The translations under genes were made by a program, and so were the position numbers. The notes under the pieces are model-generated. The model ran no database searches and was not told where the DNA came from. It saw only the letters and a list, made by a program, of their open reading frames with translations. DNA of 64,000 nucleotides, from assembly GCF_033473495.1 (NCBI RefSeq), contig NC_088937.1, positions 3,596,001 through 3,660,000 on the forward strand, written 5' to 3'. This DNA is from Cercospora beticola (lineage: Eukaryota; Ascomycota; Dothideomycetes; Mycosphaerellales; Mycosphaerellaceae). Of the stretch, positions 1 through 64,000 are shown in pieces (position 1 is the stretch's first letter; each line of letters begins with the position of its first letter).

Positions 1-31
1 GCACAGCGCCAATCTACAACTCTCGTTAGAG

Positions 32-202
32 TCACTGTTTTCCGAGACGTGGAAATGGCCAAGATACCTTGACATCATGCAACTTGGTATCCTTCAACTT
101 CGTCCTCAACTTCCCAAACACGCCATCATCGTCATGATTCTCGCTGTTCAGATGCCTTTCCTGCTGCTCAGCACTGCCCACATCAGAGGTCTTACCAACC
201 AT
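32..202 (-). CDS. possible small hypothetical protein (56 aa), 3' end near the window edge
   Basis: A short minus-strand reading frame starts at an ATG at 202 in a good fungal context (ACCGCCACAATGG) and ends at 32. The peptide is hydrophilic and charged, with an acidic NHDDD stretch followed by a lysine-rich KLRTKLKDTKL segment. It has no signal peptide or membrane helix. I do not recognise a family. The favourable start context and the charged, non-repetitive composition are the only support; it could equally be an exon of a larger gene reaching off the left edge, or noise. Confidence 0.3.
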   Translation of the reverse strand: MVGKTSDVGSAEQQERHLNSENHDDDGVFGKLRTKLKDTKLHDVKVSWPFPRLGKQ

Positions 203-974
203 TGTGGCGGTGTTGCGAGTAAGAGCATTCGTGTGGTACACAAGCAAGAAACACAGCAAGTAGCAGGCGTAGCTCGTGGCGGAAAATTGGACCAGTTTCT
301 TTACTGGCAAAGCTCGGGCGCGCAAAGAGAGCTTCAGAAAGTATGGTGCATCATTGCTCATGCAGAATGAGATCGTCCGAGCACGACATGGCAAAGCTTG
401 TATCACACACAGGGACAATGGGGAACGCGCGTGCTAGCGTGCTTCCTGTTCCTTGAATTTCACAGTTTCTGCTCGTTTGTCCGGTCGTGGTTGCGTATGT
501 ACGTGCAGCGGGGACGAAAATAACTGCAAGGATGAGCGGGGCTCTTGATGGCTACGTCATTGGGGGTCCCCGAGTGAACGTGTGTTCGCGCGATCAGGCT
601 CGTTCGCTTCCGAGCGGACAAAGAGTGGCGAATCGCATGTTTTGTTGCGATGGAGTTGTGGCTGGTAATATGGCGTGAGGAGCACAAAAGATATGGTGAC
701 TGGCATCATCGGCGTCCTGTCGTGTCACGCGAAATACCAGGCACAAGTGAAAGCCATTGTCGGCATTTGACGGCCTATCGTCAGAGGTCTCACATGCTCC
801 TTGGCATGAGCTAAACCGGTGCCGTGGAGCAATACCAATGACATACCTCCAGTGAAGCAGTCTGCCCGCATTCACAACTCCTGCGCTGGAATACTGATGC
901 CTAGATCAGTAGCCAACTGAGAACGTCAAGCTATACATAGAAGGACGTACCTCCGAAAATGCAAGATTATCCTG
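203..974. other. intergenic, no supported gene
   Basis: Only short overlapping frames without family resemblance or splice logic are seen. This stretch holds the 3' flank of the GH92 gene and the presumed promoter of the small frame at 32-202. Confidence 0.6.
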
Positions 975-3819
975 TTACCATCGACCCCATCCCTGCGGAC
1001 TATCAGCCATATCAAACTCTATCTTACTCGCGCCCACAATCTCCCCATGTCTTAGCAACGGCTTCTCCACGACTCGTCCATCGACCTTCAGACCTCTGAC
1101 AAATGGCATCTTCGTCGCTCCAGGCGCCAGAATTGACAAAGCGTGCTCTTTCCCACCTCTCCCTCCTGTTGTTGCACCTGCAGGGATCCTGATCGTCACA
1201 TTCTCAAAGAATGGTGCCCCGACAACGTACTCGTCGCTCGCCGGATTCAGAGGATAAAAGCCTAACGCAGTGAAAACATACCACGCGCTCATTTGCCCCA
1301 GATCTTCATTGCCGCTCAGTCCAGCGGACGTAGCATTGTAATTCTGTGTAGCGATGTCTCGTACGAGGGTTTGCGTCGTATCCGGGTATCCGATTGCAGC
1401 ATACAGGTAAGATGCATGATGCGAAGGCTCATTCGTGTGATCGTTGTGACCGTCGTTGAAATACTCGTCAAGCTTAGTCTTTAATTTGTCGCGTCCGCCC
1501 ATGAGGTCTGCGAGACCAAGAGGATCGTGCATGACGTTGAAGGTGTAGATCCAGTCGTCTCCTTCTGTCCAACCTTGGTCGCGGCCAGCCCAGGTGCCGT
1601 TGTCATTCTTGGCTTCCATGAAGCCCGTTGCCGAATTGTAGACGTTGCGGTAGTTCATGCTTCGTTCATGGAGGGCTCTGGCAGTTTTCTGGTCGCCTGC
1701 ATGTTCAGCGACGATTGCAGCTGCATAGTCATCGAATGCGTAATCGAGAGTTCGTGAAGCACTTTCCGCCCAGCGGTCGTTTGAAACATAGCCTTTCTCC
1801 ATGTAGGCTGTAAGGCCTGCTCTGACTTCGTCCGGAGTATTGGCTTCTCGGTCGTAGTACAACAGCTCTGTGTCATTTATCGGCGGCTCATAAGCATTCT
1901 TCTTCACAGCTTCCCAGGCCGTTTTGATATCGAAATCCTTGAAGCCTCGGGCCAACGCATTAGCAATTACAGCATCCACGTGCGTGCCAATCATAATGTT
2001 CGTCTCGACGACATTCGCCCACATCGGCAAACGACCTGCCCATTCATAAATCCTGACCAGCGATCGCATCATGGAATTGACCCTCTCCGGCGCGAACATC
2101 GTGAGCAGACTGTGTTCTGCTCTGAATGTATCCCAGATGGACCACGACTGGTAGTAGGAGTCCTTGGCTGAATGCATGCTATCAGTATAGCCACTGTAAA
2201 ACTTCCGCAACCCACTCGTCCAGCCCCTCGCCTTTTCCGCAAAGTCAGAAGGATACTGCAACGCGTGAAAGAGACCCGTGTACCAGATCGTGCGTTGATC
2301 GTGCTCGCTGTCGGTTGTGTTGACTCCTTCAATGGTCACTCTCCCCAGCTTTGCGAGCCATGCATGTTTCAAATTCTCAACAGCCTGGTCGAAAGATATC
2401 GTGTATGGTGCTTCCAGGTCCAGATTGTATCTCGCTTGCTCGACACTAACGAATGAAACGCCTGTACGGACTTCAACCACTCGTTGCCGATTGCTGAATC
2501 GAAGATAAGCACCAACATGCTCTGCTTGCTTCAACAAGCGGCCCTCAGCGTCCATGATTCCGGACTGCTTCTTATCACCAACATAGACAGTACCCGAAAC
2601 GAACGGTTCCGAGAATCGAGAGACAAAATAGCCACTGAAGTTCGTTGCCGGCAGCGGCCCAAGGGCATAATCCTGCCGCTGAGGATTTCGTCCATAGACC
2701 TCTTGTCGTTTCCGATCGAGTGTGATCTCTCCGGTCCAGTTCTTGCGAGTAGCTTGCACAAAGACATGAGGAAAAGCACTTCGTCCTTCCGGATCCCCGA
2801 AATCAATGAGCATTCGTCCCACGTGATCAGTAGCAGTAATGGCCACTTTGATCTTGCCCGCAGCCTCAGACTGCGCAGAGGGAATGCTATTTTGTGCCGC
2901 ACGCGCAACTTGCAGATCGCCTTCGCTTCTCCTGACTCTTCCATTCGTACCCTCCTTGACATCATCCGGTACAGGCTGAGCACCTCCCGGCACAGGGCTG
3001 TAAATACTCTCAGTCAAATTTTGCCCTTGCTCTACAGCCGCAGCATCCATCGACACCTCGTAGACGTAAGGAGTAGAAACCTCGTCTGCCTTGTTGAACT
3101 TTCTCGCTCTCTTTTCAAACAGTGGTTGTGGACTTCCCAGTCCAGGACTCAGCACGACCTGTCCACTCTCCCCCATCCAGATGGCCGGCTGATGCGTAGC
3201 TTGGAATCCATGGATATACTCATCCAGATCGTTGTACGGACATTGTGAGATGAAGTTCTGTCAATGTCAGCAAAGAAACTTGATCTCTTAGGGACCCTCG
3301 GCCATCCTTCTCGCATAGCTTCATCAGTTCCTTTTCAACTCGAAACCAAAACTCAAGCCCAAAGGACGACGTCAAACAGTCCGATAGCTCGAAAATCAAA
3401 CTCACCTCCCTCGTCTGCGCCGTCCACCTCGTCATCCCAAACGGCATTCCCACACTAGGAATCATTCCCCCATTTCCATTCGGCGTAACTCCATAAGTTC
3501 CAATTTTCGGATTCACATACTTCAGCACTCCATCATTTCGATGCCAATTCTGACGCCGATTCTCCCACTCCATACCTCCACCACCAGCTTTCCCCATATC
3601 AAACCCTCCACCAACTGCATTACCTTCCCCATGACTCCAAGCCACAAGCCACGAATGCAAATATATCAACGACAAAGCAACCATAGTGAAAATTGAAATC
3701 GAAACGAATTTTTGGATGGAAGCGGACGAGAGGACCATTTTGGCTCTTCTTCTTTCTGTGCTGTCCCAGCTAGGGATCAGCTCCGCGCCTTTTCCGGAAG
3801 TCTGGTGCTTGCTATGCAT
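975..3819 (-). CDS. GH92 alpha-1,2-mannosidase family protein
   Basis: Two exons on the minus strand, 3819-3406 and 3257-975, are joined across a 148-bp GTGAGT...CAG intron (3258-3405); the product is 898 aa. Residues about 35-61 form one hydrophobic helix (FVSISIFTMVALSLIYLHSW), so the protein is probably a type II membrane anchor or a secreted precursor. The GH92 fold starts at YVNPKIGTYG and runs to the C terminus. It contains the family block GNEDLGQMSAWYVF near residue 785, whose Glu belongs to the catalytic region of calcium-dependent GH92 exo-mannosidases. The expected substrate is alpha-linked mannose on N-glycans or fungal mannan, in the secretory pathway or at the wall. The length suits the family. 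A second Met at residue 28 could also serve as start. The donor and acceptor join in phase 0 and restore the family sequence TAQTRE-NFISQC. Confidence 0.92.
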
Positions 3820-4534
3820 GAGAGCTGAGCTCTTTGCGAATGTGGTAGCCGCTTACTTTCTCAGGTCGTGGAGATCAGCAGCTGCAGTCACATCAGCATT
3901 TAATGCGGGGTGCATTAGAGAAGTATGTAGGTGGGTGACATCGCGTCGGGTTTTTGTGGTGCTTATGGAATGGGCGCCATCTCGTGAGGCTCTTGATTTT
4001 CTATAGCGAGGAGGATCGAGCGAGGGGAGACGGAAGTAAGATGATGGAAGTGATGCTGGATGCTCTTGCCTGTCGACCATTGGCACAAGTCTTGGCACAA
4101 AGCATAAATTGCACAACTTCAGCAAGTCGACCAACATGCCTACCTTCTACTATCGGTTTGTCAGTGCCGGGAAAGCTCATTGTAATGCTTGAATAGATGC
4201 GGTGAAGAATGTAAGTTATGCAAAGAACCATATCAGATCATGTCTGGCGTCTATCGCTGAACTGCTACACAATAGCACAAGCCAAGAATGCTTCTCTCAG
4301 TGCCCTGCAGCCAGTTGCAGAAGCATACTGTTGTGACAACCGTAATCCTCACTATCTCGCATCCACCGTCTCATTCTGAGCGCCTCCATTGCGCTTCGGC
4401 CTCCGCTTTAGTGTCTCTGCTCTCGACATCTTCTTTTCATGCTTATCTCCACCTCAAGTTTGACGCCATCGTTGTGTGTTTCGGCCGTTTCGGCGTGACT
4501 CGTGATTGCTCGTGATACCACTTGTCCGTTGCAT
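3820..4534. other. intergenic between GH92 and TMEM33-like genes
   Basis: This holds the GH92 promoter and the 3' flank of the TMEM33-like gene. No frame resembles a protein family and no RNA gene or repeat is visible. Confidence 0.6.
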
Positions 4535-5474
4535 CTACTGAGCCTTCTTAGCTGGCTGGGCACCACCCTGAATGTACCCAGACACGTCAGTCTGGTCGTG
4601 AATGGTCTTGAGCACATTCTTGGCGGTCTCCCAGGCCTGGCGAGCGGCAGGTGGAACATCCTGGCGCTGAGTAAGAGCGTCACCACGAGCACCAAGCTGT
4701 CTGATCATGCCTTGGACGAAGGTGCTTTGGCTGATGCGTGCGCGGAGGAAGATGGTGTATGCGAGGAGGATGATCCAGCTTCCCTTGACAAAGATGAGAG
4801 CGGAGCCGAAAATGCGGAACCAAAGAGCAAGCTCAAGAGCGGCCACAATGGACATGCTGGCGTCGTAGTAGTTCTTAACAAACCCGCCAATGGTGTCTGC
4901 GAGGCCACCAGCTGGCTTCTGGCCTGCGGCAGCAGCTGGCTGTGGCTGCAAGACTGGAAGAAGAATTCCGCGAGTGTAGGTAAGGACGTGGAAGACGCTG
5001 TACACGGCGTATGGGAGAAGTGCGAGCGGGTATTGCCTGGAGAAGAGCCAGATCAAGGCCATAGCTGGGATGCGTTAGCTAGAAGTCGCATTGACGCATA
5101 TCATAAAGAACTCACCAAGGTATTGCACATTTTCATCGCCAGCCAGAGCCAATGGGCTGCTTGGCTGCTTGCCAGCCTTTGCGCGGGCGCGGTAGCCCTT
5201 GAATACAACAATACCGTATGTCGCGGCAGCGGCAATGAAGGCAGTGCGGTAGCTGAACTGCGCCCAGCGGCTGTAGTAGTTGAAGAAGATATAGCTCAAC
5301 GAGTATCGGAGCGTGGTCAACAGGAGGGTGACGTGGCCGACGAACCATGCGAATTGGAGCGTCTGGTAGATCTTAGCACGCGCTCTTTCTCTTCCTTTAT
5401 CTTCGCCATACCTGAGCAAGCTTCAACAAGCGCTCTTGCAGAGGCTCGTTCGCGGACGTGGCTGGAGGCGCCAT
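4535..5474 (-). CDS. TMEM33/Pom33 family ER and nuclear-pore membrane protein
   Basis: Three exons, 5474-5412, 5362-5116 and 5064-4535, are separated by 49-bp and 51-bp introns; the product is 279 aa. The first exon gives MAPPATSANEPLQERLLKLAQ, and splicing joins it to TLQFAWFVGHVTLLLTTLRY, the family's first membrane segment. Further hydrophobic segments follow (FSYRTAFIAAAATYGIVVF, YPLALLPYAVYSVFHVL, FRIFGSALIFVKGSWIILLAY), then a hydrophilic C-terminal tail ending in KKAQ. Proteins of this family (human TMEM33, yeast Pom33/Per33, fission yeast Tts1) shape tubular ER and support nuclear pore assembly. The start was chosen because the ATG at 5474 lies just upstream of a consensus donor and keeps frame with the conserved second exon. 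The family is clear; the specific ER or pore role is by homology. Confidence 0.9.
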
Positions 5475-6149
5475 GGTGTCTGTTCAGCTGAAGCTGACGG
5501 CGGTAATCGGCGGGGCGCGGAGCGGTGTCGCAGTGATAGACGCTGATAGTGTCTGCTGGTGATGTGGTAGTCGACGACGCAGGCAGGACGTCGGCGGTGT
5601 TTGTGGATGGTTTGGAGGCAGAGATGCAGGCAAGTGGTTGCAGGAGCAAACTGGCCTCTCAACCCTTCAACTCTCAAGATCCGTCCGTAGCAGTGGGGCA
5701 GGCAATCGAATTCTGGGCGAGTGCGAACGTCATCACGCGGCCATCGTCATTCAGAAACACACGCGACCTGATCTCTACCAGAAAACTGGATTCTCTTTCC
5801 ACTTTCAGTTGCTCCATCGCCGCCTCGTTCATCCGTCACACCGCCGAGCATGTGATTGTGCCAGCTGCGAACTCCCAGCTGTGCTATTCATGTTTCTCCT
5901 CAAATGACTCGTATCTCCTGCCAAGCTAGCAGATCTGCACAAGTGCAGGGACATAAATCTGTACTACGCCACAGGGACTGGTATAACTGTGCTGGCTCAC
6001 ACGCACGGTGGCTGCCGACATGACCTGGTAATGAGCTTGGTGAAGTAAGCAAACGAAACATGATGCTGACCTAGTAACTTACTGGACCTGGAAACTCGGT
6101 CTTCTATCTTCCAAACGACGACAGCTTGACAGGCAGACCCACCGACCGC
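5475..6149. other. divergent intergenic region, no gene
   Basis: This separates the minus-strand TMEM33-like gene from the plus-strand acetyltransferase and should hold both promoters. Frames here have no family resemblance. No clear TATA-like or repeated element was found. Confidence 0.55.
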
Positions 6150-6701
6150 ATGGATAGCACGGACACTGTCATCAGCAAAGCAGGCACTGAGGATGCTCAG
6201 ACAATTGTCGACCTGTCTTCCGAGGTGCAGAACGCACTCACAGCATCAGGAAGCCTGCAGCAGATAGGGCCTCTCGATCTTCAAGATGTGAAGAAGGCAA
6301 TAGCAGCAGGACATTGCTACGCGATCAAAAACAATGCACGCCTTGTTGGCTGTGCCTTTGTCATACCAATGACCCCATCAGTCATTGCAGAGGAATACGA
6401 AGACCAGTCTCTCGATATCTCGCATCATGTGGAGCCCTGGCTGTACATGCATTCTATTATGCTTCGGCCTGATCTTCAAGGGCGTGGACTGGGTAGAATA
6501 CTGATAGATGGCGCCGTGGAGTCCATCGAAGCGAAGCACACCCGAGGCACAATCTTCTTGGACTGCTGGGCTGGGAACGATAAGCTGAAGGCTTTCTACA
6601 AACGTGTTGGCTTTGACTTTGTGCAGATTGTACCGCAGAAGGATTACGAGGTTGCTTTATTCTGTCGGAAGCTGGAGAGTCGACATCCAGAAGCAGGATA
6701 G
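6150..6701 (+). CDS. GNAT-family N-acetyltransferase
   Basis: Single exon, 183 aa, starting at the first ATG of the frame (6150). The fold order is that of GNAT enzymes. Near residues 108-118 the sequence LRPDLQGRGLGRILIDGAV holds the acetyl-CoA pyrophosphate-binding motif (Q/R-x-x-G-x-G/A). It is followed by FLDCWAGNDKLKAFYKRVGFDFV, the usual C-terminal strand-helix with the conserved AFY..GF. No signal or membrane segment is present, so it is probably cytosolic or nuclear. The acceptor substrate (amine, antibiotic, protein N terminus) cannot be deduced. It stands alone with no obviously linked neighbour. Confidence 0.85.
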   Translation: MDSTDTVISKAGTEDAQTIVDLSSEVQNALTASGSLQQIGPLDLQDVKKAIAAGHCYAIKNNARLVGCAFVIPMTPSVIAEEYEDQSLDISHHVEPWLYMHSIMLRPDLQGRGLGRILIDGAVESIEAKHTRGTIFLDCWAGNDKLKAFYKRVGFDFVQIVPQKDYEVALFCRKLESRHPEAG

Positions 6702-7269
6702 AGAATGCACTCACACAAAGTACAATTGCTCTCCTGTCCTGTCATTTTAGATCCTACTCTCCTTCATATAAAGGACTATACAAAACAACGTTCAGGCACA
6801 CCACACGTGCTCACTCCAATGGTCAGCATGCATGCCTCATGTTGGTCGTTGCTGCCTGGGAGTCCATGTCATCGTCCCAACAAAGTTGCCCACGGCTTGG
6901 GCAGTGAAGAGAGAGGATAGAGAGCATCGCTCCAATGTATGTGTACGAAGGGCGATGCATCGAGGACACCAGTCCAACTAATCACCTCAGTTCATCAACC
7001 ACACAGCATGCAGAACATAGTGGATCTCCGAGCGTGAATGGAAAGTGAGCACGTGCACGGTCGGCAATTTTTAGGGTTGCGCCGAGCGAAGAGCTTCGTC
7101 ACAGCTTTTTTCCTCTGCACTCGGGAGCTAGTTGCTTCTCTCTTATCCACCATGTAACCAGCGACCACGTCCTCCGAGTCTCACATTCGGTGATGCCTCT
7201 GTGGAGGTTATCGACCCGCAACTTCTAACACTTCGCCCAGACACCTCCTCCCGTCGACCTGCAGCCAAA
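6702..7269. other. intergenic, promoter side of PRPP synthetase gene
   Basis: 568 bp with no supported gene. Pyrimidine-rich stretches (for example ttttttcctctgcactcggg near 7106) lie upstream of the PRPP synthetase start, as is common for constitutive fungal genes; this is only suggestive. Confidence 0.5.
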
Positions 7270-9149
7270 ATGCGAGGTGCATGCATCTTCTCCGGCTCCT
7301 CCCACCCGCACCTGGTGGAGGCCATCTGCGAACGACTGGGTCAGAAGCCGTCCAAGGTCGACTTGAAGAAGTTTGCCAATGGCGAGACTTCTGTCGAGAT
7401 CAGTACGCACCCACCGAACACGCGGCGGCAACGCGCTCGCAATACTGACTCATCTGGCAGAGACGTCGGTCCGTGACCAAGATGTCTTCATCGTGCAGAG
7501 CGGCAGTAGCCAGTATGAGATCTCAGTCCGTCCTGAGTAGCACGGCTTGCGCTGACGGAGCAGGATCAACGACAATGTCATGGAGATGCTCATCATGATC
7601 AATGCCTGCAAAGGTGGCTCGGCACGGTCCATCACAGGTGAGCACCACATGCTCCAGAGCCGCGAGATGGAGCTTCGAGTCTCTAATGCAAGCCCCAGCG
7701 GTCATGCCGTATTTTCCCTACTCCCGCCAGTCCAAGAAGAAGTCGCACCGTGGCGCCATCACGGCACGCATGCTCGCCAACCTGATGAAGGTCGCCGGCG
7801 TGGACCATGTCATTACCATTGACCTACACGCTACACAGATGCAGGGTTTCTTCAAATGTCCTGTGGACAATCTTTTCGCAGAGCCACTGCTGGGCAAATG
7901 GATCCGCATGCATATTCCAGACTGGTGGGAAACGGTCGTGGTCAGCAAGAACCCAGGCGGCACAAAGCGGGTGACCAGTCTTGCGGACAAGCTTGGCCTG
8001 AGTTTCGGCATTGTGACCACAGATCGCAGAAAGAGGACGCAAATGTCTATGAGCATGTACAATTCTGCCATTCTGGACACCCTCGGCAACGACGGCACAG
8101 ATGAGCACAACGCTCTGAAGAAGGAGGCAGAGGAGCTTCGCAAAGCCTCGGAGCGAGACGATGCTACGCCAAAAGAGCGGGACTGGGCGCCAACGAGTCC
8201 AAATGCGCGGTCGCGCGGCAACAGTATCCGACAGCCTCCCAGGCCCGGACAGCACATCCAACGAGCTGTGACCTCTGCGCCCATGACTGGGCGAGCGCGG
8301 GGTGCTACCAATGGCGATCCTAGCCCTCTTGCTAACTCACATCGTCCTGACAGTGCGGGAGACGACCAGCCAGCCAAGGAGACAGAAGCGAAACAAACTG
8401 CAGGCGAAGAAGAGCTCATCTTGAGACCAGCTCGTACCTTGCCTACAGTCGAGCCGGTCTATCGCGACGATGATGGGTACGAAGAGCCAGAGGGTGATGA
8501 CGAGGCCGACGACCACGCTCGGGATGTCATCACAGGTCGTCTTATCCATGGCCACATCGTTGACGATGATGTACCCTCACCAAGTGCATCGCAATACTCG
8601 GAACACCGTGGCCATCGGTCTTCTAGTGAAGACGATGGTGTGCCCGATCATATGACACAATCGATCCTTTCGGCGGCATCTTCTCGCTGGGTCGGTGGTC
8701 ATGGAGGTGATGGCGGACTGGGTGGCACCGGCGACGCAACGCACTCTGACGAAGAGGAAGAAGAGGCACTTGCCAACCCAGAAATTGAAACTCACGTCAC
8801 GCTGGTCGGCAGTGTACGCAATAAGCCGGTAGTAATTGTGGACGACATGATCGACAAGGCCGGTTCGTGGATTGCAGCAGCCGAGACAGTTGTCAAGCGT
8901 GGCAGCGCTAGCAAGGTCTACTGCATGGCTACGCATGGGCTCTTCGGCGGTGATTGTCTCGAGCAACTCGAACAATGTCGAGAAATCGAGGCCGTGATCG
9001 TCACAAACGCTTTCCCAATCCCGGAAGAGAAGAGACTGAACTCGAAGAAACTAGTTGTTCTGGACGTCAGCTCGCTCCTGGCCGAGGCTATTCGCCGTAA
9101 TCACCACGGCGAGAGCATCAGCCAGCTCTACTACCTTATGAACGAGTAA
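7270..9149 (+). CDS. ribose-phosphate pyrophosphokinase (PRPP synthetase) with long internal insertion, Prs5-like
   Basis: Four exons, 7270-7402, 7461-7512, 7564-7637 and 7699-9149, with introns of 58, 51 and 61 bp, encode 569 aa. Splicing gives the family N terminus (MRGACIFSGSSHP, KKFANGETSVEI, SVRDQDVFIVQSGS, MEMLIMINACKGGSARSIT) and the core YFPYSRQSKKKSHRGAITA. The catalytic flexible-loop region KNPGGTKRVTSLAD and the PRPP-binding loop VVIVDDMIDKAG (about residue 464) are present. The enzyme makes PRPP from ribose 5-phosphate and ATP for nucleotide, His and Trp synthesis. About 228 residues (roughly 218-445), rich in Ser, Asp, Glu and Pro, are inserted before the last catalytic block. 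Long non-homologous insertions are known in the yeast Prs1 and Prs5 subunits, so this is probably the large subunit of a hetero-oligomer. The KNPGG loop differs from the usual DAGG form and may indicate reduced independent activity. Confidence 0.93.
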
Positions 9150-10107
9150 GAGCAGCGAGCAATCTCTCGACACGATGCATACACACGGCGTCTAGGCTTT
9201 GGCGTTACGAGTTGAAAAATGCTCTCGCGGACTGGTATCGAGGCTATTCCTCACTTGTAGAAGTATGACCGTACGACACACGAGCTCATATAGCTCCATT
9301 ATCAAGCCTTTGAGAGGTTTTTGCTTGTGTTCTCCACAAGCGGCATAATAACATGACAAAACGTCACACGCAGGTACCATTTCTTTCATCTTCACAAGTC
9401 ATCGACTACGATACCCAGCTATGCAGATGCTTGGCAACTGCCCGAGCTTTCTCTCATGAGATCGTTTGGAACGGAGAGTTGGTAGAATGAATTCAAATGC
9501 CGCAAGGCATTTCTGGGAATAGAAGGCTTGCTTTCCAAAACTCTCTTCGCTGAGGGAAGGGGAAGTGAGCAAGAGAACCTCTCAGACAGATCATACTGCG
9601 AGGGAGCTGTGGCAGCACTGATCCTCGCATTGGACGAAGCGCATCTGACTTGGTGCCTTGATTCCCCAGGCCTTCCGAACCCGACGCCAACAACCATCGG
9701 AAAGTGGGCGCTGGCTGCAATTGCCATATATCTTTCTCAGAAGCCTTCCGGTGGTCGATGAATGTAACCGCAAGCACGAGCCAATCAAGAACATATGTGT
9801 GCTGCCGTCTTGCGGTGCCGAGAGGTAAGTGAGTCTTATTAGGTCCTATCTCATTGTCGACCACAAAGTCTTGGCACATCTCTCGTATATCACATCCACC
9901 CCCGCTCCAGCCGCACTTCCATGTACCGTACTTTGTGGCGTCGCCCAGGCTCCACAAACCCCATTCTACAGCGCAGCAACTCTCTGAAAGATCTGTTGTT
10001 CCATTGATGACCTTAGTATATCAGACCACGTTGGTGCCGATCATGGCGAGACTTCTGGCACCATTACTCTTCTCTGCAAGTGGGCATCCTGCTACTCAGC
10101 TCTCAAA
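9150..10107. other. intergenic, 958 bp, nothing supported
   Basis: This contains the 3' flank of the PRPP synthetase gene and the promoter of the MFS transporter. Overlapping minus-strand frames around 9419-9957 lack start context, introns or family features and were not called. Confidence 0.55.
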
Positions 10108-11941
10108 ATGACAACGCCAGAGAAGGATAGCGTTGTAGAGATCGAATATGCTGGCAAAGATGGCAAAGACGTACTGGCAGAGAACCGCACAGGAGGCGAT
10201 GTCAACCTTATCGACCAGAATGGACAAGTGCGACGTATTCCGATCCCATCTGCAGATCCAAACGACCCTCTAAACTTTAGTAAATGGAGGAAACTTGGGA
10301 TCATGGTATGCTGCTGTTGGTTCTCGGTCTTCTCCTTGGTGCTGGTCGCTGGGCTGGGGCCAATCATCCCGGTGTTCATGGACCTCTACATGCCGCAAGG
10401 GTACTCATCGACTGAGATCATCAATTTGACTACGTATCCAAGCTTAGTCATGGCTTGTGGTGAGTCCTGTTCAGTGTTGGATGAATTAAGAGCAGTGTCT
10501 GTCCTGCTCGAAGTCCAGTTCAAATGTGCTTACGATTCTGTCACGCAGGTGCCTTTCTCATGCTTCCATTATCGATGATGTTTGGCAGAAGGCCAGTCTT
10601 TCTAGTCTGCAGTACCCTTCTACTTGGAACAACCATTGGCGCTGGATACAGCCAGACCTTCGAAACACATATGGCGATGCGCATCCTCCAAGGTTTCGCT
10701 ACAGGAGCGACAGAATCCGTGCTTCCACTCATAATCACCGACATCTCATTCCTTGACGAGCGTGGCCTCTTGTTTGGCGCCTATTGGGGCACACAGAACC
10801 TCATCAACGCTGTCTTCATCATCAGCGGATCATACCTCGTAGCATCCAGCTCGTGGCGCTGGTTCTACTTCACCTTCGCCATCATCAACGCCTTCGGTCT
10901 GCTCCTCTCTATCTTCCTCCTCCCCGAGACCCGCTACGATCGTCCACCTACATCTTACAACGGCCAAGTCGTACACACAGACGAATTTGGCGTCACCACA
11001 ATCCTCAGCGACGAAGAAGCCGAAGCCCGCTACGGCACTCGCAACCAAACCACCTCTGCGTCAATCGTCCCACGGAAAACGTCCTACATCTCTCAACTCT
11101 CACCATGCTCCAGTCCCGCCCCCAACGCCCTCCACCTCGGGCTCGGCGCCCTCACCAAAATGCTCCAATCCCTCACCTCCCCCGCCGTCCTCTGGGCCAT
11201 CCTCGCCTCCTCCATCTCCCTCGGCTCCGGAATCGCAATCTCCCTCACCTACGCCTCCGTTCTCATCACCTCTTTCCACTGGTCCCCATCCTCCACCGGC
11301 CTCGTCAACGCCGGCATCTTCCCCGCCTCCCTCCTCGCAATGTTCTACGCCGGCTACATCGGCGACCGCATCAACCTCTTCCTCGCTCGCCGTCGCAACG
11401 GAAAACATATCCCCGAAGATACCCTCGTCATCCTCATTTTCCCGAGTATCGTCTCGGCGATTGGGATTGCGGTTTATGCTTTTACGGCGCAGTCTCCGGA
11501 ACGTGTGGGGAGTGCTTGGGGTGTTATTATGGGGTGGACGTTACAGCAGTTTGGGTTTATTGTACTATTGATTAGTTCGACGCATTTTGCGGCTGAGGCG
11601 TTTCCGGCTAATCCTGGGAGTGCGTTGGTGATGGTTGTCGGGATGAAGAATGTTGTGTCTTTTGGGGCTTCGTATGGGATTGTGCCGATGGTGCATAAGT
11701 TTGATTATTTGACGGCTTATATGATTGTGAGTACTGGACTTTTGACTGGGTTGTCAGGGAGAAGAGAATTTTGCTGACGAGTGTGTGATTATAGCTCTTT
11801 GGTTTGTTTGTGGGAATTTTCCTGCTAGGCATTCCGGTGTATTTCTTCAATCCGAAGGTAAGCTTGGCTTTTGGAGCAAGATTGGGTGCATATTTGGCTG
11901 ACTTGCAGTAGTGGCGTGCGTATATTAGTCGTAGACAATAG
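10108..11941 (+). CDS. MFS multidrug-type transporter (DHA1-like)
   Basis: Four exons, 10108-10459, 10549-11726, 11795-11857 and 11912-11941, with introns of 89, 68 and 54 bp, encode 540 aa. The hydrophilic N terminus ends in NDPLNFSKWRK, the signature that precedes TM1 in fungal DHA1 drug:H+ antiporters. TM1 is near residues 65-91. The first intron falls inside TM2 and splicing restores ACGAFLMLPLSMMFGRRPVFL, the loop 2-3 MFS signature. A long hydrophilic loop of roughly 60 residues splits the two six-helix halves. The last tiny exon (WRAYISRRQ) completes the typical FNPKWR C-terminal motif, which is why the acceptor at 11911 was chosen over the one three bases upstream. It should sit in the plasma or vacuolar membrane; the substrate is unknown. 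No biosynthetic cluster surrounds it. Confidence 0.9.
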
Positions 11942-12268
11942 CTACAGTAGTGGCGGAAAGTGCTCTAATAGCAATTCAAAGCATGCCCTGCATTGTAACG
12001 ATCACTTCAAAGGTGTCTCTCCCGCGCTCATGATCGTGTTCGCTGTGACTGTCGTCCAGTCGCCAATTTCAGACTAGTTTCATTTGTGTGTGCATTGTGA
12101 ATGGTCACAGCAATCGGCTCAAGTGAAACGGAGAAAATCCAAATGGGAATCGAAGGCGTGGCTGTCAGCCCGTCGAAATATTCTCATATGCTATTGTCCA
12201 TCTATAGCCATCTCGCGTAGCATCATATCATGACCTCGTGTCCTGCGTAACCAGTGTTCAATCATCAT
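11942..12268. other. convergent intergenic region, terminators of flanking genes
   Basis: This lies between the 3' ends of the plus-strand transporter and the minus-strand inhibitor gene. No gene is seen; polyadenylation signals of both genes are expected here but no distinct element stands out. Confidence 0.5.
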
Positions 12269-12647
12269 CTATTGCGTTGTCACCACGCCATCCTTCTCGA
12301 CATTGATGTGCTCGTTCGAGGACAGGGAGTGGACTTTGTCGTCTGGGAACTCGGCACTGCACATCGCGTGAGCTTGATAAGATCACGGAAGATGTTGGGG
12401 TACGCACGTGAAGCCCTTGATAAGCTTGAACTCGTTCACGATCTTGCCGCCTTGGTCTTCGACGTTCTTCTTGGCCCTGAAGAGCTTGATTAGTACTTGG
12501 GAGAGGAGGAGATGGTATATGACTTGACATACGCATCGTAGTGCTGGGCGTCGGCACCCTTCTGAAGTGAGACCTGATACAGTGTCAGCTCTCACATGCT
12601 CCCCGCAGCTGTGTTGTTGTATGTCCTACGTTGATCTTGTAAGGCAT
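12269..12647 (-). CDS. Pbi2-like proteinase inhibitor I9 family protein (71 aa, four exons)
   Basis: A compact gene with exons 12647-12630, 12573-12533, 12476-12408 and 12356-12269 and introns of 56, 56 and 51 bp. All donors are GTAGGA, GTATGT or GTGCGT and all acceptors are CAG. The joined 71-aa product begins MPYKINVSLQKGADAQHYDA, continues with AKKNVEDQGGKIVNEFKLIK and ends in a Val/Thr-rich tail. Spacing and motifs (GG.IVHEF..IKG.T, then F.DD.V..L..... I..VE.D..V) match yeast Pbi2 (I2B), the cytosolic inhibitor of vacuolar proteinase B that is also a cofactor in vacuole fusion. The fold is that of subtilisin propeptides (I9). It is transcribed divergently from the Bms1 gene 324 bp away. 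Function is by homology; the structure rests on frame continuity over three small introns. Confidence 0.88.
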
Positions 12648-12971
12648 TTTGAGCTGTCTGAAGGTGGTAAATGTGCGAATTTTGGTATACAGTTTGATTG
12701 TGAATCTGAATGTATTGGAAAAGAGTCAGAGCTGAGAAAGTAGGAATGGCATCAAGGAAAGTCCAAATGGTGTAGCCTGGCCGGTGACGTTGCGAGCCAC
12801 ATGGTCTGGACCGCTTTTACCCGGTGGTCCTTGTCGATAACGAACCCCTGCTAGCGCCATGCACAGTGACCCGAGCTTCATCGAACTTTTTGGCAGACGC
12901 GAAATCTTGGCGTTCTCTTCTTGCCTCGATCCATCTGAACTACCTTACGGCGGAGCGCTGGTGTCGACGCG
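12648..12971. promoter_or_regulatory. shared divergent promoter region, inhibitor gene and Bms1 gene
   Basis: 324 bp separate the two start codons, so both promoters must lie here. No distinct factor site was recognised. The call is positional. Confidence 0.5.
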
Positions 12972-15900
12972 ATGGGTGGCGAGGAGCAGACGCATACGGC
13001 GCATCGCGCGAGCAAAGCGAAGAAGAAGCACGATACGTCCCAGCCGAACCCGAAAGCTTTCGCCTTCGCCGCTCCAGGACGACTGCAAAAACAGGCGGCG
13101 AGAAGTCACGATGTCAAGGAGAAGCGGCTGCATGTCCCGCTCGTGGACAGGCTTCCAGAGGAGGCGCCTCCGCTGGTTGTTGGAGTCGTTGGCCCGCCCG
13201 GTGTCGGCAAGACGACATTGATCAAGAGCTTGGTCAGGCGGTACACAAAGCAGGCAGTCTCTCAGCCTACGGGGCCGATCACAGTTGTCACCAGCAAGAG
13301 GCGGAGACTCACATTCATGGAGAGTCCAAGTGACAGTCTTGCATCGGCGATAGACATGGCGAAAGTGGTGGATATCGTTCTGCTCATGATCGATGGCAAC
13401 TATGGATTCGAGATGGAAACCATGGAGTTCTTGTCTGTGTTGAGCAGTACTGGTATGCCGGGTAATGTGTTCGGCATCCTCACACATCTGGACTTGTTCC
13501 GGAAGCAGGACACACTGAAAGCGCAGAAAAAGCGACTGAAACACCGATTCTGGTCGGAACTGTACCAGGGTGCAAAGCTCTTCTACCTGTCTGGTGTGAT
13601 CAATGGACGATATCCTGATCGAGAGGTTCTGAACCTGTCGCGCTTTCTGAGCGTGATGAAGAATCCTAGACCGCTGGTTTGGAGGAACTCGCATCCCTAC
13701 GCACTTGCCGATCGAATGCTGGACATCACTCCTGAGACCAAGAAGGAAGAGGATCCGAAGTGCGATCGTACGATAGCATTGTATGGCTACTTGCGAGGCA
13801 CAAACTTCCCTGCGCACGATGCTCGAGTGCACATTCCTGGAGTCGGCGACATCAATGTTGAACGCGTGGAGTCACTACCTGACCCATGTCCTACTCCGTA
13901 CTTTGAGCAAGTGAAAGAGAAGGCGGATGGGACCAAGAAGAGGAAAAGACTGGGCGAAAAGCAGAAGGTCATCTATGCGCCAATGAGCGATGTAGGCGGT
14001 GTGTTGGTAGACAAGGATGCCGTGTACATCGATGTCAAGAGCAATACATTCGATGCGAATGAGAACGAGGAAGAGCGAGGGCTGGGCGAGCAGCTGGTTG
14101 TCGGCCTGCAGGGCGAGAAGAGAAGAAGTGAAGATGACGGAATCGCACTGTTCGATGATGGGCAGCGGATAAAGAGCTTGGATGATGACGACGTCAAGGA
14201 CACTGGCCGCAAGAGCGCACGAAAAGCCACTCTATACGACAGGGTAGATGAGGACGACGACCTTGAGGATGAAGGATTTGAGAGTGGCGAGACGGACGAT
14301 GAAGCAGACTTTGAGGCGCTGCAAGAAGCGCCTGAGAAGACTGGCCGCTCGAAAAAGGACAAGGACACCGAGGTGGAGGGCGATATTGCGTTTGCAGATT
14401 CAGACAGCGATCTCGGTTCGTTGTCAGAAGTGTCCGATCAAGATCTTGAAGATGACCCAGACGTTGACGACTGTGATATGGACTCGGAGGACGAGGACGG
14501 CGAGGTCCAGTGGAAGGGCAACATGGCAGAGCGTGCCAAGGCAATGTCGGGCAAGAAGCAGCCTTACAGGATCGCATATCTGGCCAAGATGCTGTACGAC
14601 GATATGCTGAGCACAGCAGAGCTCGTGAAGAAATGGCGAAGTGAGGATGACGAGGAGGAAGATGCGGACGATGAGCAGGAGGATGGCTTCTTCAACAGGC
14701 GGAAGCCAAGTGCCGACGATGAACAAGAAGACCGCATGATTCCGAAATACGACTATGAGGACCTCGAAGAGAAGTGGACAGATGAAGACAACATGGAAGC
14801 ACTTCGCCAGCGTTTCACGGCTGTTGGCCTGGGCGGCAACAATGGGAAAGATGCAGGGGAAGATGGCGACGATGATTTCGAAGGTCTCGATGATGGAAGC
14901 GAAGGCGACGGAGAATTTGAGGACCTTGAAGCTGGTGATGCTGAAGAAGCTGCGGAGGCGCCGGAAAGCATTGAAGATGAGCGAGCAAAGAACGCTCGCA
15001 AGAAGGAAGAGCTGAAAATGCGCTTCGAAGAAGAGGATCGCGAGGGGTTCCTCAACCCCAAGAACACGAATCGAGAGGCGAACGGAGATGCCGAAGGCGA
15101 TGAGTTCGGCGAAGATGAGTGGTACGATGCACAAAAGGCAATGCTGAAGAAGCAGCAAGATCTGAACCGCAAAGAGTTCGAAGACCTGGACGAAGCAACA
15201 CGAGTGCGTGCAGAAGGCTATCGAGCTGGCACATACGCCCGCCTCATCCTGGCAGACGTACCTGTCGAGTTCGTCGAGAACTTTGATGCTCGCTTCCCTC
15301 TATTGGTCGGAGGCCTACAGCCTACCGAAGAGCGCATGGGCTTCGTGCAAGTCCGCATCAAGCGCCACAGATGGCATAAGAAGATTCTCAAGACGAACGA
15401 TCCTCTGATTTTCTCCCTCGGATGGCGCCGGTTTCAGACCACTCCGGTCTACAGCATATCAGACTCGCGAACACGCAATCGCATGCTCAAATACACTCCT
15501 GAGCACATGCACTGCTTCGGGACATTCTATGGACCACTGGCTGCACCGAACACTGGTTTCTGTTGTGTGCAATCCTTCTCAAACAAGAATCCCGGCTTCC
15601 GGATAGCAGCCACTGGTGTCGTGCTCAATGTCGACGAGAGCACTGAGATTGTGAAGAAGCTGAAGCTGACTGGGCATCCATACAAGATCTTCAAGAACAC
15701 CGCCTTCGTCAAGGACATGTTCTCTAGTGCACTCGAGATTGCCAAGTTTGAAGGTGCAGGTATCAAAACTGTATCTGGCATTCGAGGACAGATCAAGAAG
15801 GCTCTTTCCAAACCCGAAGGATGTTTCCGTGCCACGTTCGAGGACAAGGTGCTCATGTCGGACATCATCTTTTTGCGAGCGTGGTACCCTGTGCGACCAC

Positions 15901-16448
15901 ATCGCTTCTACAATCCAGTGACGAACCTGCTCGAAGGTGGCGATCCTGGCGAGTGGGAAGGCATGCGTCTGACAGGTCAAGTCCGAGCTGCTCAGAGCTT
16001 ACCCACTCCCCAACAAAAGAACAGTAAATACGTTCCGATCGAACGCCAGGAGCGACACTTCAACCCTCTGCGAGTTCCGAGAAAGCTCCAAGCAGACCTT
16101 CCATACAAGTCTCAGATTACGCAGATGAAGCCGCAGAAGAAGCAGACGTACACGCAGAAACGCGCTGTTGTTCTTGGTGGCGAGGAGAAGGTTGCAAGGA
16201 GACTGATGCAGCAAGTCATGACTTTGAGGAACGAGAAAGTGGAGAAGCGACGTGCGAAGCAGGAAGAGAGAAAAGAGGGTTATAGGAAGAAGGTTGCAGA
16301 GAGTGAAGAAAAGAGGAAAGAGAGGGAGAAGAGGGAGAGAGATGACTTTTGGAAACGTGAGGGCAAGAAGAGGAAGAACTGGGAGACGAATGGAGAGGGC
16401 GGAGGAGGTGGTGGTGGAGGGAAGTATAAGAAGAGAAAGCAGGCGTAG
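12972..16448 (+). CDS. BMS1: Bms1-type ribosome biogenesis GTPase
   Basis: Single exon, 1158 aa, starting at the first ATG. Residues 74-82 (GPPGVGKTT) are the P-loop of the Bms1/Tsr1 GTPase domain, followed by the switch-like ITVVTSKRRRLTFMESP and the ILTHLDLF strand used for guanine specificity. An AARP2CN-type segment follows around residues 230-310 (RTIALYGYLRGTNFPAHDARVHIPGVGD). The middle, about residues 370-730, is very acidic (Asp/Glu-rich), as in other Bms1 proteins. The C-terminal RIBIOP-C region contains GTYARLILADVPVEFVENF, RIKRHRWHKKILKTNDPLIF and TFYGPLAAPNTGF. A basic KR-rich tail ends in a glycine run and KKRKQA, a likely nucleolar signal. Bms1 acts in the nucleolus in the SSU processome, with Rcl1, for 40S maturation. 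Length and domain order fit the family. Confidence 0.95.
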   Translation: MGGEEQTHTAHRASKAKKKHDTSQPNPKAFAFAAPGRLQKQAARSHDVKEKRLHVPLVDRLPEEAPPLVVGVVGPPGVGKTTLIKSLVRRYTKQAVSQPTGPITVVTSKRRRLTFMESPSDSLASAIDMAKVVDIVLLMIDGNYGFEMETMEFLSVLSSTGMPGNVFGILTHLDLFRKQDTLKAQKKRLKHRFWSELYQGAKLFYLSGVINGRYPDREVLNLSRFLSVMKNPRPLVWRNSHPYALADRMLDITPETKKEEDPKCDRTIALYGYLRGTNFPAHDARVHIPGVGDINVERVESLPDPCPTPYFEQVKEKADGTKKRKRLGEKQKVIYAPMSDVGGVLVDKDAVYIDVKSNTFDANENEEERGLGEQLVVGLQGEKRRSEDDGIALFDDGQRIKSLDDDDVKDTGRKSARKATLYDRVDEDDDLEDEGFESGETDDEADFEALQEAPEKTGRSKKDKDTEVEGDIAFADSDSDLGSLSEVSDQDLEDDPDVDDCDMDSEDEDGEVQWKGNMAERAKAMSGKKQPYRIAYLAKMLYDDMLSTAELVKKWRSEDDEEEDADDEQEDGFFNRRKPSADDEQEDRMIPKYDYEDLEEKWTDEDNMEALRQRFTAVGLGGNNGKDAGEDGDDDFEGLDDGSEGDGEFEDLEAGDAEEAAEAPESIEDERAKNARKKEELKMRFEEEDREGFLNPKNTNREANGDAEGDEFGEDEWYDAQKAMLKKQQDLNRKEFEDLDEATRVRAEGYRAGTYARLILADVPVEFVENFDARFPLLVGGLQPTEERMGFVQVRIKRHRWHKKILKTNDPLIFSLGWRRFQTTPVYSISDSRTRNRMLKYTPEHMHCFGTFYGPLAAPNTGFCCVQSFSNKNPGFRIAATGVVLNVDESTEIVKKLKLTGHPYKIFKNTAFVKDMFSSALEIAKFEGAGIKTVSGIRGQIKKALSKPEGCFRATFEDKVLMSDIIFLRAWYPVRPHRFYNPVTNLLEGGDPGEWEGMRLTGQVRAAQSLPTPQQKNSKYVPIERQERHFNPLRVPRKLQADLPYKSQITQMKPQKKQTYTQKRAVVLGGEEKVARRLMQQVMTLRNEKVEKRRAKQEERKEGYRKKVAESEEKRKEREKRERDDFWKREGKKRKNWETNGEGGGGGGGGKYKKRKQA

Positions 16449-16833
16449 ATCCTGTAGTATGCTAATTGAGCGTGCTGGGACTGTGTGTCTTTTGCACCAT
16501 GTTCTTCAAATCGACTGTGCATCTTGCAGAAGCATCATCATCGAGACCCGCACAGGATCAATGGTGTTCGTTCTGTGTTTGTTCCTCGAATCATACACTG
16601 CTGCAAGACCCTTGACCCGAGTCCTACTGGTAAGACCTTGGCCCTTTCTGGGCAATGCAGTGTGCGATCCTCCATGCAGACCGCAGTCATCGCGGAGCTA
16701 GCTCCTCCAATCCTTTGATACGAACACGATCAGCCGCACATAGATCAGGAAAACCACATACCGTCGACGTACTATTTTCACAACAGCACAGCTCTCAATC
16801 TCAGCTCTCACACACAGTTAATTCCCCTTCACA
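16449..16833. other. intergenic, 385 bp, nothing supported
   Basis: This holds the Bms1 3' flank and the promoter of the alpha/beta hydrolase. No gene, repeat or RNA feature is visible. Confidence 0.5.
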
Positions 16834-17847
16834 ATGACAAACGAAAAAGTCCTCGCCATGCGCGAAGCAGTCCTCCGCGCAGAACAAGAACAAATCGCAA
16901 CTTTACCCACGTATGATACTGAATTAGAAGAATTCGATACTACAGTAGAGCTACCTTTGAATGGATCCGATGAGAAGGGAGGTGACGGTCTCCCGCTTAA
17001 AATCATACGGCGGAAGAATAATGAGGATGACAACAACAACAACAACAACAACAACACAACATCATCTCAGCGCAAAGAAAACCCTCGTCCCCTCATCCTC
17101 TTATTCCACGGCGCCTGCTACTTAGCCGGAACACCTAATATGCTTCTCCGTCCTGGACGAGAATTTGCATTAGAGCTTGATGCAGTTGTGCTGCTAGCTA
17201 CTGTACGTAAAGCGCCGGAGTTTCGTTTTCCGATACCGTTTCAAGATGGGGCATATGTGGCGCAATGGGCTGTAGAGAAGAGTTGTTCTTTTGGAGCTGA
17301 TGTTGAAAATGGTGGTGGGTTTGTGATTGGGGGGTATTCGGCTGGGGCACAGATTGCGGCTGTGGTTGCTGGGAAGAGGAGGGAATTGGGGTTGGAGAAT
17401 GTTGTTACGGGGTGCTTTTTGGGGATTCCGTTGGTTTTGGGGGAGGAGATTGTTCCGGAGGGGTTGAAGGGGGTTTGGGATGAGGCAGAGTTGATGGGGG
17501 AGGAGGAGGCGCAGATGAAGGTTGTTTTGGATGAGATGTTGGGGTATTTGGGGGCTGATGTGAGGTCGGAGTGGTTTTCGCCTTTTAATTGTGAAGATGG
17601 GCTGAAGGGGTTTCCGGCTGTGTATATGCAGGCTGGGGGGAAGGATATTTTGTGTCGGGATGCGGTGGTGTTTGAGGCGGCGTTGAAGGAGGTGGATGGG
17701 CCGGTGAAGCTGGATGTTTATTCTCAGATGGGGCATGCTGGGTATACCATATGGGCGCAGGGAAATGGCGAGCACAATCCACCGGGATTGAAGGAGGGGA
17801 CGATAGATGGGATGAGATGGCTGCTGGAGAGAGGGAAAGGTGCGTAG
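16834..17847 (+). CDS. alpha/beta hydrolase, esterase/lipase (hormone-sensitive-lipase-like) family
   Basis: Single exon, 337 aa. The strand-turn LILLFHGACY (around residue 92) takes the place of the oxyanion HGGG motif. The nucleophile elbow is GYSAG with Ser at about residue 169. The acid lies in YMQAGGKDILCRD and the catalytic His in QMGHAGYTIW, so the triad order Ser-Asp-His is complete. No signal peptide is present, so it is probably cytosolic. The preferred substrate is unknown: short-chain esters, carbamates or a polyketide intermediate are all possible. The N-terminal quarter contains an eight-asparagine run from an AAC microsatellite. The 3' half is strikingly rich in G and T on the coding strand compared with the 5' part. 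Replacement of HGGG by HGAC may alter oxyanion stabilisation. Confidence 0.85.
   Translation: MTNEKVLAMREAVLRAEQEQIATLPTYDTELEEFDTTVELPLNGSDEKGGDGLPLKIIRRKNNEDDNNNNNNNNTTSSQRKENPRPLILLFHGACYLAGTPNMLLRPGREFALELDAVVLLATVRKAPEFRFPIPFQDGAYVAQWAVEKSCSFGADVENGGGFVIGGYSAGAQIAAVVAGKRRELGLENVVTGCFLGIPLVLGEEIVPEGLKGVWDEAELMGEEEAQMKVVLDEMLGYLGADVRSEWFSPFNCEDGLKGFPAVYMQAGGKDILCRDAVVFEAALKEVDGPVKLDVYSQMGHAGYTIWAQGNGEHNPPGLKEGTIDGMRWLLERGKGA
17032..17055 (+). repeat. (AAC)8 trinucleotide microsatellite inside the hydrolase gene
   Basis: Eight perfect AAC units encode eight consecutive Asn residues in a poorly conserved N-terminal linker. It is probably length-polymorphic between strains; being a trinucleotide repeat it would not break the frame. 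Confidence 0.95.
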
Positions 17848-18960
17848 GAGAGGTTTGACAGGCGGACCCAGAAGAGCTTCCCAGATGGTGCATGCCCAAT
17901 CTGGTGATGTACCTACCAGTAACTAGAAGCGTAGTATGCACTGTTGGCCCTCAGTCGGGTCTTCTTGACCGCATGAACGCGTTGCTTCGCTTCGCTTTAT
18001 CCACGCTCAGCCCATGTTGTCGTTACCGGAGACCTGGTACGGCAGGAGCGGCCGAATATAAGCGATTGTGCATATATTGCCCAACCTCCCATCTCTTTCT
18101 CTTCATCACCCTCTGCCATCTCTTTTCCCACAGCAACGCGCTCCGGTCATGCAACTGCGCGTTTCTCCCACCGAGGCGTTGGTCATATCGACTCCGTACG
18201 CTGAGGACTGAAATCGCGACGAACGCATCTTGGAAGCGGCGCGCTGAGAACGCATGTCCTCCGAGCCGGGCGACGTGCGAAGGTCGCAATCAGCGGAGGT
18301 CGAGAGAAGACAATGCACCCGTTTCTCGGAGCAGGACTCGGCCTGAACTTGAGACATGAAGTGGTCATGCTGGTCGACGCGTACCAAACTTCGATCCCAG
18401 CAACCGGAAGGCCTGGACTAGTTACCGACCCATGTCGGCCATCCCACTTCAGCTTCCCACGAGGCTGTTGCAGTCTTCTTGTCGCATCACCAAGGACACG
18501 ATGTTGCTCGTTACACCAGCAGCAAACAAAGGAGCGTGAGATACGTTTGTCAGTCTCATCGGCACCGTGGCGGGACCGAGCAGCAGCTGCAGTTGCTGGC
18601 CTGAAGAGAGAAAGCAAGCACGAAACAGCAGCAGCACAGCTCGTCGAGCTTTGCTCGTGGCACAGGATCGCCAGACACCAGAGAGAAGCCACTGCCCCTC
18701 AATGTCTTGCTATTGGCCAGCACGGACGACCAACCTCGACGCCGACGCCACGAGGCGACCATCTGTTCCACCCGAGGGTCTTCTTTCTTGAACGCGACTT
18801 CGCTTTCTGGTAAGTGGGAGCTGTGTTCCTTCTTCACACTCGGCTTGCATCTCTCCTTTGCGTCGTGTTCTGATATTCTACTTTGTTCTCTCATCTCGGT
18901 ACACTACTCTTCAAACTGCACGGCTCGTATCGGAGCTGGATTGAAAAACAGACGCCCAGC
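17848..18960. other. intergenic, 1.1 kb, P450 promoter and 5' leader
   Basis: Overlapping short frames on both strands lack start context, introns or recognisable domains. The last ~150 bp before the P450 ATG are pyrimidine-rich (ttccttcttcacactcggc near 18829) and a GGTAAGTG at 18810 could start a 5'UTR intron. No RNA gene is visible. Confidence 0.5.
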
Positions 18961-20673
18961 ATGAGTGCTGCTGGCAGCAACCTCGTGCAAAGGGCCCTAG
19001 AATGGCGACCTTTCTCTTCTGACGTCCGGGTTTCCGCTCTTGCACAAGACTGCATCAGCTCTATACGCTGTGTCTCCGGCCTTGCCATTCTCGGTCTCAT
19101 CTTCACACTCTTCACTGGCTACATCGTCTACCAGCTACATTTCCATCCACTCGCCAAATACCCTGGACCCTTCCTCGGGAAAATCACGCAAGCCTACGAT
19201 GTCTACCATGCTTACATCGGAGACAAGCACATCTTGTTCTACCACCTGCACGCCAAATATGGTCCTGTGGTCCGCTTTGCGCCCAACTCCCTCAGCATCA
19301 ATGACCCGGCCGCACTGAAAGCCATCTACTCGCATGGGGCGAATGTGCAGAAAGCTGAGTTCTACAAATGTTTTCGTGCTGCGCCGCAGGCTATCAGTAC
19401 GCTTCTGGCCACCGAGAAGGCGCACCATGCGAGGAAGCGCAGAGTCATGGGGCAGGCTTTTTCCGATGGCGCCATGAAGGGCATGGAGCAGTACGTCTTG
19501 GGGCATGTGGAGGACTTGGTCAATCGTGTTGGAGAAGTTGTAGAGAAAGAAAATGCTGGAGAGGGTGAGAAGAATGGCAAAGGCGACTGGAGCAAACCAC
19601 TCGATATGGCCGCCTGGTGCAACTGGCTCGTATTCGACATAATGGGCGATCTGGTTTTTGGAAAGTCGTTTGGAACCCTTGGAGAGCGAGTGGAGAATCG
19701 TAGAGGAATTTTCTTACTCGGCCGCGCGGCTCGTCGTAACTACGTCGTGGCTGCTATGCCTGCTCTGCTCTACACTGGTTTGGAGAAAGTCCTACCAATT
19801 CTTCGAGGACTGTATCTTGATCGGTGCCAATATCTTGCGTTCGGCAAGAAACAAGTCATGGACGTCATGGAACGACAGAAACGCGGCGAAGGCAAAGGCC
19901 GCAAAGACATTTTCTCCTTTCTACTTACTGCGAAGGACCCTGAAACGGGCGAAGGAATGCCCATGCCTGAACTGTGGATGGAAGGGAATACATTGATTGT
20001 TGCGGGGAGTGATACTACTTCGACGACGTTGTCTGCGACCTTGTATTATCTGTTGCATAACACACATGCGTTGCGGAAGTTGGAAGCGGAAATCCTGGCT
20101 ACTTTCGACGACAGGGACGAGATTCGAATGGGTGCCAAGATGCAGAGTTGTGCATATCTGAGAGCGGTCATTGACGAGACAATGAGAATGACCCCTGCTG
20201 TCGGAGGCGCACTTCCACGAGAGGTCTTGACTGGAGGCTTGAAAATCGAGCAGATGGGCCTGGAATTTCCCGCCGGCATCGACGTCGCCGTTCCCATCTA
20301 CGCGATCCACCATCACGCAGACTTTGTCGTACGGCCTTTCGTCTTCGATCCAGAACGATGGCTCCCCGCAGCCACAGGCGCTGAACCTCATCCGCAGAAC
20401 CGCGACGCTCTCAACTCGGTCTTCAACCCTTTCTCCATTGGTCATCGAGCTTGTTTGGGAAAACCGCTGGTCTATATGGAATTGTGTATTGCTGTTGCGA
20501 GAATGGTTTTTGAGTTCGAGATGAGATTGTCGTCGGAACAGCATGTTTCTGGATTTATTGAGAGGGAGATTCAGTCCGGGAAGAGGCAGAGGTTTGAGTA
20601 TCAGTTGCAGGATTGGTTTATGAGTCGGAATGAGGGGCCTTGGGTGGAGTTTAGAAGGAGGGAGATGAGGTGA
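18961..20673 (+). CDS. cytochrome P450 monooxygenase
   Basis: Single exon, 570 aa from the ATG at 18961. An N-terminal membrane anchor (about residues 37-57, GLAILGLIFTLFTGYIVYQL) is followed by the proline-rich hinge HPLAKYPGPFLGK. The I-helix oxygen-binding motif AGSDTTS is at about 348-354, the K-helix ExxR is E406-R409 (ETMR), and the meander has FDPERWLP. The heme-binding loop is FSIGHRACLG with the ligand Cys at about 498. The protein is ER-bound and needs NADPH-P450 reductase. The hinge and meander resemble fungal secondary-metabolism P450s such as the CYP58-65/isotrichodermin-hydroxylase group, but the substrate cannot be assigned. No backbone enzyme (PKS, NRPS, terpene synthase) lies in the window. 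All catalytic motifs are intact and the length is slightly above average. Confidence 0.93.
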   Translation: MSAAGSNLVQRALEWRPFSSDVRVSALAQDCISSIRCVSGLAILGLIFTLFTGYIVYQLHFHPLAKYPGPFLGKITQAYDVYHAYIGDKHILFYHLHAKYGPVVRFAPNSLSINDPAALKAIYSHGANVQKAEFYKCFRAAPQAISTLLATEKAHHARKRRVMGQAFSDGAMKGMEQYVLGHVEDLVNRVGEVVEKENAGEGEKNGKGDWSKPLDMAAWCNWLVFDIMGDLVFGKSFGTLGERVENRRGIFLLGRAARRNYVVAAMPALLYTGLEKVLPILRGLYLDRCQYLAFGKKQVMDVMERQKRGEGKGRKDIFSFLLTAKDPETGEGMPMPELWMEGNTLIVAGSDTTSTTLSATLYYLLHNTHALRKLEAEILATFDDRDEIRMGAKMQSCAYLRAVIDETMRMTPAVGGALPREVLTGGLKIEQMGLEFPAGIDVAVPIYAIHHHADFVVRPFVFDPERWLPAATGAEPHPQNRDALNSVFNPFSIGHRACLGKPLVYMELCIAVARMVFEFEMRLSSEQHVSGFIEREIQSGKRQRFEYQLQDWFMSRNEGPWVEFRRREMR

Positions 20674-22013
20674 TGTTAGTATTTGAGCTAGACAGGTTTT
20701 GTTTGGTATGTTCTTGAGCCAATATCTGCACATCCAACGCCGAAGAATCTCGTGCGATGTACATATATGACTGACAAAATTCCAAGATCTTGCAGTTTCC
20801 ATGTGCTACAATTTGAGGTGCATATAGCAGTTCCCAGTCGTTGTTCTTCAACGATCGCTCGTGGTTCAATGGAATAATTTGTAAGTCGCAGTCCCTGGAT
20901 CTGCGCCTGAGATTGCCGTTCAGGAGGCACCGCTTGGAGTGAATGTCTACTCAGGTGGTCAGCTCTGATCAGAAGGCACTGTTCCAAACCAAGTCCGATT
21001 GTTTTGCACTTTTGCAATCTCCTTTTTGCTCCCACTCAGCAACTTGGGATGACGCCTTGTTAGTTCTGTAAGGTTCTTTTTTCAGTAAGTCACATCACAC
21101 CACACTCTCATTCCCGCATACACAGACTCATACCCTTCAAATTTCCCTTTAGGATCCAACTTCTCAGTGGTCGTTCATGGCTTAGTGGTATGTACTGCAA
21201 GTCGTTGGGAGTTTCTCGATGCTGGTGCAGGCGCTGAGTATCTGTTTGTACACTGAGTCTAAAGCGGGCTCAGGCTGCAACGACGTATCCGCGTACGGTT
21301 AGCCATGAGCGAATGTTTTGCTTCCGATTCGGTTCTTTTGATTTTGCAGTAGGCTTTTTATGAGGTGTGAGGTGTTGATGTTGGTTGCAAGTCGCAAGTA
21401 GGCTTTCGGCATGGGGAAGGGCATGAAGAAGAAAGTACGCGTCACTTGCACTTTGTGGTAAGCAAAGTTTCGTCCGATTGAAGACTCTTCAAATTTTCCA
21501 CAGCCTGAACCTGCAATATCACACCACGACTTCCCCCGATACCTCGGGCGGAGGAAAGAAGGCGGCCTCCTGCCACGAACGACAGATCGGACCTTCTTTC
21601 AGCCTTTCGAGATTATGTCAGCAACGAGGCTGCAGTCAGGTCTGTGAGGCTCCCAAAGCCAGACCTCAGGAAAATTGTGCCACCGGACGATGAGCGCCAG
21701 ATCAGATCCGTGGACGTGGCTTCCCTCATTCGACGCTGATCCCGGGAGTACATGAGTGGCTATAAGAAGGTGGCGCTGTGCATTAGCGTCGTTGCCTTCA
21801 CGCATGAGGCTGTCGCTCGCGAATGACCCGGAAACCTAGCCTTGCGAGCGTTTGACCTTGCGGAACAACTCTACAGCATCATAAAGCAAGAGACGAAGGC
21901 GGCGTTGCATGTACAAGCTCATTTGCTTTGATGTGTCTACAGTCACCTGCTCCCGCGACGTTTTTCTTTGGAGTACGAAGTCTGTCCGCATCAATGCCGA
22001 CCGAGGAGCGACC
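20674..22013. other. intergenic, 1.3 kb, no supported gene
   Basis: This lies between the P450 and the broken HET gene. Short frames (for example around 21478-21805) lack support. A TGGCTTAGTGG word at 21178 resembles a tRNA A-box, but no B-box or cloverleaf follows. Confidence 0.5.
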
Positions 22014-24690
22014 ATGAGCGGCTATCAGGAAGATCGGTAAGGTCTCAAGACGTCGACACGCGCGGACACTAATTTGGGATCAGTTATCGCGAGATCCGGG
22101 AGTTTTATAACCTTAGTTACCCGGGTTACGGTGATCTATCTGGCTCACCAGATAATGGTAAGATTGCCAAAGGGCTGACCAAATGGAACGAAATTCTCGG
22201 GATCGCGGGAACAATCCCAGAGCCAGGGTTGTACCGGCAGCTGCACCAGGTGCCTGATGAGGAACGAATGAACCTCGAGGAATGCGCCATCGCACAACGA
22301 AACTCCCTCCTGATATTGCATCATAACGTGACGCGTCAGGAGCGCGAATGGCGAGCCTCGTGGCTCGCTGAGAGAGCTAACAGGAAGCAAAAAGCAGAAG
22401 CCCATATGGAAGCACAGTGCTCGCAGCTCAAAGATGAGGACAAGCTGCGCAGAGAAGCGGAGCGCGTCCGTCTGACAAAGCTGTCCGAATATTCGTACGA
22501 AGACATCTCTCACTCCCCGGGCCGCTTCCGTCTACTCAGACTATCTGCCGGTAATCAACCAGGTCCTGAAGTTCAAATCTTCAGCATGACGAATGATGTT
22601 GTCTCTAGGCCTGTCATCTCGGAACCAAAAGAGATGACGTTTCCCCCTCCGCCATACGTGCCTGATCCGCCAGACTACATGCTCAAGCCGCACGCTTTCG
22701 TAACGGTTACTTATGCCAGCAAATACAGTACGAGGAACTTTGGAGACGGACCAATCTGGTGGTGCAGGTATAAGGACCGATACGGCCACAGGAAGTCTTT
22801 CAAGAAGTTTCATGATCCTCGACCCGAATGGGAAAGGCAGCTGAGTTGGTTCATGTACTAGCTTGAACAGAGCAAACTGGTACACGAGAGCTACGCCAAA
22901 GCACTCGAGGCCAACCCCGAGGGGCCACGCTCAGAAGGGGACGAGAAAGATCTGGATAGGAAATGCGCCGAGTTGAACGAAAGCCTGACACAATGGCTCA
23001 GAAAACTTGACAAAGAGGATGCCGCGCTACAGAAATGGCGTAGAGACGCAATCGTTGGATCATTACATGCATTCAATATCGATGATCCAGACTGTCCGCA
23101 TTTCGAAGCGCTCTCTTGTGAATGGAACCGAAAAGGAAGTGGCGGTCAGCAGTTGATCGCCCTTGAGCAGGGGCCAGGGGTGGTTATCGCATGATGAAGA
23201 TTGGCCGAAACCTGTACGATTTGCTAAAGATTGTCCAACTCTACGAGGAGGAGATCTGGGTCTGGGCTGATGCCGTATGTATCAATCAGAGCTCACCTCA
23301 GGAGCGTGGTCATCAAGTCAAGATGATGGGTACCGTCTACACCAAGGCGGACAAAGTGCTGGCGTGGGTTCCTGTGAAAAACTCTGAAGCCTCCATTGCA
23401 GCTCTGAAGCTAGTGCCTTCGGTTACCTCTGACGCCGTGACACTCAATCAAACCCTGAATGCGCTGGACAATGTTCTCCGAGCGGACTACTGGACGAGAA
23501 AATGGATAATACAAGAGGTTATCCTGGCCCGTACACTTGTCATATTGCTCGGTTGTCGAGAATTTGCAATGCAGGATCTTGCCAACACACTTGGAAGCCT
23601 TAAACAGATACATGACCGCGATCCTGCAAGGTCATCTCCTCTGATACGCGATATTTTGTCTCTGACGGTTGCCAACCTTGCCACATACAGACGAGACAGA
23701 TCAATAGCCGCGCCCATTACGCAGCAGCTCAGTGACTTGTTATTGATCTACGAAAACAATAAATGCGCTGTCTACCAGGATCATGTCTATGCTCTGTACA
23801 ATCTAGTGGGTGAGCATAGGACGCATCTTCAGGTTGATTACACGTTAAAGGCACATGATTGGTGTGAACAAGTGCTCACATTTCTGGACGTTCATGAGCC
23901 ATCGTGTAGGGCTAAGATGATACGCCTGGCTTTGGCGTTATCTCGCCTATCAGGGCAGCGTGATATTTCTTGTCAACCTTTTTCGGCTGCACAGATTGGC
24001 GTCAAAGCGTTCGACCGAGGTGGTCTTCAGAAACTCGAAGACTGTGCCCATAGCCTCTTTCTTCGCGGTCGTACGGACAGCCTTCATCCTGGGATCCGAT
24101 GGACCTTAAAGGAGACCGGTCACTGCTTGTACATTGCTAAAAAAGATGGAGACGATACTCTTCATCGTGTTAGCAAAAGAGTTCTTAGCTACTTTACAAT
24201 CTCTAAGGCGCCCTTCCTTCGAGGGCTAGCCGCTGGACATATCGAAGATGGCGACCGCATCTGGCAGTTTGTCGATACAAAATACGCTTTTGTGGCACGA
24301 CCTCACTGGGAGCCTGGTGATCCGGCAAGTTATATGAAAATCGTCGGAAGGTGCTATCTGTTCGACTACGATCCCCGTGCAGAAGAACAAGGGCCATGGG
24401 ATGCAATCCTGAAGGCTGAATCCTTGGGATCCCGCAAGCGAGATTTGCCAAGCTACGACCTTCGCCTCAATATCTCAGACATGTACAGGCTCGCCTTCAG
24501 CGCAGATAAACAAGAACCTGTCAAGTCTCCGCCGAACAGACCCGCGAGCTCTCAGCCTCTACTAGCACTGCCTGTCAGGCCTAGCGGGTCCTCTTCGCAG
24601 ACTGTGAAGAAAGCAGACCTGCTGACCACCTTGGGCAATCACGGAAGTAATACAATCAAGAAGTCGCAATTGCAGCGAAAGCCAATCTGA
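22014..24690 (+). pseudogene. HET-domain (heterokaryon incompatibility) gene, disrupted by a stop and a frameshift
   Basis: The gene begins at ATG 22014 (MSGYQEDR), with a 47-bp intron at 22037-22083, and continues in frame to a TAG at 22859-22861. The same frame then stays open, charged and helical, to 23194. It carries the start of the HET domain (PHFEALSCEW), with RFRLLRL-type sequence well upstream. After a one-base shift between 23167 and 23191 the domain resumes: NLYDLL, then IWVWADAVCINQ...ER..QV.MMG.VY..A, the diagnostic HET core, and a ~400-residue C-terminal part ending at 24690. HET proteins trigger allorecognition cell death in filamentous fungi. The TAG sits where CAG would be expected (TAC-TAG-CTT), a C-to-T change. 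No GT-AG intron keeps the frame across either lesion. A sequencing error or strain-specific null allele are alternatives. Confidence 0.8.
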
Positions 24691-26013
24691 TTGCTGGTGC
24701 GAGATGAGAACAGGACCAAGAGGAAGATTTCGAGCTTGTTGACATCCTAGTGGTGTAAGGCAGTCATTCCAGCTGAAGTTTCCATGCTCCATACCACACT
24801 TGCTGAATACCGCCCTGGCCCTGCACAGCAACGCCAAGAAAACCTATGCACGCGAGGCGACACGGTCTGTCCGGTAGCACTCTTCAGTCTGAGGATATAC
24901 GAGACTTGATGCAGGTCTCACGCAGCTGACAAGTCCGAAAATTTGATGCAGAACAGCTGTGTGACGCGAGCTGAAGGATGAAGTTCGAACATGCGTTCCT
25001 GCCAAGGCGCAGCAGCCGTCCGCTGTCAAATGCGAATATGCTTGAGTAACATGGGCTTACTTAATGCCGCACATCATCAATGGGCGCAGCTGTTGGCGAA
25101 TGTAAAGTAACTGGCTGCAAGAGGATGATTGGCTCCAGGATGGGTTTCGACTGAGATTCCTTTTCCATGGCAACTGATCTCCAAGTAGACTTCGAACCAG
25201 GCGCTTACGGCATTTTCGCAACAGTCGAAGCATTCGAGTATATATTCGAGTTGTCGTAGCAAGTGCTACGATCGCGACCCTGCGATCGAAACCACGGCAA
25301 TGCATATCTCAATTCTGCGACTCGCGATGTTTCCCATCGTTGCTGTATCAGCTCTTGGAGTGCCCACTCTGGAAGGACATGGAAAGCCGCACGCACATGT
25401 GGCGATTGGCCCTGCGAAACGCTACTCTTGCCAATTTTGTGATTGCTGGCCCGGTGCCGAGTTTCGCTGGCGATAAATGCGATGATGCGGCCAGGAAGGC
25501 CATTTGTAAAGATATGAGCTGGTGCAGAGATGTCGGCTCTAGAATGGTAGCGACGTGCCGAATCAATTGTTGTATTGAGTCGCGAATAAGCGGCAGGCTC
25601 TCGACACTGTTGAGCAGCATGAAGTTCTTGGCGTAGCTGCTAAATCATGATCGCTGGTATGCCTGTGCTGGCGAGCGTATGTTTGCCCTGTCCGCTAGCC
25701 AGGGCGGCATTAGCTTAGTAGAGGAATGTTAAAACAGACTTTGGTCAGTAACACTGCTGACGCCGCTCTTTCGTGCCAGCCTCTCAAGTCGTAAGGTCTT
25801 CGCATGCACTTGCGATATCCTGAATCCATGTGAGCCTCCAGCTGTGGCCTTCGAATTTCCGTGTTCCGACTGAAAGGGGCCATGATTGAACATATGAGCT
25901 TCATTTCTCGATGCCTTGTTGAGGCATATATACAGTGTCTCTTCCTGCTCGTACTGTGACACGTTGCTGCACCTCCCCGCAGCTCGTTCCTCCTTCTTCC
26001 GCCCCCATACCCA
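24691..26013. other. intergenic, 1.3 kb, with one doubtful minus-strand frame
   Basis: Apart from the frame at 25348-25620 listed separately, nothing here has start context or domain features. This is the 3' flank of both the HET gene and the small mitochondrial-type gene. Confidence 0.45.
25348..25620 (-). pseudogene. possible relic coding fragment (90 aa)
   Basis: An ATG at 25620 opens a 90-residue frame with amphipathic helical composition (SIQQLIRHVATILEP, LISLQMAFLAASSHL, GPAITKLARVAF). Near its end the +1 frame continues with similar composition (FHVLPEWALQELIQQRWETS, 25205-25396). That could reflect a frameshift or an unrecognised intron in an old gene. No family is recognised and no clear splice sites join the parts. 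Confidence 0.25.
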
Positions 26014-26438
26014 CTACCGCTTCTCGTAGCCCGGTGTGCCCTTTTCTCTTTGCTCGGCTTCATACTCTCTGATTTGCTTTGTCCAAAATCGCGATGGGAA
26101 GAATCGGTCGGGCTGTGACTTGCGTGTTAGTGCGCCTTCTCTCCACAGCTCCTGCTTGTCCCGCTGCACCTACCTGTGGCATCTCATTCCTGAACTCCCG
26201 GTTCGCGCTCAAATTCCATGTCATGGCGACAATCCCCACAATTACGCCACCCATGATGGCTGTGTTGGTCTTCCAGTTCGAGGGTTGCGAGTACCAACCA
26301 CCGGCGGGCGACCAGACGTGCTTCGGGTAGCTGTTTACATCGCATCTGTCAGCCATTGAGGGGTCCAGAGCAGCTCATTAGTGTCAGTACATACGGAACC
26401 TTGGCCCCGCCGCCTCGCAATATCTGTGTGACTCTCAT
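26014..26438 (-). CDS. small single-pass, probably mitochondrial inner-membrane protein (101 aa)
   Basis: Three exons, 26438-26395, 26330-26174 and 26118-26014, with introns of 64 and 55 bp. The product starts MRVTQILRGGGAKVPYPKHV, continues WSPAGGWYSQPSNWKTNTAI, has one hydrophobic helix (MGGVIVGIVAMTWNLS) and a charged tail with PDRFFPSRFWTKQIREYE. The basic N terminus, single helix and charged C terminus are typical of fungal accessory subunits of respiratory complex I. I believe homologs are widespread in filamentous ascomycetes, but I cannot name the subunit with certainty. It is transcribed divergently from the mitoribosomal mL44 gene with only 233 bp between the start codons, which supports a mitochondrial role. 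The last acceptor (CAAG) was chosen because it restores a continuous conserved-looking tail. Confidence 0.8.
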
Positions 26439-26671
26439 AGTGGTGATGTGGGATGTGGTGCGGATGAGGTGAGGTGGGTTGGTGAGGTGCGGCAAGGCGG
26501 AGGTGAGTTCCCAGTCCGTCGCGAGATTCTGCCAAGACTTCTGGAGAAGCGCAACGTCTGGGCTGTCGCGAGAAAAGTTGACGACAACGACATCACACGA
26601 CAATACCACCTTCTATCCTCTCTGCTGGACCTTGCTGTTGCGGATAAACGAGCTGACGCAGAGAAGGATTG
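26439..26671. promoter_or_regulatory. bidirectional promoter between two mitochondrial-type genes
   Basis: 233 bp between the two ATGs. The left half has repeated GGTGAGGTG/GGTGATGTG words (26441-26500, a purine-rich strand). No classical TATA box is visible. The inference of coregulation is positional. Confidence 0.55.
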
Positions 26672-28138
26672 ATGAAGTCGCTACGCCTGGAACGATGGGC
26701 AAGCCAATTGCAACACGCCCCTAGGAATCCGCGGTTACGATGCGTACAAACCTGTTCCTATTCATCAGCATCAGCAGTACGAGTACCGAGGAGGGAATTG
26801 CAAGCGCGGTATCAGCATCTGCAGACGCAATGGCAGAATCAGCGACGAGGCGAAACAACGAGGCGGAAAGCGAGCACATCGGCAGCAGCAGAGCAGGTGC
26901 AACAAGAGGAGGCGCTATATGAGCCATTCCGGGCTGACGGGCAGGCTGGAGCAGTGGGTGCAGGAGTTGGCAGCGAATATGAGAGTAGGGCGGAGCTGAA
27001 CTTTCCATCACATCGCAAAGCCATTAAGAGTGCGAAGCTGGCTGCATTGCATGCTCGACTATCACTTCCTGCAAAATTCCCACTTCAGACACTCGCGAGG
27101 TGTCTCATCGATCCGAGCGTGGACCCGCGATCCGGATACAATAATGCTCCCTTGGCGATACTAGGGCAAGAGCTGTTGGGATACCATACGACGGAGTGGC
27201 TGGTCTGCAAATACCCGCGACTGCCCATGTCCATCATCATGGCTGCGGCGTACGGATATGTGGGCAATGCGACGCTGAACAGCATCCGACTGGAATGGGG
27301 TGTGGAAGCTGTGGCCGCGCCGGGTCCCGAAGTCGATGCGGGATTGCTGCAGTTGAAGAGGATGACTCCTGGTAACGCCATGGCAGAGGATGGCATGAGG
27401 AGAGTCAAAGACGTTGAGCAAGAGGAGTCTGGCAAGCGATACCCACACAAGTCACTCAGTGGCAGGATCGTTTACAACGACATGTTCGGCGGCACAAATG
27501 AGTTTCCCGCCTTCGATACCAAGCCCTACCCCGGGGCTCCCTCTTCCACATCTGTAGCGTCGGGGGCCGCAGCCTCTGAGCCCGAAGCAGAAGGCGGAGA
27601 AGAAGCTTCCTTCGAATCTGTGCCCGTCGAGGAGCCCACAAATGAAGACTTGGACACACAGCCTGTGACCCTTGAAGACGCCAGTGCTGGCTTCGTCCGC
27701 GCACTAGCCGGAGCACTATATCTTCACGCTGGAAGCTCTGCCGTCAGGGATTTCCACAACGCACACATTCTCTCTCGCCATTTGCCGCTGCACAACATGT
27801 TCAACTTCACACGTCCCACGCAGGATCTGTCCAAGCTCTGCAACCTTCAAGGCTGGGAACCGCCGGTCGCAAGATTGATCTCCGAAACTGGACGACTTTC
27901 GCGAACGCCTGTCTTCGTGGTGGGCGTGTTCAGCGGCGACGATAAACTCGGCGAGGGTGTTGGCGCCAGTCTGAACGAGGGACGAACAAGGGCCGCGGCG
28001 AACGCTTTGCGCAGCTGGTATCTGTACAGCCCCATGGAAAGCCAAATCTGTTTCCCGAGTGAGGTGGAAGGCAGCCAGGCCGGGAAGAAAAAGAAGTGGA
28101 TTCCCCAATATGTGGATCCTGGGGAGATCGTGGCGTAG
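26672..28138 (+). CDS. mitochondrial large-subunit ribosomal protein mL44 (yeast MRPL3 family)
   Basis: Single exon, 488 aa, from ATG 26672. The first ~65 residues are Arg/Ser-rich and lack acidic residues after position 10, a likely matrix-targeting presequence. An RNase III-like domain starts near LNFPSHRKAIKSAKLAALHA and includes PLQTLARCLIDPSVDP, LAILGQELLGYHTTEWL and GFVRALAGALYLHAG. The usual catalytic acidic cluster of active RNase III is not evident, as expected for mL44. A C-terminal dsRNA-binding fold has TPVFVVGVFSGDDKLGEGVG followed by a helix (EGRTRAAANALRSWYLY). A ~60-residue acidic, low-complexity insertion (about 265-330) splits the RNase III-like part. It acts in the matrix as a structural ribosomal protein. 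Its divergent neighbour is also mitochondrial-type. Confidence 0.9.
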   Translation: MKSLRLERWASQLQHAPRNPRLRCVQTCSYSSASAVRVPRRELQARYQHLQTQWQNQRRGETTRRKASTSAAAEQVQQEEALYEPFRADGQAGAVGAGVGSEYESRAELNFPSHRKAIKSAKLAALHARLSLPAKFPLQTLARCLIDPSVDPRSGYNNAPLAILGQELLGYHTTEWLVCKYPRLPMSIIMAAAYGYVGNATLNSIRLEWGVEAVAAPGPEVDAGLLQLKRMTPGNAMAEDGMRRVKDVEQEESGKRYPHKSLSGRIVYNDMFGGTNEFPAFDTKPYPGAPSSTSVASGAAASEPEAEGGEEASFESVPVEEPTNEDLDTQPVTLEDASAGFVRALAGALYLHAGSSAVRDFHNAHILSRHLPLHNMFNFTRPTQDLSKLCNLQGWEPPVARLISETGRLSRTPVFVVGVFSGDDKLGEGVGASLNEGRTRAAANALRSWYLYSPMESQICFPSEVEGSQAGKKKKWIPQYVDPGEIVA

Positions 28139-29546
28139 GTTTCTCGACATGGCGAGGGAAACGAAACAAGGAATGGACGCGTGTATGTGTATTTGAGGCA
28201 TGGCATGGCATTTGGGCGAGAAGAAAGCTGCTGGTCTCTGTTGCTACTACTAGACTCTGTTTGTGGATAGGAAAGAGAGACGACTTCTTGTACAAACAGT
28301 ATATACTTCCTTCGTCGCTCTGCTGGAGGCGGCTGCTTCTGCTTCGACGAAGTTATTGTAGTGCAGGCCATTTGCCTCCTTAGTGCGTGGGCTTGAGTGT
28401 GCTGAATCGGTAGCAGATGGAGTCATCTGCGAGTGTAGCTTGATCACCTTGCGTTGTTGGGTGATGCGGCAATCTATATGGCCATCTTCGTCCGTGCCTG
28501 TCTGGCGTATTGGTGCGTTAGAGGGGAATTTCTGAGCAGAGCACGAGTTGTTACTAGTGTCCCGTGTGTGTGATGAGGATAGAGCGCTGTCATCCAGATA
28601 TGGTGATCGTTGGAACCAGCAATCAGAAAGGTTTGCTCGATACCGGTCCTACCCTCCTTCAATATCTCGGTGTCCCATCTCAAGACCTCGAGGAAGGAGA
28701 GGCTCGAGTCTCTCGAGTCCCTAGCCAGTATGAGGCTATAGCACGGTTGGCAGGTAAAGTGAACTTTGAAAAACACAACTAAACACATTAAAGTGAGACC
28801 GAAAAAGCAAAAACATTCCAACTCAGCCTCGTGGCGAACTGTGACGACGAGGAGCTTAAAGTGGGTTTCTTTCGAGGTTCACTTTGAAGCTATTCGTAGG
28901 GCACAGTTGCTGGGTTTTCCGGCGCCTTACCGATTGGGAATCGAGGTTGGCGACTTATGGATTATACCACTAGGCTAAGCTGGAACGTTGAGGGTGATGG
29001 GTTGAGAGGATTATATGATGCTTGGTCGGTAGGAGTGAGGGAGTGAATGAGAGTGGGGTTCGGGAGGGGAGCAAGGAGGATGACTCGAAGGGGAGGAGGG
29101 GAGAGGGTGGGATGTTTGTTGTTTGTGAGGTCGTGTTGGGCTTACTTCATGATTGGAATTTGGATTGTTGGGGTGAGGGTGGGATGTGATTGGATTGAAG
29201 TGATGAGGTTTCGTTCTCAATTTGATTCTTCAACTTGGAGCAGGAACTAAAGATGGATCATTTATGGGCAGGCATCTCTGACAAGCATCTCGACTGCTCT
29301 CAACTGAGCCTCCGTCTCCGTATAAAGAACCGAAAGATCTTGCCTTTCACTTCGCAAAGTTGGGGCTGCAAGACAGCCACGGAAGGAAGGAAGGAAGATA
29401 TGTTCTTGTTTGAACTTTGAAAGTAGATCGATGTCTCTTTTGGAACTGATACTGCTCTCGTCTTGACACGTTGGACTGTTGCGAGAAATTGGTGCCGCTA
29501 TTCTGGGAGATTTACGCCCTTTTAGCAGCTCGCTCGCATCGTGGCA
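28139..29546. other. intergenic, 1.4 kb
   Basis: No supported gene. At 28921-28980 the minus strand carries an A-box-like AGCCTAGTGG and a B-box-like CTCGATTCC, but no cloverleaf; it may be a decayed tRNA. A simple GGAA-rich run (ggaaggaaggaagga, 29381-29395) lies near the right end. Confidence 0.45.
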
Positions 29547-30522
29547 TCACTTTTCATCCAAAAAAGCCTGCGATACTGAACCTTGGACTACGTCACCCTC
29601 CGGACTCAATGTGCCTGCATCGCGAGAGTCGGAAAGGAACAACGGACCGCAGGCCTCTATGACTCGACTCTCTTCAGAGTCTGCGTCTGTATTCAAGCAA
29701 TTTGTGCGAATCCCAGCGCACCACTGCTACATCTTAGCGACTTGGAAGACCTCAGTCTTGAGTTCCCTGACTTACTTGAAACGGAGTGAAGGCCAATGTA
29801 AACGTCCCAGGTGCACCGAGAAACTGATGATAGAACGATACCCCGCTCGCGGCGGGAAATCTGCGTCCAGTGAACTGCTCCAGCTGGTCAAAGAGGGCAT
29901 CATATTGAGGATCCGCTGCTGTTGTTCCGTTTACGGTCCGGTTGTTGCTGAAGGGTTCGACGTTGACTGATTCTCCTAGCAGACAGTATCTTCCTGGCTC
30001 CGCTCCGCAAAAGTTTCTCCCGGCGAACTCGGTCGACTTGCCTGTCGATGTGTACTTCCATGGGAGTTCCACTGAACAGGACGGAGAAGAAGATGCTTGT
30101 CTTGATGCGAGATGGGTGGCCGGAAAAGGCAGATCGACAGCATGGGCAGACCAGACGAGGCTCAAGATCACCATCCAGAAAAGAATCCGGAGTCCGACTG
30201 GACTGCTCCGGAGACAGGCGCTTCCTGATTTTGAGGGAAGCTTTTGCGTGATGCTGCCTCTCGTTTCATCCTGACAGAAAATTCCAAGTCCAAGAACATT
30301 GCCTTCGCTAGATGCTGTAGCGATACACGTTGCGAACTGGTCTAAGTATGTGATGGAATCGCAGTATTGTACGCATTCGAAAGACCGCACAAGGCTTCCT
30401 GGGCAGCAAGTCCGGACCGCAGGTTCGTAGATACGATTCCGGACACCGCAGACACGTCCGAGGGTACTGTCAGGAATGAGTGCAGGACCAGAAGCTCCAT
30501 CGCATCGGGCGCTCTCCGCCAT
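29547..30522 (-). CDS. conserved-looking cysteine-rich protein with a central membrane helix (307 aa), function unknown
   Basis: Two exons, 30522-29776 and 29723-29547, are joined across a 52-bp GTAAGT...GCTAAG...CAG intron. The N-terminal ~95 residues are Cys-rich with motifs CGVRNRIYEP, TCCPGS and FECVQYCDSITYLDQFATCI. A hydrophobic helix at about 110-128 (LRILFWMVILSLVWSAHAV) looks like a signal anchor. It is followed by a lumenal-type region with N-glycosylation sequons (NRT, NGT), CSVELPWKYTSTGKSTEF and further Cys pairs (GRNFCGAEPGRYC). Exon 2 adds WCAGIRTNCLNTDADSEESR to the same reading phase. I do not recognise the family. A signal-like helix in the middle is odd: it may be a type II membrane protein with a cytosolic Cys domain, or two ancestral genes fused. 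Confidence 0.72.
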
Positions 30523-31605
30523 GATGGCACAGTAGTATAATTGAAGTGTGAGTAGTAGTTTCGTGCTTGCAGGCAATCATACGAAATTGAAACAGCTTCC
30601 TCTGCTAAATGTTTTCCCAACCTCTTACATAGCTGCGCCACATGGCAGGATGTTTGGCAGTGATATGCGGCGAGGCGATCACCACGAGACCAGACAGATC
30701 GTCAGTGTCTTGCCCGAATTTGGCACACATACCATAATCGTAAATATCCAATTCGCGCTGCAGCGCGTCTGGATAACTTCAGGCGTGTAATATTTGGTCT
30801 GACCATATGCCCTGAGAAACTTCTAACATGATCTGGATTGCTATTCAGATCTCGCAAAACATCCACACGGTATGGTCCTTGTTTGTTCGTTGTATGGAGA
30901 ATTTGCTCGGTATGGGCACGCTGAACAAGTGTCGATACATCCTGGTGTGAACCTACGGCGTCAGATGGCGCAAGAGCGGAGAGATCATGATAAACAATAG
31001 GGATTGATGTATCACATGACAGGAAAGAGTTTGACTGTAGAAATGGAAATGGTAAGGGCGACGTTCAAGATGTCAATGCCGAAAGTCGTTGCGCTTAGCG
31101 ACTGGACGTCCCAGTATTATTTTCGCTTGCAGCCATAGAAGTAGATGTGGAGAGTGTTCTTGCACAAGGAAATGAAATGCAGCACGCATTCATAGAAAAT
31201 CCCAACTCCGTCACCTCGGCATCAGCTTACCAAAGCAGGTAGGCGTAACGTTCACATAAGTCTGACTTGTGGAACGATAACGAGCTACATTGATATGGCA
31301 GGGGTGAGGTAGGAGCCTTCCTCATCTGGCCAGACGCCAGGAACGCGGCAGATTGCGGAAACACCGACGAACCCGAAAACGACCTTCGGACATGCCTCCA
31401 GCTTCACTTTCACATGCTATCATCTTGCCCAACGCTCCGTTGCAAGCAGCGAGATGTGGGCTCTGCAACACTATCAATGGTGGGCTCGTTCTCGTACGAT
31501 AGCCCATGACGTATCAGCGCTGAAGTGCTGCCTGATAATTAATTCTACATGTAGGTGAACCTGCTGCCATTTGCAACTGATGGGTTTCAGTCTCTATTGC
31601 CCACG
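30523..31605. other. divergent intergenic region, 1.1 kb
   Basis: This holds the promoters of the cysteine-rich gene (minus) and the alpha/beta hydrolase (plus). No gene, RNA or repeat is supported. Confidence 0.5.
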
Positions 31606-33132
31606 ATGATCAACTCCACGCCGGCAGATTATATCTTCATACGCATCTGCATCTGGCTGCTCGGCGCCATCGTGCCAGTCAGCATCCTAGGCACAATCTA
31701 TTCTGCTTTTGCCTACAGCCTGGCGTCGCTGCCCACGATTCCACTTCCACTCCAACTCTACTTTGCTATTGAGACGATATTCTGGCTAGGCTTTCAGCTC
31801 CCTCTGTACCACAGCATCCAGAAAGAAGCACGACATCCGCCGCTGTTGTCTGAGAAAGAGCGCCGCACGCTGTTTGCACGAGTGACAAGAGATGTGGAAG
31901 CGGCTGATCTCGAGCATCATATCCGCTGGTGGTTCAGAGGAGCACCTCTCTCAGCAATCGGCCGTGAAGGTTTCAAGCATTGGCTAGCCTGGGCATTCTT
32001 TGAAGGCCGAATAGACGAAGCTGGCGCTGCAGATGAGCTGGAAGAGTACACAAGACAATTTGAATCACTACTTGGGCAGGACTTCGCGAAAGGCCATGGC
32101 ACAGCCAGACCCATTCGACTGACTCTGGATAAAGTTGAAATGCATGGTTACAGGAGCTTGACCTGGTATTTTATGGTTGGCTTTGTGGACTTCTTGACGT
32201 ACGTCCGCCTCTGTTGGTACGGATTCCAGCATTGTCGAGTATCTGTGAAGCAACTCTGTGGCTTGTTCCCTTTCCGACCTGTCGCTCTTACTGCGCGGAA
32301 AAGATCGCCGGTGAAGCATCTTTCCTACTGGCATCGCCCTCACACAGCCAAAGACCGTCTGCCAGTGTTGTTCATACATGGCATTGGCATTGGGCTCTAT
32401 CCATACGTCGATTTTCTGCACGAGCTCAAGGACGAAGTCAATGACAAGCAAAATCCAGGGCAGGTCGGCGTGATCGCGTTGGAGATCATGCCAGTCGCAT
32501 TTCGAGTCACACATTCAGCCCTTAGCAAGGATGCGATGTGCGAAGAGATCAACGCGATTTTGGCACACCACGGGTGGGACAAGTGCGTCTTGATCGGCCA
32601 TTCCTATGGCACAGTCATCGCGACGCACGTCTTGCACAGTGAAGCTCTGCGGCCCAAGATATCTTCAACGTTACTCATCGATCCTGTGTGCTTCCTTTTG
32701 CACACTCCCGATGTCGCATACAATTTTACTGTTCGGAAGCCCACTTTTGCCAACGAGTGGCAGCTGTGGTACTTTGCTTCTCAAGATCCCGGAGTTGCTC
32801 ATACTCTTGGTCGACGGTTCTTCTGGTCGGAGAATGTGCTGTGGCTGGACGATTTGCTGCCGCTCATGGAGAGCACTGGACTCAGGATGACTGTCAGCTT
32901 GGCGGAACGCGATCTGATTGTAAATACAGAGGCCGTGGGCAAGTACATTTCTGGTGCGACTTCTGCGAACTACGGTACCTTCGAAGGAGACTGGAGACAC
33001 ACTGCATGGAAAGGCAAAGGATTCGAAGTGATCTGGAATGAAGATTGCGACCATGCTCAGGTGTTTGATTCCAAAAAGAAGCGCATGCGGCTCGTGATGG
33101 CTGTGAAAGAGTACTGCAAAGGCGCCTCATGA
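31606..33132 (+). CDS. membrane-anchored alpha/beta hydrolase
   Basis: Single exon, 508 aa, starting at ATG 31606 (MINSTPADYIFIR). Two N-terminal hydrophobic segments (IRICIWLLGAIVPVSILGTI and PLQLYFAIETIFWLGFQLPL) anchor it. A roughly 180-residue charged region precedes the catalytic fold. The alpha/beta hydrolase core starts at LPVLFIHGIGIGLYPYVDFL. The nucleophile elbow is GHSYG with Ser about residue 333. The probable acid lies in VSLAERDLIV and the catalytic His near WNEDCDHAQVF. The arrangement resembles fungal and plant proteins annotated as AB-hydrolase-superfamily lipases or transferases of the ER or lipid droplet. The substrate is unknown. All three triad positions are plausible and the frame is intact. 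Confidence 0.85.
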   Translation: MINSTPADYIFIRICIWLLGAIVPVSILGTIYSAFAYSLASLPTIPLPLQLYFAIETIFWLGFQLPLYHSIQKEARHPPLLSEKERRTLFARVTRDVEAADLEHHIRWWFRGAPLSAIGREGFKHWLAWAFFEGRIDEAGAADELEEYTRQFESLLGQDFAKGHGTARPIRLTLDKVEMHGYRSLTWYFMVGFVDFLTYVRLCWYGFQHCRVSVKQLCGLFPFRPVALTARKRSPVKHLSYWHRPHTAKDRLPVLFIHGIGIGLYPYVDFLHELKDEVNDKQNPGQVGVIALEIMPVAFRVTHSALSKDAMCEEINAILAHHGWDKCVLIGHSYGTVIATHVLHSEALRPKISSTLLIDPVCFLLHTPDVAYNFTVRKPTFANEWQLWYFASQDPGVAHTLGRRFFWSENVLWLDDLLPLMESTGLRMTVSLAERDLIVNTEAVGKYISGATSANYGTFEGDWRHTAWKGKGFEVIWNEDCDHAQVFDSKKKRMRLVMAVKEYCKGAS

Positions 33133-33686
33133 CTCGGCTCGCAGCAGCTGTTTGTTCCTGCAGAATGATCGATCGTGATTACGTTCTACGTTCGCACCGC
33201 ATTCCAGTGCGTGGATTTTCAGCCGCTGCAGCATATTGATCTCTTTGGTTGAACTTGTTGTCGTTCCGCGGCGCAAGGAAGTTGCCGCACCCTCGAGGTC
33301 AAAGAGTCGCGCCAATACCACATACAAGCTCGCTCTCCTCATGCCAAATGCTCGGCGCGCTTCTTCACAGCTAACACCAATGCGGGGAAAGTCTGAAAAC
33401 GCTCGACACACAAGACACATGCAGCACGGCATGAGTTTCTCGTCTAACGCTTCGCATCGAGACGCCCAATGGCCTTGCCGTTCCCGTCCGAGGCAAGATG
33501 AAATGCCTAGATCTGGCTTGCGAAGCGCCGCGCATCCATTTCTATTTGCGATGAGGCTCCCGCGGAGCAATACATATATTGTAATACATGGCCCGCAGCA
33601 GTCGGTCCAGGATTCGCACCTGTAACATCGCAAAGAACAACCTTGAACGAAACTACACTCGCTGAGTCAATTCAAACTTGCACAAC
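33133..33686. other. intergenic, 554 bp, nothing supported
   Basis: A GTGCGAATCCTGG word (minus, near 33605) is reminiscent of a tRNA T-arm, but no matching D-arm or acceptor stem exists. It otherwise holds the promoter of the wall protein gene. Confidence 0.5.
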
Positions 33687-34486
33687 ATGAAGATTTTTAC
33701 TGCCCTTTTTGTCACTGGTGCGCTCGCCTCGACTGTTCGCCGCCAGGAGAGTCTGGTCAGTGCCATCCAGGCCATCCAGGCTGCAAGTAAGTGCATGAGC
33801 GGCCACTGTCACTGTCGACTGCTAACATTGAATTTCCAGCTGAGTCCAGCGGCGAGGCCATTGCTGCATACAACGGCGAAGACTCTGAGTTCGACGCTGT
33901 GCAGACCGCCAGTGAGGCCGTTCGCTCTGCAATCGACTCTGCCACTGAGACCGCCAACGGCCTTTCCGAGATCACTCAAGAGCAGGCTTTGGGGTTGACT
34001 GAACCTCTCGGAGAACTTCAGACAGCTGCTGAGGCAACCATCGGCTCTCTCATTGAGAAGCAACCCATCTTTGCCGAGAATGATGACGATGACGATGTCC
34101 TCGCTGGGCTTCAGTCGCAACAAGCATCTCAACAAGCCCTGACTGACGCTGTCGTCTCCAAGCTTCCAGAAGCTCTTCAACAAATCGGTGCTGAGACTTC
34201 GCAGCCTGCTGCCGATCTTATTCAATCTGCTCTTGACGCCTTCGCTGATGCCGCGGATGACGATGAGGGAGGTGCTACCCCCACTGAATCTGCTGCCACT
34301 CCAACTGAGTCTGCAGCTGAGACGTCTGCGGCTGCGCCAACTGAGACTGATGACGACAACGACGACGATTCGCAGATGACTCCTACTGGTACTGCTCCTC
34401 CTGTCGAGACCTATACTGGTGCTGCTTCTGCTCCGGTCGTTGGACTGGGTGCTATTGCTGCTGCTGCGCTCGTGGCTGTCATGTAA
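33687..34486 (+). CDS. HsbA-like cell-surface protein with GPI-type tail
   Basis: Two exons, 33687-33786 and 33840-34486, with a 53-bp intron (branch GCTAACA) encode 248 aa. A signal peptide (MKIFTALFVTGALAS) is followed by an amphipathic all-helical region. Its pattern (LVSAIQAIQAATESSGEAIAAYNGEDSEF..V..A...V..AI..A) matches fungal hydrophobic-surface-binding protein A proteins. Then come a DDDDD cluster and a Thr/Ser/Pro/Asp-rich stalk (about 190-225) with TPTESAA repeats. The C-terminal hydrophobic tail (APVVGLGAIAAAALVAVM) is typical of GPI-anchor addition. It should be at the cell wall or plasma membrane, possibly helping attachment to hydrophobic surfaces and recruiting secreted hydrolases, as described for Aspergillus HsbA. 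The family call rests on pattern, not on a search. Confidence 0.78.
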
Positions 34487-35353
34487 ATAGTTAGCCGAGA
34501 AATTTGAATTGCAAGGAAGATGATAATGAGCGATGTATGACAACAGATACGAGACGAATGGAGGAACATAGGAACGATGGGATACCACCATTGTGAGTTC
34601 GAATTAGTTAGCCAGGAATAAATCACTTCTGCCGGCTGATTTAGTGCTTTTCTTGTCATGGTATCTCGAATTGTCACTGCAAAATCGACAAAGAATTCAC
34701 CTCCGCTGCCTTGTGTAGAATTTACTGGGCTTTCCACTGCACATATTGATGATGTGCTGACGCTAATGCATGGATCAGGATAGGATCAGTGGGGCAAGAT
34801 GGCGTGGTCTTGGCGTTCCACTACCTTTTGACCTCAGCTGTTCACTGACATCGCACATTTATTCACCTAGCGTCGATATGTTGCCCTCTCGAGGCTTGAT
34901 TTATTTTATTTGATCTTTTTCTCTGGATTCTGGATACTGCGATGCAGTTTTGGGGATCGCGCGTCGGCTGCGGTTGCCCAAATGTCCTTTCCAGAGATGC
35001 ACAAGCTGCCCTGCGAAGGAGAAAAAGCGAAAACGAATTACGAAACCGAGGATGCTGGACGGCAGATGCAACTGCGGAAATCAACCTCCCCATGCCAGCG
35101 TCAATGCGTCTCAGGGCGTAGGCGACTGACTGTGCCGCGTGCATCAGGCCCTTCCTGAGCTCGGCAGTCGCTCAATGGCCTCGAGCGATCAAGACCAACC
35201 ACCTTGACATCTCATCCACATAACGCCTGTGATGAATGTCCTTCCATGGATCGGATATGCCCAACCTCCCTCCATACCGGTAAGTGCCTCTTGAGAACTC
35301 AAAGCAGGCAGCTGGTAGTGGAACCGAAGCGTGGTGTCACCATCATGCGTGCC
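34487..35353. other. intergenic, 867 bp; left border of the paralog cluster
   Basis: This is the convergent 3' flank of the HsbA-like gene and of cluster gene 1. No gene, repeat boundary or transposon footprint is recognised here. Confidence 0.5.
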
Positions 35354-36916
35354 TCAATAGAGTGCTGCATAGGGGTTTCCCCAGACTGATGGGACCCACA
35401 GCCACGCCTCTGTCTCACCTGGCTGGAATGCGAAATCTTCTGATGATGGGATGAACGAAGGCAGTCCATCAAGGGATTCGAAGTCGCTTGATGCGAGCTC
35501 CTGAGCAATGGGATCGATGCGCAGGTCCGGCGATTCTTCCTCATCTTGCTCGATGTCGAATGGGGTAGTACCTTGCGCAACACTGACCATGGCCGAGCTG
35601 TTGAAGATCTCCGTGAACGTGTCGCTCATGCTCGCTGGGTTGACTGGTACGCCGTAGCCAAGCTCGAATCTGAGAACATCCGAATCACCGGTTGGCAGGA
35701 TTTGGGTGGCGGGTTCGTTGGTCGCGAGACGCGTGCGCTTGACTCTCTTCTTCGCTGGCATGCCGACATCCTCTTCCTCCTGGTCATCGGGCGTGTCTTG
35801 AGTGGGTTGCTTTCGCTTGGGCCGACTCCAGGCTCCCGAACTTGAGACTGGGCGCTTCCCGGTGCCGTAAGTCCCATTTCGATTCTCCGTCGATTTCTGC
35901 TTGCGGGAAGCTTGCGCAACTTCCAAGCTCTTCCCAGCGGCGACGTCCGAAGCCACGAGGGCATCGTATACATTGAGCTGGGTGCCGTCACGAGCGGCGT
36001 CCGCCGCGGCCTTAGCAGCCAGAGCGGCAGACTTGCGCTTCGTAATCGAGTTCTTCTGAATTTTGCGCTTGCCAACGGCGACCTTCTTCATATTAATCGC
36101 CTCCGTGATCTCGGACAGGTCGTATTCCGCCAACACCTTCAGGAAGATGCCACCATAGATGTGGTCTTCTGGTACGGTGTGGTTCCCCGAAGCATCCGTG
36201 TCGTAAAGGATATCTTCCGCGCTCAAGCTTCCATACCCGTTAAAGTCTTCGGTTACGTCGTGGACGTTCTTTGGGAGGACCGTGGCATATGGCGCTGATG
36301 ACGGCAAGGACGCGCTCGTGGTGGCCGGGATGCTCGTCGGGGGCGGGACTCCGTTGTGCACAGCAGTAGCTGATGGCTCGGAGCTTGCCCCATCACGATC
36401 GTTATCGTGGTCTGCACTCGCGTTCTGAAGATTGTCAGGAGGTGAATGGAGTCGCCAAACCCCGGCATTACGTACCGAATTTCCCTCGCCGGCGGCGGGG
36501 TTGGAATAGGGCACAAAGACCGTCGTGTCTTGCGCGTGGCCGGCTCCCATCGACTGCTGCTGTTGGGTGTTCACCGCATCCAGTGTTGCGGGCAGCGTGG
36601 TCGGTGGGGTCGCTGAGTGGTCGCCAGCTGGGCTTCTCGACTCCATGTCCGTGGGGTCCGGGTGACCGTGCGATGGCTGCACCATGCGGCCGACAGCTGG
36701 CGGGGGCTCATCGTGCGGGCTGAATGAGCGAGCAGACTTAGCGTGGTTGGGTGCGCCTGGCATAGTCAGTAAGCGGTTGTGCGCGGTAAGTGGTAGCTGG
36801 AGGGACTCACGAAGCTCAGGCAACTTCGCCTCGGCCGTCTCATTCAGCATCTGCGTACTGAGGGTTTGCGCCTTCTCAGAAGACGCCTGCGAGCGAGCTG
36901 ACGATCGGTGGTGCAT
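35354..36916 (-). CDS. cluster paralog 1: disordered protein with helix-turn-helix-like core (about 485-520 aa)
   Basis: The frame 36916-35354 is open for 520 aa. Two stretches have full intron signals and are multiples of three without stops: 36757-36810 (GTGAGT...CTGAC...CAG, 54 bp) and 36425-36475 (GTACGT...CTGAC...CAG, 51 bp). Removing them gives 485 aa. The N-terminal half is Ser/Pro/Thr/His-rich and probably disordered. The core at about residues 248-310 reads EDHIYGGIFLKVLAEYDLSE, then ITEAINMKKV, then NSITKRKSAALAAKAAAD, the same pattern as the other cluster genes. A basic nuclear-localisation-like stretch (PKRKQP, PAKKRVKRTR) and an acidic C terminus follow. No family is recognised. 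A nuclear DNA- or protein-binding role is inference from the basic patches and the helical core. Confidence 0.72.
   Translation of the reverse strand: MHHRSSARSQASSEKAQTLSTQMLNETAEAKLPELRESLQLPLTAHNRLLTMPGAPNHAKSARSFSPHDEPPPAVGRMVQPSHGHPDPTDMESRSPAGDHSATPPTTLPATLDAVNTQQQQSMGAGHAQDTTVFVPYSNPAAGEGNSVRNAGVWRLHSPPDNLQNASADHDNDRDGASSEPSATAVHNGVPPPTSIPATTSASLPSSAPYATVLPKNVHDVTEDFNGYGSLSAEDILYDTDASGNHTVPEDHIYGGIFLKVLAEYDLSEITEAINMKKVAVGKRKIQKNSITKRKSAALAAKAAADAARDGTQLNVYDALVASDVAAGKSLEVAQASRKQKSTENRNGTYGTGKRPVSSSGAWSRPKRKQPTQDTPDDQEEEDVGMPAKKRVKRTRLATNEPATQILPTGDSDVLRFELGYGVPVNPASMSDTFTEIFNSSAMVSVAQGTTPFDIEQDEEESPDLRIDPIAQELASSDFESLDGLPSFIPSSEDFAFQPGETEAWLWVPSVWGNPYAALY
36425..36475 (-). other. possible in-frame 51-bp intron in cluster paralog 1
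   Basis: Donor GTACGT, branch-like CTCCTGAC and acceptor TTCAG, in frame and without a stop, so both the spliced and retained forms would be translatable. Confidence 0.6.
36757..36810 (-). other. possible in-frame 54-bp intron in cluster paralog 1
   Basis: Donor GTGAGT, branch-like TTACTGAC and acceptor CCAG. Its length is 18 codons and it is free of stops, so splicing is not forced by the frame. Confidence 0.65.
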
Positions 36917-38504
36917 GATGGCAGCGGATCAAGATGTTCGATTTTATCGCCGCCCTTTGAGTGAAATTCAGCCGCGACGTCGCGCACTGTTGAAGCAGTG
37001 GGCACGGCGGGTTGCTTTGAACTGCACGCAAGAGTGGGAAGGCCGACTGCAGTCGTTAAGCAGGTTGCGCTGGTTCTGGGCTGAATGGGGTTGAAACCAA
37101 AGAGGAAGCTTAGCGTCCGAAGCGTCTGTTTCCTAGACAGCGTCGGCCTTGGCATCCTCCCCAGCCACGCGATATTTTCGTTCCAATCGAGTCGTATTGA
37201 CGCCACAGCTTCAGGAGCTTACGTCGAAAGCGTCGCTAATAGCTCGCTATCGGTTGGAGCAGCTATCCCGCCGCATTTCGACGTCCTTCCCCGAGGTCAA
37301 TGTCGGCAACATTTCCCTGGCTGGCCCATAGGGGCACTCGATTTGACGACATATTCGTACAGAGAACAAACGACACCAGAAGATCATCCAACAGCGCGAC
37401 AGGTATCGTGGTGGTCAAATACGTTCATATTGTGATGTGTGCCGCACTTCGACTAGGTTAATGGATCGCACATTTGGAGAGGAGAGCACATGCCATATTG
37501 CCGAAGGGCCGGAGCAGTATAGATGCATGATTGCTGACGGCGCCAGCGCGAGGACGAATAACTATAGAATGGTAAGGTGAAGAGTATCTAAACAAGTCTG
37601 TTCCCCAAATGTACGGAAGCGGTAGCAGCCTCGCGCTATAAGCATCTTCACAAAGAACTAATGACTCCTTTGTTTGTAGCAATTGAGCTGGAGAAAACAA
37701 AGCCGCGGGCCCATGCAAATTAGTGAGACGGTTCTAGACGACATCCCAGGCGAAGCGTTGGGTGTCCGAATACAGATGTCACCGGCTCGTGGTCGTCTGG
37801 CTCCGCGTGTTCGAAAGAGGAAGGCTGGCCAGAATGGAATGCTCGTAAGCTTGACAACTTGCAAAGCCGCGTGGATGCTGTCATTTTATACGCTGGTGTG
37901 CACGCAAATGGTTCTCAGGTTATTCAAAACGTTTTGGAAGTCTTCGAGCAGCCTGAAAGATTGAACCCAGTACGCATTGAGAAAATGCAGAGTTTGTACG
38001 GATCCCAGGATGATAACCAGTGCAGAATCGAGATATCCAAACGATTCTCTCGATCCTAGCCCCAATAGTCAGTCGTTCCAGACTTCAGCTTCGATGGCAC
38101 GGTCTGTGTTCAGAAGTAGAGGACTTTGAGCTGGCAGTATCGAGAGGGAATGCACGGCACGAGGTGTTCACTTTTGCTGGCTGACGGAGCGACAGTGTTC
38201 GATCGTCACCTGGCAAATATTCTTTAATGAACGCTGGAAGTTATATCCCGTTTAGAATGGCAAGAAGCAAAATTGGAATGATAATGCACTTTGAGAAATT
38301 CGAAAAATTACACATTTTTGGATGTCGAACACAAAGAACTTGGATGATCTAATTCTACAGTCTACATTTCTTTCACGCCTCCATAATCGTTCGCTGTCAC
38401 TAAGGGACATGGCTCTTCCTATTTTATCCAGCCAGACCAGGTGAAAGTCATTTTTTCCTTACTTGACTGAGGTTTTCCCACCGAGCTATGTCACGATCCC
38501 ACGC
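36917..38504. other. intergenic, 1.6 kb, with a transcription-factor-like relic
   Basis: This holds the promoter side of paralog 1 and the 3' flank of paralog 2. Apart from the plus-strand relic at about 37724-38059, nothing is supported. Confidence 0.5.
37724..38059 (+). pseudogene. relic fragment resembling the linker of a fungal zinc-cluster regulator
   Basis: One frame reads SPARGRLAPRVRKRKAGQNG. After a shift near 37850 the next frame reads ARKLDNLQSRVDAVILYAGV and continues (SQVIQNVLEVFEQPERLNPV) to a stop at 38059. A basic patch followed by a heptad-like LDNLQSRVDAVI helix is typical of the region just after a Zn2Cys6 finger. No finger and no C-terminal domain are present. It is best read as a frameshifted gene fragment. 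Confidence is low because it is short. Confidence 0.35.
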
Positions 38505-41027
38505 TCACTTGTTATCAGGATCGAACCTTGAAAAACAGTCCTTTTCGTGGTCGTCGAAGTGTCGCCCGGCACCATTGCACCCCCAGCAGAAGACATTGCC
38601 AGGCCAGTCCCAAAAGTAGTCCCAGTCAGGCTCTAGATCATGCGATTCATCTGGTTGCTCAGTCTCTGGGATAGGTTGTTCATCCTCTTGCTGATCGTCT
38701 TGAGGATGTACTTGTGGCTGGGCCTGTACGACGTCTTGTGCATCGTCGAGTGAGTGGTCTTGTGGCTCCTGTTCCTGGGCCTGCTGCTGGGTTTCGCCTG
38801 ATACCATCGCGGTATCGTTGCTCTGTGGCTGCGTCTGTGGGGAAGGATCAGCTGGAGAAGCTGCGATTTCCTCGCTGTGGTCTTGGGTTTGCTGTTGCAG
38901 CTCGCCTGAAGAGATTGGAGTGTCATCGAGTTGCTCCTGGGCTTGCTCCTGATCTTCGCTGGACGATACTGCAACCTCAGTCTGTTCCTGAGTCTGTTGC
39001 TGGGGCTCGTCTGGCGATGCTGCACTATCCGCCAAATGGTCCGAGGTCTGCGGCGCAATCTCGTTTGGTGATACCGCAGGACCTTCAATCGGCTCTTGAG
39101 TCTCCTGTGGACTGTCGCCCGCCGATACTGCGGCGTCCTCGATTTGCTCTTGAACCAGTTGCTGACTCTCGTGTGGAGCGACTGCAGTATCATCAATCTG
39201 ACCCTGTGTCTGCTGGTCATCCTTGTCTGGGGACATCGCAGTATCCACGATCTGCTCCTGAGCCTGCGGTGCACTCTGGCTTGGAGATACTGCAGCGTTT
39301 TCGATCTCCATTCCAGTCGGCTGCTGGCTCTCCTGTGGCGATACTGCAGCATCGTTACTCTGTGAAACCTCGTCGTTGGACTCCTGGGGCTCATCGACCT
39401 CCATTGGCGTGGCCGATGCCTCGTTTGCAGGCTGCTGGGTGGCCCATTGAAGGAACCAAGTCTCACTCTGACCCAGTACGGGACGCAAGACGTTGTCTGA
39501 GGGTCCTTCGCTCGCTGGTGCAACGATAGCACCAGTCTGCACACCTTCCATTGGCTGTGAGAAGGTCCTCGCGACATTTCCTTGGAAGGCGGAAGCTGGC
39601 ATTGCTGAAGCAGTTGGTGCCATATCGTCTGACGTAGCAGGAGCTTGTATCGTTGGAGAGGTGGGAACTGCATCGTCCCGAAGAGCAGGATCTAGCAGCA
39701 CTGGTGGGGAGGAGGGCCGCACAGCATCGGATGCGGTTGCCGACGTAGAATGGTCGAGGTTCTGCTGCCCCCTAGACTCTGGTGCCATCAATGGTCGTGC
39801 TGGCGTGTGCTGGACCTGACTACTGCTGCCGTATGCACGAGAGGGTGTAGATGAGGAGGCTGCAGCATTGTTCGTGGGTGGGGCTTGGAGGGCTGGAATT
39901 GATGCAGCCGGATTTTGTGCTGGAAGAGTTGCTCCACTTGATGGAGCTGCATCATCGTCATCAGAGCGGCAGCAGGTTGCAGCGGCGTAAGTCGCCGGGT
40001 TGTTCAATCTGGTACGCCACAAAGCAGCTTGCGTCCTATCCTTACTCGCGTCCTTGAGTGCTTTAGCATTGGCTTGATAATTGGCTTTCCCGAAGATGTG
40101 CTCGATCGCATTCTTGACCCGATAGTGGACGACTTGCTGGGACTTCGGGCCGAATGCGGTCATGCCCTCAAGCTGCTGTCGTCTGTCGCTCAATTTTTTC
40201 ATCAGCTCACCCTTGCCGTATGTCAGGTATAGCACGAGGATCACTCCGCCGAACATGTGCTCGGTGTGGACTTGAGCCAATATTTGATCAGCTGTCAATC
40301 CAGCGTAAGGCACCGCGCTATGATGGTGTGGTTTCCTTGGCTGGATCGCACGATGTGCTGGCGGAGGTGGAGCTGGGAGTGCAGCTGGTGCTGGTGCTGG
40401 TGGCAGTACTGGCATGGCTGCGGGTACGGCCGGGGCAGGAGGAGGCGTAGAAGGCGCCAATGCTTGCAGCATCTCGATACTTTGACCTGCGCCAGGGATC
40501 CAACACCTCTGCTGAATGTACCACAAAGTGTGGGTGCCCTGTCTCCCCGGCTGCGATCGGTAGATGTCAAGCACGACTGGCTGAGCGGGATCTTGTGATT
40601 TGGCAAGAACTGCTACATCGTAGACATACCTGCCTCCGTAGAATGCCGAGTATTGGCGAAGGTCGTACAAGAACTGGCCCATGTCGAAGTAGGGCGTGCT
40701 GAGGCCGATAGTGAAGCCTGGGGGCGGAAGGGAGTACGGAGGCTGCATATTGTGGATGCCATTGCGCAGTTGGGCCGATGGAAACGCTGATTGAGCAACG
40801 AAATGCTCTGCTGCAGCGAACTTGGCTTGGTCTACAGCATCTTGGACGTCAGTAGTTGCGGCGTTGATGGCTCTTAGCCGCAGCTTGTTGACGATGAGAG
40901 TCGTTGTGAGTTCGTCCAGGGGTTTTTCGTGGGCCAGGACAGTCTCACGCGATGGATTGGACGGTCCGTAGATTGGGATGCCGTGGTAGAGTTGCTTTTG
41001 TGCACCATTTGCTGGTGCTAATGCCAT
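38505..41027 (-). CDS. cluster paralog 2: large disordered protein with core, 18-residue repeats and C-terminal CCHC-like motif (840 aa)
   Basis: Single exon from ATG 41027. Residues 1-175 form a folded-looking domain (GFTIGLSTPYFDMGQFLYDL, GGRYVYDVAVLAKSQDPAQP, TLWYIQQRCWIPG) that has a counterpart in paralog 7. A proline/alanine hinge follows. The shared core is at about 255-345: EHMFGGVILVLYLTYGKGEL, MKKLSDRRQQL, VVHYRVKNAIEHIFGKANYQ and LNNPATY. Then come Ser/Ala/Pro-rich disorder, about ten 18-residue Gln/Glu-rich repeats encoded by 38806-39341, and an acidic tail. The C terminus, FWDWPGNVFCWGCNGAG...H...DC, contains Cys-x2-Cys-x9-His-x3-Cys, a possible zinc knuckle unique to this copy. 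No family name is known to me. The frame is intact and the gene is the largest of the cluster. Confidence 0.78.
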   Translation of the reverse strand: MALAPANGAQKQLYHGIPIYGPSNPSRETVLAHEKPLDELTTTLIVNKLRLRAINAATTDVQDAVDQAKFAAAEHFVAQSAFPSAQLRNGIHNMQPPYSLPPPGFTIGLSTPYFDMGQFLYDLRQYSAFYGGRYVYDVAVLAKSQDPAQPVVLDIYRSQPGRQGTHTLWYIQQRCWIPGAGQSIEMLQALAPSTPPPAPAVPAAMPVLPPAPAPAALPAPPPPAHRAIQPRKPHHHSAVPYAGLTADQILAQVHTEHMFGGVILVLYLTYGKGELMKKLSDRRQQLEGMTAFGPKSQQVVHYRVKNAIEHIFGKANYQANAKALKDASKDRTQAALWRTRLNNPATYAAATCCRSDDDDAAPSSGATLPAQNPAASIPALQAPPTNNAAASSSTPSRAYGSSSQVQHTPARPLMAPESRGQQNLDHSTSATASDAVRPSSPPVLLDPALRDDAVPTSPTIQAPATSDDMAPTASAMPASAFQGNVARTFSQPMEGVQTGAIVAPASEGPSDNVLRPVLGQSETWFLQWATQQPANEASATPMEVDEPQESNDEVSQSNDAAVSPQESQQPTGMEIENAAVSPSQSAPQAQEQIVDTAMSPDKDDQQTQGQIDDTAVAPHESQQLVQEQIEDAAVSAGDSPQETQEPIEGPAVSPNEIAPQTSDHLADSAASPDEPQQQTQEQTEVAVSSSEDQEQAQEQLDDTPISSGELQQQTQDHSEEIAASPADPSPQTQPQSNDTAMVSGETQQQAQEQEPQDHSLDDAQDVVQAQPQVHPQDDQQEDEQPIPETEQPDESHDLEPDWDYFWDWPGNVFCWGCNGAGRHFDDHEKDCFSRFDPDNK
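38806..39341 (-). repeat. 54-bp coding minisatellite (about 10 units) in paralog 2
   Basis: Successive 18-residue units such as SPSQSAPQAQEQIVDTAM, SPDKDDQQTQGQIDDTAV and APHESQQLVQEQIEDAAV show fixed length and diverged sequence, with one unit a residue shorter. Consensus is roughly S-P-x-E-x-x-Q-Q-x-Q-E-Q-I-x-D-x-A-V. It encodes a Gln/Glu-rich, probably extended region. Confidence 0.92.
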
Positions 41028-42929
41028 CGTGGCTGTTGGTAGGTCCGAGTCCAGCTCGGTCGAAGTGTTAGCGGTTGATTGATGTGTCGTCGATGTTATC
41101 GTTGAAAACAGCAGGTATGTTTACTGAGCTCAAATGTGTATGATGATCGATCGAAGGAGAGAGGCAGAAGATATCAGTAGGAGACGGGTAGGTCAAGCGC
41201 GTGAAGCATCTTGAAGACAGTAGCTTGCTCAAAGCAAGTGATATAATAGATTTGTTGCCCCCAGACAAGGCCTTTGTTCTACTGGCATACTGCTATTCCT
41301 CTGCATCTTCGCAACGATACACATAATTCAATCTTGTTGTTGCAATGGTCTCGCGCGTCGTTCTGTAGGAGAAAGGGCATGTGTGTGATGTCTTCAGCCC
41401 TTGAAAAGTCAAGAAAACTCTGGGTCGAAAGCATGACGCTTACTGGTCTTGGGGACACTTTCTTTGTTGTTGGTTTTCCTTTGTCATAGATAGGAGATCT
41501 GTACCTAGAGCCATGCATCGAATCTGCAAGATTACGACACAACGAGGATCGCCGGACGATGGTAGGTTCCGGCAAGTCGATTCGTGAGTGTATAGATTTC
41601 GAAATAGATATATACATCTTGAGCAGGAAGGAATGGGTGCATTCGGAGGAGAGATATGCGGAGTATTCAATGGAGTGGGTCTGCGAACAGGTTGAGCTCA
41701 CACAAGTGGGCATCGTGCCGGATTCTACCTTCTACTATTCATTTTGTTTGTACAAACAAATTCTCAAAGGCGTGCATGCACCTGGGCTGAGATGAAAGAA
41801 ATTGCCCTTTCTTGGCTTACCTACGATCGATCGCACCGAGTACCAGCCATGGCCATGTAAATACGAAATGTGAGGCAATTTGGCTTTTGCTCTTGTGGCG
41901 AGCAGCACCTGAGTAGGAGCGAACTCCACAGGTATCTCTATTATCAGTACTCAAATGCAGCAGAAGGAGTGATAAAACCATTAAGATGTTATGAGAGCTC
42001 GTAAAGCAATCCTCATCTCTTCTGAGACCCGACACAGAGAATATTCTCCGACCAGACAACGAGCAGTTGTGCTGACACGCAATTGTCCGCAGTTTTGAGC
42101 ATTGGCTTTTGCTTGAACAAGGCACGAAACTACTTTTTATACTGGCTAAATTGACCCTTGCTGTGCAAAATTTCCCATCCCTCTAGGATCTCGTAGTCGT
42201 TCTTGACTTTCTCGTGCAAAAGGGTGAGCTGCTCAGTTCACATGCGCTGGCGAGGTCGAAGCTATATAGCCAAGCTATTTTGGGTGTTCGGCTGAGAGTC
42301 CAGATATCATCACGAAACAAGCTTCCTAATAATCCCGAATGATATAGTGTGAGTTTGAGCTTTGATTTCACGCCCTCATTGCAATCGAATGTCTCTCGGC
42401 GCTTTTGCAGGCTGAGTGAACGAAATATGCATTGTCTTGTAGGCGATACCAGTAACCTGTTTCGAAACATCTGGTTGATAACGATGAAGCCAGGCAGATT
42501 GCGTCCAGAGCACAATACCACGTTGCCGTTGTGGCATCGTTTCCTTGTCATGCCCAGAGGGGACAAAAATGCCACGCCTAGCTTCTAGTTTATATCTCCA
42601 ATGTCAGGTAGCAATTTGAGAACAGTGATAGCAGTGAGAAGAGTGTTTTAAAGAGTGTTGTGGGGATGCTCCAGATTTCTTCGCCGCAGAAAGGGATGGC
42701 TCGCCCGTTATTACCTCCATGGAGACTGGAGCAGAGTAGTAGCTTTGACCATGGTTTCGGATTCTCGCAAGCGGTTGCAAATAAGTCTTCACATGCTCCT
42801 CAACTTGTCAGAATAAAGTCTCTGGGTCCACCTAAAAGCTGCCGCCGTCACTGAAGTGCCGCATCGAAAGTTCGCCATCGGCTTACAGCCAGGCTGTACC
42901 AGGTGTATGCGACTCCAGGTCCACATCTT
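41028..42929. other. intergenic, 1.9 kb, promoter of paralog 2 and decayed edge of the tandem array
   Basis: No gene is supported. Weak matches to the array anchor occur at about 42659 (gtgttgtggggatgc) and about 42507 (attgcgtccagag), in phase with the ~155-bp period. The array may therefore once have started further left. Confidence 0.45.
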
Positions 42930-45900
42930 AGAAAGAAGTTCAAGTATCTCTCACTCGACTAAGACGATGAGCGGGAGTTGCTAAGTTGCCGCCACTGCAT
43001 ATCCGGCTTCTTCGATTCTGGTCTTTTCTGTAATGAAGTATAATAGCCTTCAGAAGTTGAGCTTCACTCAAAGTCGTTATGCGGCTCACAATTTCTAGCA
43101 CAGTCATGCCGGGTGAGACGCCATGCGGGAGTCGGTACGTCGTTACTGCTATAGATTATGATCGATCCCCTTTTCGGCCGCTTTCGCTCCTTCGCAATCC
43201 AACAGTCATCCCGGTCTCCAGGACGGCACGTAGAAAACATTGCTACGTACGAAAACCTCGGAAGAGCTGTGGTGCGGGAGTGTTGCACCTTTGTTACCGC
43301 ATTCTCAGTCATTGGGACCACGTTCTCCTCCTACGGCCCGACCATGTGGCAGGACCTGCTCACGACGCCAGGTCACCACCAGGATCCATTTTTTGCGCTA
43401 TAATACAGGCGGCAAAGTTCGCTCCGGGAGTGCTATGCGATTGTTGATGCTCTCAGACATCATATCTCAGTCGTCCGTGCCCGAGGTGCTCTACTGACCC
43501 AAATAGAGAAGCACCATCGTATTGATCTCGGGTAGCATTCTCAGCAGAGTGTTTATGGATGTATCTATCAGCCAAGATGCCATGCGGGAATGCTGAACGT
43601 TTGTTGCGACCTGCAAATGGTCATTCAAGGCCGATTTTACGCTTTTCACCAAACTGCCGAAATAGTCCAGAATTATCTCCTCCACCTCGGGTCGTCATCT
43701 CGGTGTGTCTTTCACGAACGTATCTATCATCCAGAATGCCATGCTGGAGTGCTATGCCAATACGGCGACTTGGAGATGGCCTACTCAGGCCGATTTCACG
43801 CTTTTTGCCCAACCGGCTAAAATGGCCAAGAAACATCATGGCCACTTGGGGTCGTCGTCTCGTTGAAGTGTTGACGGGTGTATCTCTCCAGTGAGATGCC
43901 ATGCGGGAGTGGCATACTCTTGTTGCGACCTCCTGAGCTCCTTCCTAGCTCAATTTTGCGCTTCGTGTCCAACCAGCTGTAATTGTGGAAGATGATAGCG
44001 ATGATCTCGGGTCGTCATTTCAGGGAACCGCTGACGGAGCCTTCTGTCGAATAAAGTGCCTTGCTGGAGTGCTGCACCATTTTGGTGGCTTCGAAAATTG
44101 CTGCCTAGGCGAATTTGACGTCTGGTGCCGAAATGCCTCCAATGGCGGAGAATCATCACGTCCACCTCGGGTCGTCATCTCCGTGAAGTGTTTGATATCG
44201 CCTCTGTCCAGCAAAATGACATGCGGGAGTGCGGGAGGATTGTTGTCGTGGTGTCCTTTGACGTGCGGCGTCACCAAATCCATTTTCTCAACCAGCGACC
44301 ATTCGCCCGGCACTCTTCGTGACGGATCGCCGGTCACCATCTGAAAGAGGTTCTGAGGCATGAATTCATCGAGCAAGATCGCGTCCGGGAGTTTGCACGC
44401 GGTCTTTCAGCATTTGGTCAACTGATTCGATTTCCAGCCCAAATTCCCCCAACCGCGTGTTTTCGCGACACCACTCGTCTCTCATCTCCGGTCACGAGCT
44501 GGATATTCTTTTTGAAGGCGTACAATTTGAATGAGACGCGATGCCGAGGTCAGCAGTATCAGGTTTCATATCTGGCCGTCCAGCCCGTTCTGACATCCGG
44601 GAGCGAGCTGAACAGACAACATAACGCGTCTCCCGATCTCCGGTCATGACTTGGACGGAATTTCTGGACACCTCTTCGTCAAATGAGACGCGTTGCGGGA
44701 GTTAAGACGCGTACATCTGGTGCGTGGTTGCTCGACCCGTTTCTAAGCACAGCACTCCGGTCGAGGGGCAGCAGCAATACATGTCACCGATCCCCGGTCC
44801 TAACTTGAAATAAGTTATTGAGCGCGTAAGAATCCAATAAGATGCGATGCGGGAGTCAGCGCTCTTGGGTTCTCCGGAAACGGTCACTCGCTTCACTCCC
44901 GTGGCCAGCAGCTACTTCAACAAACAACACCACGCGACTCTTACCTCCGGTCACGACTTGGACCAATTATTTGAGTCTTTCTAAGCCGATCAAGACGCGT
45001 TCCGGGGATTGTGACGCGTGGATTTGATGCAGAATTGCTCGATCCGTCTCGAAGCCCAGCTCGCAGATGGACGGGCAACGACAACACATGTTCCCGACTC
45101 CCGGTCGCGCCCTGGAAGAAGTCTTTGAGCGTGTTAACATCCCATAAGATGTGGTGCGGAGATGGTATGCTGAGGTTCGGTGCGTTGCGTTGCGATCCGG
45201 TCTCCTGCTTGTCATCCTATTGAACGAACACGGAAAGTCGTCTCGCACTCCCGCTTCCAATTGGAATCAAGGTTTTGACTGGTTTTCCATCGAATGAGAC
45301 GCGTTCCGGGGATTGAGACGCGTGGGTTTGATGCCGGAGTGCTCGAGCCGTTTCGAAGCCCAGCTCGCAGATGGACGGGCAGCAACAACACATGTTACCG
45401 ACTCCAGGTCGTGGCTTGAAATAAGTCTTTGAACGCGTTAATCTTGAATGAGACGTGTTGCGGGGATGCCTTTCGCAGGTTTGTTGACTTGAAAGAGAAT
45501 TCGTTCTCATGGCCAGCAGTCCATCGAGCGAGCACGGAAAGTCGTCTCGCACTCCCGCTTCCAATTGGGATCAAGTATTTGAGTGGTATTCCATCGAACA
45601 AGACGCGGTCCGGAGATGGCATGTTTGTGTTGAGTGCCTGGAAACTAAATCCGTCCTGATACCAAGCACCCAGTGGAAGGGGCACCAGCACTCGTTCCGC
45701 ACTTCGGCTCCCGACTCAAGATGCGTATTTGAGTGTATTTCCATCGAATGGAACGCTTTCCGGCGGAGGTCACACACTCGTCGTTGGTGCCTAGAATCGT
45801 TTCCTGTTCTTCTAATTCCACACCGGCCACTTCAAGGACCATCAACAGTCGTCTCGCGCTCCAGGTCCCATCCTAACATGAGAGTTTGAGTGCTTCCAGA

Positions 45901-46230
45901 TCCCACGAAATACGTTCCTGACATGCGGCGCTTGGGTTCGGCGCCTGGGAGCACAATTCGTTCTCAGACCCAGCAAGGAGTCAAAATCGACATTGGTACT
46001 TGTCTCACACTCCCGCTCACCATTCAAGAAAGATTCTCACGCACAGATTCACTGGAAAAGACCTTGTGCGGGAGTGGTACGCTGTTCTAAATTGTGTTTG
46101 GTCACGCTAGGCCGACCAAATTTTGTGACCAGCACTTGTTGGGAGTTGGCAGCAATACTCGCCTCGCACTTCGGTTTCCTCTGCAGATCGACAGCGTATA
46201 CACATAGTGTCCGGGACCGTATACAGTACG
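42930..46230. repeat. degenerate tandem array, about 22 units of 150-160 bp
   Basis: An anchor resembling (T/C)CGAATGAGACGCGTTGCGGGAGT recurs at about 42972, 43126, 43275, 43425, 43585, 43744, 43904, 44064, 44224, 44386, 44545, 44696, 44850, 45003, 45157, 45307, 45461, 45611, 45761, 45918, 46069 and 46212. Spacing is near 160 bp in the left half and 150-154 bp in the right. Each unit also has a second block about 95 bp after the anchor, close to CTCGCACTCCCGGTC or CACCTCGGGTCGTCATCTC, followed by ACTTGGAxxAAG. Pairs such as units 45307 and 45461 share long stretches (gcccagctcgcagatggacg also at 45060). It lies between paralogs 2 and 3. No transposon ends, CRISPR-like short spacers or intact frame were found. 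Confidence 0.85.
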
Positions 46231-46666
46231 GCTGCTGATCCCAGACCTGTGGCGTCAGTCACTTCTCCGGGATCGACGGCAACGCCTTCTTTTTCAACTT
46301 ATGCCCAGCAGACAGTATGTGTGCAGATGGTGACGGACACTAGGCAGAAACGTGCTTTGGCAACAGTAATGCAGACAGCATATGCGCGGCTCGGAAAGAC
46401 TGAGAGAGGTAAGTACAACGACTTTGGCAATTGGCAGTGGAACAAGACGCAAAGCTCAGCGAAGTTTCTTATTGCGTTGATAATGTCTATTAATGTAAAA
46501 TTACAGCTCTCATAAAATGGAAAATTGCTTTGAACGTCCATGACTGCTTCCAAGCCGCTTCAGAAACCTCCATGCGTTGCGATAATCCTTCGTACCTCTC
46601 TCTCTGGCCTCGTCGAAGCTGTTCGGAAACATCACGAAGCTCCTTTTAATCCTGGCACTCCAGCTA
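46231..46666. other. spacer between the tandem array and paralog 3
   Basis: 436 bp with no supported gene. It is the 3' flank of paralog 3. Array-like sequence fades out by about 46230. Confidence 0.5.
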
Positions 46667-48715
46667 CTAATTCTGCTCGTGACCGTGCTCAGAAGAGTCT
46701 TGGTCTCCTCCATCACTGCCCTGGTCATCAGCTGACGCGTCGTACTGCCCGTGAGCTGAGCTCGGCGCATTGGCCTGCTCATCAGCTGGTGGATCGTGCT
46801 GCCCAAGAGCTGAGCTTCGCTCGTTGTACAGGTGACTAGCTGGTGGATTGTACTGTCCAACAGCTGAGCTCGGCTCGTTGTACTGCGGGAAGAAGTCACT
46901 CATGTTGGGCTGTTGAACGCCGCCAAAAGTTGGGTTGGCCTCACTGAAGAAAAATCGGTCTTGGTCAAAGCCGTTAAAAGCGTCAGAAGTGAATCCGCTC
47001 AAGTTCACGTTGCTCAGATTGCCGAACTCAGATGTGGCGAAGCCCATGTCGCTGTTTGGTGCGTTGGTAAACAGGTTCAGATCGAAGTTGCCCTCGCTAT
47101 CGAAGCTTCCCACGTTGTCCTGGGGCGTGTATGGTCCTAACGGCGGACTTGAAGGGATGTATGTGCTCTGCTGAGGTGCGTTGCCGTAGCGTGATGCTCT
47201 GTCGCTGTGCTCGGCGTTGAATTGGGCGATGGGCGCCATGACTTGGGCCTGGTGTGCTGGGAATGCCGGGAGATTGGAAGGACCAGTTGTGGCACTCTGG
47301 TAAGTTGATTGATCACCTTGAATGAACGAATACCCTTGAGTTAATGGTGCTTGAGGGTAAGCTGGTTGAGATGATGTAGTAGCATCTTGAAAGAACGAGT
47401 GCCCGTAAGTGGATTGTGCTTGCGGGTATCCTGTTTGAGGCTCGCCTTGCCATCTCTTGGTGCTGTCTTCGCCATTGTGCAAATCAGAGGCAGCTGCTTT
47501 TCGCTTGCGACGCGGAGCTTTCGCCGCGGGGCCACTCTGACCAGGCACGCTCGAAATGGTGTTGAGACCTGCCGCATTGGTATTTGGGACATTTGGTGCC
47601 ATAGACGGGTTGGAAACAGGCGTGAGACCGGCTGCAGCCGCCTGAGAGACATGTTGTGGGTCTTGTGTTGCATCTTGGGTCGCCTGATTCTTGTTGCAGC
47701 CTTCACACTGCTCAGTCGGATTGATTTGGTAGGTTGCCGGATCCTTCAGCATGTCGATGTACTTCTGTCGAAGGACAGGGTCCTTTTGAGCGTCTGAGTA
47801 CTCGTTGCGGCGCGCTTTGTAAGCAGCTCCCTTGGGCACGCCGAAGATGTGCCTGATGGCATGTTCGACGCGTTTATCGAAAGCCTTCGTGGACATGAGC
47901 TTTCCATCTTGTAGTTGCTCGCCTTCACGTTTTGCATTAAGCATTCCTGCGACTTTGGTGAAGGGAATACCGGCGAGCCCAACGAGAAGAGCTCGAGCAC
48001 CGCAAATCTGCTTCGTGTCGATACCGCTGTTGGCCTCAAGGAGCTGCTTTCCAGTCTTATCGCCGCATATCTCGAGAGTTGCGTGGTTGCGACCCACTCT
48101 GACAGACGTTGTCGTGACCCCTGGTGTTGCATTGAGACCCAGTGCCTGGTTCAGAGGCGTTGGCTGAGATGCAGTTGGCGTGAGGTTGTTTGTCAATCCT
48201 GCTTGGAACCCGGGGTTTGAGACATCGGTGCCGCCATTCGCATCATCGAGAGCCAACTGTGGTGTCGTGGTTGATGACGGTGGAATCGAAACGGACTGCA
48301 CACTGTCTTGATGGCCACTGTCGGTTTGCTGATCGAATTGCTGCGTGGCACTCAATATTGAGGTATCTTGCGCCTCGAATGACGAGACGCCTTGGGGAAC
48401 TAATTGCGAAAGACCCTGGGTGTTGGCCGCTGGGGCATCTGTTGGAGGTTGAGACGTTGGGGGAGCGCTCTGAACCGATGCAGCACTCGAGTCCACGGCC
48501 GCCGACCGAACGTCAAGAGCCTCTCCATGTGGACCATCGGAGGCTCTCGTCAAGCTGAGCGACTCTGTGCTTGATGTGGCGCCGTTGTGAGGATCGGCGG
48601 CGTCGTTCTCATGAAGTAATGCAACCAGTTCTGCAATAGTCATGTAGGGCGACACGCGGGCGATGGACTCCAGATAGTGCATGGAGATCCCCGACTGCGT
48701 CTCCTGCCCCGCCAT
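46667..48715 (-). CDS. cluster paralog 3: two-module disordered protein (682 aa)
   Basis: Single exon from ATG 48715. The N-terminal module (residues 10-35) reads ISMHYLESIARVSPYMTIAE followed by LVALLHEND and matches the start of paralog 4. After ~190 disordered Ser/Thr/Gln-rich residues comes the shared core at about 229-340: SGIDTKQICGARALLVGLAG, KVAGMLNAKR, STKAFDKRVEHAIRHIFG, AQKDPVLRQKYIDMLKDPAT and INPTEQCEGC. A basic patch (APRRKRKAAASD) and a long Gln/Asn/Ser/Tyr/Pro-rich tail follow; the tail ends in repeated ALGQHDPPADEQ-like units. The nuclear patch and helix pattern suggest a regulatory or chromatin role, but no family is recognised. Closest relative in the window is paralog 4. 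Confidence 0.78.
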   Translation of the reverse strand: MAGQETQSGISMHYLESIARVSPYMTIAELVALLHENDAADPHNGATSSTESLSLTRASDGPHGEALDVRSAAVDSSAASVQSAPPTSQPPTDAPAANTQGLSQLVPQGVSSFEAQDTSILSATQQFDQQTDSGHQDSVQSVSIPPSSTTTPQLALDDANGGTDVSNPGFQAGLTNNLTPTASQPTPLNQALGLNATPGVTTTSVRVGRNHATLEICGDKTGKQLLEANSGIDTKQICGARALLVGLAGIPFTKVAGMLNAKREGEQLQDGKLMSTKAFDKRVEHAIRHIFGVPKGAAYKARRNEYSDAQKDPVLRQKYIDMLKDPATYQINPTEQCEGCNKNQATQDATQDPQHVSQAAAAGLTPVSNPSMAPNVPNTNAAGLNTISSVPGQSGPAAKAPRRKRKAAASDLHNGEDSTKRWQGEPQTGYPQAQSTYGHSFFQDATTSSQPAYPQAPLTQGYSFIQGDQSTYQSATTGPSNLPAFPAHQAQVMAPIAQFNAEHSDRASRYGNAPQQSTYIPSSPPLGPYTPQDNVGSFDSEGNFDLNLFTNAPNSDMGFATSEFGNLSNVNLSGFTSDAFNGFDQDRFFFSEANPTFGGVQQPNMSDFFPQYNEPSSAVGQYNPPASHLYNERSSALGQHDPPADEQANAPSSAHGQYDASADDQGSDGGDQDSSEHGHEQN

Positions 48716-49722
48716 GACTGCTGCAGGCGTCTGTTGCTACTTCATGTCAGTTGAAGGCTTCGTATGGACTTGCGATGGTTTTGCCGACCTACCGTTCGTG
48801 GAGGGTGCTGTACAACTTCTGCTACAGTACAGATATTTTTCGGATCCTTGGGCGTGGAGTGATGAGAGAATGTGCAGGTGTCAGTGCTGCACAACTCCTG
48901 TCATGAAGGCAGCGTGCGGTTGACTGCCGCGTTGCGGCTATTCACTCGAAAACACGCTAGTGATGCTCCCGCAGCTGTTCCGAAGAGCTCATTGGCTGCT
49001 TGCAGTCACATGCAGAGTCTTTTCACGCGCTCATCGCTTGACCGATACACGACAGTGTTCCTGTTTCGGCGATGCTGAGACTCTACCACGCTGTTCAAGC
49101 TGACTATGAGCCCGAGATCGGTAGCGGGAAGGGGAAGGCAAGCGAACATCTCGACGCTGGCACGAGAAACTCCGGCCCAGGCCTCCATCACCTTCACAGT
49201 GAACGAGATTCACTCGCTTGCTAAGGAGCGTCTTGGCCCTTGATCCATGTGACTTGCAACACTCTAACCAGGTCTAGCGGCGGTGACGGCGGTACAGACA
49301 ATGGGAAGCAGGACCCGGAAAATCCGTGAGGAACGCGTATAATAGAAGGTAAGTGCATGCAAAAAAGTAGGTGAAGAGTTTCGTTGCGGGTAGCTGCATC
49401 GCTTCATCAAAAGTGGAAGCTTTCCAATGAGTCCTCTCGCTCCAGTCATCGTGTTCGTAGTCGTGAATTGTACTGCAGTTCCACCTGGCCTGTTCGATAA
49501 AGTCTGAAGGAGAGTGCCAATGCCTCCCAAATTCTCCAGTCAGCTCTGTCTGATCCGCTGCAATGTCGTTCGATCCTGCAATTGTTGAGAAATTACTGAC
49601 ACAGCTCCGAAAGAATCAAATCCATATATTGAGCATGGTTTGCTGTGAACCGAACACCGCGGGCCACGATTGAACCTCTTAAATTCTGGACCTGCCTGCA
49701 TTCATGCTCCGAGTATCCCTAC
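48716..49722. other. intergenic, 1.0 kb, promoter of paralog 3
   Basis: This contains the 73-bp block at 48905-48977 shared with the paralog 4 promoter. Otherwise no gene or RNA is supported. Confidence 0.5.
48905..48977 (-). promoter_or_regulatory. 73-bp upstream block shared by paralogs 3 and 4 (copy 1)
   Basis: It lies 190 bp upstream of the paralog 3 ATG. By eye about 59 of 73 positions match 51900-51972 without any gap; the two ends (gcagcgtgc and gctcccgcagctg) and the middle (gttgcgg, ttcactcg, cgctagtga) are identical. This is either a conserved regulatory element or residual duplication. Confidence 0.7.
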
Positions 49723-51654
49723 TCATCGTCGGCCGCCTGCCTCTTGTTCTTTCTGTTGGCCTCTATTGGGTTTCCTGTGGCTCCTCTCCAGGCGCCTTTC
49801 AGCTCCTTCGTCAGCTGGCATTTCGTTGCCCCAGAAATCCGAGCCGAGAGTACTCTGCTGTGGTGGCTGCCATTGTGAAAATGTTCCATCCGAGCCGAGT
49901 TGTTGAACCGCATCGCCAGGAGCGTCGCTGATGAGATAACCATCTGATCGGCCATAAGCCGAAGTAGTGACTCCCATAGCGGCCGCTGCATCACTGTTGA
50001 TAGCGCTACCCATGTTGCCTGCGTTTTCATGGTAGTACGTGTAGCGAGGTACCGGCGGGCTGGAGGGCGGGATGTCCACATTGCTTCTGTCATTGTGGTA
50101 GGATGTGTAGCGTGGCACTGGTGGACTGGAGGCCGGAACAGTGCTTTCTTGCATCCATGAGCCAACTTCGAATGTTGACTGTGATGGTGGATGCAGAAAG
50201 TCTAGCAAACCATTCGCGAGAGTAGATTCATCAGCCGGGTATTGTGACTGAGTGCGTTCACTCGTCTCATTGCGTTCGTTTGCCTCGCTCTGGTATGAAT
50301 GCTGAGGCGGCATAGCGTATGTCTCACTCGTGGAATCTGGCTGCGGCAATTGTGATGTTTGATCTGCGCCGTAACCTGCTCCTTGTCGTCGCTTGGAAGC
50401 AGGGTGGATAGCTTGTGTGTTTGATGCCGTAGCAGGACGCTTGCGGCGTGGAGCAGGCATTGACTGAGCAGGAGCTGCAGGAGTTGGTGGGTTCAACATG
50501 CTCTCGATTGTCCAGCTGCTGGGTACAGCACTCAGAGCTGGAAATGAGCTACCCGTGTGCACACCTCCATACAACTGTGGTGAGCTCTGCTGCAGTTGTC
50601 CTGTCACACTCTGGTTCGACTTGCTCTCTGTCATGTCCTTGTTCTTGGTGCAACGTTCACACCGGCTGCGTGGGTTGATGAGGAATGTCTTCCGGTCTTG
50701 TAGCATGGCGATGTACTCGGTACGCAGCACTGGGTCGTTTTGCGCTGCGTTAAAGGTGCTGCGATGTGCCTTGTAGCTAGCATCGTCAAAAGCTCCGAAT
50801 ATGTGCCTAATGGCATTCTCCACACGTTTGCGAAAAGTCTTGGTTGAACGAATCTCGCGAGCTGAAGGGCGATCTACTGCTCGTTTATCATTCAACATCT
50901 TGGTGACCTTGCTCTCTGGCATCTTTTCAAGAGCGATTCGGAGGATGAGGCCGCCGAAGATCTGGCTGATGTCAATGCCGTTACCTTGTGCGAGTAGATT
51001 CTCGGCATTCATGTGGCCGTAGGACTCCAGACTGGCGTGGTGGTCTTGAGGGAAGAGCGATTGACGGGCGCCTGTATGCGGTCCAGATGCCAGAACTGGC
51101 TGCTGTGGGAAATATTGAGAGACACCCGGCGTACTGTTCGTGAAAGAAGATACCCCGTAGGTGGGCGCGACTGAATTGGGAAGAAAGTCTCCGCTGTTGG
51201 CAGCAGACGTAGCTGCGGCGGATTGAGAGCTTGTGCCAATTGTGGTCATTGGTGGATAGAGGGACTGAAGATGATCTTGCCCTGACGGAGTAATAGCGCT
51301 TGCCTCAGAGAGCTCCGCTGCTGCGTAGGCTGAATATGAACCAGGGGTGGGAACTGGGATGTCTTTGACGTTGTTCGATGACGGGTCCTGAGCCGCAGAT
51401 TTAGCAGCACGAGAAGGCTGCGTTGGCTGCTGAGATGGCACCTTCGGCTGAAGGACACTCTCTGCGTCCTGTATCTCTGAGACGCTGACAATCTGAAAGA
51501 TTTCGCGGTTTGAAGTCTCATCGTTGCTATCATCATCCCCGGCGACTTGGTGGACTTTTTCCACAAGCTCCGCAACGGTCATGTATGGCGTTGAGTCGGC
51601 GATAGACTCGAGCTGCTGGATGGACAGCCCCCAGAGGAGCTTTGGTTTCGACAT
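49723..51654 (-). CDS. cluster paralog 4: two-module disordered protein (643 aa)
   Basis: Single exon from ATG 51654. The N-terminal module is GLSIQQLESIADSTPYMTVA followed by ELVEKVHQVAG, aligning with paralog 3. The shared core at about 224-335 reads NGIDISQIFGGLILRIALEK, KVTKMLNDKR, STKTFRKRVENAIRHIFG, AQNDPVLRTEYIAMLQDRKT and INPRSRCERCTKN; this is the clearest version in the cluster. A basic patch (APRRKRPATAS) and a Gln/Ser/Tyr-rich tail follow, with a duplicated VPRYTSYH/VPRYTYYH motif and a basic C terminus. No family is recognised. The similar layout, shared promoter block and neighbouring position indicate that paralogs 3 and 4 arose by tandem duplication. Confidence 0.8.
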   Translation of the reverse strand: MSKPKLLWGLSIQQLESIADSTPYMTVAELVEKVHQVAGDDDSNDETSNREIFQIVSVSEIQDAESVLQPKVPSQQPTQPSRAAKSAAQDPSSNNVKDIPVPTPGSYSAYAAAELSEASAITPSGQDHLQSLYPPMTTIGTSSQSAAATSAANSGDFLPNSVAPTYGVSSFTNSTPGVSQYFPQQPVLASGPHTGARQSLFPQDHHASLESYGHMNAENLLAQGNGIDISQIFGGLILRIALEKMPESKVTKMLNDKRAVDRPSAREIRSTKTFRKRVENAIRHIFGAFDDASYKAHRSTFNAAQNDPVLRTEYIAMLQDRKTFLINPRSRCERCTKNKDMTESKSNQSVTGQLQQSSPQLYGGVHTGSSFPALSAVPSSWTIESMLNPPTPAAPAQSMPAPRRKRPATASNTQAIHPASKRRQGAGYGADQTSQLPQPDSTSETYAMPPQHSYQSEANERNETSERTQSQYPADESTLANGLLDFLHPPSQSTFEVGSWMQESTVPASSPPVPRYTSYHNDRSNVDIPPSSPPVPRYTYYHENAGNMGSAINSDAAAAMGVTTSAYGRSDGYLISDAPGDAVQQLGSDGTFSQWQPPQQSTLGSDFWGNEMPADEGAERRLERSHRKPNRGQQKEQEAGGRR

Positions 51655-52940
51655 GATGATCGATAACTGTTTCTTTACGGTGTCAGTCAGGATCGAAGGC
51701 AGTAAGTGGGAGTTCGAATACCTGTGGGCTGTAGGAAAAGCTCTCGTGGTGGCCTTGTGATATCGTAGTGCTGTTGAAACAGAACTTTTCGATGCCCTGC
51801 TGGAATAAGAGGTGTCGATGCTGGTGTTTCGAAGTTGGGGCTGTCAAGCTTTGGGGAGTACATTGATAGAAGGGAGAGAAAGGATCCTACTGATGTTTTG
51901 AAAGCAGCGTGCAGTGCTCCGTCGTGTTGCGGCACTTCACTCGCATACGCGCTAGTGACGCTCCCGCAGCTGGGCTGATGCTCCCCCACGGCCCTTGTCC
52001 AGTCACTTTGTCCCGTGGGCCGCTTAAGAACAAAGTCATTGTTGGAATAGTGAACAGCGCGGAGCCACGTGCTAATCAGGGCGGAAAAGATGACGTTCGT
52101 CAATGCAGCATGTAGCTGAAAGTGGCTAGAGTGTTGCGATGATGGGCTTCGTGGATGGGTGATTTGAGGCAAAGGTCGCGTGCTTGAATCTCCTTGATCA
52201 ACTGTCGAGGACCGCTCGTTGCTGAAAGTTATCGCCTACGAATGGCAGCGAAGATGAGAGCGGCAATCAGCCACGACCAATGTCGCTCTGCCACCAGTAG
52301 CGGCCAGATTTGGGGACAGGATGTACATCTATGTGAGTTTTGCATAGATATATTGGAGTCGTTGGTTGATGATGGCATGAAAGTGGTTACCTGGGAGTCC
52401 AAGTACTGCGGCCTCTCAGGCCTAGGGAGCTGGTAAGTGGGCGTTCCCGATGGTTGTAGCTGGTAAGGAGATCATTTCGAATCATGGTTAATTTCTATGT
52501 AGTGTCAATGACTTGATTGAGCAAACACAGTTCTTTGCTCTTACCAGGAGTCATGGGGCACTAGGGACTGCTGTCGCTGCAAACGATGAGCATTACTGAT
52601 GAGATATTCGGGCTGACAGGCAAATCATTCCTTCCTCTGTGTTTGCTGTTACAATTAGGATCGCATCTTTCATGGCTGCACGACAAAGCCTGCCCGATCT
52701 AATCCTCGTAACTCGTATCTCAGTCTCTCCCTTTCGTTCCATGTCTCTCTGGACATGCTTGCTGAACCAAAAATTTGGGAAACACTCTCCAGGATGATCT
52801 GCAGCCAGCTACTTGCACTTTGAAAAAGTGAAAGTGATCCTTGGCCTGCCACTTGCCAAGTCTTCTGAACTTCAATCGCTCAGTCTCATCTCATATTCCC
52901 TTCAGTGCTCGCGAAATGCTGAAGATCTGTGTACAATACC
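51655..52940. other. intergenic, 1.3 kb, promoter of paralog 4
   Basis: This holds the second copy of the 73-bp block (51900-51972). A plus-strand frame at 52194-52436 lacks support. No RNA gene is seen. Confidence 0.5.
51900..51972 (-). promoter_or_regulatory. 73-bp upstream block shared by paralogs 3 and 4 (copy 2)
   Basis: It lies 246 bp upstream of the paralog 4 ATG and is colinear with 48905-48977. The sequences on both sides do not align well, so conservation is stronger inside the block than around it. Confidence 0.7.
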
Positions 52941-54928
52941 TCAGAGGGTAATGGAATCGCCTCCCTCTTCAGAATGCCCAAGCGTGTCGAGCTCTGGATC
53001 CAGCTGGAACTTGTTGCCTCTCATGTAGCTCTCCCGATTGCCCTCACTGTCAACCATCTGGTGGGTAGTAGTTCCATTGTTGCCCAGCAGATGCTCCTCG
53101 CCTAGTGTCAGGCCGCTTTTGCCAGCATCAAAGCTGTCTTGTTGCTCAAATTCTAGACTGCTGTCGACATCTTGCGCAAACTCATTCAGGGCGGCTGGGC
53201 CCTCATGATAGTAAGGAGTTGTCGATGTTGGTGGCTCCATGCTCGGATATAGCCCACTACCCATTTGCGTGATGGTGTCCTCGATGTCTTGCTGCCCGTG
53301 ATCAGGGCCCTTCGATGCTTCGGCTATTCCAACACCCATTCCACTTGCGGCATCGATTGGCTGTGCAAGAGTCGATGGAGCTGAATGATGACTGACAGCT
53401 GCGGAAATTCCTTGATGCACCGATAGACTCTCTGCACCCTCGGCGTGGTCAAGGTGAGAGTTGCCCAGCAAATGCTGGCTCTGAATACCAGCAACCTCCT
53501 CTTGGTCCTCCGAATGATGGTTGGGAACAAATGAGCTCTCGTTGTTGTGGTTGCTAGCAGCGAGCGTCGTCAGCCTATCAGGCTGAGCGCGAAACTCTCC
53601 TTGCTGCTGCTCGCGATGTGCAGCATTCTCATCACTCAACTTGCGACGCTTCGAAACAGCTCTGCTCAATGTCTCGCAGCTCGTATCAGAGCCTTGTGTA
53701 TCGTGAGCACGCTTGTGGAGGCGTGACGATGCGCCACCAACTGTCTCGGCGGCCGCCGCGTAAGACGTAATCATCTGTTCCTCGCTGCTTGTCTCGCCCA
53801 TAGAGGCTGGCCCAGGACCGACACCGGTGGCAGAGGCAATGGCGGACGATGATGCGGCAGGAGTTGAGGCACTCGAACGACTCTGGGATGCTTGTGCTCG
53901 CGCGTGTTTTGCGGGGCAGCCGGCATATGTGCAGATGCTTATCGGGTTGAGCTCAGAGCTGTCATCGGCTACCAGCATGGCAATATAGTTTTGACGAGCT
54001 TGATCGGTCTTCTGAGCAAGCTTCAGTGCGTCTTTCGAGCGCTGGAGGTTGTCCGGGCCGAACTTGTGGTTGAGAGCACCCGCGAGCCGCTTGTCGAAAA
54101 GCTTTTCTTTGACCAGATCCTCATCCGTGCTGTTCTCCGCCTGATGCTTCTCGTTGATCATTGCCTCAACTCTCTTCGGTGAGGGGATATGCGCTGCGAT
54201 GTACAACGCCTTAGCGCCGAAGAAGGTATCGATATCGATGCCGTTTCCAGGCCTGAATATTTGCGCGATGGTCATTCCAGCGAAGAACCCCAACTTTGTG
54301 TGGTGGGGTTCGGCAACGATGTTGACTGTGCTCTTGATATGGCGTCTGTTTCCGCCCTTGCGTTGCTTCCTAGACGCTGTGCTGTTGACCGTGGCAGTGA
54401 GCTGGCCTTGATGATCATGGCTCAGTGGTTGCTGAGAATACTGCGGCGATGTGGCCATAGACGGAGCGGATACCGACGCAGGCTGAACATCTGCACCTTC
54501 AATGGGTGGGTAAGACAGCGCATTTCCCTCGTCCACACGCTGGCCGCCCATGTTGGCTGTCGGGAAATTGCTTGCCGCCAAGCTTGATGTTGCGACTGAC
54601 GCCCCAGCCTCTGGCTGATGTGTTTGACCTAATGCACGGGCTCTTACTTCTCTCAACTCCTAGTTGAGACGGGCAAGAACCTCGTCCATGTCGACATCAC
54701 GCAGTCGAAGTGCGTCATGATCAGACCCCATATCCTGAATGGCAGCGACGATATCCCCCACTTTGACGAATCCGAAGTTGTCGCGGATTTGCCTCAACTC
54801 CGTCATGGTGATCTGGCGGGTTGACATTGCCGCTGTGGCTGCCGCGGGTGCGATACCTAGGTGCTGAGATCAGTATGCGCGCATGAATTGAGATGCCAAT
54901 GTCGCGGCTTACCTGAGGGGGTGTCCAT
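52941..54928 (-). pseudogene. cluster paralog 5, interrupted by an in-frame TAG
   Basis: Exon 1 (54928-54913, MDTPS) joins exon 2 at 54856 across a 56-bp intron. Exon 2 encodes the N-terminal module (MTELRQIRDNFGFVKVGDIV followed by AAIQDMG) and then meets TAG at 54662-54660. The same frame stays open from there to 52941, another ~570 residues. It includes the core NGIDIDTFFGAKALYIAAHI, KRVEAMINEKHQ, KLFDKRLAGALNHKFG, ARQNYIAMLVADDSSELNPI and a C-x4-C pair, then a basic patch (SKRRKLSD) and an acidic Gln/His/Ser tail. AAC-TAG-GAG would be AAC-CAG-GAG by one C-to-T change. No plausible intron removes the stop and keeps the module. Alternatives are a strain-specific null allele, stop readthrough, a start at ATG 54551, or sequence error. 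Confidence 0.7.
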
Positions 54929-55932
54929 GTCGGTACCAGGGGCTTGTTTTGCTGACTGGAATTGTGCAAGCGGGGACCGTTGAGCAGGTCTTCTTGAACG
55001 CGACTGCAGTGGAGGGGACAGGTGTTGATCAAGCGCGAGCACAGTCCGACTCCTGTGTTGGTAAGAGAAGAGAAGAGGAGAGCGAAGCTGAATGTAGGCA
55101 CTGTTTAGACAGCCGACGCCAAGGCTGATCTAGCAAGGATTAGCGCCTCACCTATCGGGCCGTCGCCAATGCTAGACATTGCTTGGACCCAGTGGCTGGG
55201 TAAATTCACGGGCCTGCTGTCAGGGAAACACTTGAGCTGGTGTGTGACATGTTCTGCACTGAGACTTTGCTGGACTGGGCTGCGGTCATGGCTTGACGGA
55301 GACATCTACATAGGTCGAGGCTCGCGAGCATTTCAATGCAGTCGTGGTCAGCTGCTTCGTTGTGCTGTGCTTGGTCAGAGGTGATATTGAGGTCTGCGTA
55401 AGTTTTGAATGAAGACGCATTGGCGTGATGATGCTGTGAGTTGTATATTGAGGCGAACACTGTACGATTGCCTCCTAGCCGTCAGACGCTGTTGTCATTT
55501 CTCTTCCGCCGATATCATGGAATCGTTCGCGATATTCTATTGAAGCCCTTTGCTGCTGTTGTATAGTCAAAGTTCGATGCATGCTATAAAATTCGTCGTT
55601 CGTCTCTCGTCGTTCCCTCACCAGACCTTGAAAAGAAAAAGGAACTCGTAACGTCGTCGTCAAGCCGTCCTTCGATTCTCAAAATCAACTTCCGTCTCTC
55701 ATTAGCCAACCATAAAACTCGGAGCAGTCTACGATGTTCCATCGCTCAACTGAGAGGCACTGCCGCTGCCATAGTATGGTGGCAAGTGCTGAGCGTGGTA
55801 TTCAGCGGTGCTGGCGAATCCAGCAAGCAATTATCCACCCATACTCTCTGTGCCATTACCGTGTCCCATATTGAGTCCTTGCTCAGATCTGTCGCTCCTT
55901 GGGTAGCTCAGACCATGCCCATATTAGACGCC
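54929..55932. other. intergenic, 1.0 kb
   Basis: This holds the promoter of paralog 5 and the 3' flank of paralog 6. No gene or copy of the 73-bp block is visible. Confidence 0.5.
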
Positions 55933-57723
55933 TCAATCGTTGTGTTGGTCGAAGTGCGTTGGCGCAGGGCCGTCGTGGTGAGTATCAATGCCGCCGCCCA
56001 CGTGTGCAGTGATTTCTTCAAAGCTCTGAGCGACCTCTCCAAAGCCTTGTTCATCGTCAACCTGCTGGTGGACAACCGCACCATCGACGTCTTCTGTCCT
56101 CATGCTGTCGCTGGCCTGGTCATCGAAGTACGTGGTAGCGGCATGGAGGCCAGGTGCAGTAAAGGTAGAAGGCGGGTGATTGTGGGCCTCAGCAACTGGT
56201 GCATATCCATTTTGAATCAACCCTGCATTGCCTTGCTGAGAGTATTGATGGTATGGCGCACGGCTCTGAGCTTGATTGCTGGAAAAGAGAGCTGGGTCAA
56301 GAGCAGGATCGTCGGATCCTTGTGCTTGCCCATTCCCTCTCAACACCCGGCCCTGCCGAGCCTTTCGACGCTTGATGTTGACCCCGTCCGGTTGCTCGAA
56401 GGCTGGCTCGGCGTTGTTGACATCTCGTGCGTGCTTGAGCGAGCTAGGCGCTGTGGTCCCGGCGTTGGCATTGAAAACTTCACTGGCAGGCGTCTCGCTG
56501 CTCGACCCATCAAACAAACTCGCAGTTGCCGAGCCTGTCGCGTACGGAGTGCCATAGCCTCCATTCGCTGGTGTAGAGGCGTTCAAAGCGCTCAGTGACT
56601 TCTTCTGTGCACGAGCCCGCTTGCCGATGCAAGACTCCTCCGTACAAACGCTTGTCGGGTTGTGTTCGTTGGTCTGATCATTCATCAACATAGCGACATA
56701 GGCAGCACGCGCTTGGTCATTTTTCCTTGCGTCGCGAATTTCCTCCAAGGAGCTGTCGTAGTTTGCACGACCCAATTTGTGCATGAGAGCGTCCTCCAGC
56801 CGATGGTTCCACGTCCTGTCCTTGAATCTCATCTCAGGCAATCCTTCTGCCTTGCGCTTCTGATTGATCTTCTCCACGGCATCTTTGTGGCCGCTGGAGT
56901 GAGCTGAGATGAACAAGGCACGAGCCCCAAAAAAACTCTTCGGTACTGATGCCGTTATTGGGAGTGAGAATCTCATCCACAGTCTTCCCAGCAAAAATGC
57001 CCATGTCAGCGTGGTGTGGGTTGACAACGAACGTCGGCCTGCTCTTTGCTCTGGCAAGGCCCGTGCTCTTGGCCTTCTTTCTGGGTGCTATGTTGCTGGC
57101 AGTGGCTGCCGAGAGAGCTTGGGATTGAGCGTGGAAAGCGCTGACATCATTACTGGAAGACGTCGTGACTGGCTGTGCTGCCGGTGAGGCATTCCCATTT
57201 CCGTATTCTTGCAAATGCGTGATTTGCGTAGCCTCCGTATCTCCAGTCTGATTGCTTTTAATGATGCTGGAAGTCAAGCTATCCGTTGCCGTGGATGGAG
57301 CTGGCGTTACCGCAGTGCTTGACGAAGATGATGCTTCGTGGTGCGTGAGCTGGGGCTGCTCAACTTGCTGCAAAGCTGGCGGCGGCGGCGGCGAAGTGGG
57401 GCTGTTGGGAGCCAGACCATCAGGAAGCGATGGATTAGCCTGGTCGTCCGTGGCTCGCGAAGAGGCTTGCGATGGTGTTGCGGATTGTGCCACGCGCTGC
57501 TGCTGGGGACGGCCCTTGGCCACCCACATCGCCATGTTGAGGGCGGGGAGGAGTTGATCGAGATCGGCATAGTCGAGCGTAGAGCGGGTGTCTCCCTCAT
57601 ACTGGTTGCGAATGACCTGCATAAGAGTCTCGACTTTCATGAAGCCGAGATTGCGCGCAAGAACTCAAGGTCGTCCATTGTGAAGTAGTGAGGCGGCGCC
57701 TCTGTCCCTACGTTGCCAGACAT
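55933..57723 (-). pseudogene. cluster paralog 6, with a one-base deletion and a one-base insertion
   Basis: From ATG 57723 the frame encodes the start of the N-terminal module (HYFTMDDLEFLR). At about 57653 the codon expected to read GAC (Asp, as in IRDNFGF of paralog 5) is GC. The next frame then gives NLGFMKVETLMQVIRNQYEG and runs through a Ser/Pro/Gln-rich region, a basic patch and DMGIFAGKTVDEILTPNNGI. At a T7 run (56929-56935) the frame changes back and the core continues: FFGARALFISAHSSGHKDAV, KINQKRKAEGLP, RTWNHRLEDALMHKLG, ARAAYVAMLMNDQTNEHNPT and a C-x5-C pair, to a stop at 55933. Six T would restore the frame. Two small indels leave everything else open, so inactivation is recent, or one or both are assembly errors in the reference. 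Confidence 0.7.
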
Positions 57724-58595
57724 GGCGACTAAGCGATGTGGTCAGTCGTCTGGAAGCGCTCAAGAGAATGATGGGCGCATTGGACTTACATTTGGCCGTA
57801 TCGGCGGGAAGGAAGGAGGGCAGGAAGGCGGGCAGGGGTCGCTGGCGAGAACGATCGAGACGATGGGGAGCTCCAGTGCAGGCTGACGAGGAGATGGTCC
57901 TCGCAACAGTGGCAGCTCGAGATGTTGGGAACTTGACCAACTGCAAAGAAGTTTGCGTCTTAGGGACAGAAGACCCTCAATCGCACTGTCTGAGAGAGTC
58001 CTGCCAAGCCCGCTCGACCTGCACTCCGCCCTCCGCTGCAGCAAGGGTAGCTTGACAGCCCGACCAGCGACCCGCACGCTGGCAATAGTTGCTCGCCATT
58101 GGTTGAAGGAATGCCTCAAATTTCACTGGGGGCATCAGCAGCTGCAGGGCCAGGCGGTCTGCTTTGCTGAGATCCATGGCGAGCGAGATGTCCCATGTTC
58201 AGGACCGGGCCTTTGTTTGGGCTATATGAGCAGAACTCGAAGTCGTATAGACCTTGCGTTACAAGCGTAAGGAAGAGAAGCATATTGACGACAAGAACAA
58301 GGAGACGGGTGTGGAGAGGACTCAATGTGGGAAGCTACATATTTATCTGGGGTGCAGTGTTTGCAACAAAGAGATGTCACAAATGAGGTGACAAAGAAAG
58401 GCGATATGCCTTTGGACTTGGAGCTCGTTCGAGTACATCGTAGAATGAACGAGGCAGGGATGTCTCTTCATGGTCAAACATATCACGAACCTGCAGTGGA
58501 GTCAATGCAGCGCAGAAGCAGGCCGATTCTTTTATCCATTTTATCAATCTATCAGTTTGTTCTCCATCGATCTATCAATTTCTCCCCAAACCCTC
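57724..58595. other. intergenic, 872 bp
   Basis: This holds the promoter of paralog 6 and the 3' flank of paralog 7. A gga/agg-rich run (ggaaggaaggagggcaggaaggcggg, 57808-57833) is the only low-complexity feature. Confidence 0.5.
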
Positions 58596-60413
58596 CTAAG
58601 TGCCGTCATACACGCTGCCGTCAGAATCGTCGCCGTCGTCCTGTCCTCCCAAGTCGTCCTCGACATCGTTCACGTCAACTTCATCTTGGGTCTGGCCGGC
58701 GGTGTTTGCACGAGGTGCGCGATTTGAGCTCCGAAGTGAGTACCCGCCTCCAGCGCCATCCTCCTCGTCATCCTCCATGTCTGTATCTTCTTCCTTATCG
58801 AGATCCATCTCATCGAACTCCTCTTCCATGTCAGAGTCATCACCCGCCACAAATGTCTTCGATCCAGTCTTGCGGCGTTTGCTCTTGCCAACACCTCCGT
58901 TGCCCCCACCACGCTGCGCAGGCTGGCGACCCAAACTCGCATTACGCTGCGTATCGAATTCCTCGCGCAACGCATTGCACTTGGCATTCAATCGTTCACC
59001 AGGCTGGAGTTCAGCTCTAGCTTGTGCTTTGAGAGCGTTGCTGATACGCTTTGTGATGGAGTTGTACTTCGCAGTGCTGCCTTTGTCGGCGAGTATTTGG
59101 TGAATCTCCTTGTTGGTGTAGCGCATGGCTACGCGAAGAATGAGATCGCCCTCCACCGTGTTCGGGTCTGTCACGCCTATGAGTGGATCCACCCCATTGC
59201 CATTGCCCCAGTTGTGGGTGGTCTGTGCTGTTTGAGCAGGCTGGGCGGCGGGCGGCATGGGTGGTTGCGGCTGGTTTGAGGGGCCAGCTACAGGAGGAGC
59301 ATTGGCAGCGAGAGGAGCACCGACGGGTATGGGCTGAGCGCGTGGAGGTGGAATGCCTCGAACAGTGATGGACGGTGACCACTCCTCTGTAAGGTTGCCC
59401 TGCTCGTTGCGTACAAATTGACGGAACAGTAGCACACTGTGGGTACTGGGTGTCGTTCCTGATGATAATGGCAACTCATGTACGAGGAATTGATGGTTGT
59501 TGACGCGAGTTAGGATGAGCATGTCGAAGCAGTATTTGTAGCCATGACGAAGTCTGTCTCCGATCTCCATGTACCTTCGGGCGCCATCGATTACGCGCAG
59601 CGCAGCGAGTGGCGGTAAGATGTGGTTCGCAGCACTCTCGGTCGGAGCCATGGTGAGATCTTGGTCGGAGTTGAACCCAGAAGCAAGTTGCAGGCATTTT
59701 GGCAAATTGGACAGGGAGGTCATCTCCGCATCGGTCGGAAAGAATCCTTTGATCTGGTAAGGCCGCAGGGACAGTTCGAAGGCCGTGGTAGCCGACGTGT
59801 CGTTGAGGCGCCTGATGTAGAATCCAGCGTTCAGGATGTCGGTCAACTTCTGCAGGGCAGATGCTGTGCCAGTGATTCGCAGTGGTTGATCAATACCCTG
59901 TAGCACTCGCTGGAACTGAGCTGTGAGGAGGGCGGGACCGCCGGTCGGGGGCTGAATTTGGTTCTGCATGTTGAATGGTGTTTCAGACCGTGGGTCCGGG
60001 TTGTGCGTGTAGGGTTTGGAGTCCGCAGGTGCAGTTGTTTGCGAGAAGGATGCTCGTGATGGTCGAGCGTTGTGCGAGATGGGGTTCAAGGGCGAGCGAA
60101 GTTGTTGGCTGTAAGTGTTGTGTGTCGGTGTTGACGTTGTAGCGGGAAAGTTAGGGTAGCTGTTGTTTACTGAAGCGAAGCGACGCCCGCGTTGCGTTGA
60201 AGCGGGATTATAAGTTGTTGTGGTGCGAGTATTGGCGACGCGCTCGAACGTCAAGGGCTTTGTATCAACAAGCGCATTGTCCGAAAAGAGCGGCATTGGC
60301 GTCAGGTAACTGGCCGGCTGATCGGAGCGAAAGTGCTGCATGATGACTAACTTTATCCGGTTGCCCTGAGCGAACTTCAACCATGAAGCGGGAAGCTCAA
60401 ATGTTTTGTACAT
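58596..60413 (-). CDS. cluster paralog 7: disordered protein with shared N-terminal domain and core (605 aa)
   Basis: Single exon from ATG 60413. After a Thr/Ser/Asn-rich N terminus (about 1-165) comes a folded-looking region (LTAQFQRVLQGIDQPLRITG, FYIRRLNDTSATTAFELSLR). A segment at about 295-350 (HGYKYCFDMLILTRVNNHQF, HSVLLFRQFVRN) has the same order and spacing as residues 130-170 of paralog 2. A proline-rich hinge leads to the core at about 417-494: TVEGDLILRVAMRYTNKEIH, QILADKG, NSITKRISNALKAQARAE. A basic patch (KSKRRKTGSK) and a very acidic Asp/Glu tail with SLRSSNRAPR end the protein. No Cys pair follows the core, unlike paralogs 3-6. No family is recognised; basic and acidic tracts suggest a nuclear or chromatin-associated protein. 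Confidence 0.78.
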   Translation of the reverse strand: MYKTFELPASWLKFAQGNRIKLVIMQHFRSDQPASYLTPMPLFSDNALVDTKPLTFERVANTRTTTTYNPASTQRGRRFASVNNSYPNFPATTSTPTHNTYSQQLRSPLNPISHNARPSRASFSQTTAPADSKPYTHNPDPRSETPFNMQNQIQPPTGGPALLTAQFQRVLQGIDQPLRITGTASALQKLTDILNAGFYIRRLNDTSATTAFELSLRPYQIKGFFPTDAEMTSLSNLPKCLQLASGFNSDQDLTMAPTESAANHILPPLAALRVIDGARRYMEIGDRLRHGYKYCFDMLILTRVNNHQFLVHELPLSSGTTPSTHSVLLFRQFVRNEQGNLTEEWSPSITVRGIPPPRAQPIPVGAPLAANAPPVAGPSNQPQPPMPPAAQPAQTAQTTHNWGNGNGVDPLIGVTDPNTVEGDLILRVAMRYTNKEIHQILADKGSTAKYNSITKRISNALKAQARAELQPGERLNAKCNALREEFDTQRNASLGRQPAQRGGGNGGVGKSKRRKTGSKTFVAGDDSDMEEEFDEMDLDKEEDTDMEDDEEDGAGGGYSLRSSNRAPRANTAGQTQDEVDVNDVEDDLGGQDDGDDSDGSVYDGT

Positions 60414-60735
60414 TGGCGCATGTTTGCTGCACAGAGACAGTATTGCCTACGGGGTTGCAAGTCCTTGTGACAGGTTTGTCTCATGGGGTGAGACCGCGAC
60501 CGTGAACAAAGGAAACAGAGACCTTGTCGAGACAGCTCAAAGGCGGATGGCCACAGTCGAAGATGGATCGAGATCAATGTGGTGATGGACTCAGGGCAGG
60601 GTAATAGGGTCGGGGAGGTGATGAGACATGAGCATGCATCTGCACTATGGGGCGCATTGAGGTTGGAGTGCTGACAGCAGTGCATAGATCCAGTCAGTCT
60701 TTGTCGATGGCAGCAACCCACCGCCGAGGGCTCCT
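60414..60735. other. intergenic, 322 bp; right border of the paralog cluster
   Basis: A short gap between the paralog 7 promoter side and the 3' end of the TatD-like gene. No feature is recognised. Confidence 0.5.
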
Positions 60736-61985
60736 TCAGGCATGTCTCCCCAGGGCAAACCGCTTCCAGTTCCGCGCAAGCGTTCTCACACCGTCCTCGA
60801 GCTCCCATCCTTTGACCTGGCAGATCTTCTTGACACCTTCTTCGAGGTACTGATCCATGCGCTCGCCGGCGGTGTGCAGATCGCTTTCAATGAGGATACG
60901 GTTGTCCGGGACCGCCTTGACAGAAGCTTCAACTTTACCTTGCCCATCCTCAGACCAAGCATTGATTGTGGTGCTGAAGCTGAAGAAGATGTCGCAAGGC
61001 ACTGATGGGGCAATGTACTGCTTGACAGTGTCGGCAGGTCCAGAGAAAGAGTGCAGACAAATACGAGGAGGATACGGTTTTGGTCCCGACTCCTCGTCTG
61101 GCTCCTCATCTTCTTCAGGCTCTGCGTTTGCCTTTCTTGCAGCCTCCAATTTCTTCTGCTCGCGCTTGGACAAGACTTTTCTCTCATGACCTTTCCAGGT
61201 CTGCGCCAGCGTTTCGTATACTACGCCATGAGCTTGCACGCCATGACATGAGACAGCACGATGTAACTCTCCAGCCAAGGCAAGCTGAGCAAGAAGCACT
61301 TTCTTCTGATGCTCCATGCTGACTCTGTATGGGCTGAGCTTCCGCCCTTCTCTGCCTCCTGGTGTCAAGCTCTCATTTCGGCCATCTTGTTGACTTGGCA
61401 GCCATGACTCTGGTATACGGAATGCACGATCCAATCCGACTTCTCCCACAAGTGCGAGAGGATACTTCTGCAAGTACTCCCGCATCTGGGCCAGAAATTC
61501 GCCAAAAGGTCGAGGATCCGGAAGAGATCGCAGGAATTCTTGATCTTCTGACTTTGGCGTGAGCACGCTTTGATAGTGTGCGATCCTCTGCTCAGAGCTG
61601 AGAGACGAGGCATTATCATATTCTGCCTCGTCAAACATCTGGTGAGAGAACCATGGGTGCCACCCGAATGCTGGAATGATCTTGTGTAGCTCACTGACGA
61701 GATGTCAGTTCCAGATAATATACAAAAGCCCAAAGTTGGTCTCATAGGTCCTTTGACCTACCTCCAGTCCGTCTCTTCTCGGTCTGCTTCGCTTTCTGTC
61801 ACTCCGAAATCATCTGCGGCGTTTGCCACCAGGTCTTGGTCTTGTGCACGGGTGGCCATGACTGTGAGCACATTTGCACGCATCCCAGGAATACTCTGAA
61901 GACTTGAAAGAGTGTCTGTTGGGTGGCAATGTGCATCGAATACTCCCAGATGCCATGGGAACTCCATCTTGCCAGCTTCTGCCAT
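60736..61985 (-). CDS. TatD/Scn1-type metal-dependent hydrolase
   Basis: Two exons, 61985-61762 and 61693-60736, joined across a 68-bp intron (GTAGGT...GTCAG), encode 393 aa. Metal ligands of the TatD fold appear in order: H19 and H21 in [10 protein letters not shown], the Glu in [13 protein letters not shown], the His in [10 protein letters not shown], the His in ICLHSFSG and the Asp in [10 protein letters not shown]. The C-terminal part after the last ligand is short, as usual. Yeast-type relatives are fission yeast Scn1 (Cut9-interacting) and TatD DNases, so a role as a nuclease or an amidohydrolase-like partner of the APC/C is possible. A ~60-residue acidic and lysine-rich insertion ([20 protein letters not shown]) interrupts the barrel. 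No targeting signal is seen. The assignment to Scn1 rather than bacterial-type TatD is tentative. Confidence 0.88.
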
Positions 61986-62477
61986 CGTCGCACCACTGCA
62001 GCAGCAGGACAATGTCAATGCCAATGGCCGAGGACCAGACGATGCCAGCAGGTGAATGCAACAAAAATAAAAGCACTTTCTGAGTGTTCACTCAAGCCTC
62101 TAATGAAATCGGGGGACCATATCCAGAAGCTCAGGAATACTGGATTCATCAGCACATCATTCGGCACGTCCATGACATGAGGTCAGAATATACTCTGCCA
62201 AGATGCGGCTACAACTCCGCGTGGCATGAGCGAGCGACGCTGAGTCAGCTGAGGAGTTGCGAGGCATTCGCGACCGAACCGAGCTCTCTCGCCTCAACAA
62301 CGCACAACATACTCAACAATTGAACACCATCGGGCCTTTTCTACAGCATTTTCCATCAACAGCATCAAAAGCTGGACGTTATCACATCGACATTATGTGA
62401 GTCGCTGCGTGAGCGAGCAGCAACAGACTGCTTGGCAGAACCAACCACACGAAACCGTGCCCGAGACCGAGAACAGC
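61986..62477. promoter_or_regulatory. divergent promoter region, TatD-like and membrane-protein genes
   Basis: 492 bp between two divergent start codons with no gene in between. No specific element is recognised. Confidence 0.45.
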
Positions 62478-63260
62478 ATGAACGGCATTACTCCGGCCAT
62501 CGTGGGCTGTCTATTCCTGGCAGTTGCAGCCTTCCTCTTCATACCAGCATTACTGGCATCTCCCATCGTCTTTCTGCGCAATCCGAAGCTATCACTCTGC
62601 ATCTGGGGAGCATGGCTCTACATTATCATTGAAGGACTCCACTACCTTCTGGATGCCGTTTGGCTGTTGTTCGTCCGTCCACGGCCCAGGATTGTGTTTC
62701 ATGAGCAGTCACCACCAAGAGTACAGCCAAGAAGATTCGCTGAAACTGCCCCACAAAGTCATACTCCCCCGCTACCGACTGTGTATGAATTTGAGCCAGA
62801 AATACCAGAGAGCTGCACGAGGACTGATGTGACTCCTCCAAATAGACTCTCTCGAGCGAACAGCGGCAAATTCACATTTCCAGCGCAAGACACTAGCTCT
62901 CCAACGTCACGTAAAGCTTCAAGCACACTGAGCTTGGAGGAAATACTGCAAATGAAGAATACAGTACGGAACAATGGCGAAGTTGACATTTTCGACTACG
63001 ACTTGGACCTGGAAGGGCCCAGTCGATTGTCAAGCAGACGGTCAAGCAGAGCTGCATCTACTGTAGACCTCAGGTCATCTGAAACTTCCCTGGAGTCAGG
63101 AGCCGCGACACCAAGATTGTCTAGGAGCAGGACTGGATCTTTTACGCACATCTCGAACTTACCATCCCGCAACACGAGCACTAGTAGCCTGTCCGCTGTA
63201 CCAGAAAGTTTGAAGAGGCACAAAAGAGCTCGGACTGATGGGTCGTTGAACGGATCTTGA
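62478..63260 (+). CDS. fungal two-helix membrane protein of unknown function (260 aa)
   Basis: Single exon from ATG 62478 (MNGITPAIVG). Two strongly hydrophobic segments, about residues 4-30 (AIVGCLFLAVAAFLFIPALL) and 40-65 (LSLCIWGAWLYIIIEGLHYL), are followed by a basic turn (RPRPR). The remaining ~190 residues are a Ser/Arg/Thr/Pro-rich, probably cytosolic tail with many RxxS and SRxxS sites suited to phosphorylation (SRRSSRAAS, RLSRSRTGS). No enzymatic motif is present. I do not recognise a named family, though small fungal proteins with this layout are common. The compact promoter shared with the TatD-like gene says little about its role. Confidence 0.72.
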   Translation: MNGITPAIVGCLFLAVAAFLFIPALLASPIVFLRNPKLSLCIWGAWLYIIIEGLHYLLDAVWLLFVRPRPRIVFHEQSPPRVQPRRFAETAPQSHTPPLPTVYEFEPEIPESCTRTDVTPPNRLSRANSGKFTFPAQDTSSPTSRKASSTLSLEEILQMKNTVRNNGEVDIFDYDLDLEGPSRLSSRRSSRAASTVDLRSSETSLESGAATPRLSRSRTGSFTHISNLPSRNTSTSSLSAVPESLKRHKRARTDGSLNGS

Positions 63261-64000
63261 CATGAGCAGGAATAAGAGCAATTGTCAAGCATGCATTCGA
63301 GATCATGGGCCACATTTGGCGAGGCGTTCTGGAGGACCTGCGAAGCTCATTTCCGAGCTTCAAAAATCGTACCAGCAGCATTGGTGAGGTCCCACCAGGT
63401 GAACTGGGGTATCAGCGAGCACGTGGAATTGATCAAAGGAATTTCTTTATTGTACAGTAGCTAATGAAAAGACCAGTAGGTAGCCCCGTACTCAGTGCAC
63501 AACTTGAGCGCCCTTTGTCTCCTCCCAAAGCAGACACACGCTCGTATTCAAATTTCAAGAACCATCGCTCCTCTCCCATGTTGACCAGCCGGCCAGCTCT
63601 TCTGTCTAGCTTTTTGGTACTGGACCCTGCCCAAATTCCCTCAAATCGTGTTTTGCACAACAGCTAATGCAACTTTCAGTGCGTAGACCCATGCAAAGTG
63701 CGAACTATGAGTGTCCTTTGTCTTGTCCCAAAGCAGACGAACGCTCGTGTGCAAAATCTCAAGAACCATTCTCTCCCTTCCCCAAGTTGTTCAGCCGGTC
63801 GATTATTTCCTTCAGCCTCTTGGTACTGTGGTCTGGCCCAACTTCCCTTCCTTGATCCATTGGTATGCCTCTTCTTTGTTCTCCGTAGCAGTCTCCGCTG
63901 CACTCAAAGACCCATCCGAGTGGCGATCGATTCCATCTCTCCTTCCTGGCCATCTTCTCCGCAAATGCCGAATATTTCCACATCCAACTGAGCTGGCCTC
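63261..64000. other. right-edge region with a diverged direct duplication, no supported gene
   Basis: This contains the duplication listed separately. Several short frames on both strands remain open across each copy, but none shows start context, introns or a family motif. A gene truncated by the right edge cannot be excluded. Confidence 0.45.
63500..63855. repeat. diverged tandem direct duplication, period about 204 bp
   Basis: The word cctttgtct..tcccaaagcagac occurs at 63512 and 63715 (203 bp apart). It is followed in both copies by acgctcgt.t.caaa and aagaacca; the word ttggtactg occurs at 63614 and 63820. Minus-strand translation keeps GEERWFLKFEYERVSAL versus GEGREWFLRFCTRAFVCF, so the copies may descend from a coding exon. 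Confidence 0.7.

Follow-up and report, generated by a model that had tools for sequence, protein, structure and literature searches.

A cluster of seven genes on the minus strand of Cercospora beticola encodes proteins in which a short core recurs within otherwise divergent sequence. We read it as a tandem birth-and-death family of nuclear proteins, possibly DNA- or chromatin-binding variant regulators, seen only in Cercospora here, and assign this reading a probability of about 0.45. The genes, p1 to p7, lie where the earlier note had put them, between 35.35 and 60.41 kb of the window, the whole 64,000-nucleotide stretch analysed (C3:3596001-3660000 in a genome of 36.07 Mb and 10 contigs).

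The gene cluster and its surroundings

35354..36916 (-): p1, 520-aa ORF; the NCBI model RHO25_005425 has 485 aa
35726..35749 (-): p1 NLS-like patch KKRVKR
35897..36169 (-): p1 core, subtype B (hhalign with the p7 family)
38505..41027 (-): p2, 840 aa, long Q/E/S-rich C-terminus
39903..40346 (-): p2 core (match to the p3-p6 profile, 1.4e-11)
40446..40640 (-): p2 residues 130-194, resembling the C-terminal strands of the p7 N-domain (hhalign E 0.011, 0/100 shuffles as good)
46667..48715 (-): p3, 682 aa
47498..47512 (-): p3 NLS-like RRKRK
47681..48103 (-): p3 core including NPTEQCEGC, 47% identical to the p4 core
48602..48691 (-): p3 N-terminal motif LESIARVSPYMTIAELV (BLASTP p3/p4 9e-6, residues 9-67)
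49723..51654 (-): p4, 643 aa
50437..50448 (-): p4 NLS-like RRKR, opening a bipartite-looking patch
50620..51042 (-): p4 core (AlphaFold2 model)
51541..51630 (-): p4 N-terminal motif LESIADSTPYMTVAELV (BLASTP)
52941..54827 (-): p5, 571-aa ORF at 52941-54656 plus upstream N-motif at 54827-54663
53640..53651 (-): p5 NLS-like KRRK
53892..54329 (-): p5 core (BLASTP, profile search)
55933..57640 (-): p6, two overlapping frames, 56834-57640 and 55933-57057
56362..56373 (-): p6 NLS-like KRRK
56608..56970 (-): p6 core, downstream frame, with about the first 12 residues upstream of the frame change
58596..60413 (-): p7, 605-aa ORF
58869..58880 (-): p7 NLS-like KRRK, ahead of an acidic tail
58914..59186 (-): p7 core, subtype B (subtype motif, hhalign)
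59352..59936 (-): p7 N-domain (residues 160-354), resembling OTU folds in structure alone

The 485-aa model of p1 is consistent with two in-frame introns, predicted at 36757-36810 and 36425-36475 (-) with lengths of 54 and 51. Both lengths are divisible by three and neither intron has an in-frame stop, so that if left unspliced they would lengthen the protein by 18 and 17 residues. From its second in-frame start p7 has 581 aa, and three orthologs begin there. The p4 product is identical to a C. beticola protein (P0001) at 641 of 643 residues. A 54-bp tandem repeat at 46720-46874 encodes an 18-aa repeat at the C-terminus of p3.

The cluster is flanked by an HsbA-like gene on one side and a TatD-like DNase gene on the other. 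The former, at 33791-34486 (+), encodes a hydrophobic-surface-binding protein whose tail is acidic and rich in Thr and Ser; a HET-domain gene is found at 23191-24690 (+), about 10 kb before the cluster. The 5.5-kb gap between p2 and p3 (41121-46666) contains no stop-free frame of more than 150 codons and no frame with a core detectable by the p3-p6 profile, and is partly occupied by a decayed tandem repeat. This array spans 43552-46179, with a period of about 160 bp and then of 150-159/304 bp. No second copy of its part at 44.3-46.3 kb was found in the genome, and an Rfam scan of 41.1-46.7 kb returned no matches.

Homology, divergence and distribution

Comparison of the cores by BLASTP with SEG filtering, at a database size fixed at 500,000 letters, gave E-values of 2e-33 for p3/p4, 8e-20 for p5/p6, 9e-13 for p3/p5 and 4e-8 for p2/p4. 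When 314 window ORFs are searched with an HMM of p3-p6, p2, which is outside the model, is recovered at 1.4e-11; the reversed versions of these 314 ORFs give no match. Judged from their sequences, p2-p6 are firmly established as relatives, and for these five the claim that the cores are homologous beyond low-complexity bias is borne out. The same HMM misses p1 and p7 among the window ORFs at E<=5. Profile comparison with hhalign links p1 to the p7 family (E 4.5e-5, 0/100 column shuffles as good), the two together to p2-p6 (E 0.0012, 0/100) and to p3-p6 alone (E 0.01, 1/100). By these sequence comparisons p1 and p7 are a distant subtype of their own, marked by NS(I/V)TKR and tied to the other members by profile comparison only; in a joint alignment p7 stays in register as far as helix 4.

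The core motif as first written, a succession of three helices, describes p3 and p4 well but p5, p6 and p2 only loosely, and p1 and p7 barely. Its NPxxxC...C tail does occur in four members, p3-p6, with cysteine spacings of CxxC in p3/p4 and CxxxxC in p5/p6. The arginine of helix 3 is one of five columns invariant across all seven rows of the core alignment. An N-terminal motif common to p3-p6 extends the earlier list, the likeness of p5 being seen by alignment only. The core tree (11 rows) leaves six of eight inner branches open and gives no order of descent. In the pairs p3-p4 and p5-p6 the closest kin by BLASTP are neighbours, a pattern as left by tandem duplication, which favours our reading; the position of p1 and p7, one subtype, at opposite ends of the cluster counts against it.

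Core conservation is uneven. Between p7 and its counterparts in C. zeina and C. zeae-maydis, identity is 56 and 67% in the core, 49 and 55% in the N-terminus and 37 and 28% in the linker. Against C. kikuchii the p7 core, at 80%, falls below the N-terminus (90%) and the N-domain (91%). The p1 core is 90% identical in C. berteroae, and other parts 69-81%. In p3/p4 the core halves reach 38 and 55%, the disordered parts 25-26% and the N-motif 42%. Against C. kikuchii, p4 retains 84% in the first core half and 64-66% in other parts, and 12% in the second core half, where 51 of 75 positions are gapped. This C. kikuchii protein (P0002) is without helix 3 through the Cys tail, which weighs against our reading. 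The C. kikuchii genome annotation is a BRAKER2/Augustus prediction, according to PMC8496228, and the missing stretch may reflect either a false intron or a real loss.

The core thus exceeds its flanks in most comparisons but not in all, and the "strict retention" first ascribed to it is too strong. The broken members of the earlier note were confirmed: p6 changes frame inside the core, near 56.93 kb, and p5 carries an in-frame stop at 54660-54662, between the N-motif and the rest, at which no consensus intron was found; either lesion might be an assembly error. Uneven conservation and lesions together fit birth-and-death evolution, but in a milder form than strict retention would imply.

Whole-genome searches with single proteins, in six frames and over the best candidates only, found at least the seven genes and a truncated p1 fragment with one stop (C7:2319038-2319529), besides a single row on C9 at chance level (E 0.49). 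The core of the fragment is 84% identical to that of p1 (DNA 79%), and dN/dS is 0.17 over 109 codons, in favour of our reading. Two mutually paralog-like ORFs flank the fragment (L015 635-1246 and 2317-2961); no Pfam family was found in them at E<=0.1, and Pfam gave no support to an F-box identity.

Searches of 5.8 billion proteins gave two matches to p4 residues 1-345, in C. beticola and C. kikuchii, and four to p7 residues 160-500, one each in C. kikuchii, C. zeina and C. zeae-maydis and a fourth identical to the window's p7 from its second start. A joint profile gave five matches at E<=1 among the 7993 candidates sharing most words, the only ones scored: both proteins of the p4 search, the window's own p1, RHO25_005425 and the C. 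berteroae ortholog of p1. Every named match is from Cercospora, as the suggested confinement to one clade would have it, but the joint search missed the known p7 orthologs, although p7 cores are in the profile, and p2, p3 and p5 of C. beticola. Restriction to Cercospora, within the reach of protein sequence searches, is therefore provisional and weakly tested. The orthologs of p7, p4 and p1 in other Cercospora species favour our reading. In C. kikuchii the p7 and p4 tags (000024400 and 000024700) are 300 apart on contigs of equal length, which suggests a kept gene order with other cluster genes between them and likewise favours our reading.

Predicted structure of the core and the p7 N-domain

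The AlphaFold2 model of the p4 core, built from only seven sequences, is helical (pLDDT 82, pTM 0.78), its main helices spanning core residues 31-38, 43-57, 67-82, 88-100 and 104-115. Foldseek returned 12 PDB rows, none of them significant and none clearly an HTH, and in a second structural look over the 68 chains preselected by Foldseek no HTH chain clearly matched either. Look-alikes of a plain three-helix HTH should be numerous, so the lack of a clear HTH among the Foldseek rows speaks against our reading. HTH, Myb and homeobox families of Pfam were absent from all eight ORFs at E<=1 and from all nine rows at E<=10. The proposal of an HTH-type binding domain keeps its confident helical model but gains no significantly matching PDB fold or Pfam HTH family, and an HTH identity of the modelled core is possible.

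Two other candidates were set aside. Protein A chains matched the core profile among PDB sequences (best 1e-4), with no single stretch passing, and were taken as helical-composition noise; a zinc ribbon at the core tail would have just two conserved cysteines in a segment of low model confidence. No described family emerged when ORFs and cores were scanned against Pfam and NCBIfam, as the earlier note had supposed, only weak, scattered and unrelated rows (F-protein 0.28, serine-rich family 0.17, DUF4355 0.05). Gene tags of family members, that of C. zeina left out, have no mention in open-licence papers. With no Pfam or NCBIfam model and no tag in those papers, the core family is apparently undescribed.

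The modelled N-domain of p7, partly present in p2, appears OTU-like by structure only: its 39 top-ranking structural rows all belong to OTU folds, though with low Z (5.3-2.8), in a second look over the 724 chains preselected by Foldseek. P2X channels head the Foldseek rows for p7 at E>=0.23 and were taken as chance; OTU rows begin at E 0.48. The OTU family PF02338 is absent from the five rows of the p7 alignment scan, which include DUF1351 (0.023) and DUF4187 (0.33) in one row each, and its three genome matches all lie outside the window. Against the own-genome OTU protein L018 (L016 and L017 left out), 42 of 60 shuffles were as good in hhalign for the p7 N-domain and 14 of 60 for the domain with p2. 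Neither p7 and its three orthologs nor p2 showed a catalytic DGxC; a sequence motif TH(S/T)(V/L) is kept in all five. The p7 profile had no match among PDB sequences, and a phage search with p7 none; of 37 rows that Foldseek gave for viral models, none reached E<=0.001. Sought in the other paralogs, the N-domain gave its only hint in p4 (E 0.06, 1/60 shuffles as good), against 21, 44 and 5 of 60 in p3, p5 and p1.

A possible nuclear role and comparison with known systems

Basic NLS-like patches follow the core in six of seven members, in agreement with the earlier note; p2, in which none was found, counts against our reading. In shuffles of those six proteins, a patch appeared anywhere in 24 to 101 of 500. 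All seven cores are net basic (+1 to +8), which favours our reading, and p5, nearly neutral at +1, weakens it. Each protein would consist of a single compact domain, helical and about 90-140 residues long, within a largely disordered Q/S/P/A-rich chain. The patch, in most members just past the core, would take the protein into the nucleus, where the family likely acts. Helix 3 may touch DNA or a chromatin partner with its basic face, KR(V/I/L)xxA(I/L); we put DNA binding by the core at somewhat less than even. The arms, acidic in p7 and Q-rich in p2, could recruit or exclude other factors, and the paralogs would work as variant regulators.

The confident model without an HTH-like PDB match, the near-neutral p5 core, and conservation running past helix 3 to helices 4-5 and the NPxxxC tail, beyond a minimal HTH, would also suit a domain through which nuclear scaffold proteins dimerise or bind other proteins and which makes no DNA contact. 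In the p4 core, however, no other helix is as basic as helix 3 (+4), whose arginine is invariant in all seven rows, and we consider such a domain rather unlikely. The lesions of p5 and p6, the stop in the C7 copy and the doubtful C. kikuchii p4 could instead mark a formerly functional family of orphan genes now drifting without present function. That seems quite unlikely, given that p1, p2, p3, p4 and p7 retain open frames of 520-840 codons, that p7 is still 49-52% identical along its length to its C. zeina and C. zeae-maydis orthologs, and that the p1 core is so well kept in C. berteroae and its dN/dS against the C7 copy so low.

OTU domains occur in some mobile elements, and the OTU folds matched by the p7 (partly p2) N-domain, with the p1 fragment on another contig, might point to descent from such an element, its OTU-like and DNA-binding parts kept in p7, the member closest to the ancestor, and the OTU-like part lost in the others; we regard this as improbable. 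A long shot is that the core is a new DNA-binding fold family from the Cercospora lineage, with p7 as its oldest form and a catalytically dead OTU-like partner; if true, linked and fast-diversifying nuclear regulators would read both chromatin and ubiquitin-like signals.

Our preferred reading remains the birth-and-death family of nuclear proteins. Lineage-born domains are rarely caught with a confident predicted fold and sister copies still adjacent. If the core binds DNA, the cluster would show a regulator class in the course of evolving within one genus, and the seven paralogs with their orthologs offer material for the drift of binding specificity. If it does not, it still defines a domain family that is apparently undescribed and merits an entry in Pfam.

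Like HTH regulators of fungi (Myb/SANT- and homeobox-like), the core has three short helices and a basic third helix with a KR pair, and the family shares their nearby NLS and disordered Q/S/P-rich arms. It differs in its additional helices and nine-residue H2-H3 loop (p4 model), in having three weak unrelated Pfam rows only and no HTH-type family among nine rows to E 10, and in that no HTH PDB chain clearly matched. The OTU deubiquitinase fold (PF02338) bears comparison with the p7 N-domain only. Orphan tandem families are common in fungi, and many described lineage-restricted ones are secreted effectors or HET/NLR-type genes. The present family resembles lineage-restricted tandem families of filamentous fungi in its tandem, same-strand arrangement, fast divergence and broken copies; unlike many of them, it has no secreted-effector or HET/NLR-type Pfam domain and carries NLS-like patches instead.
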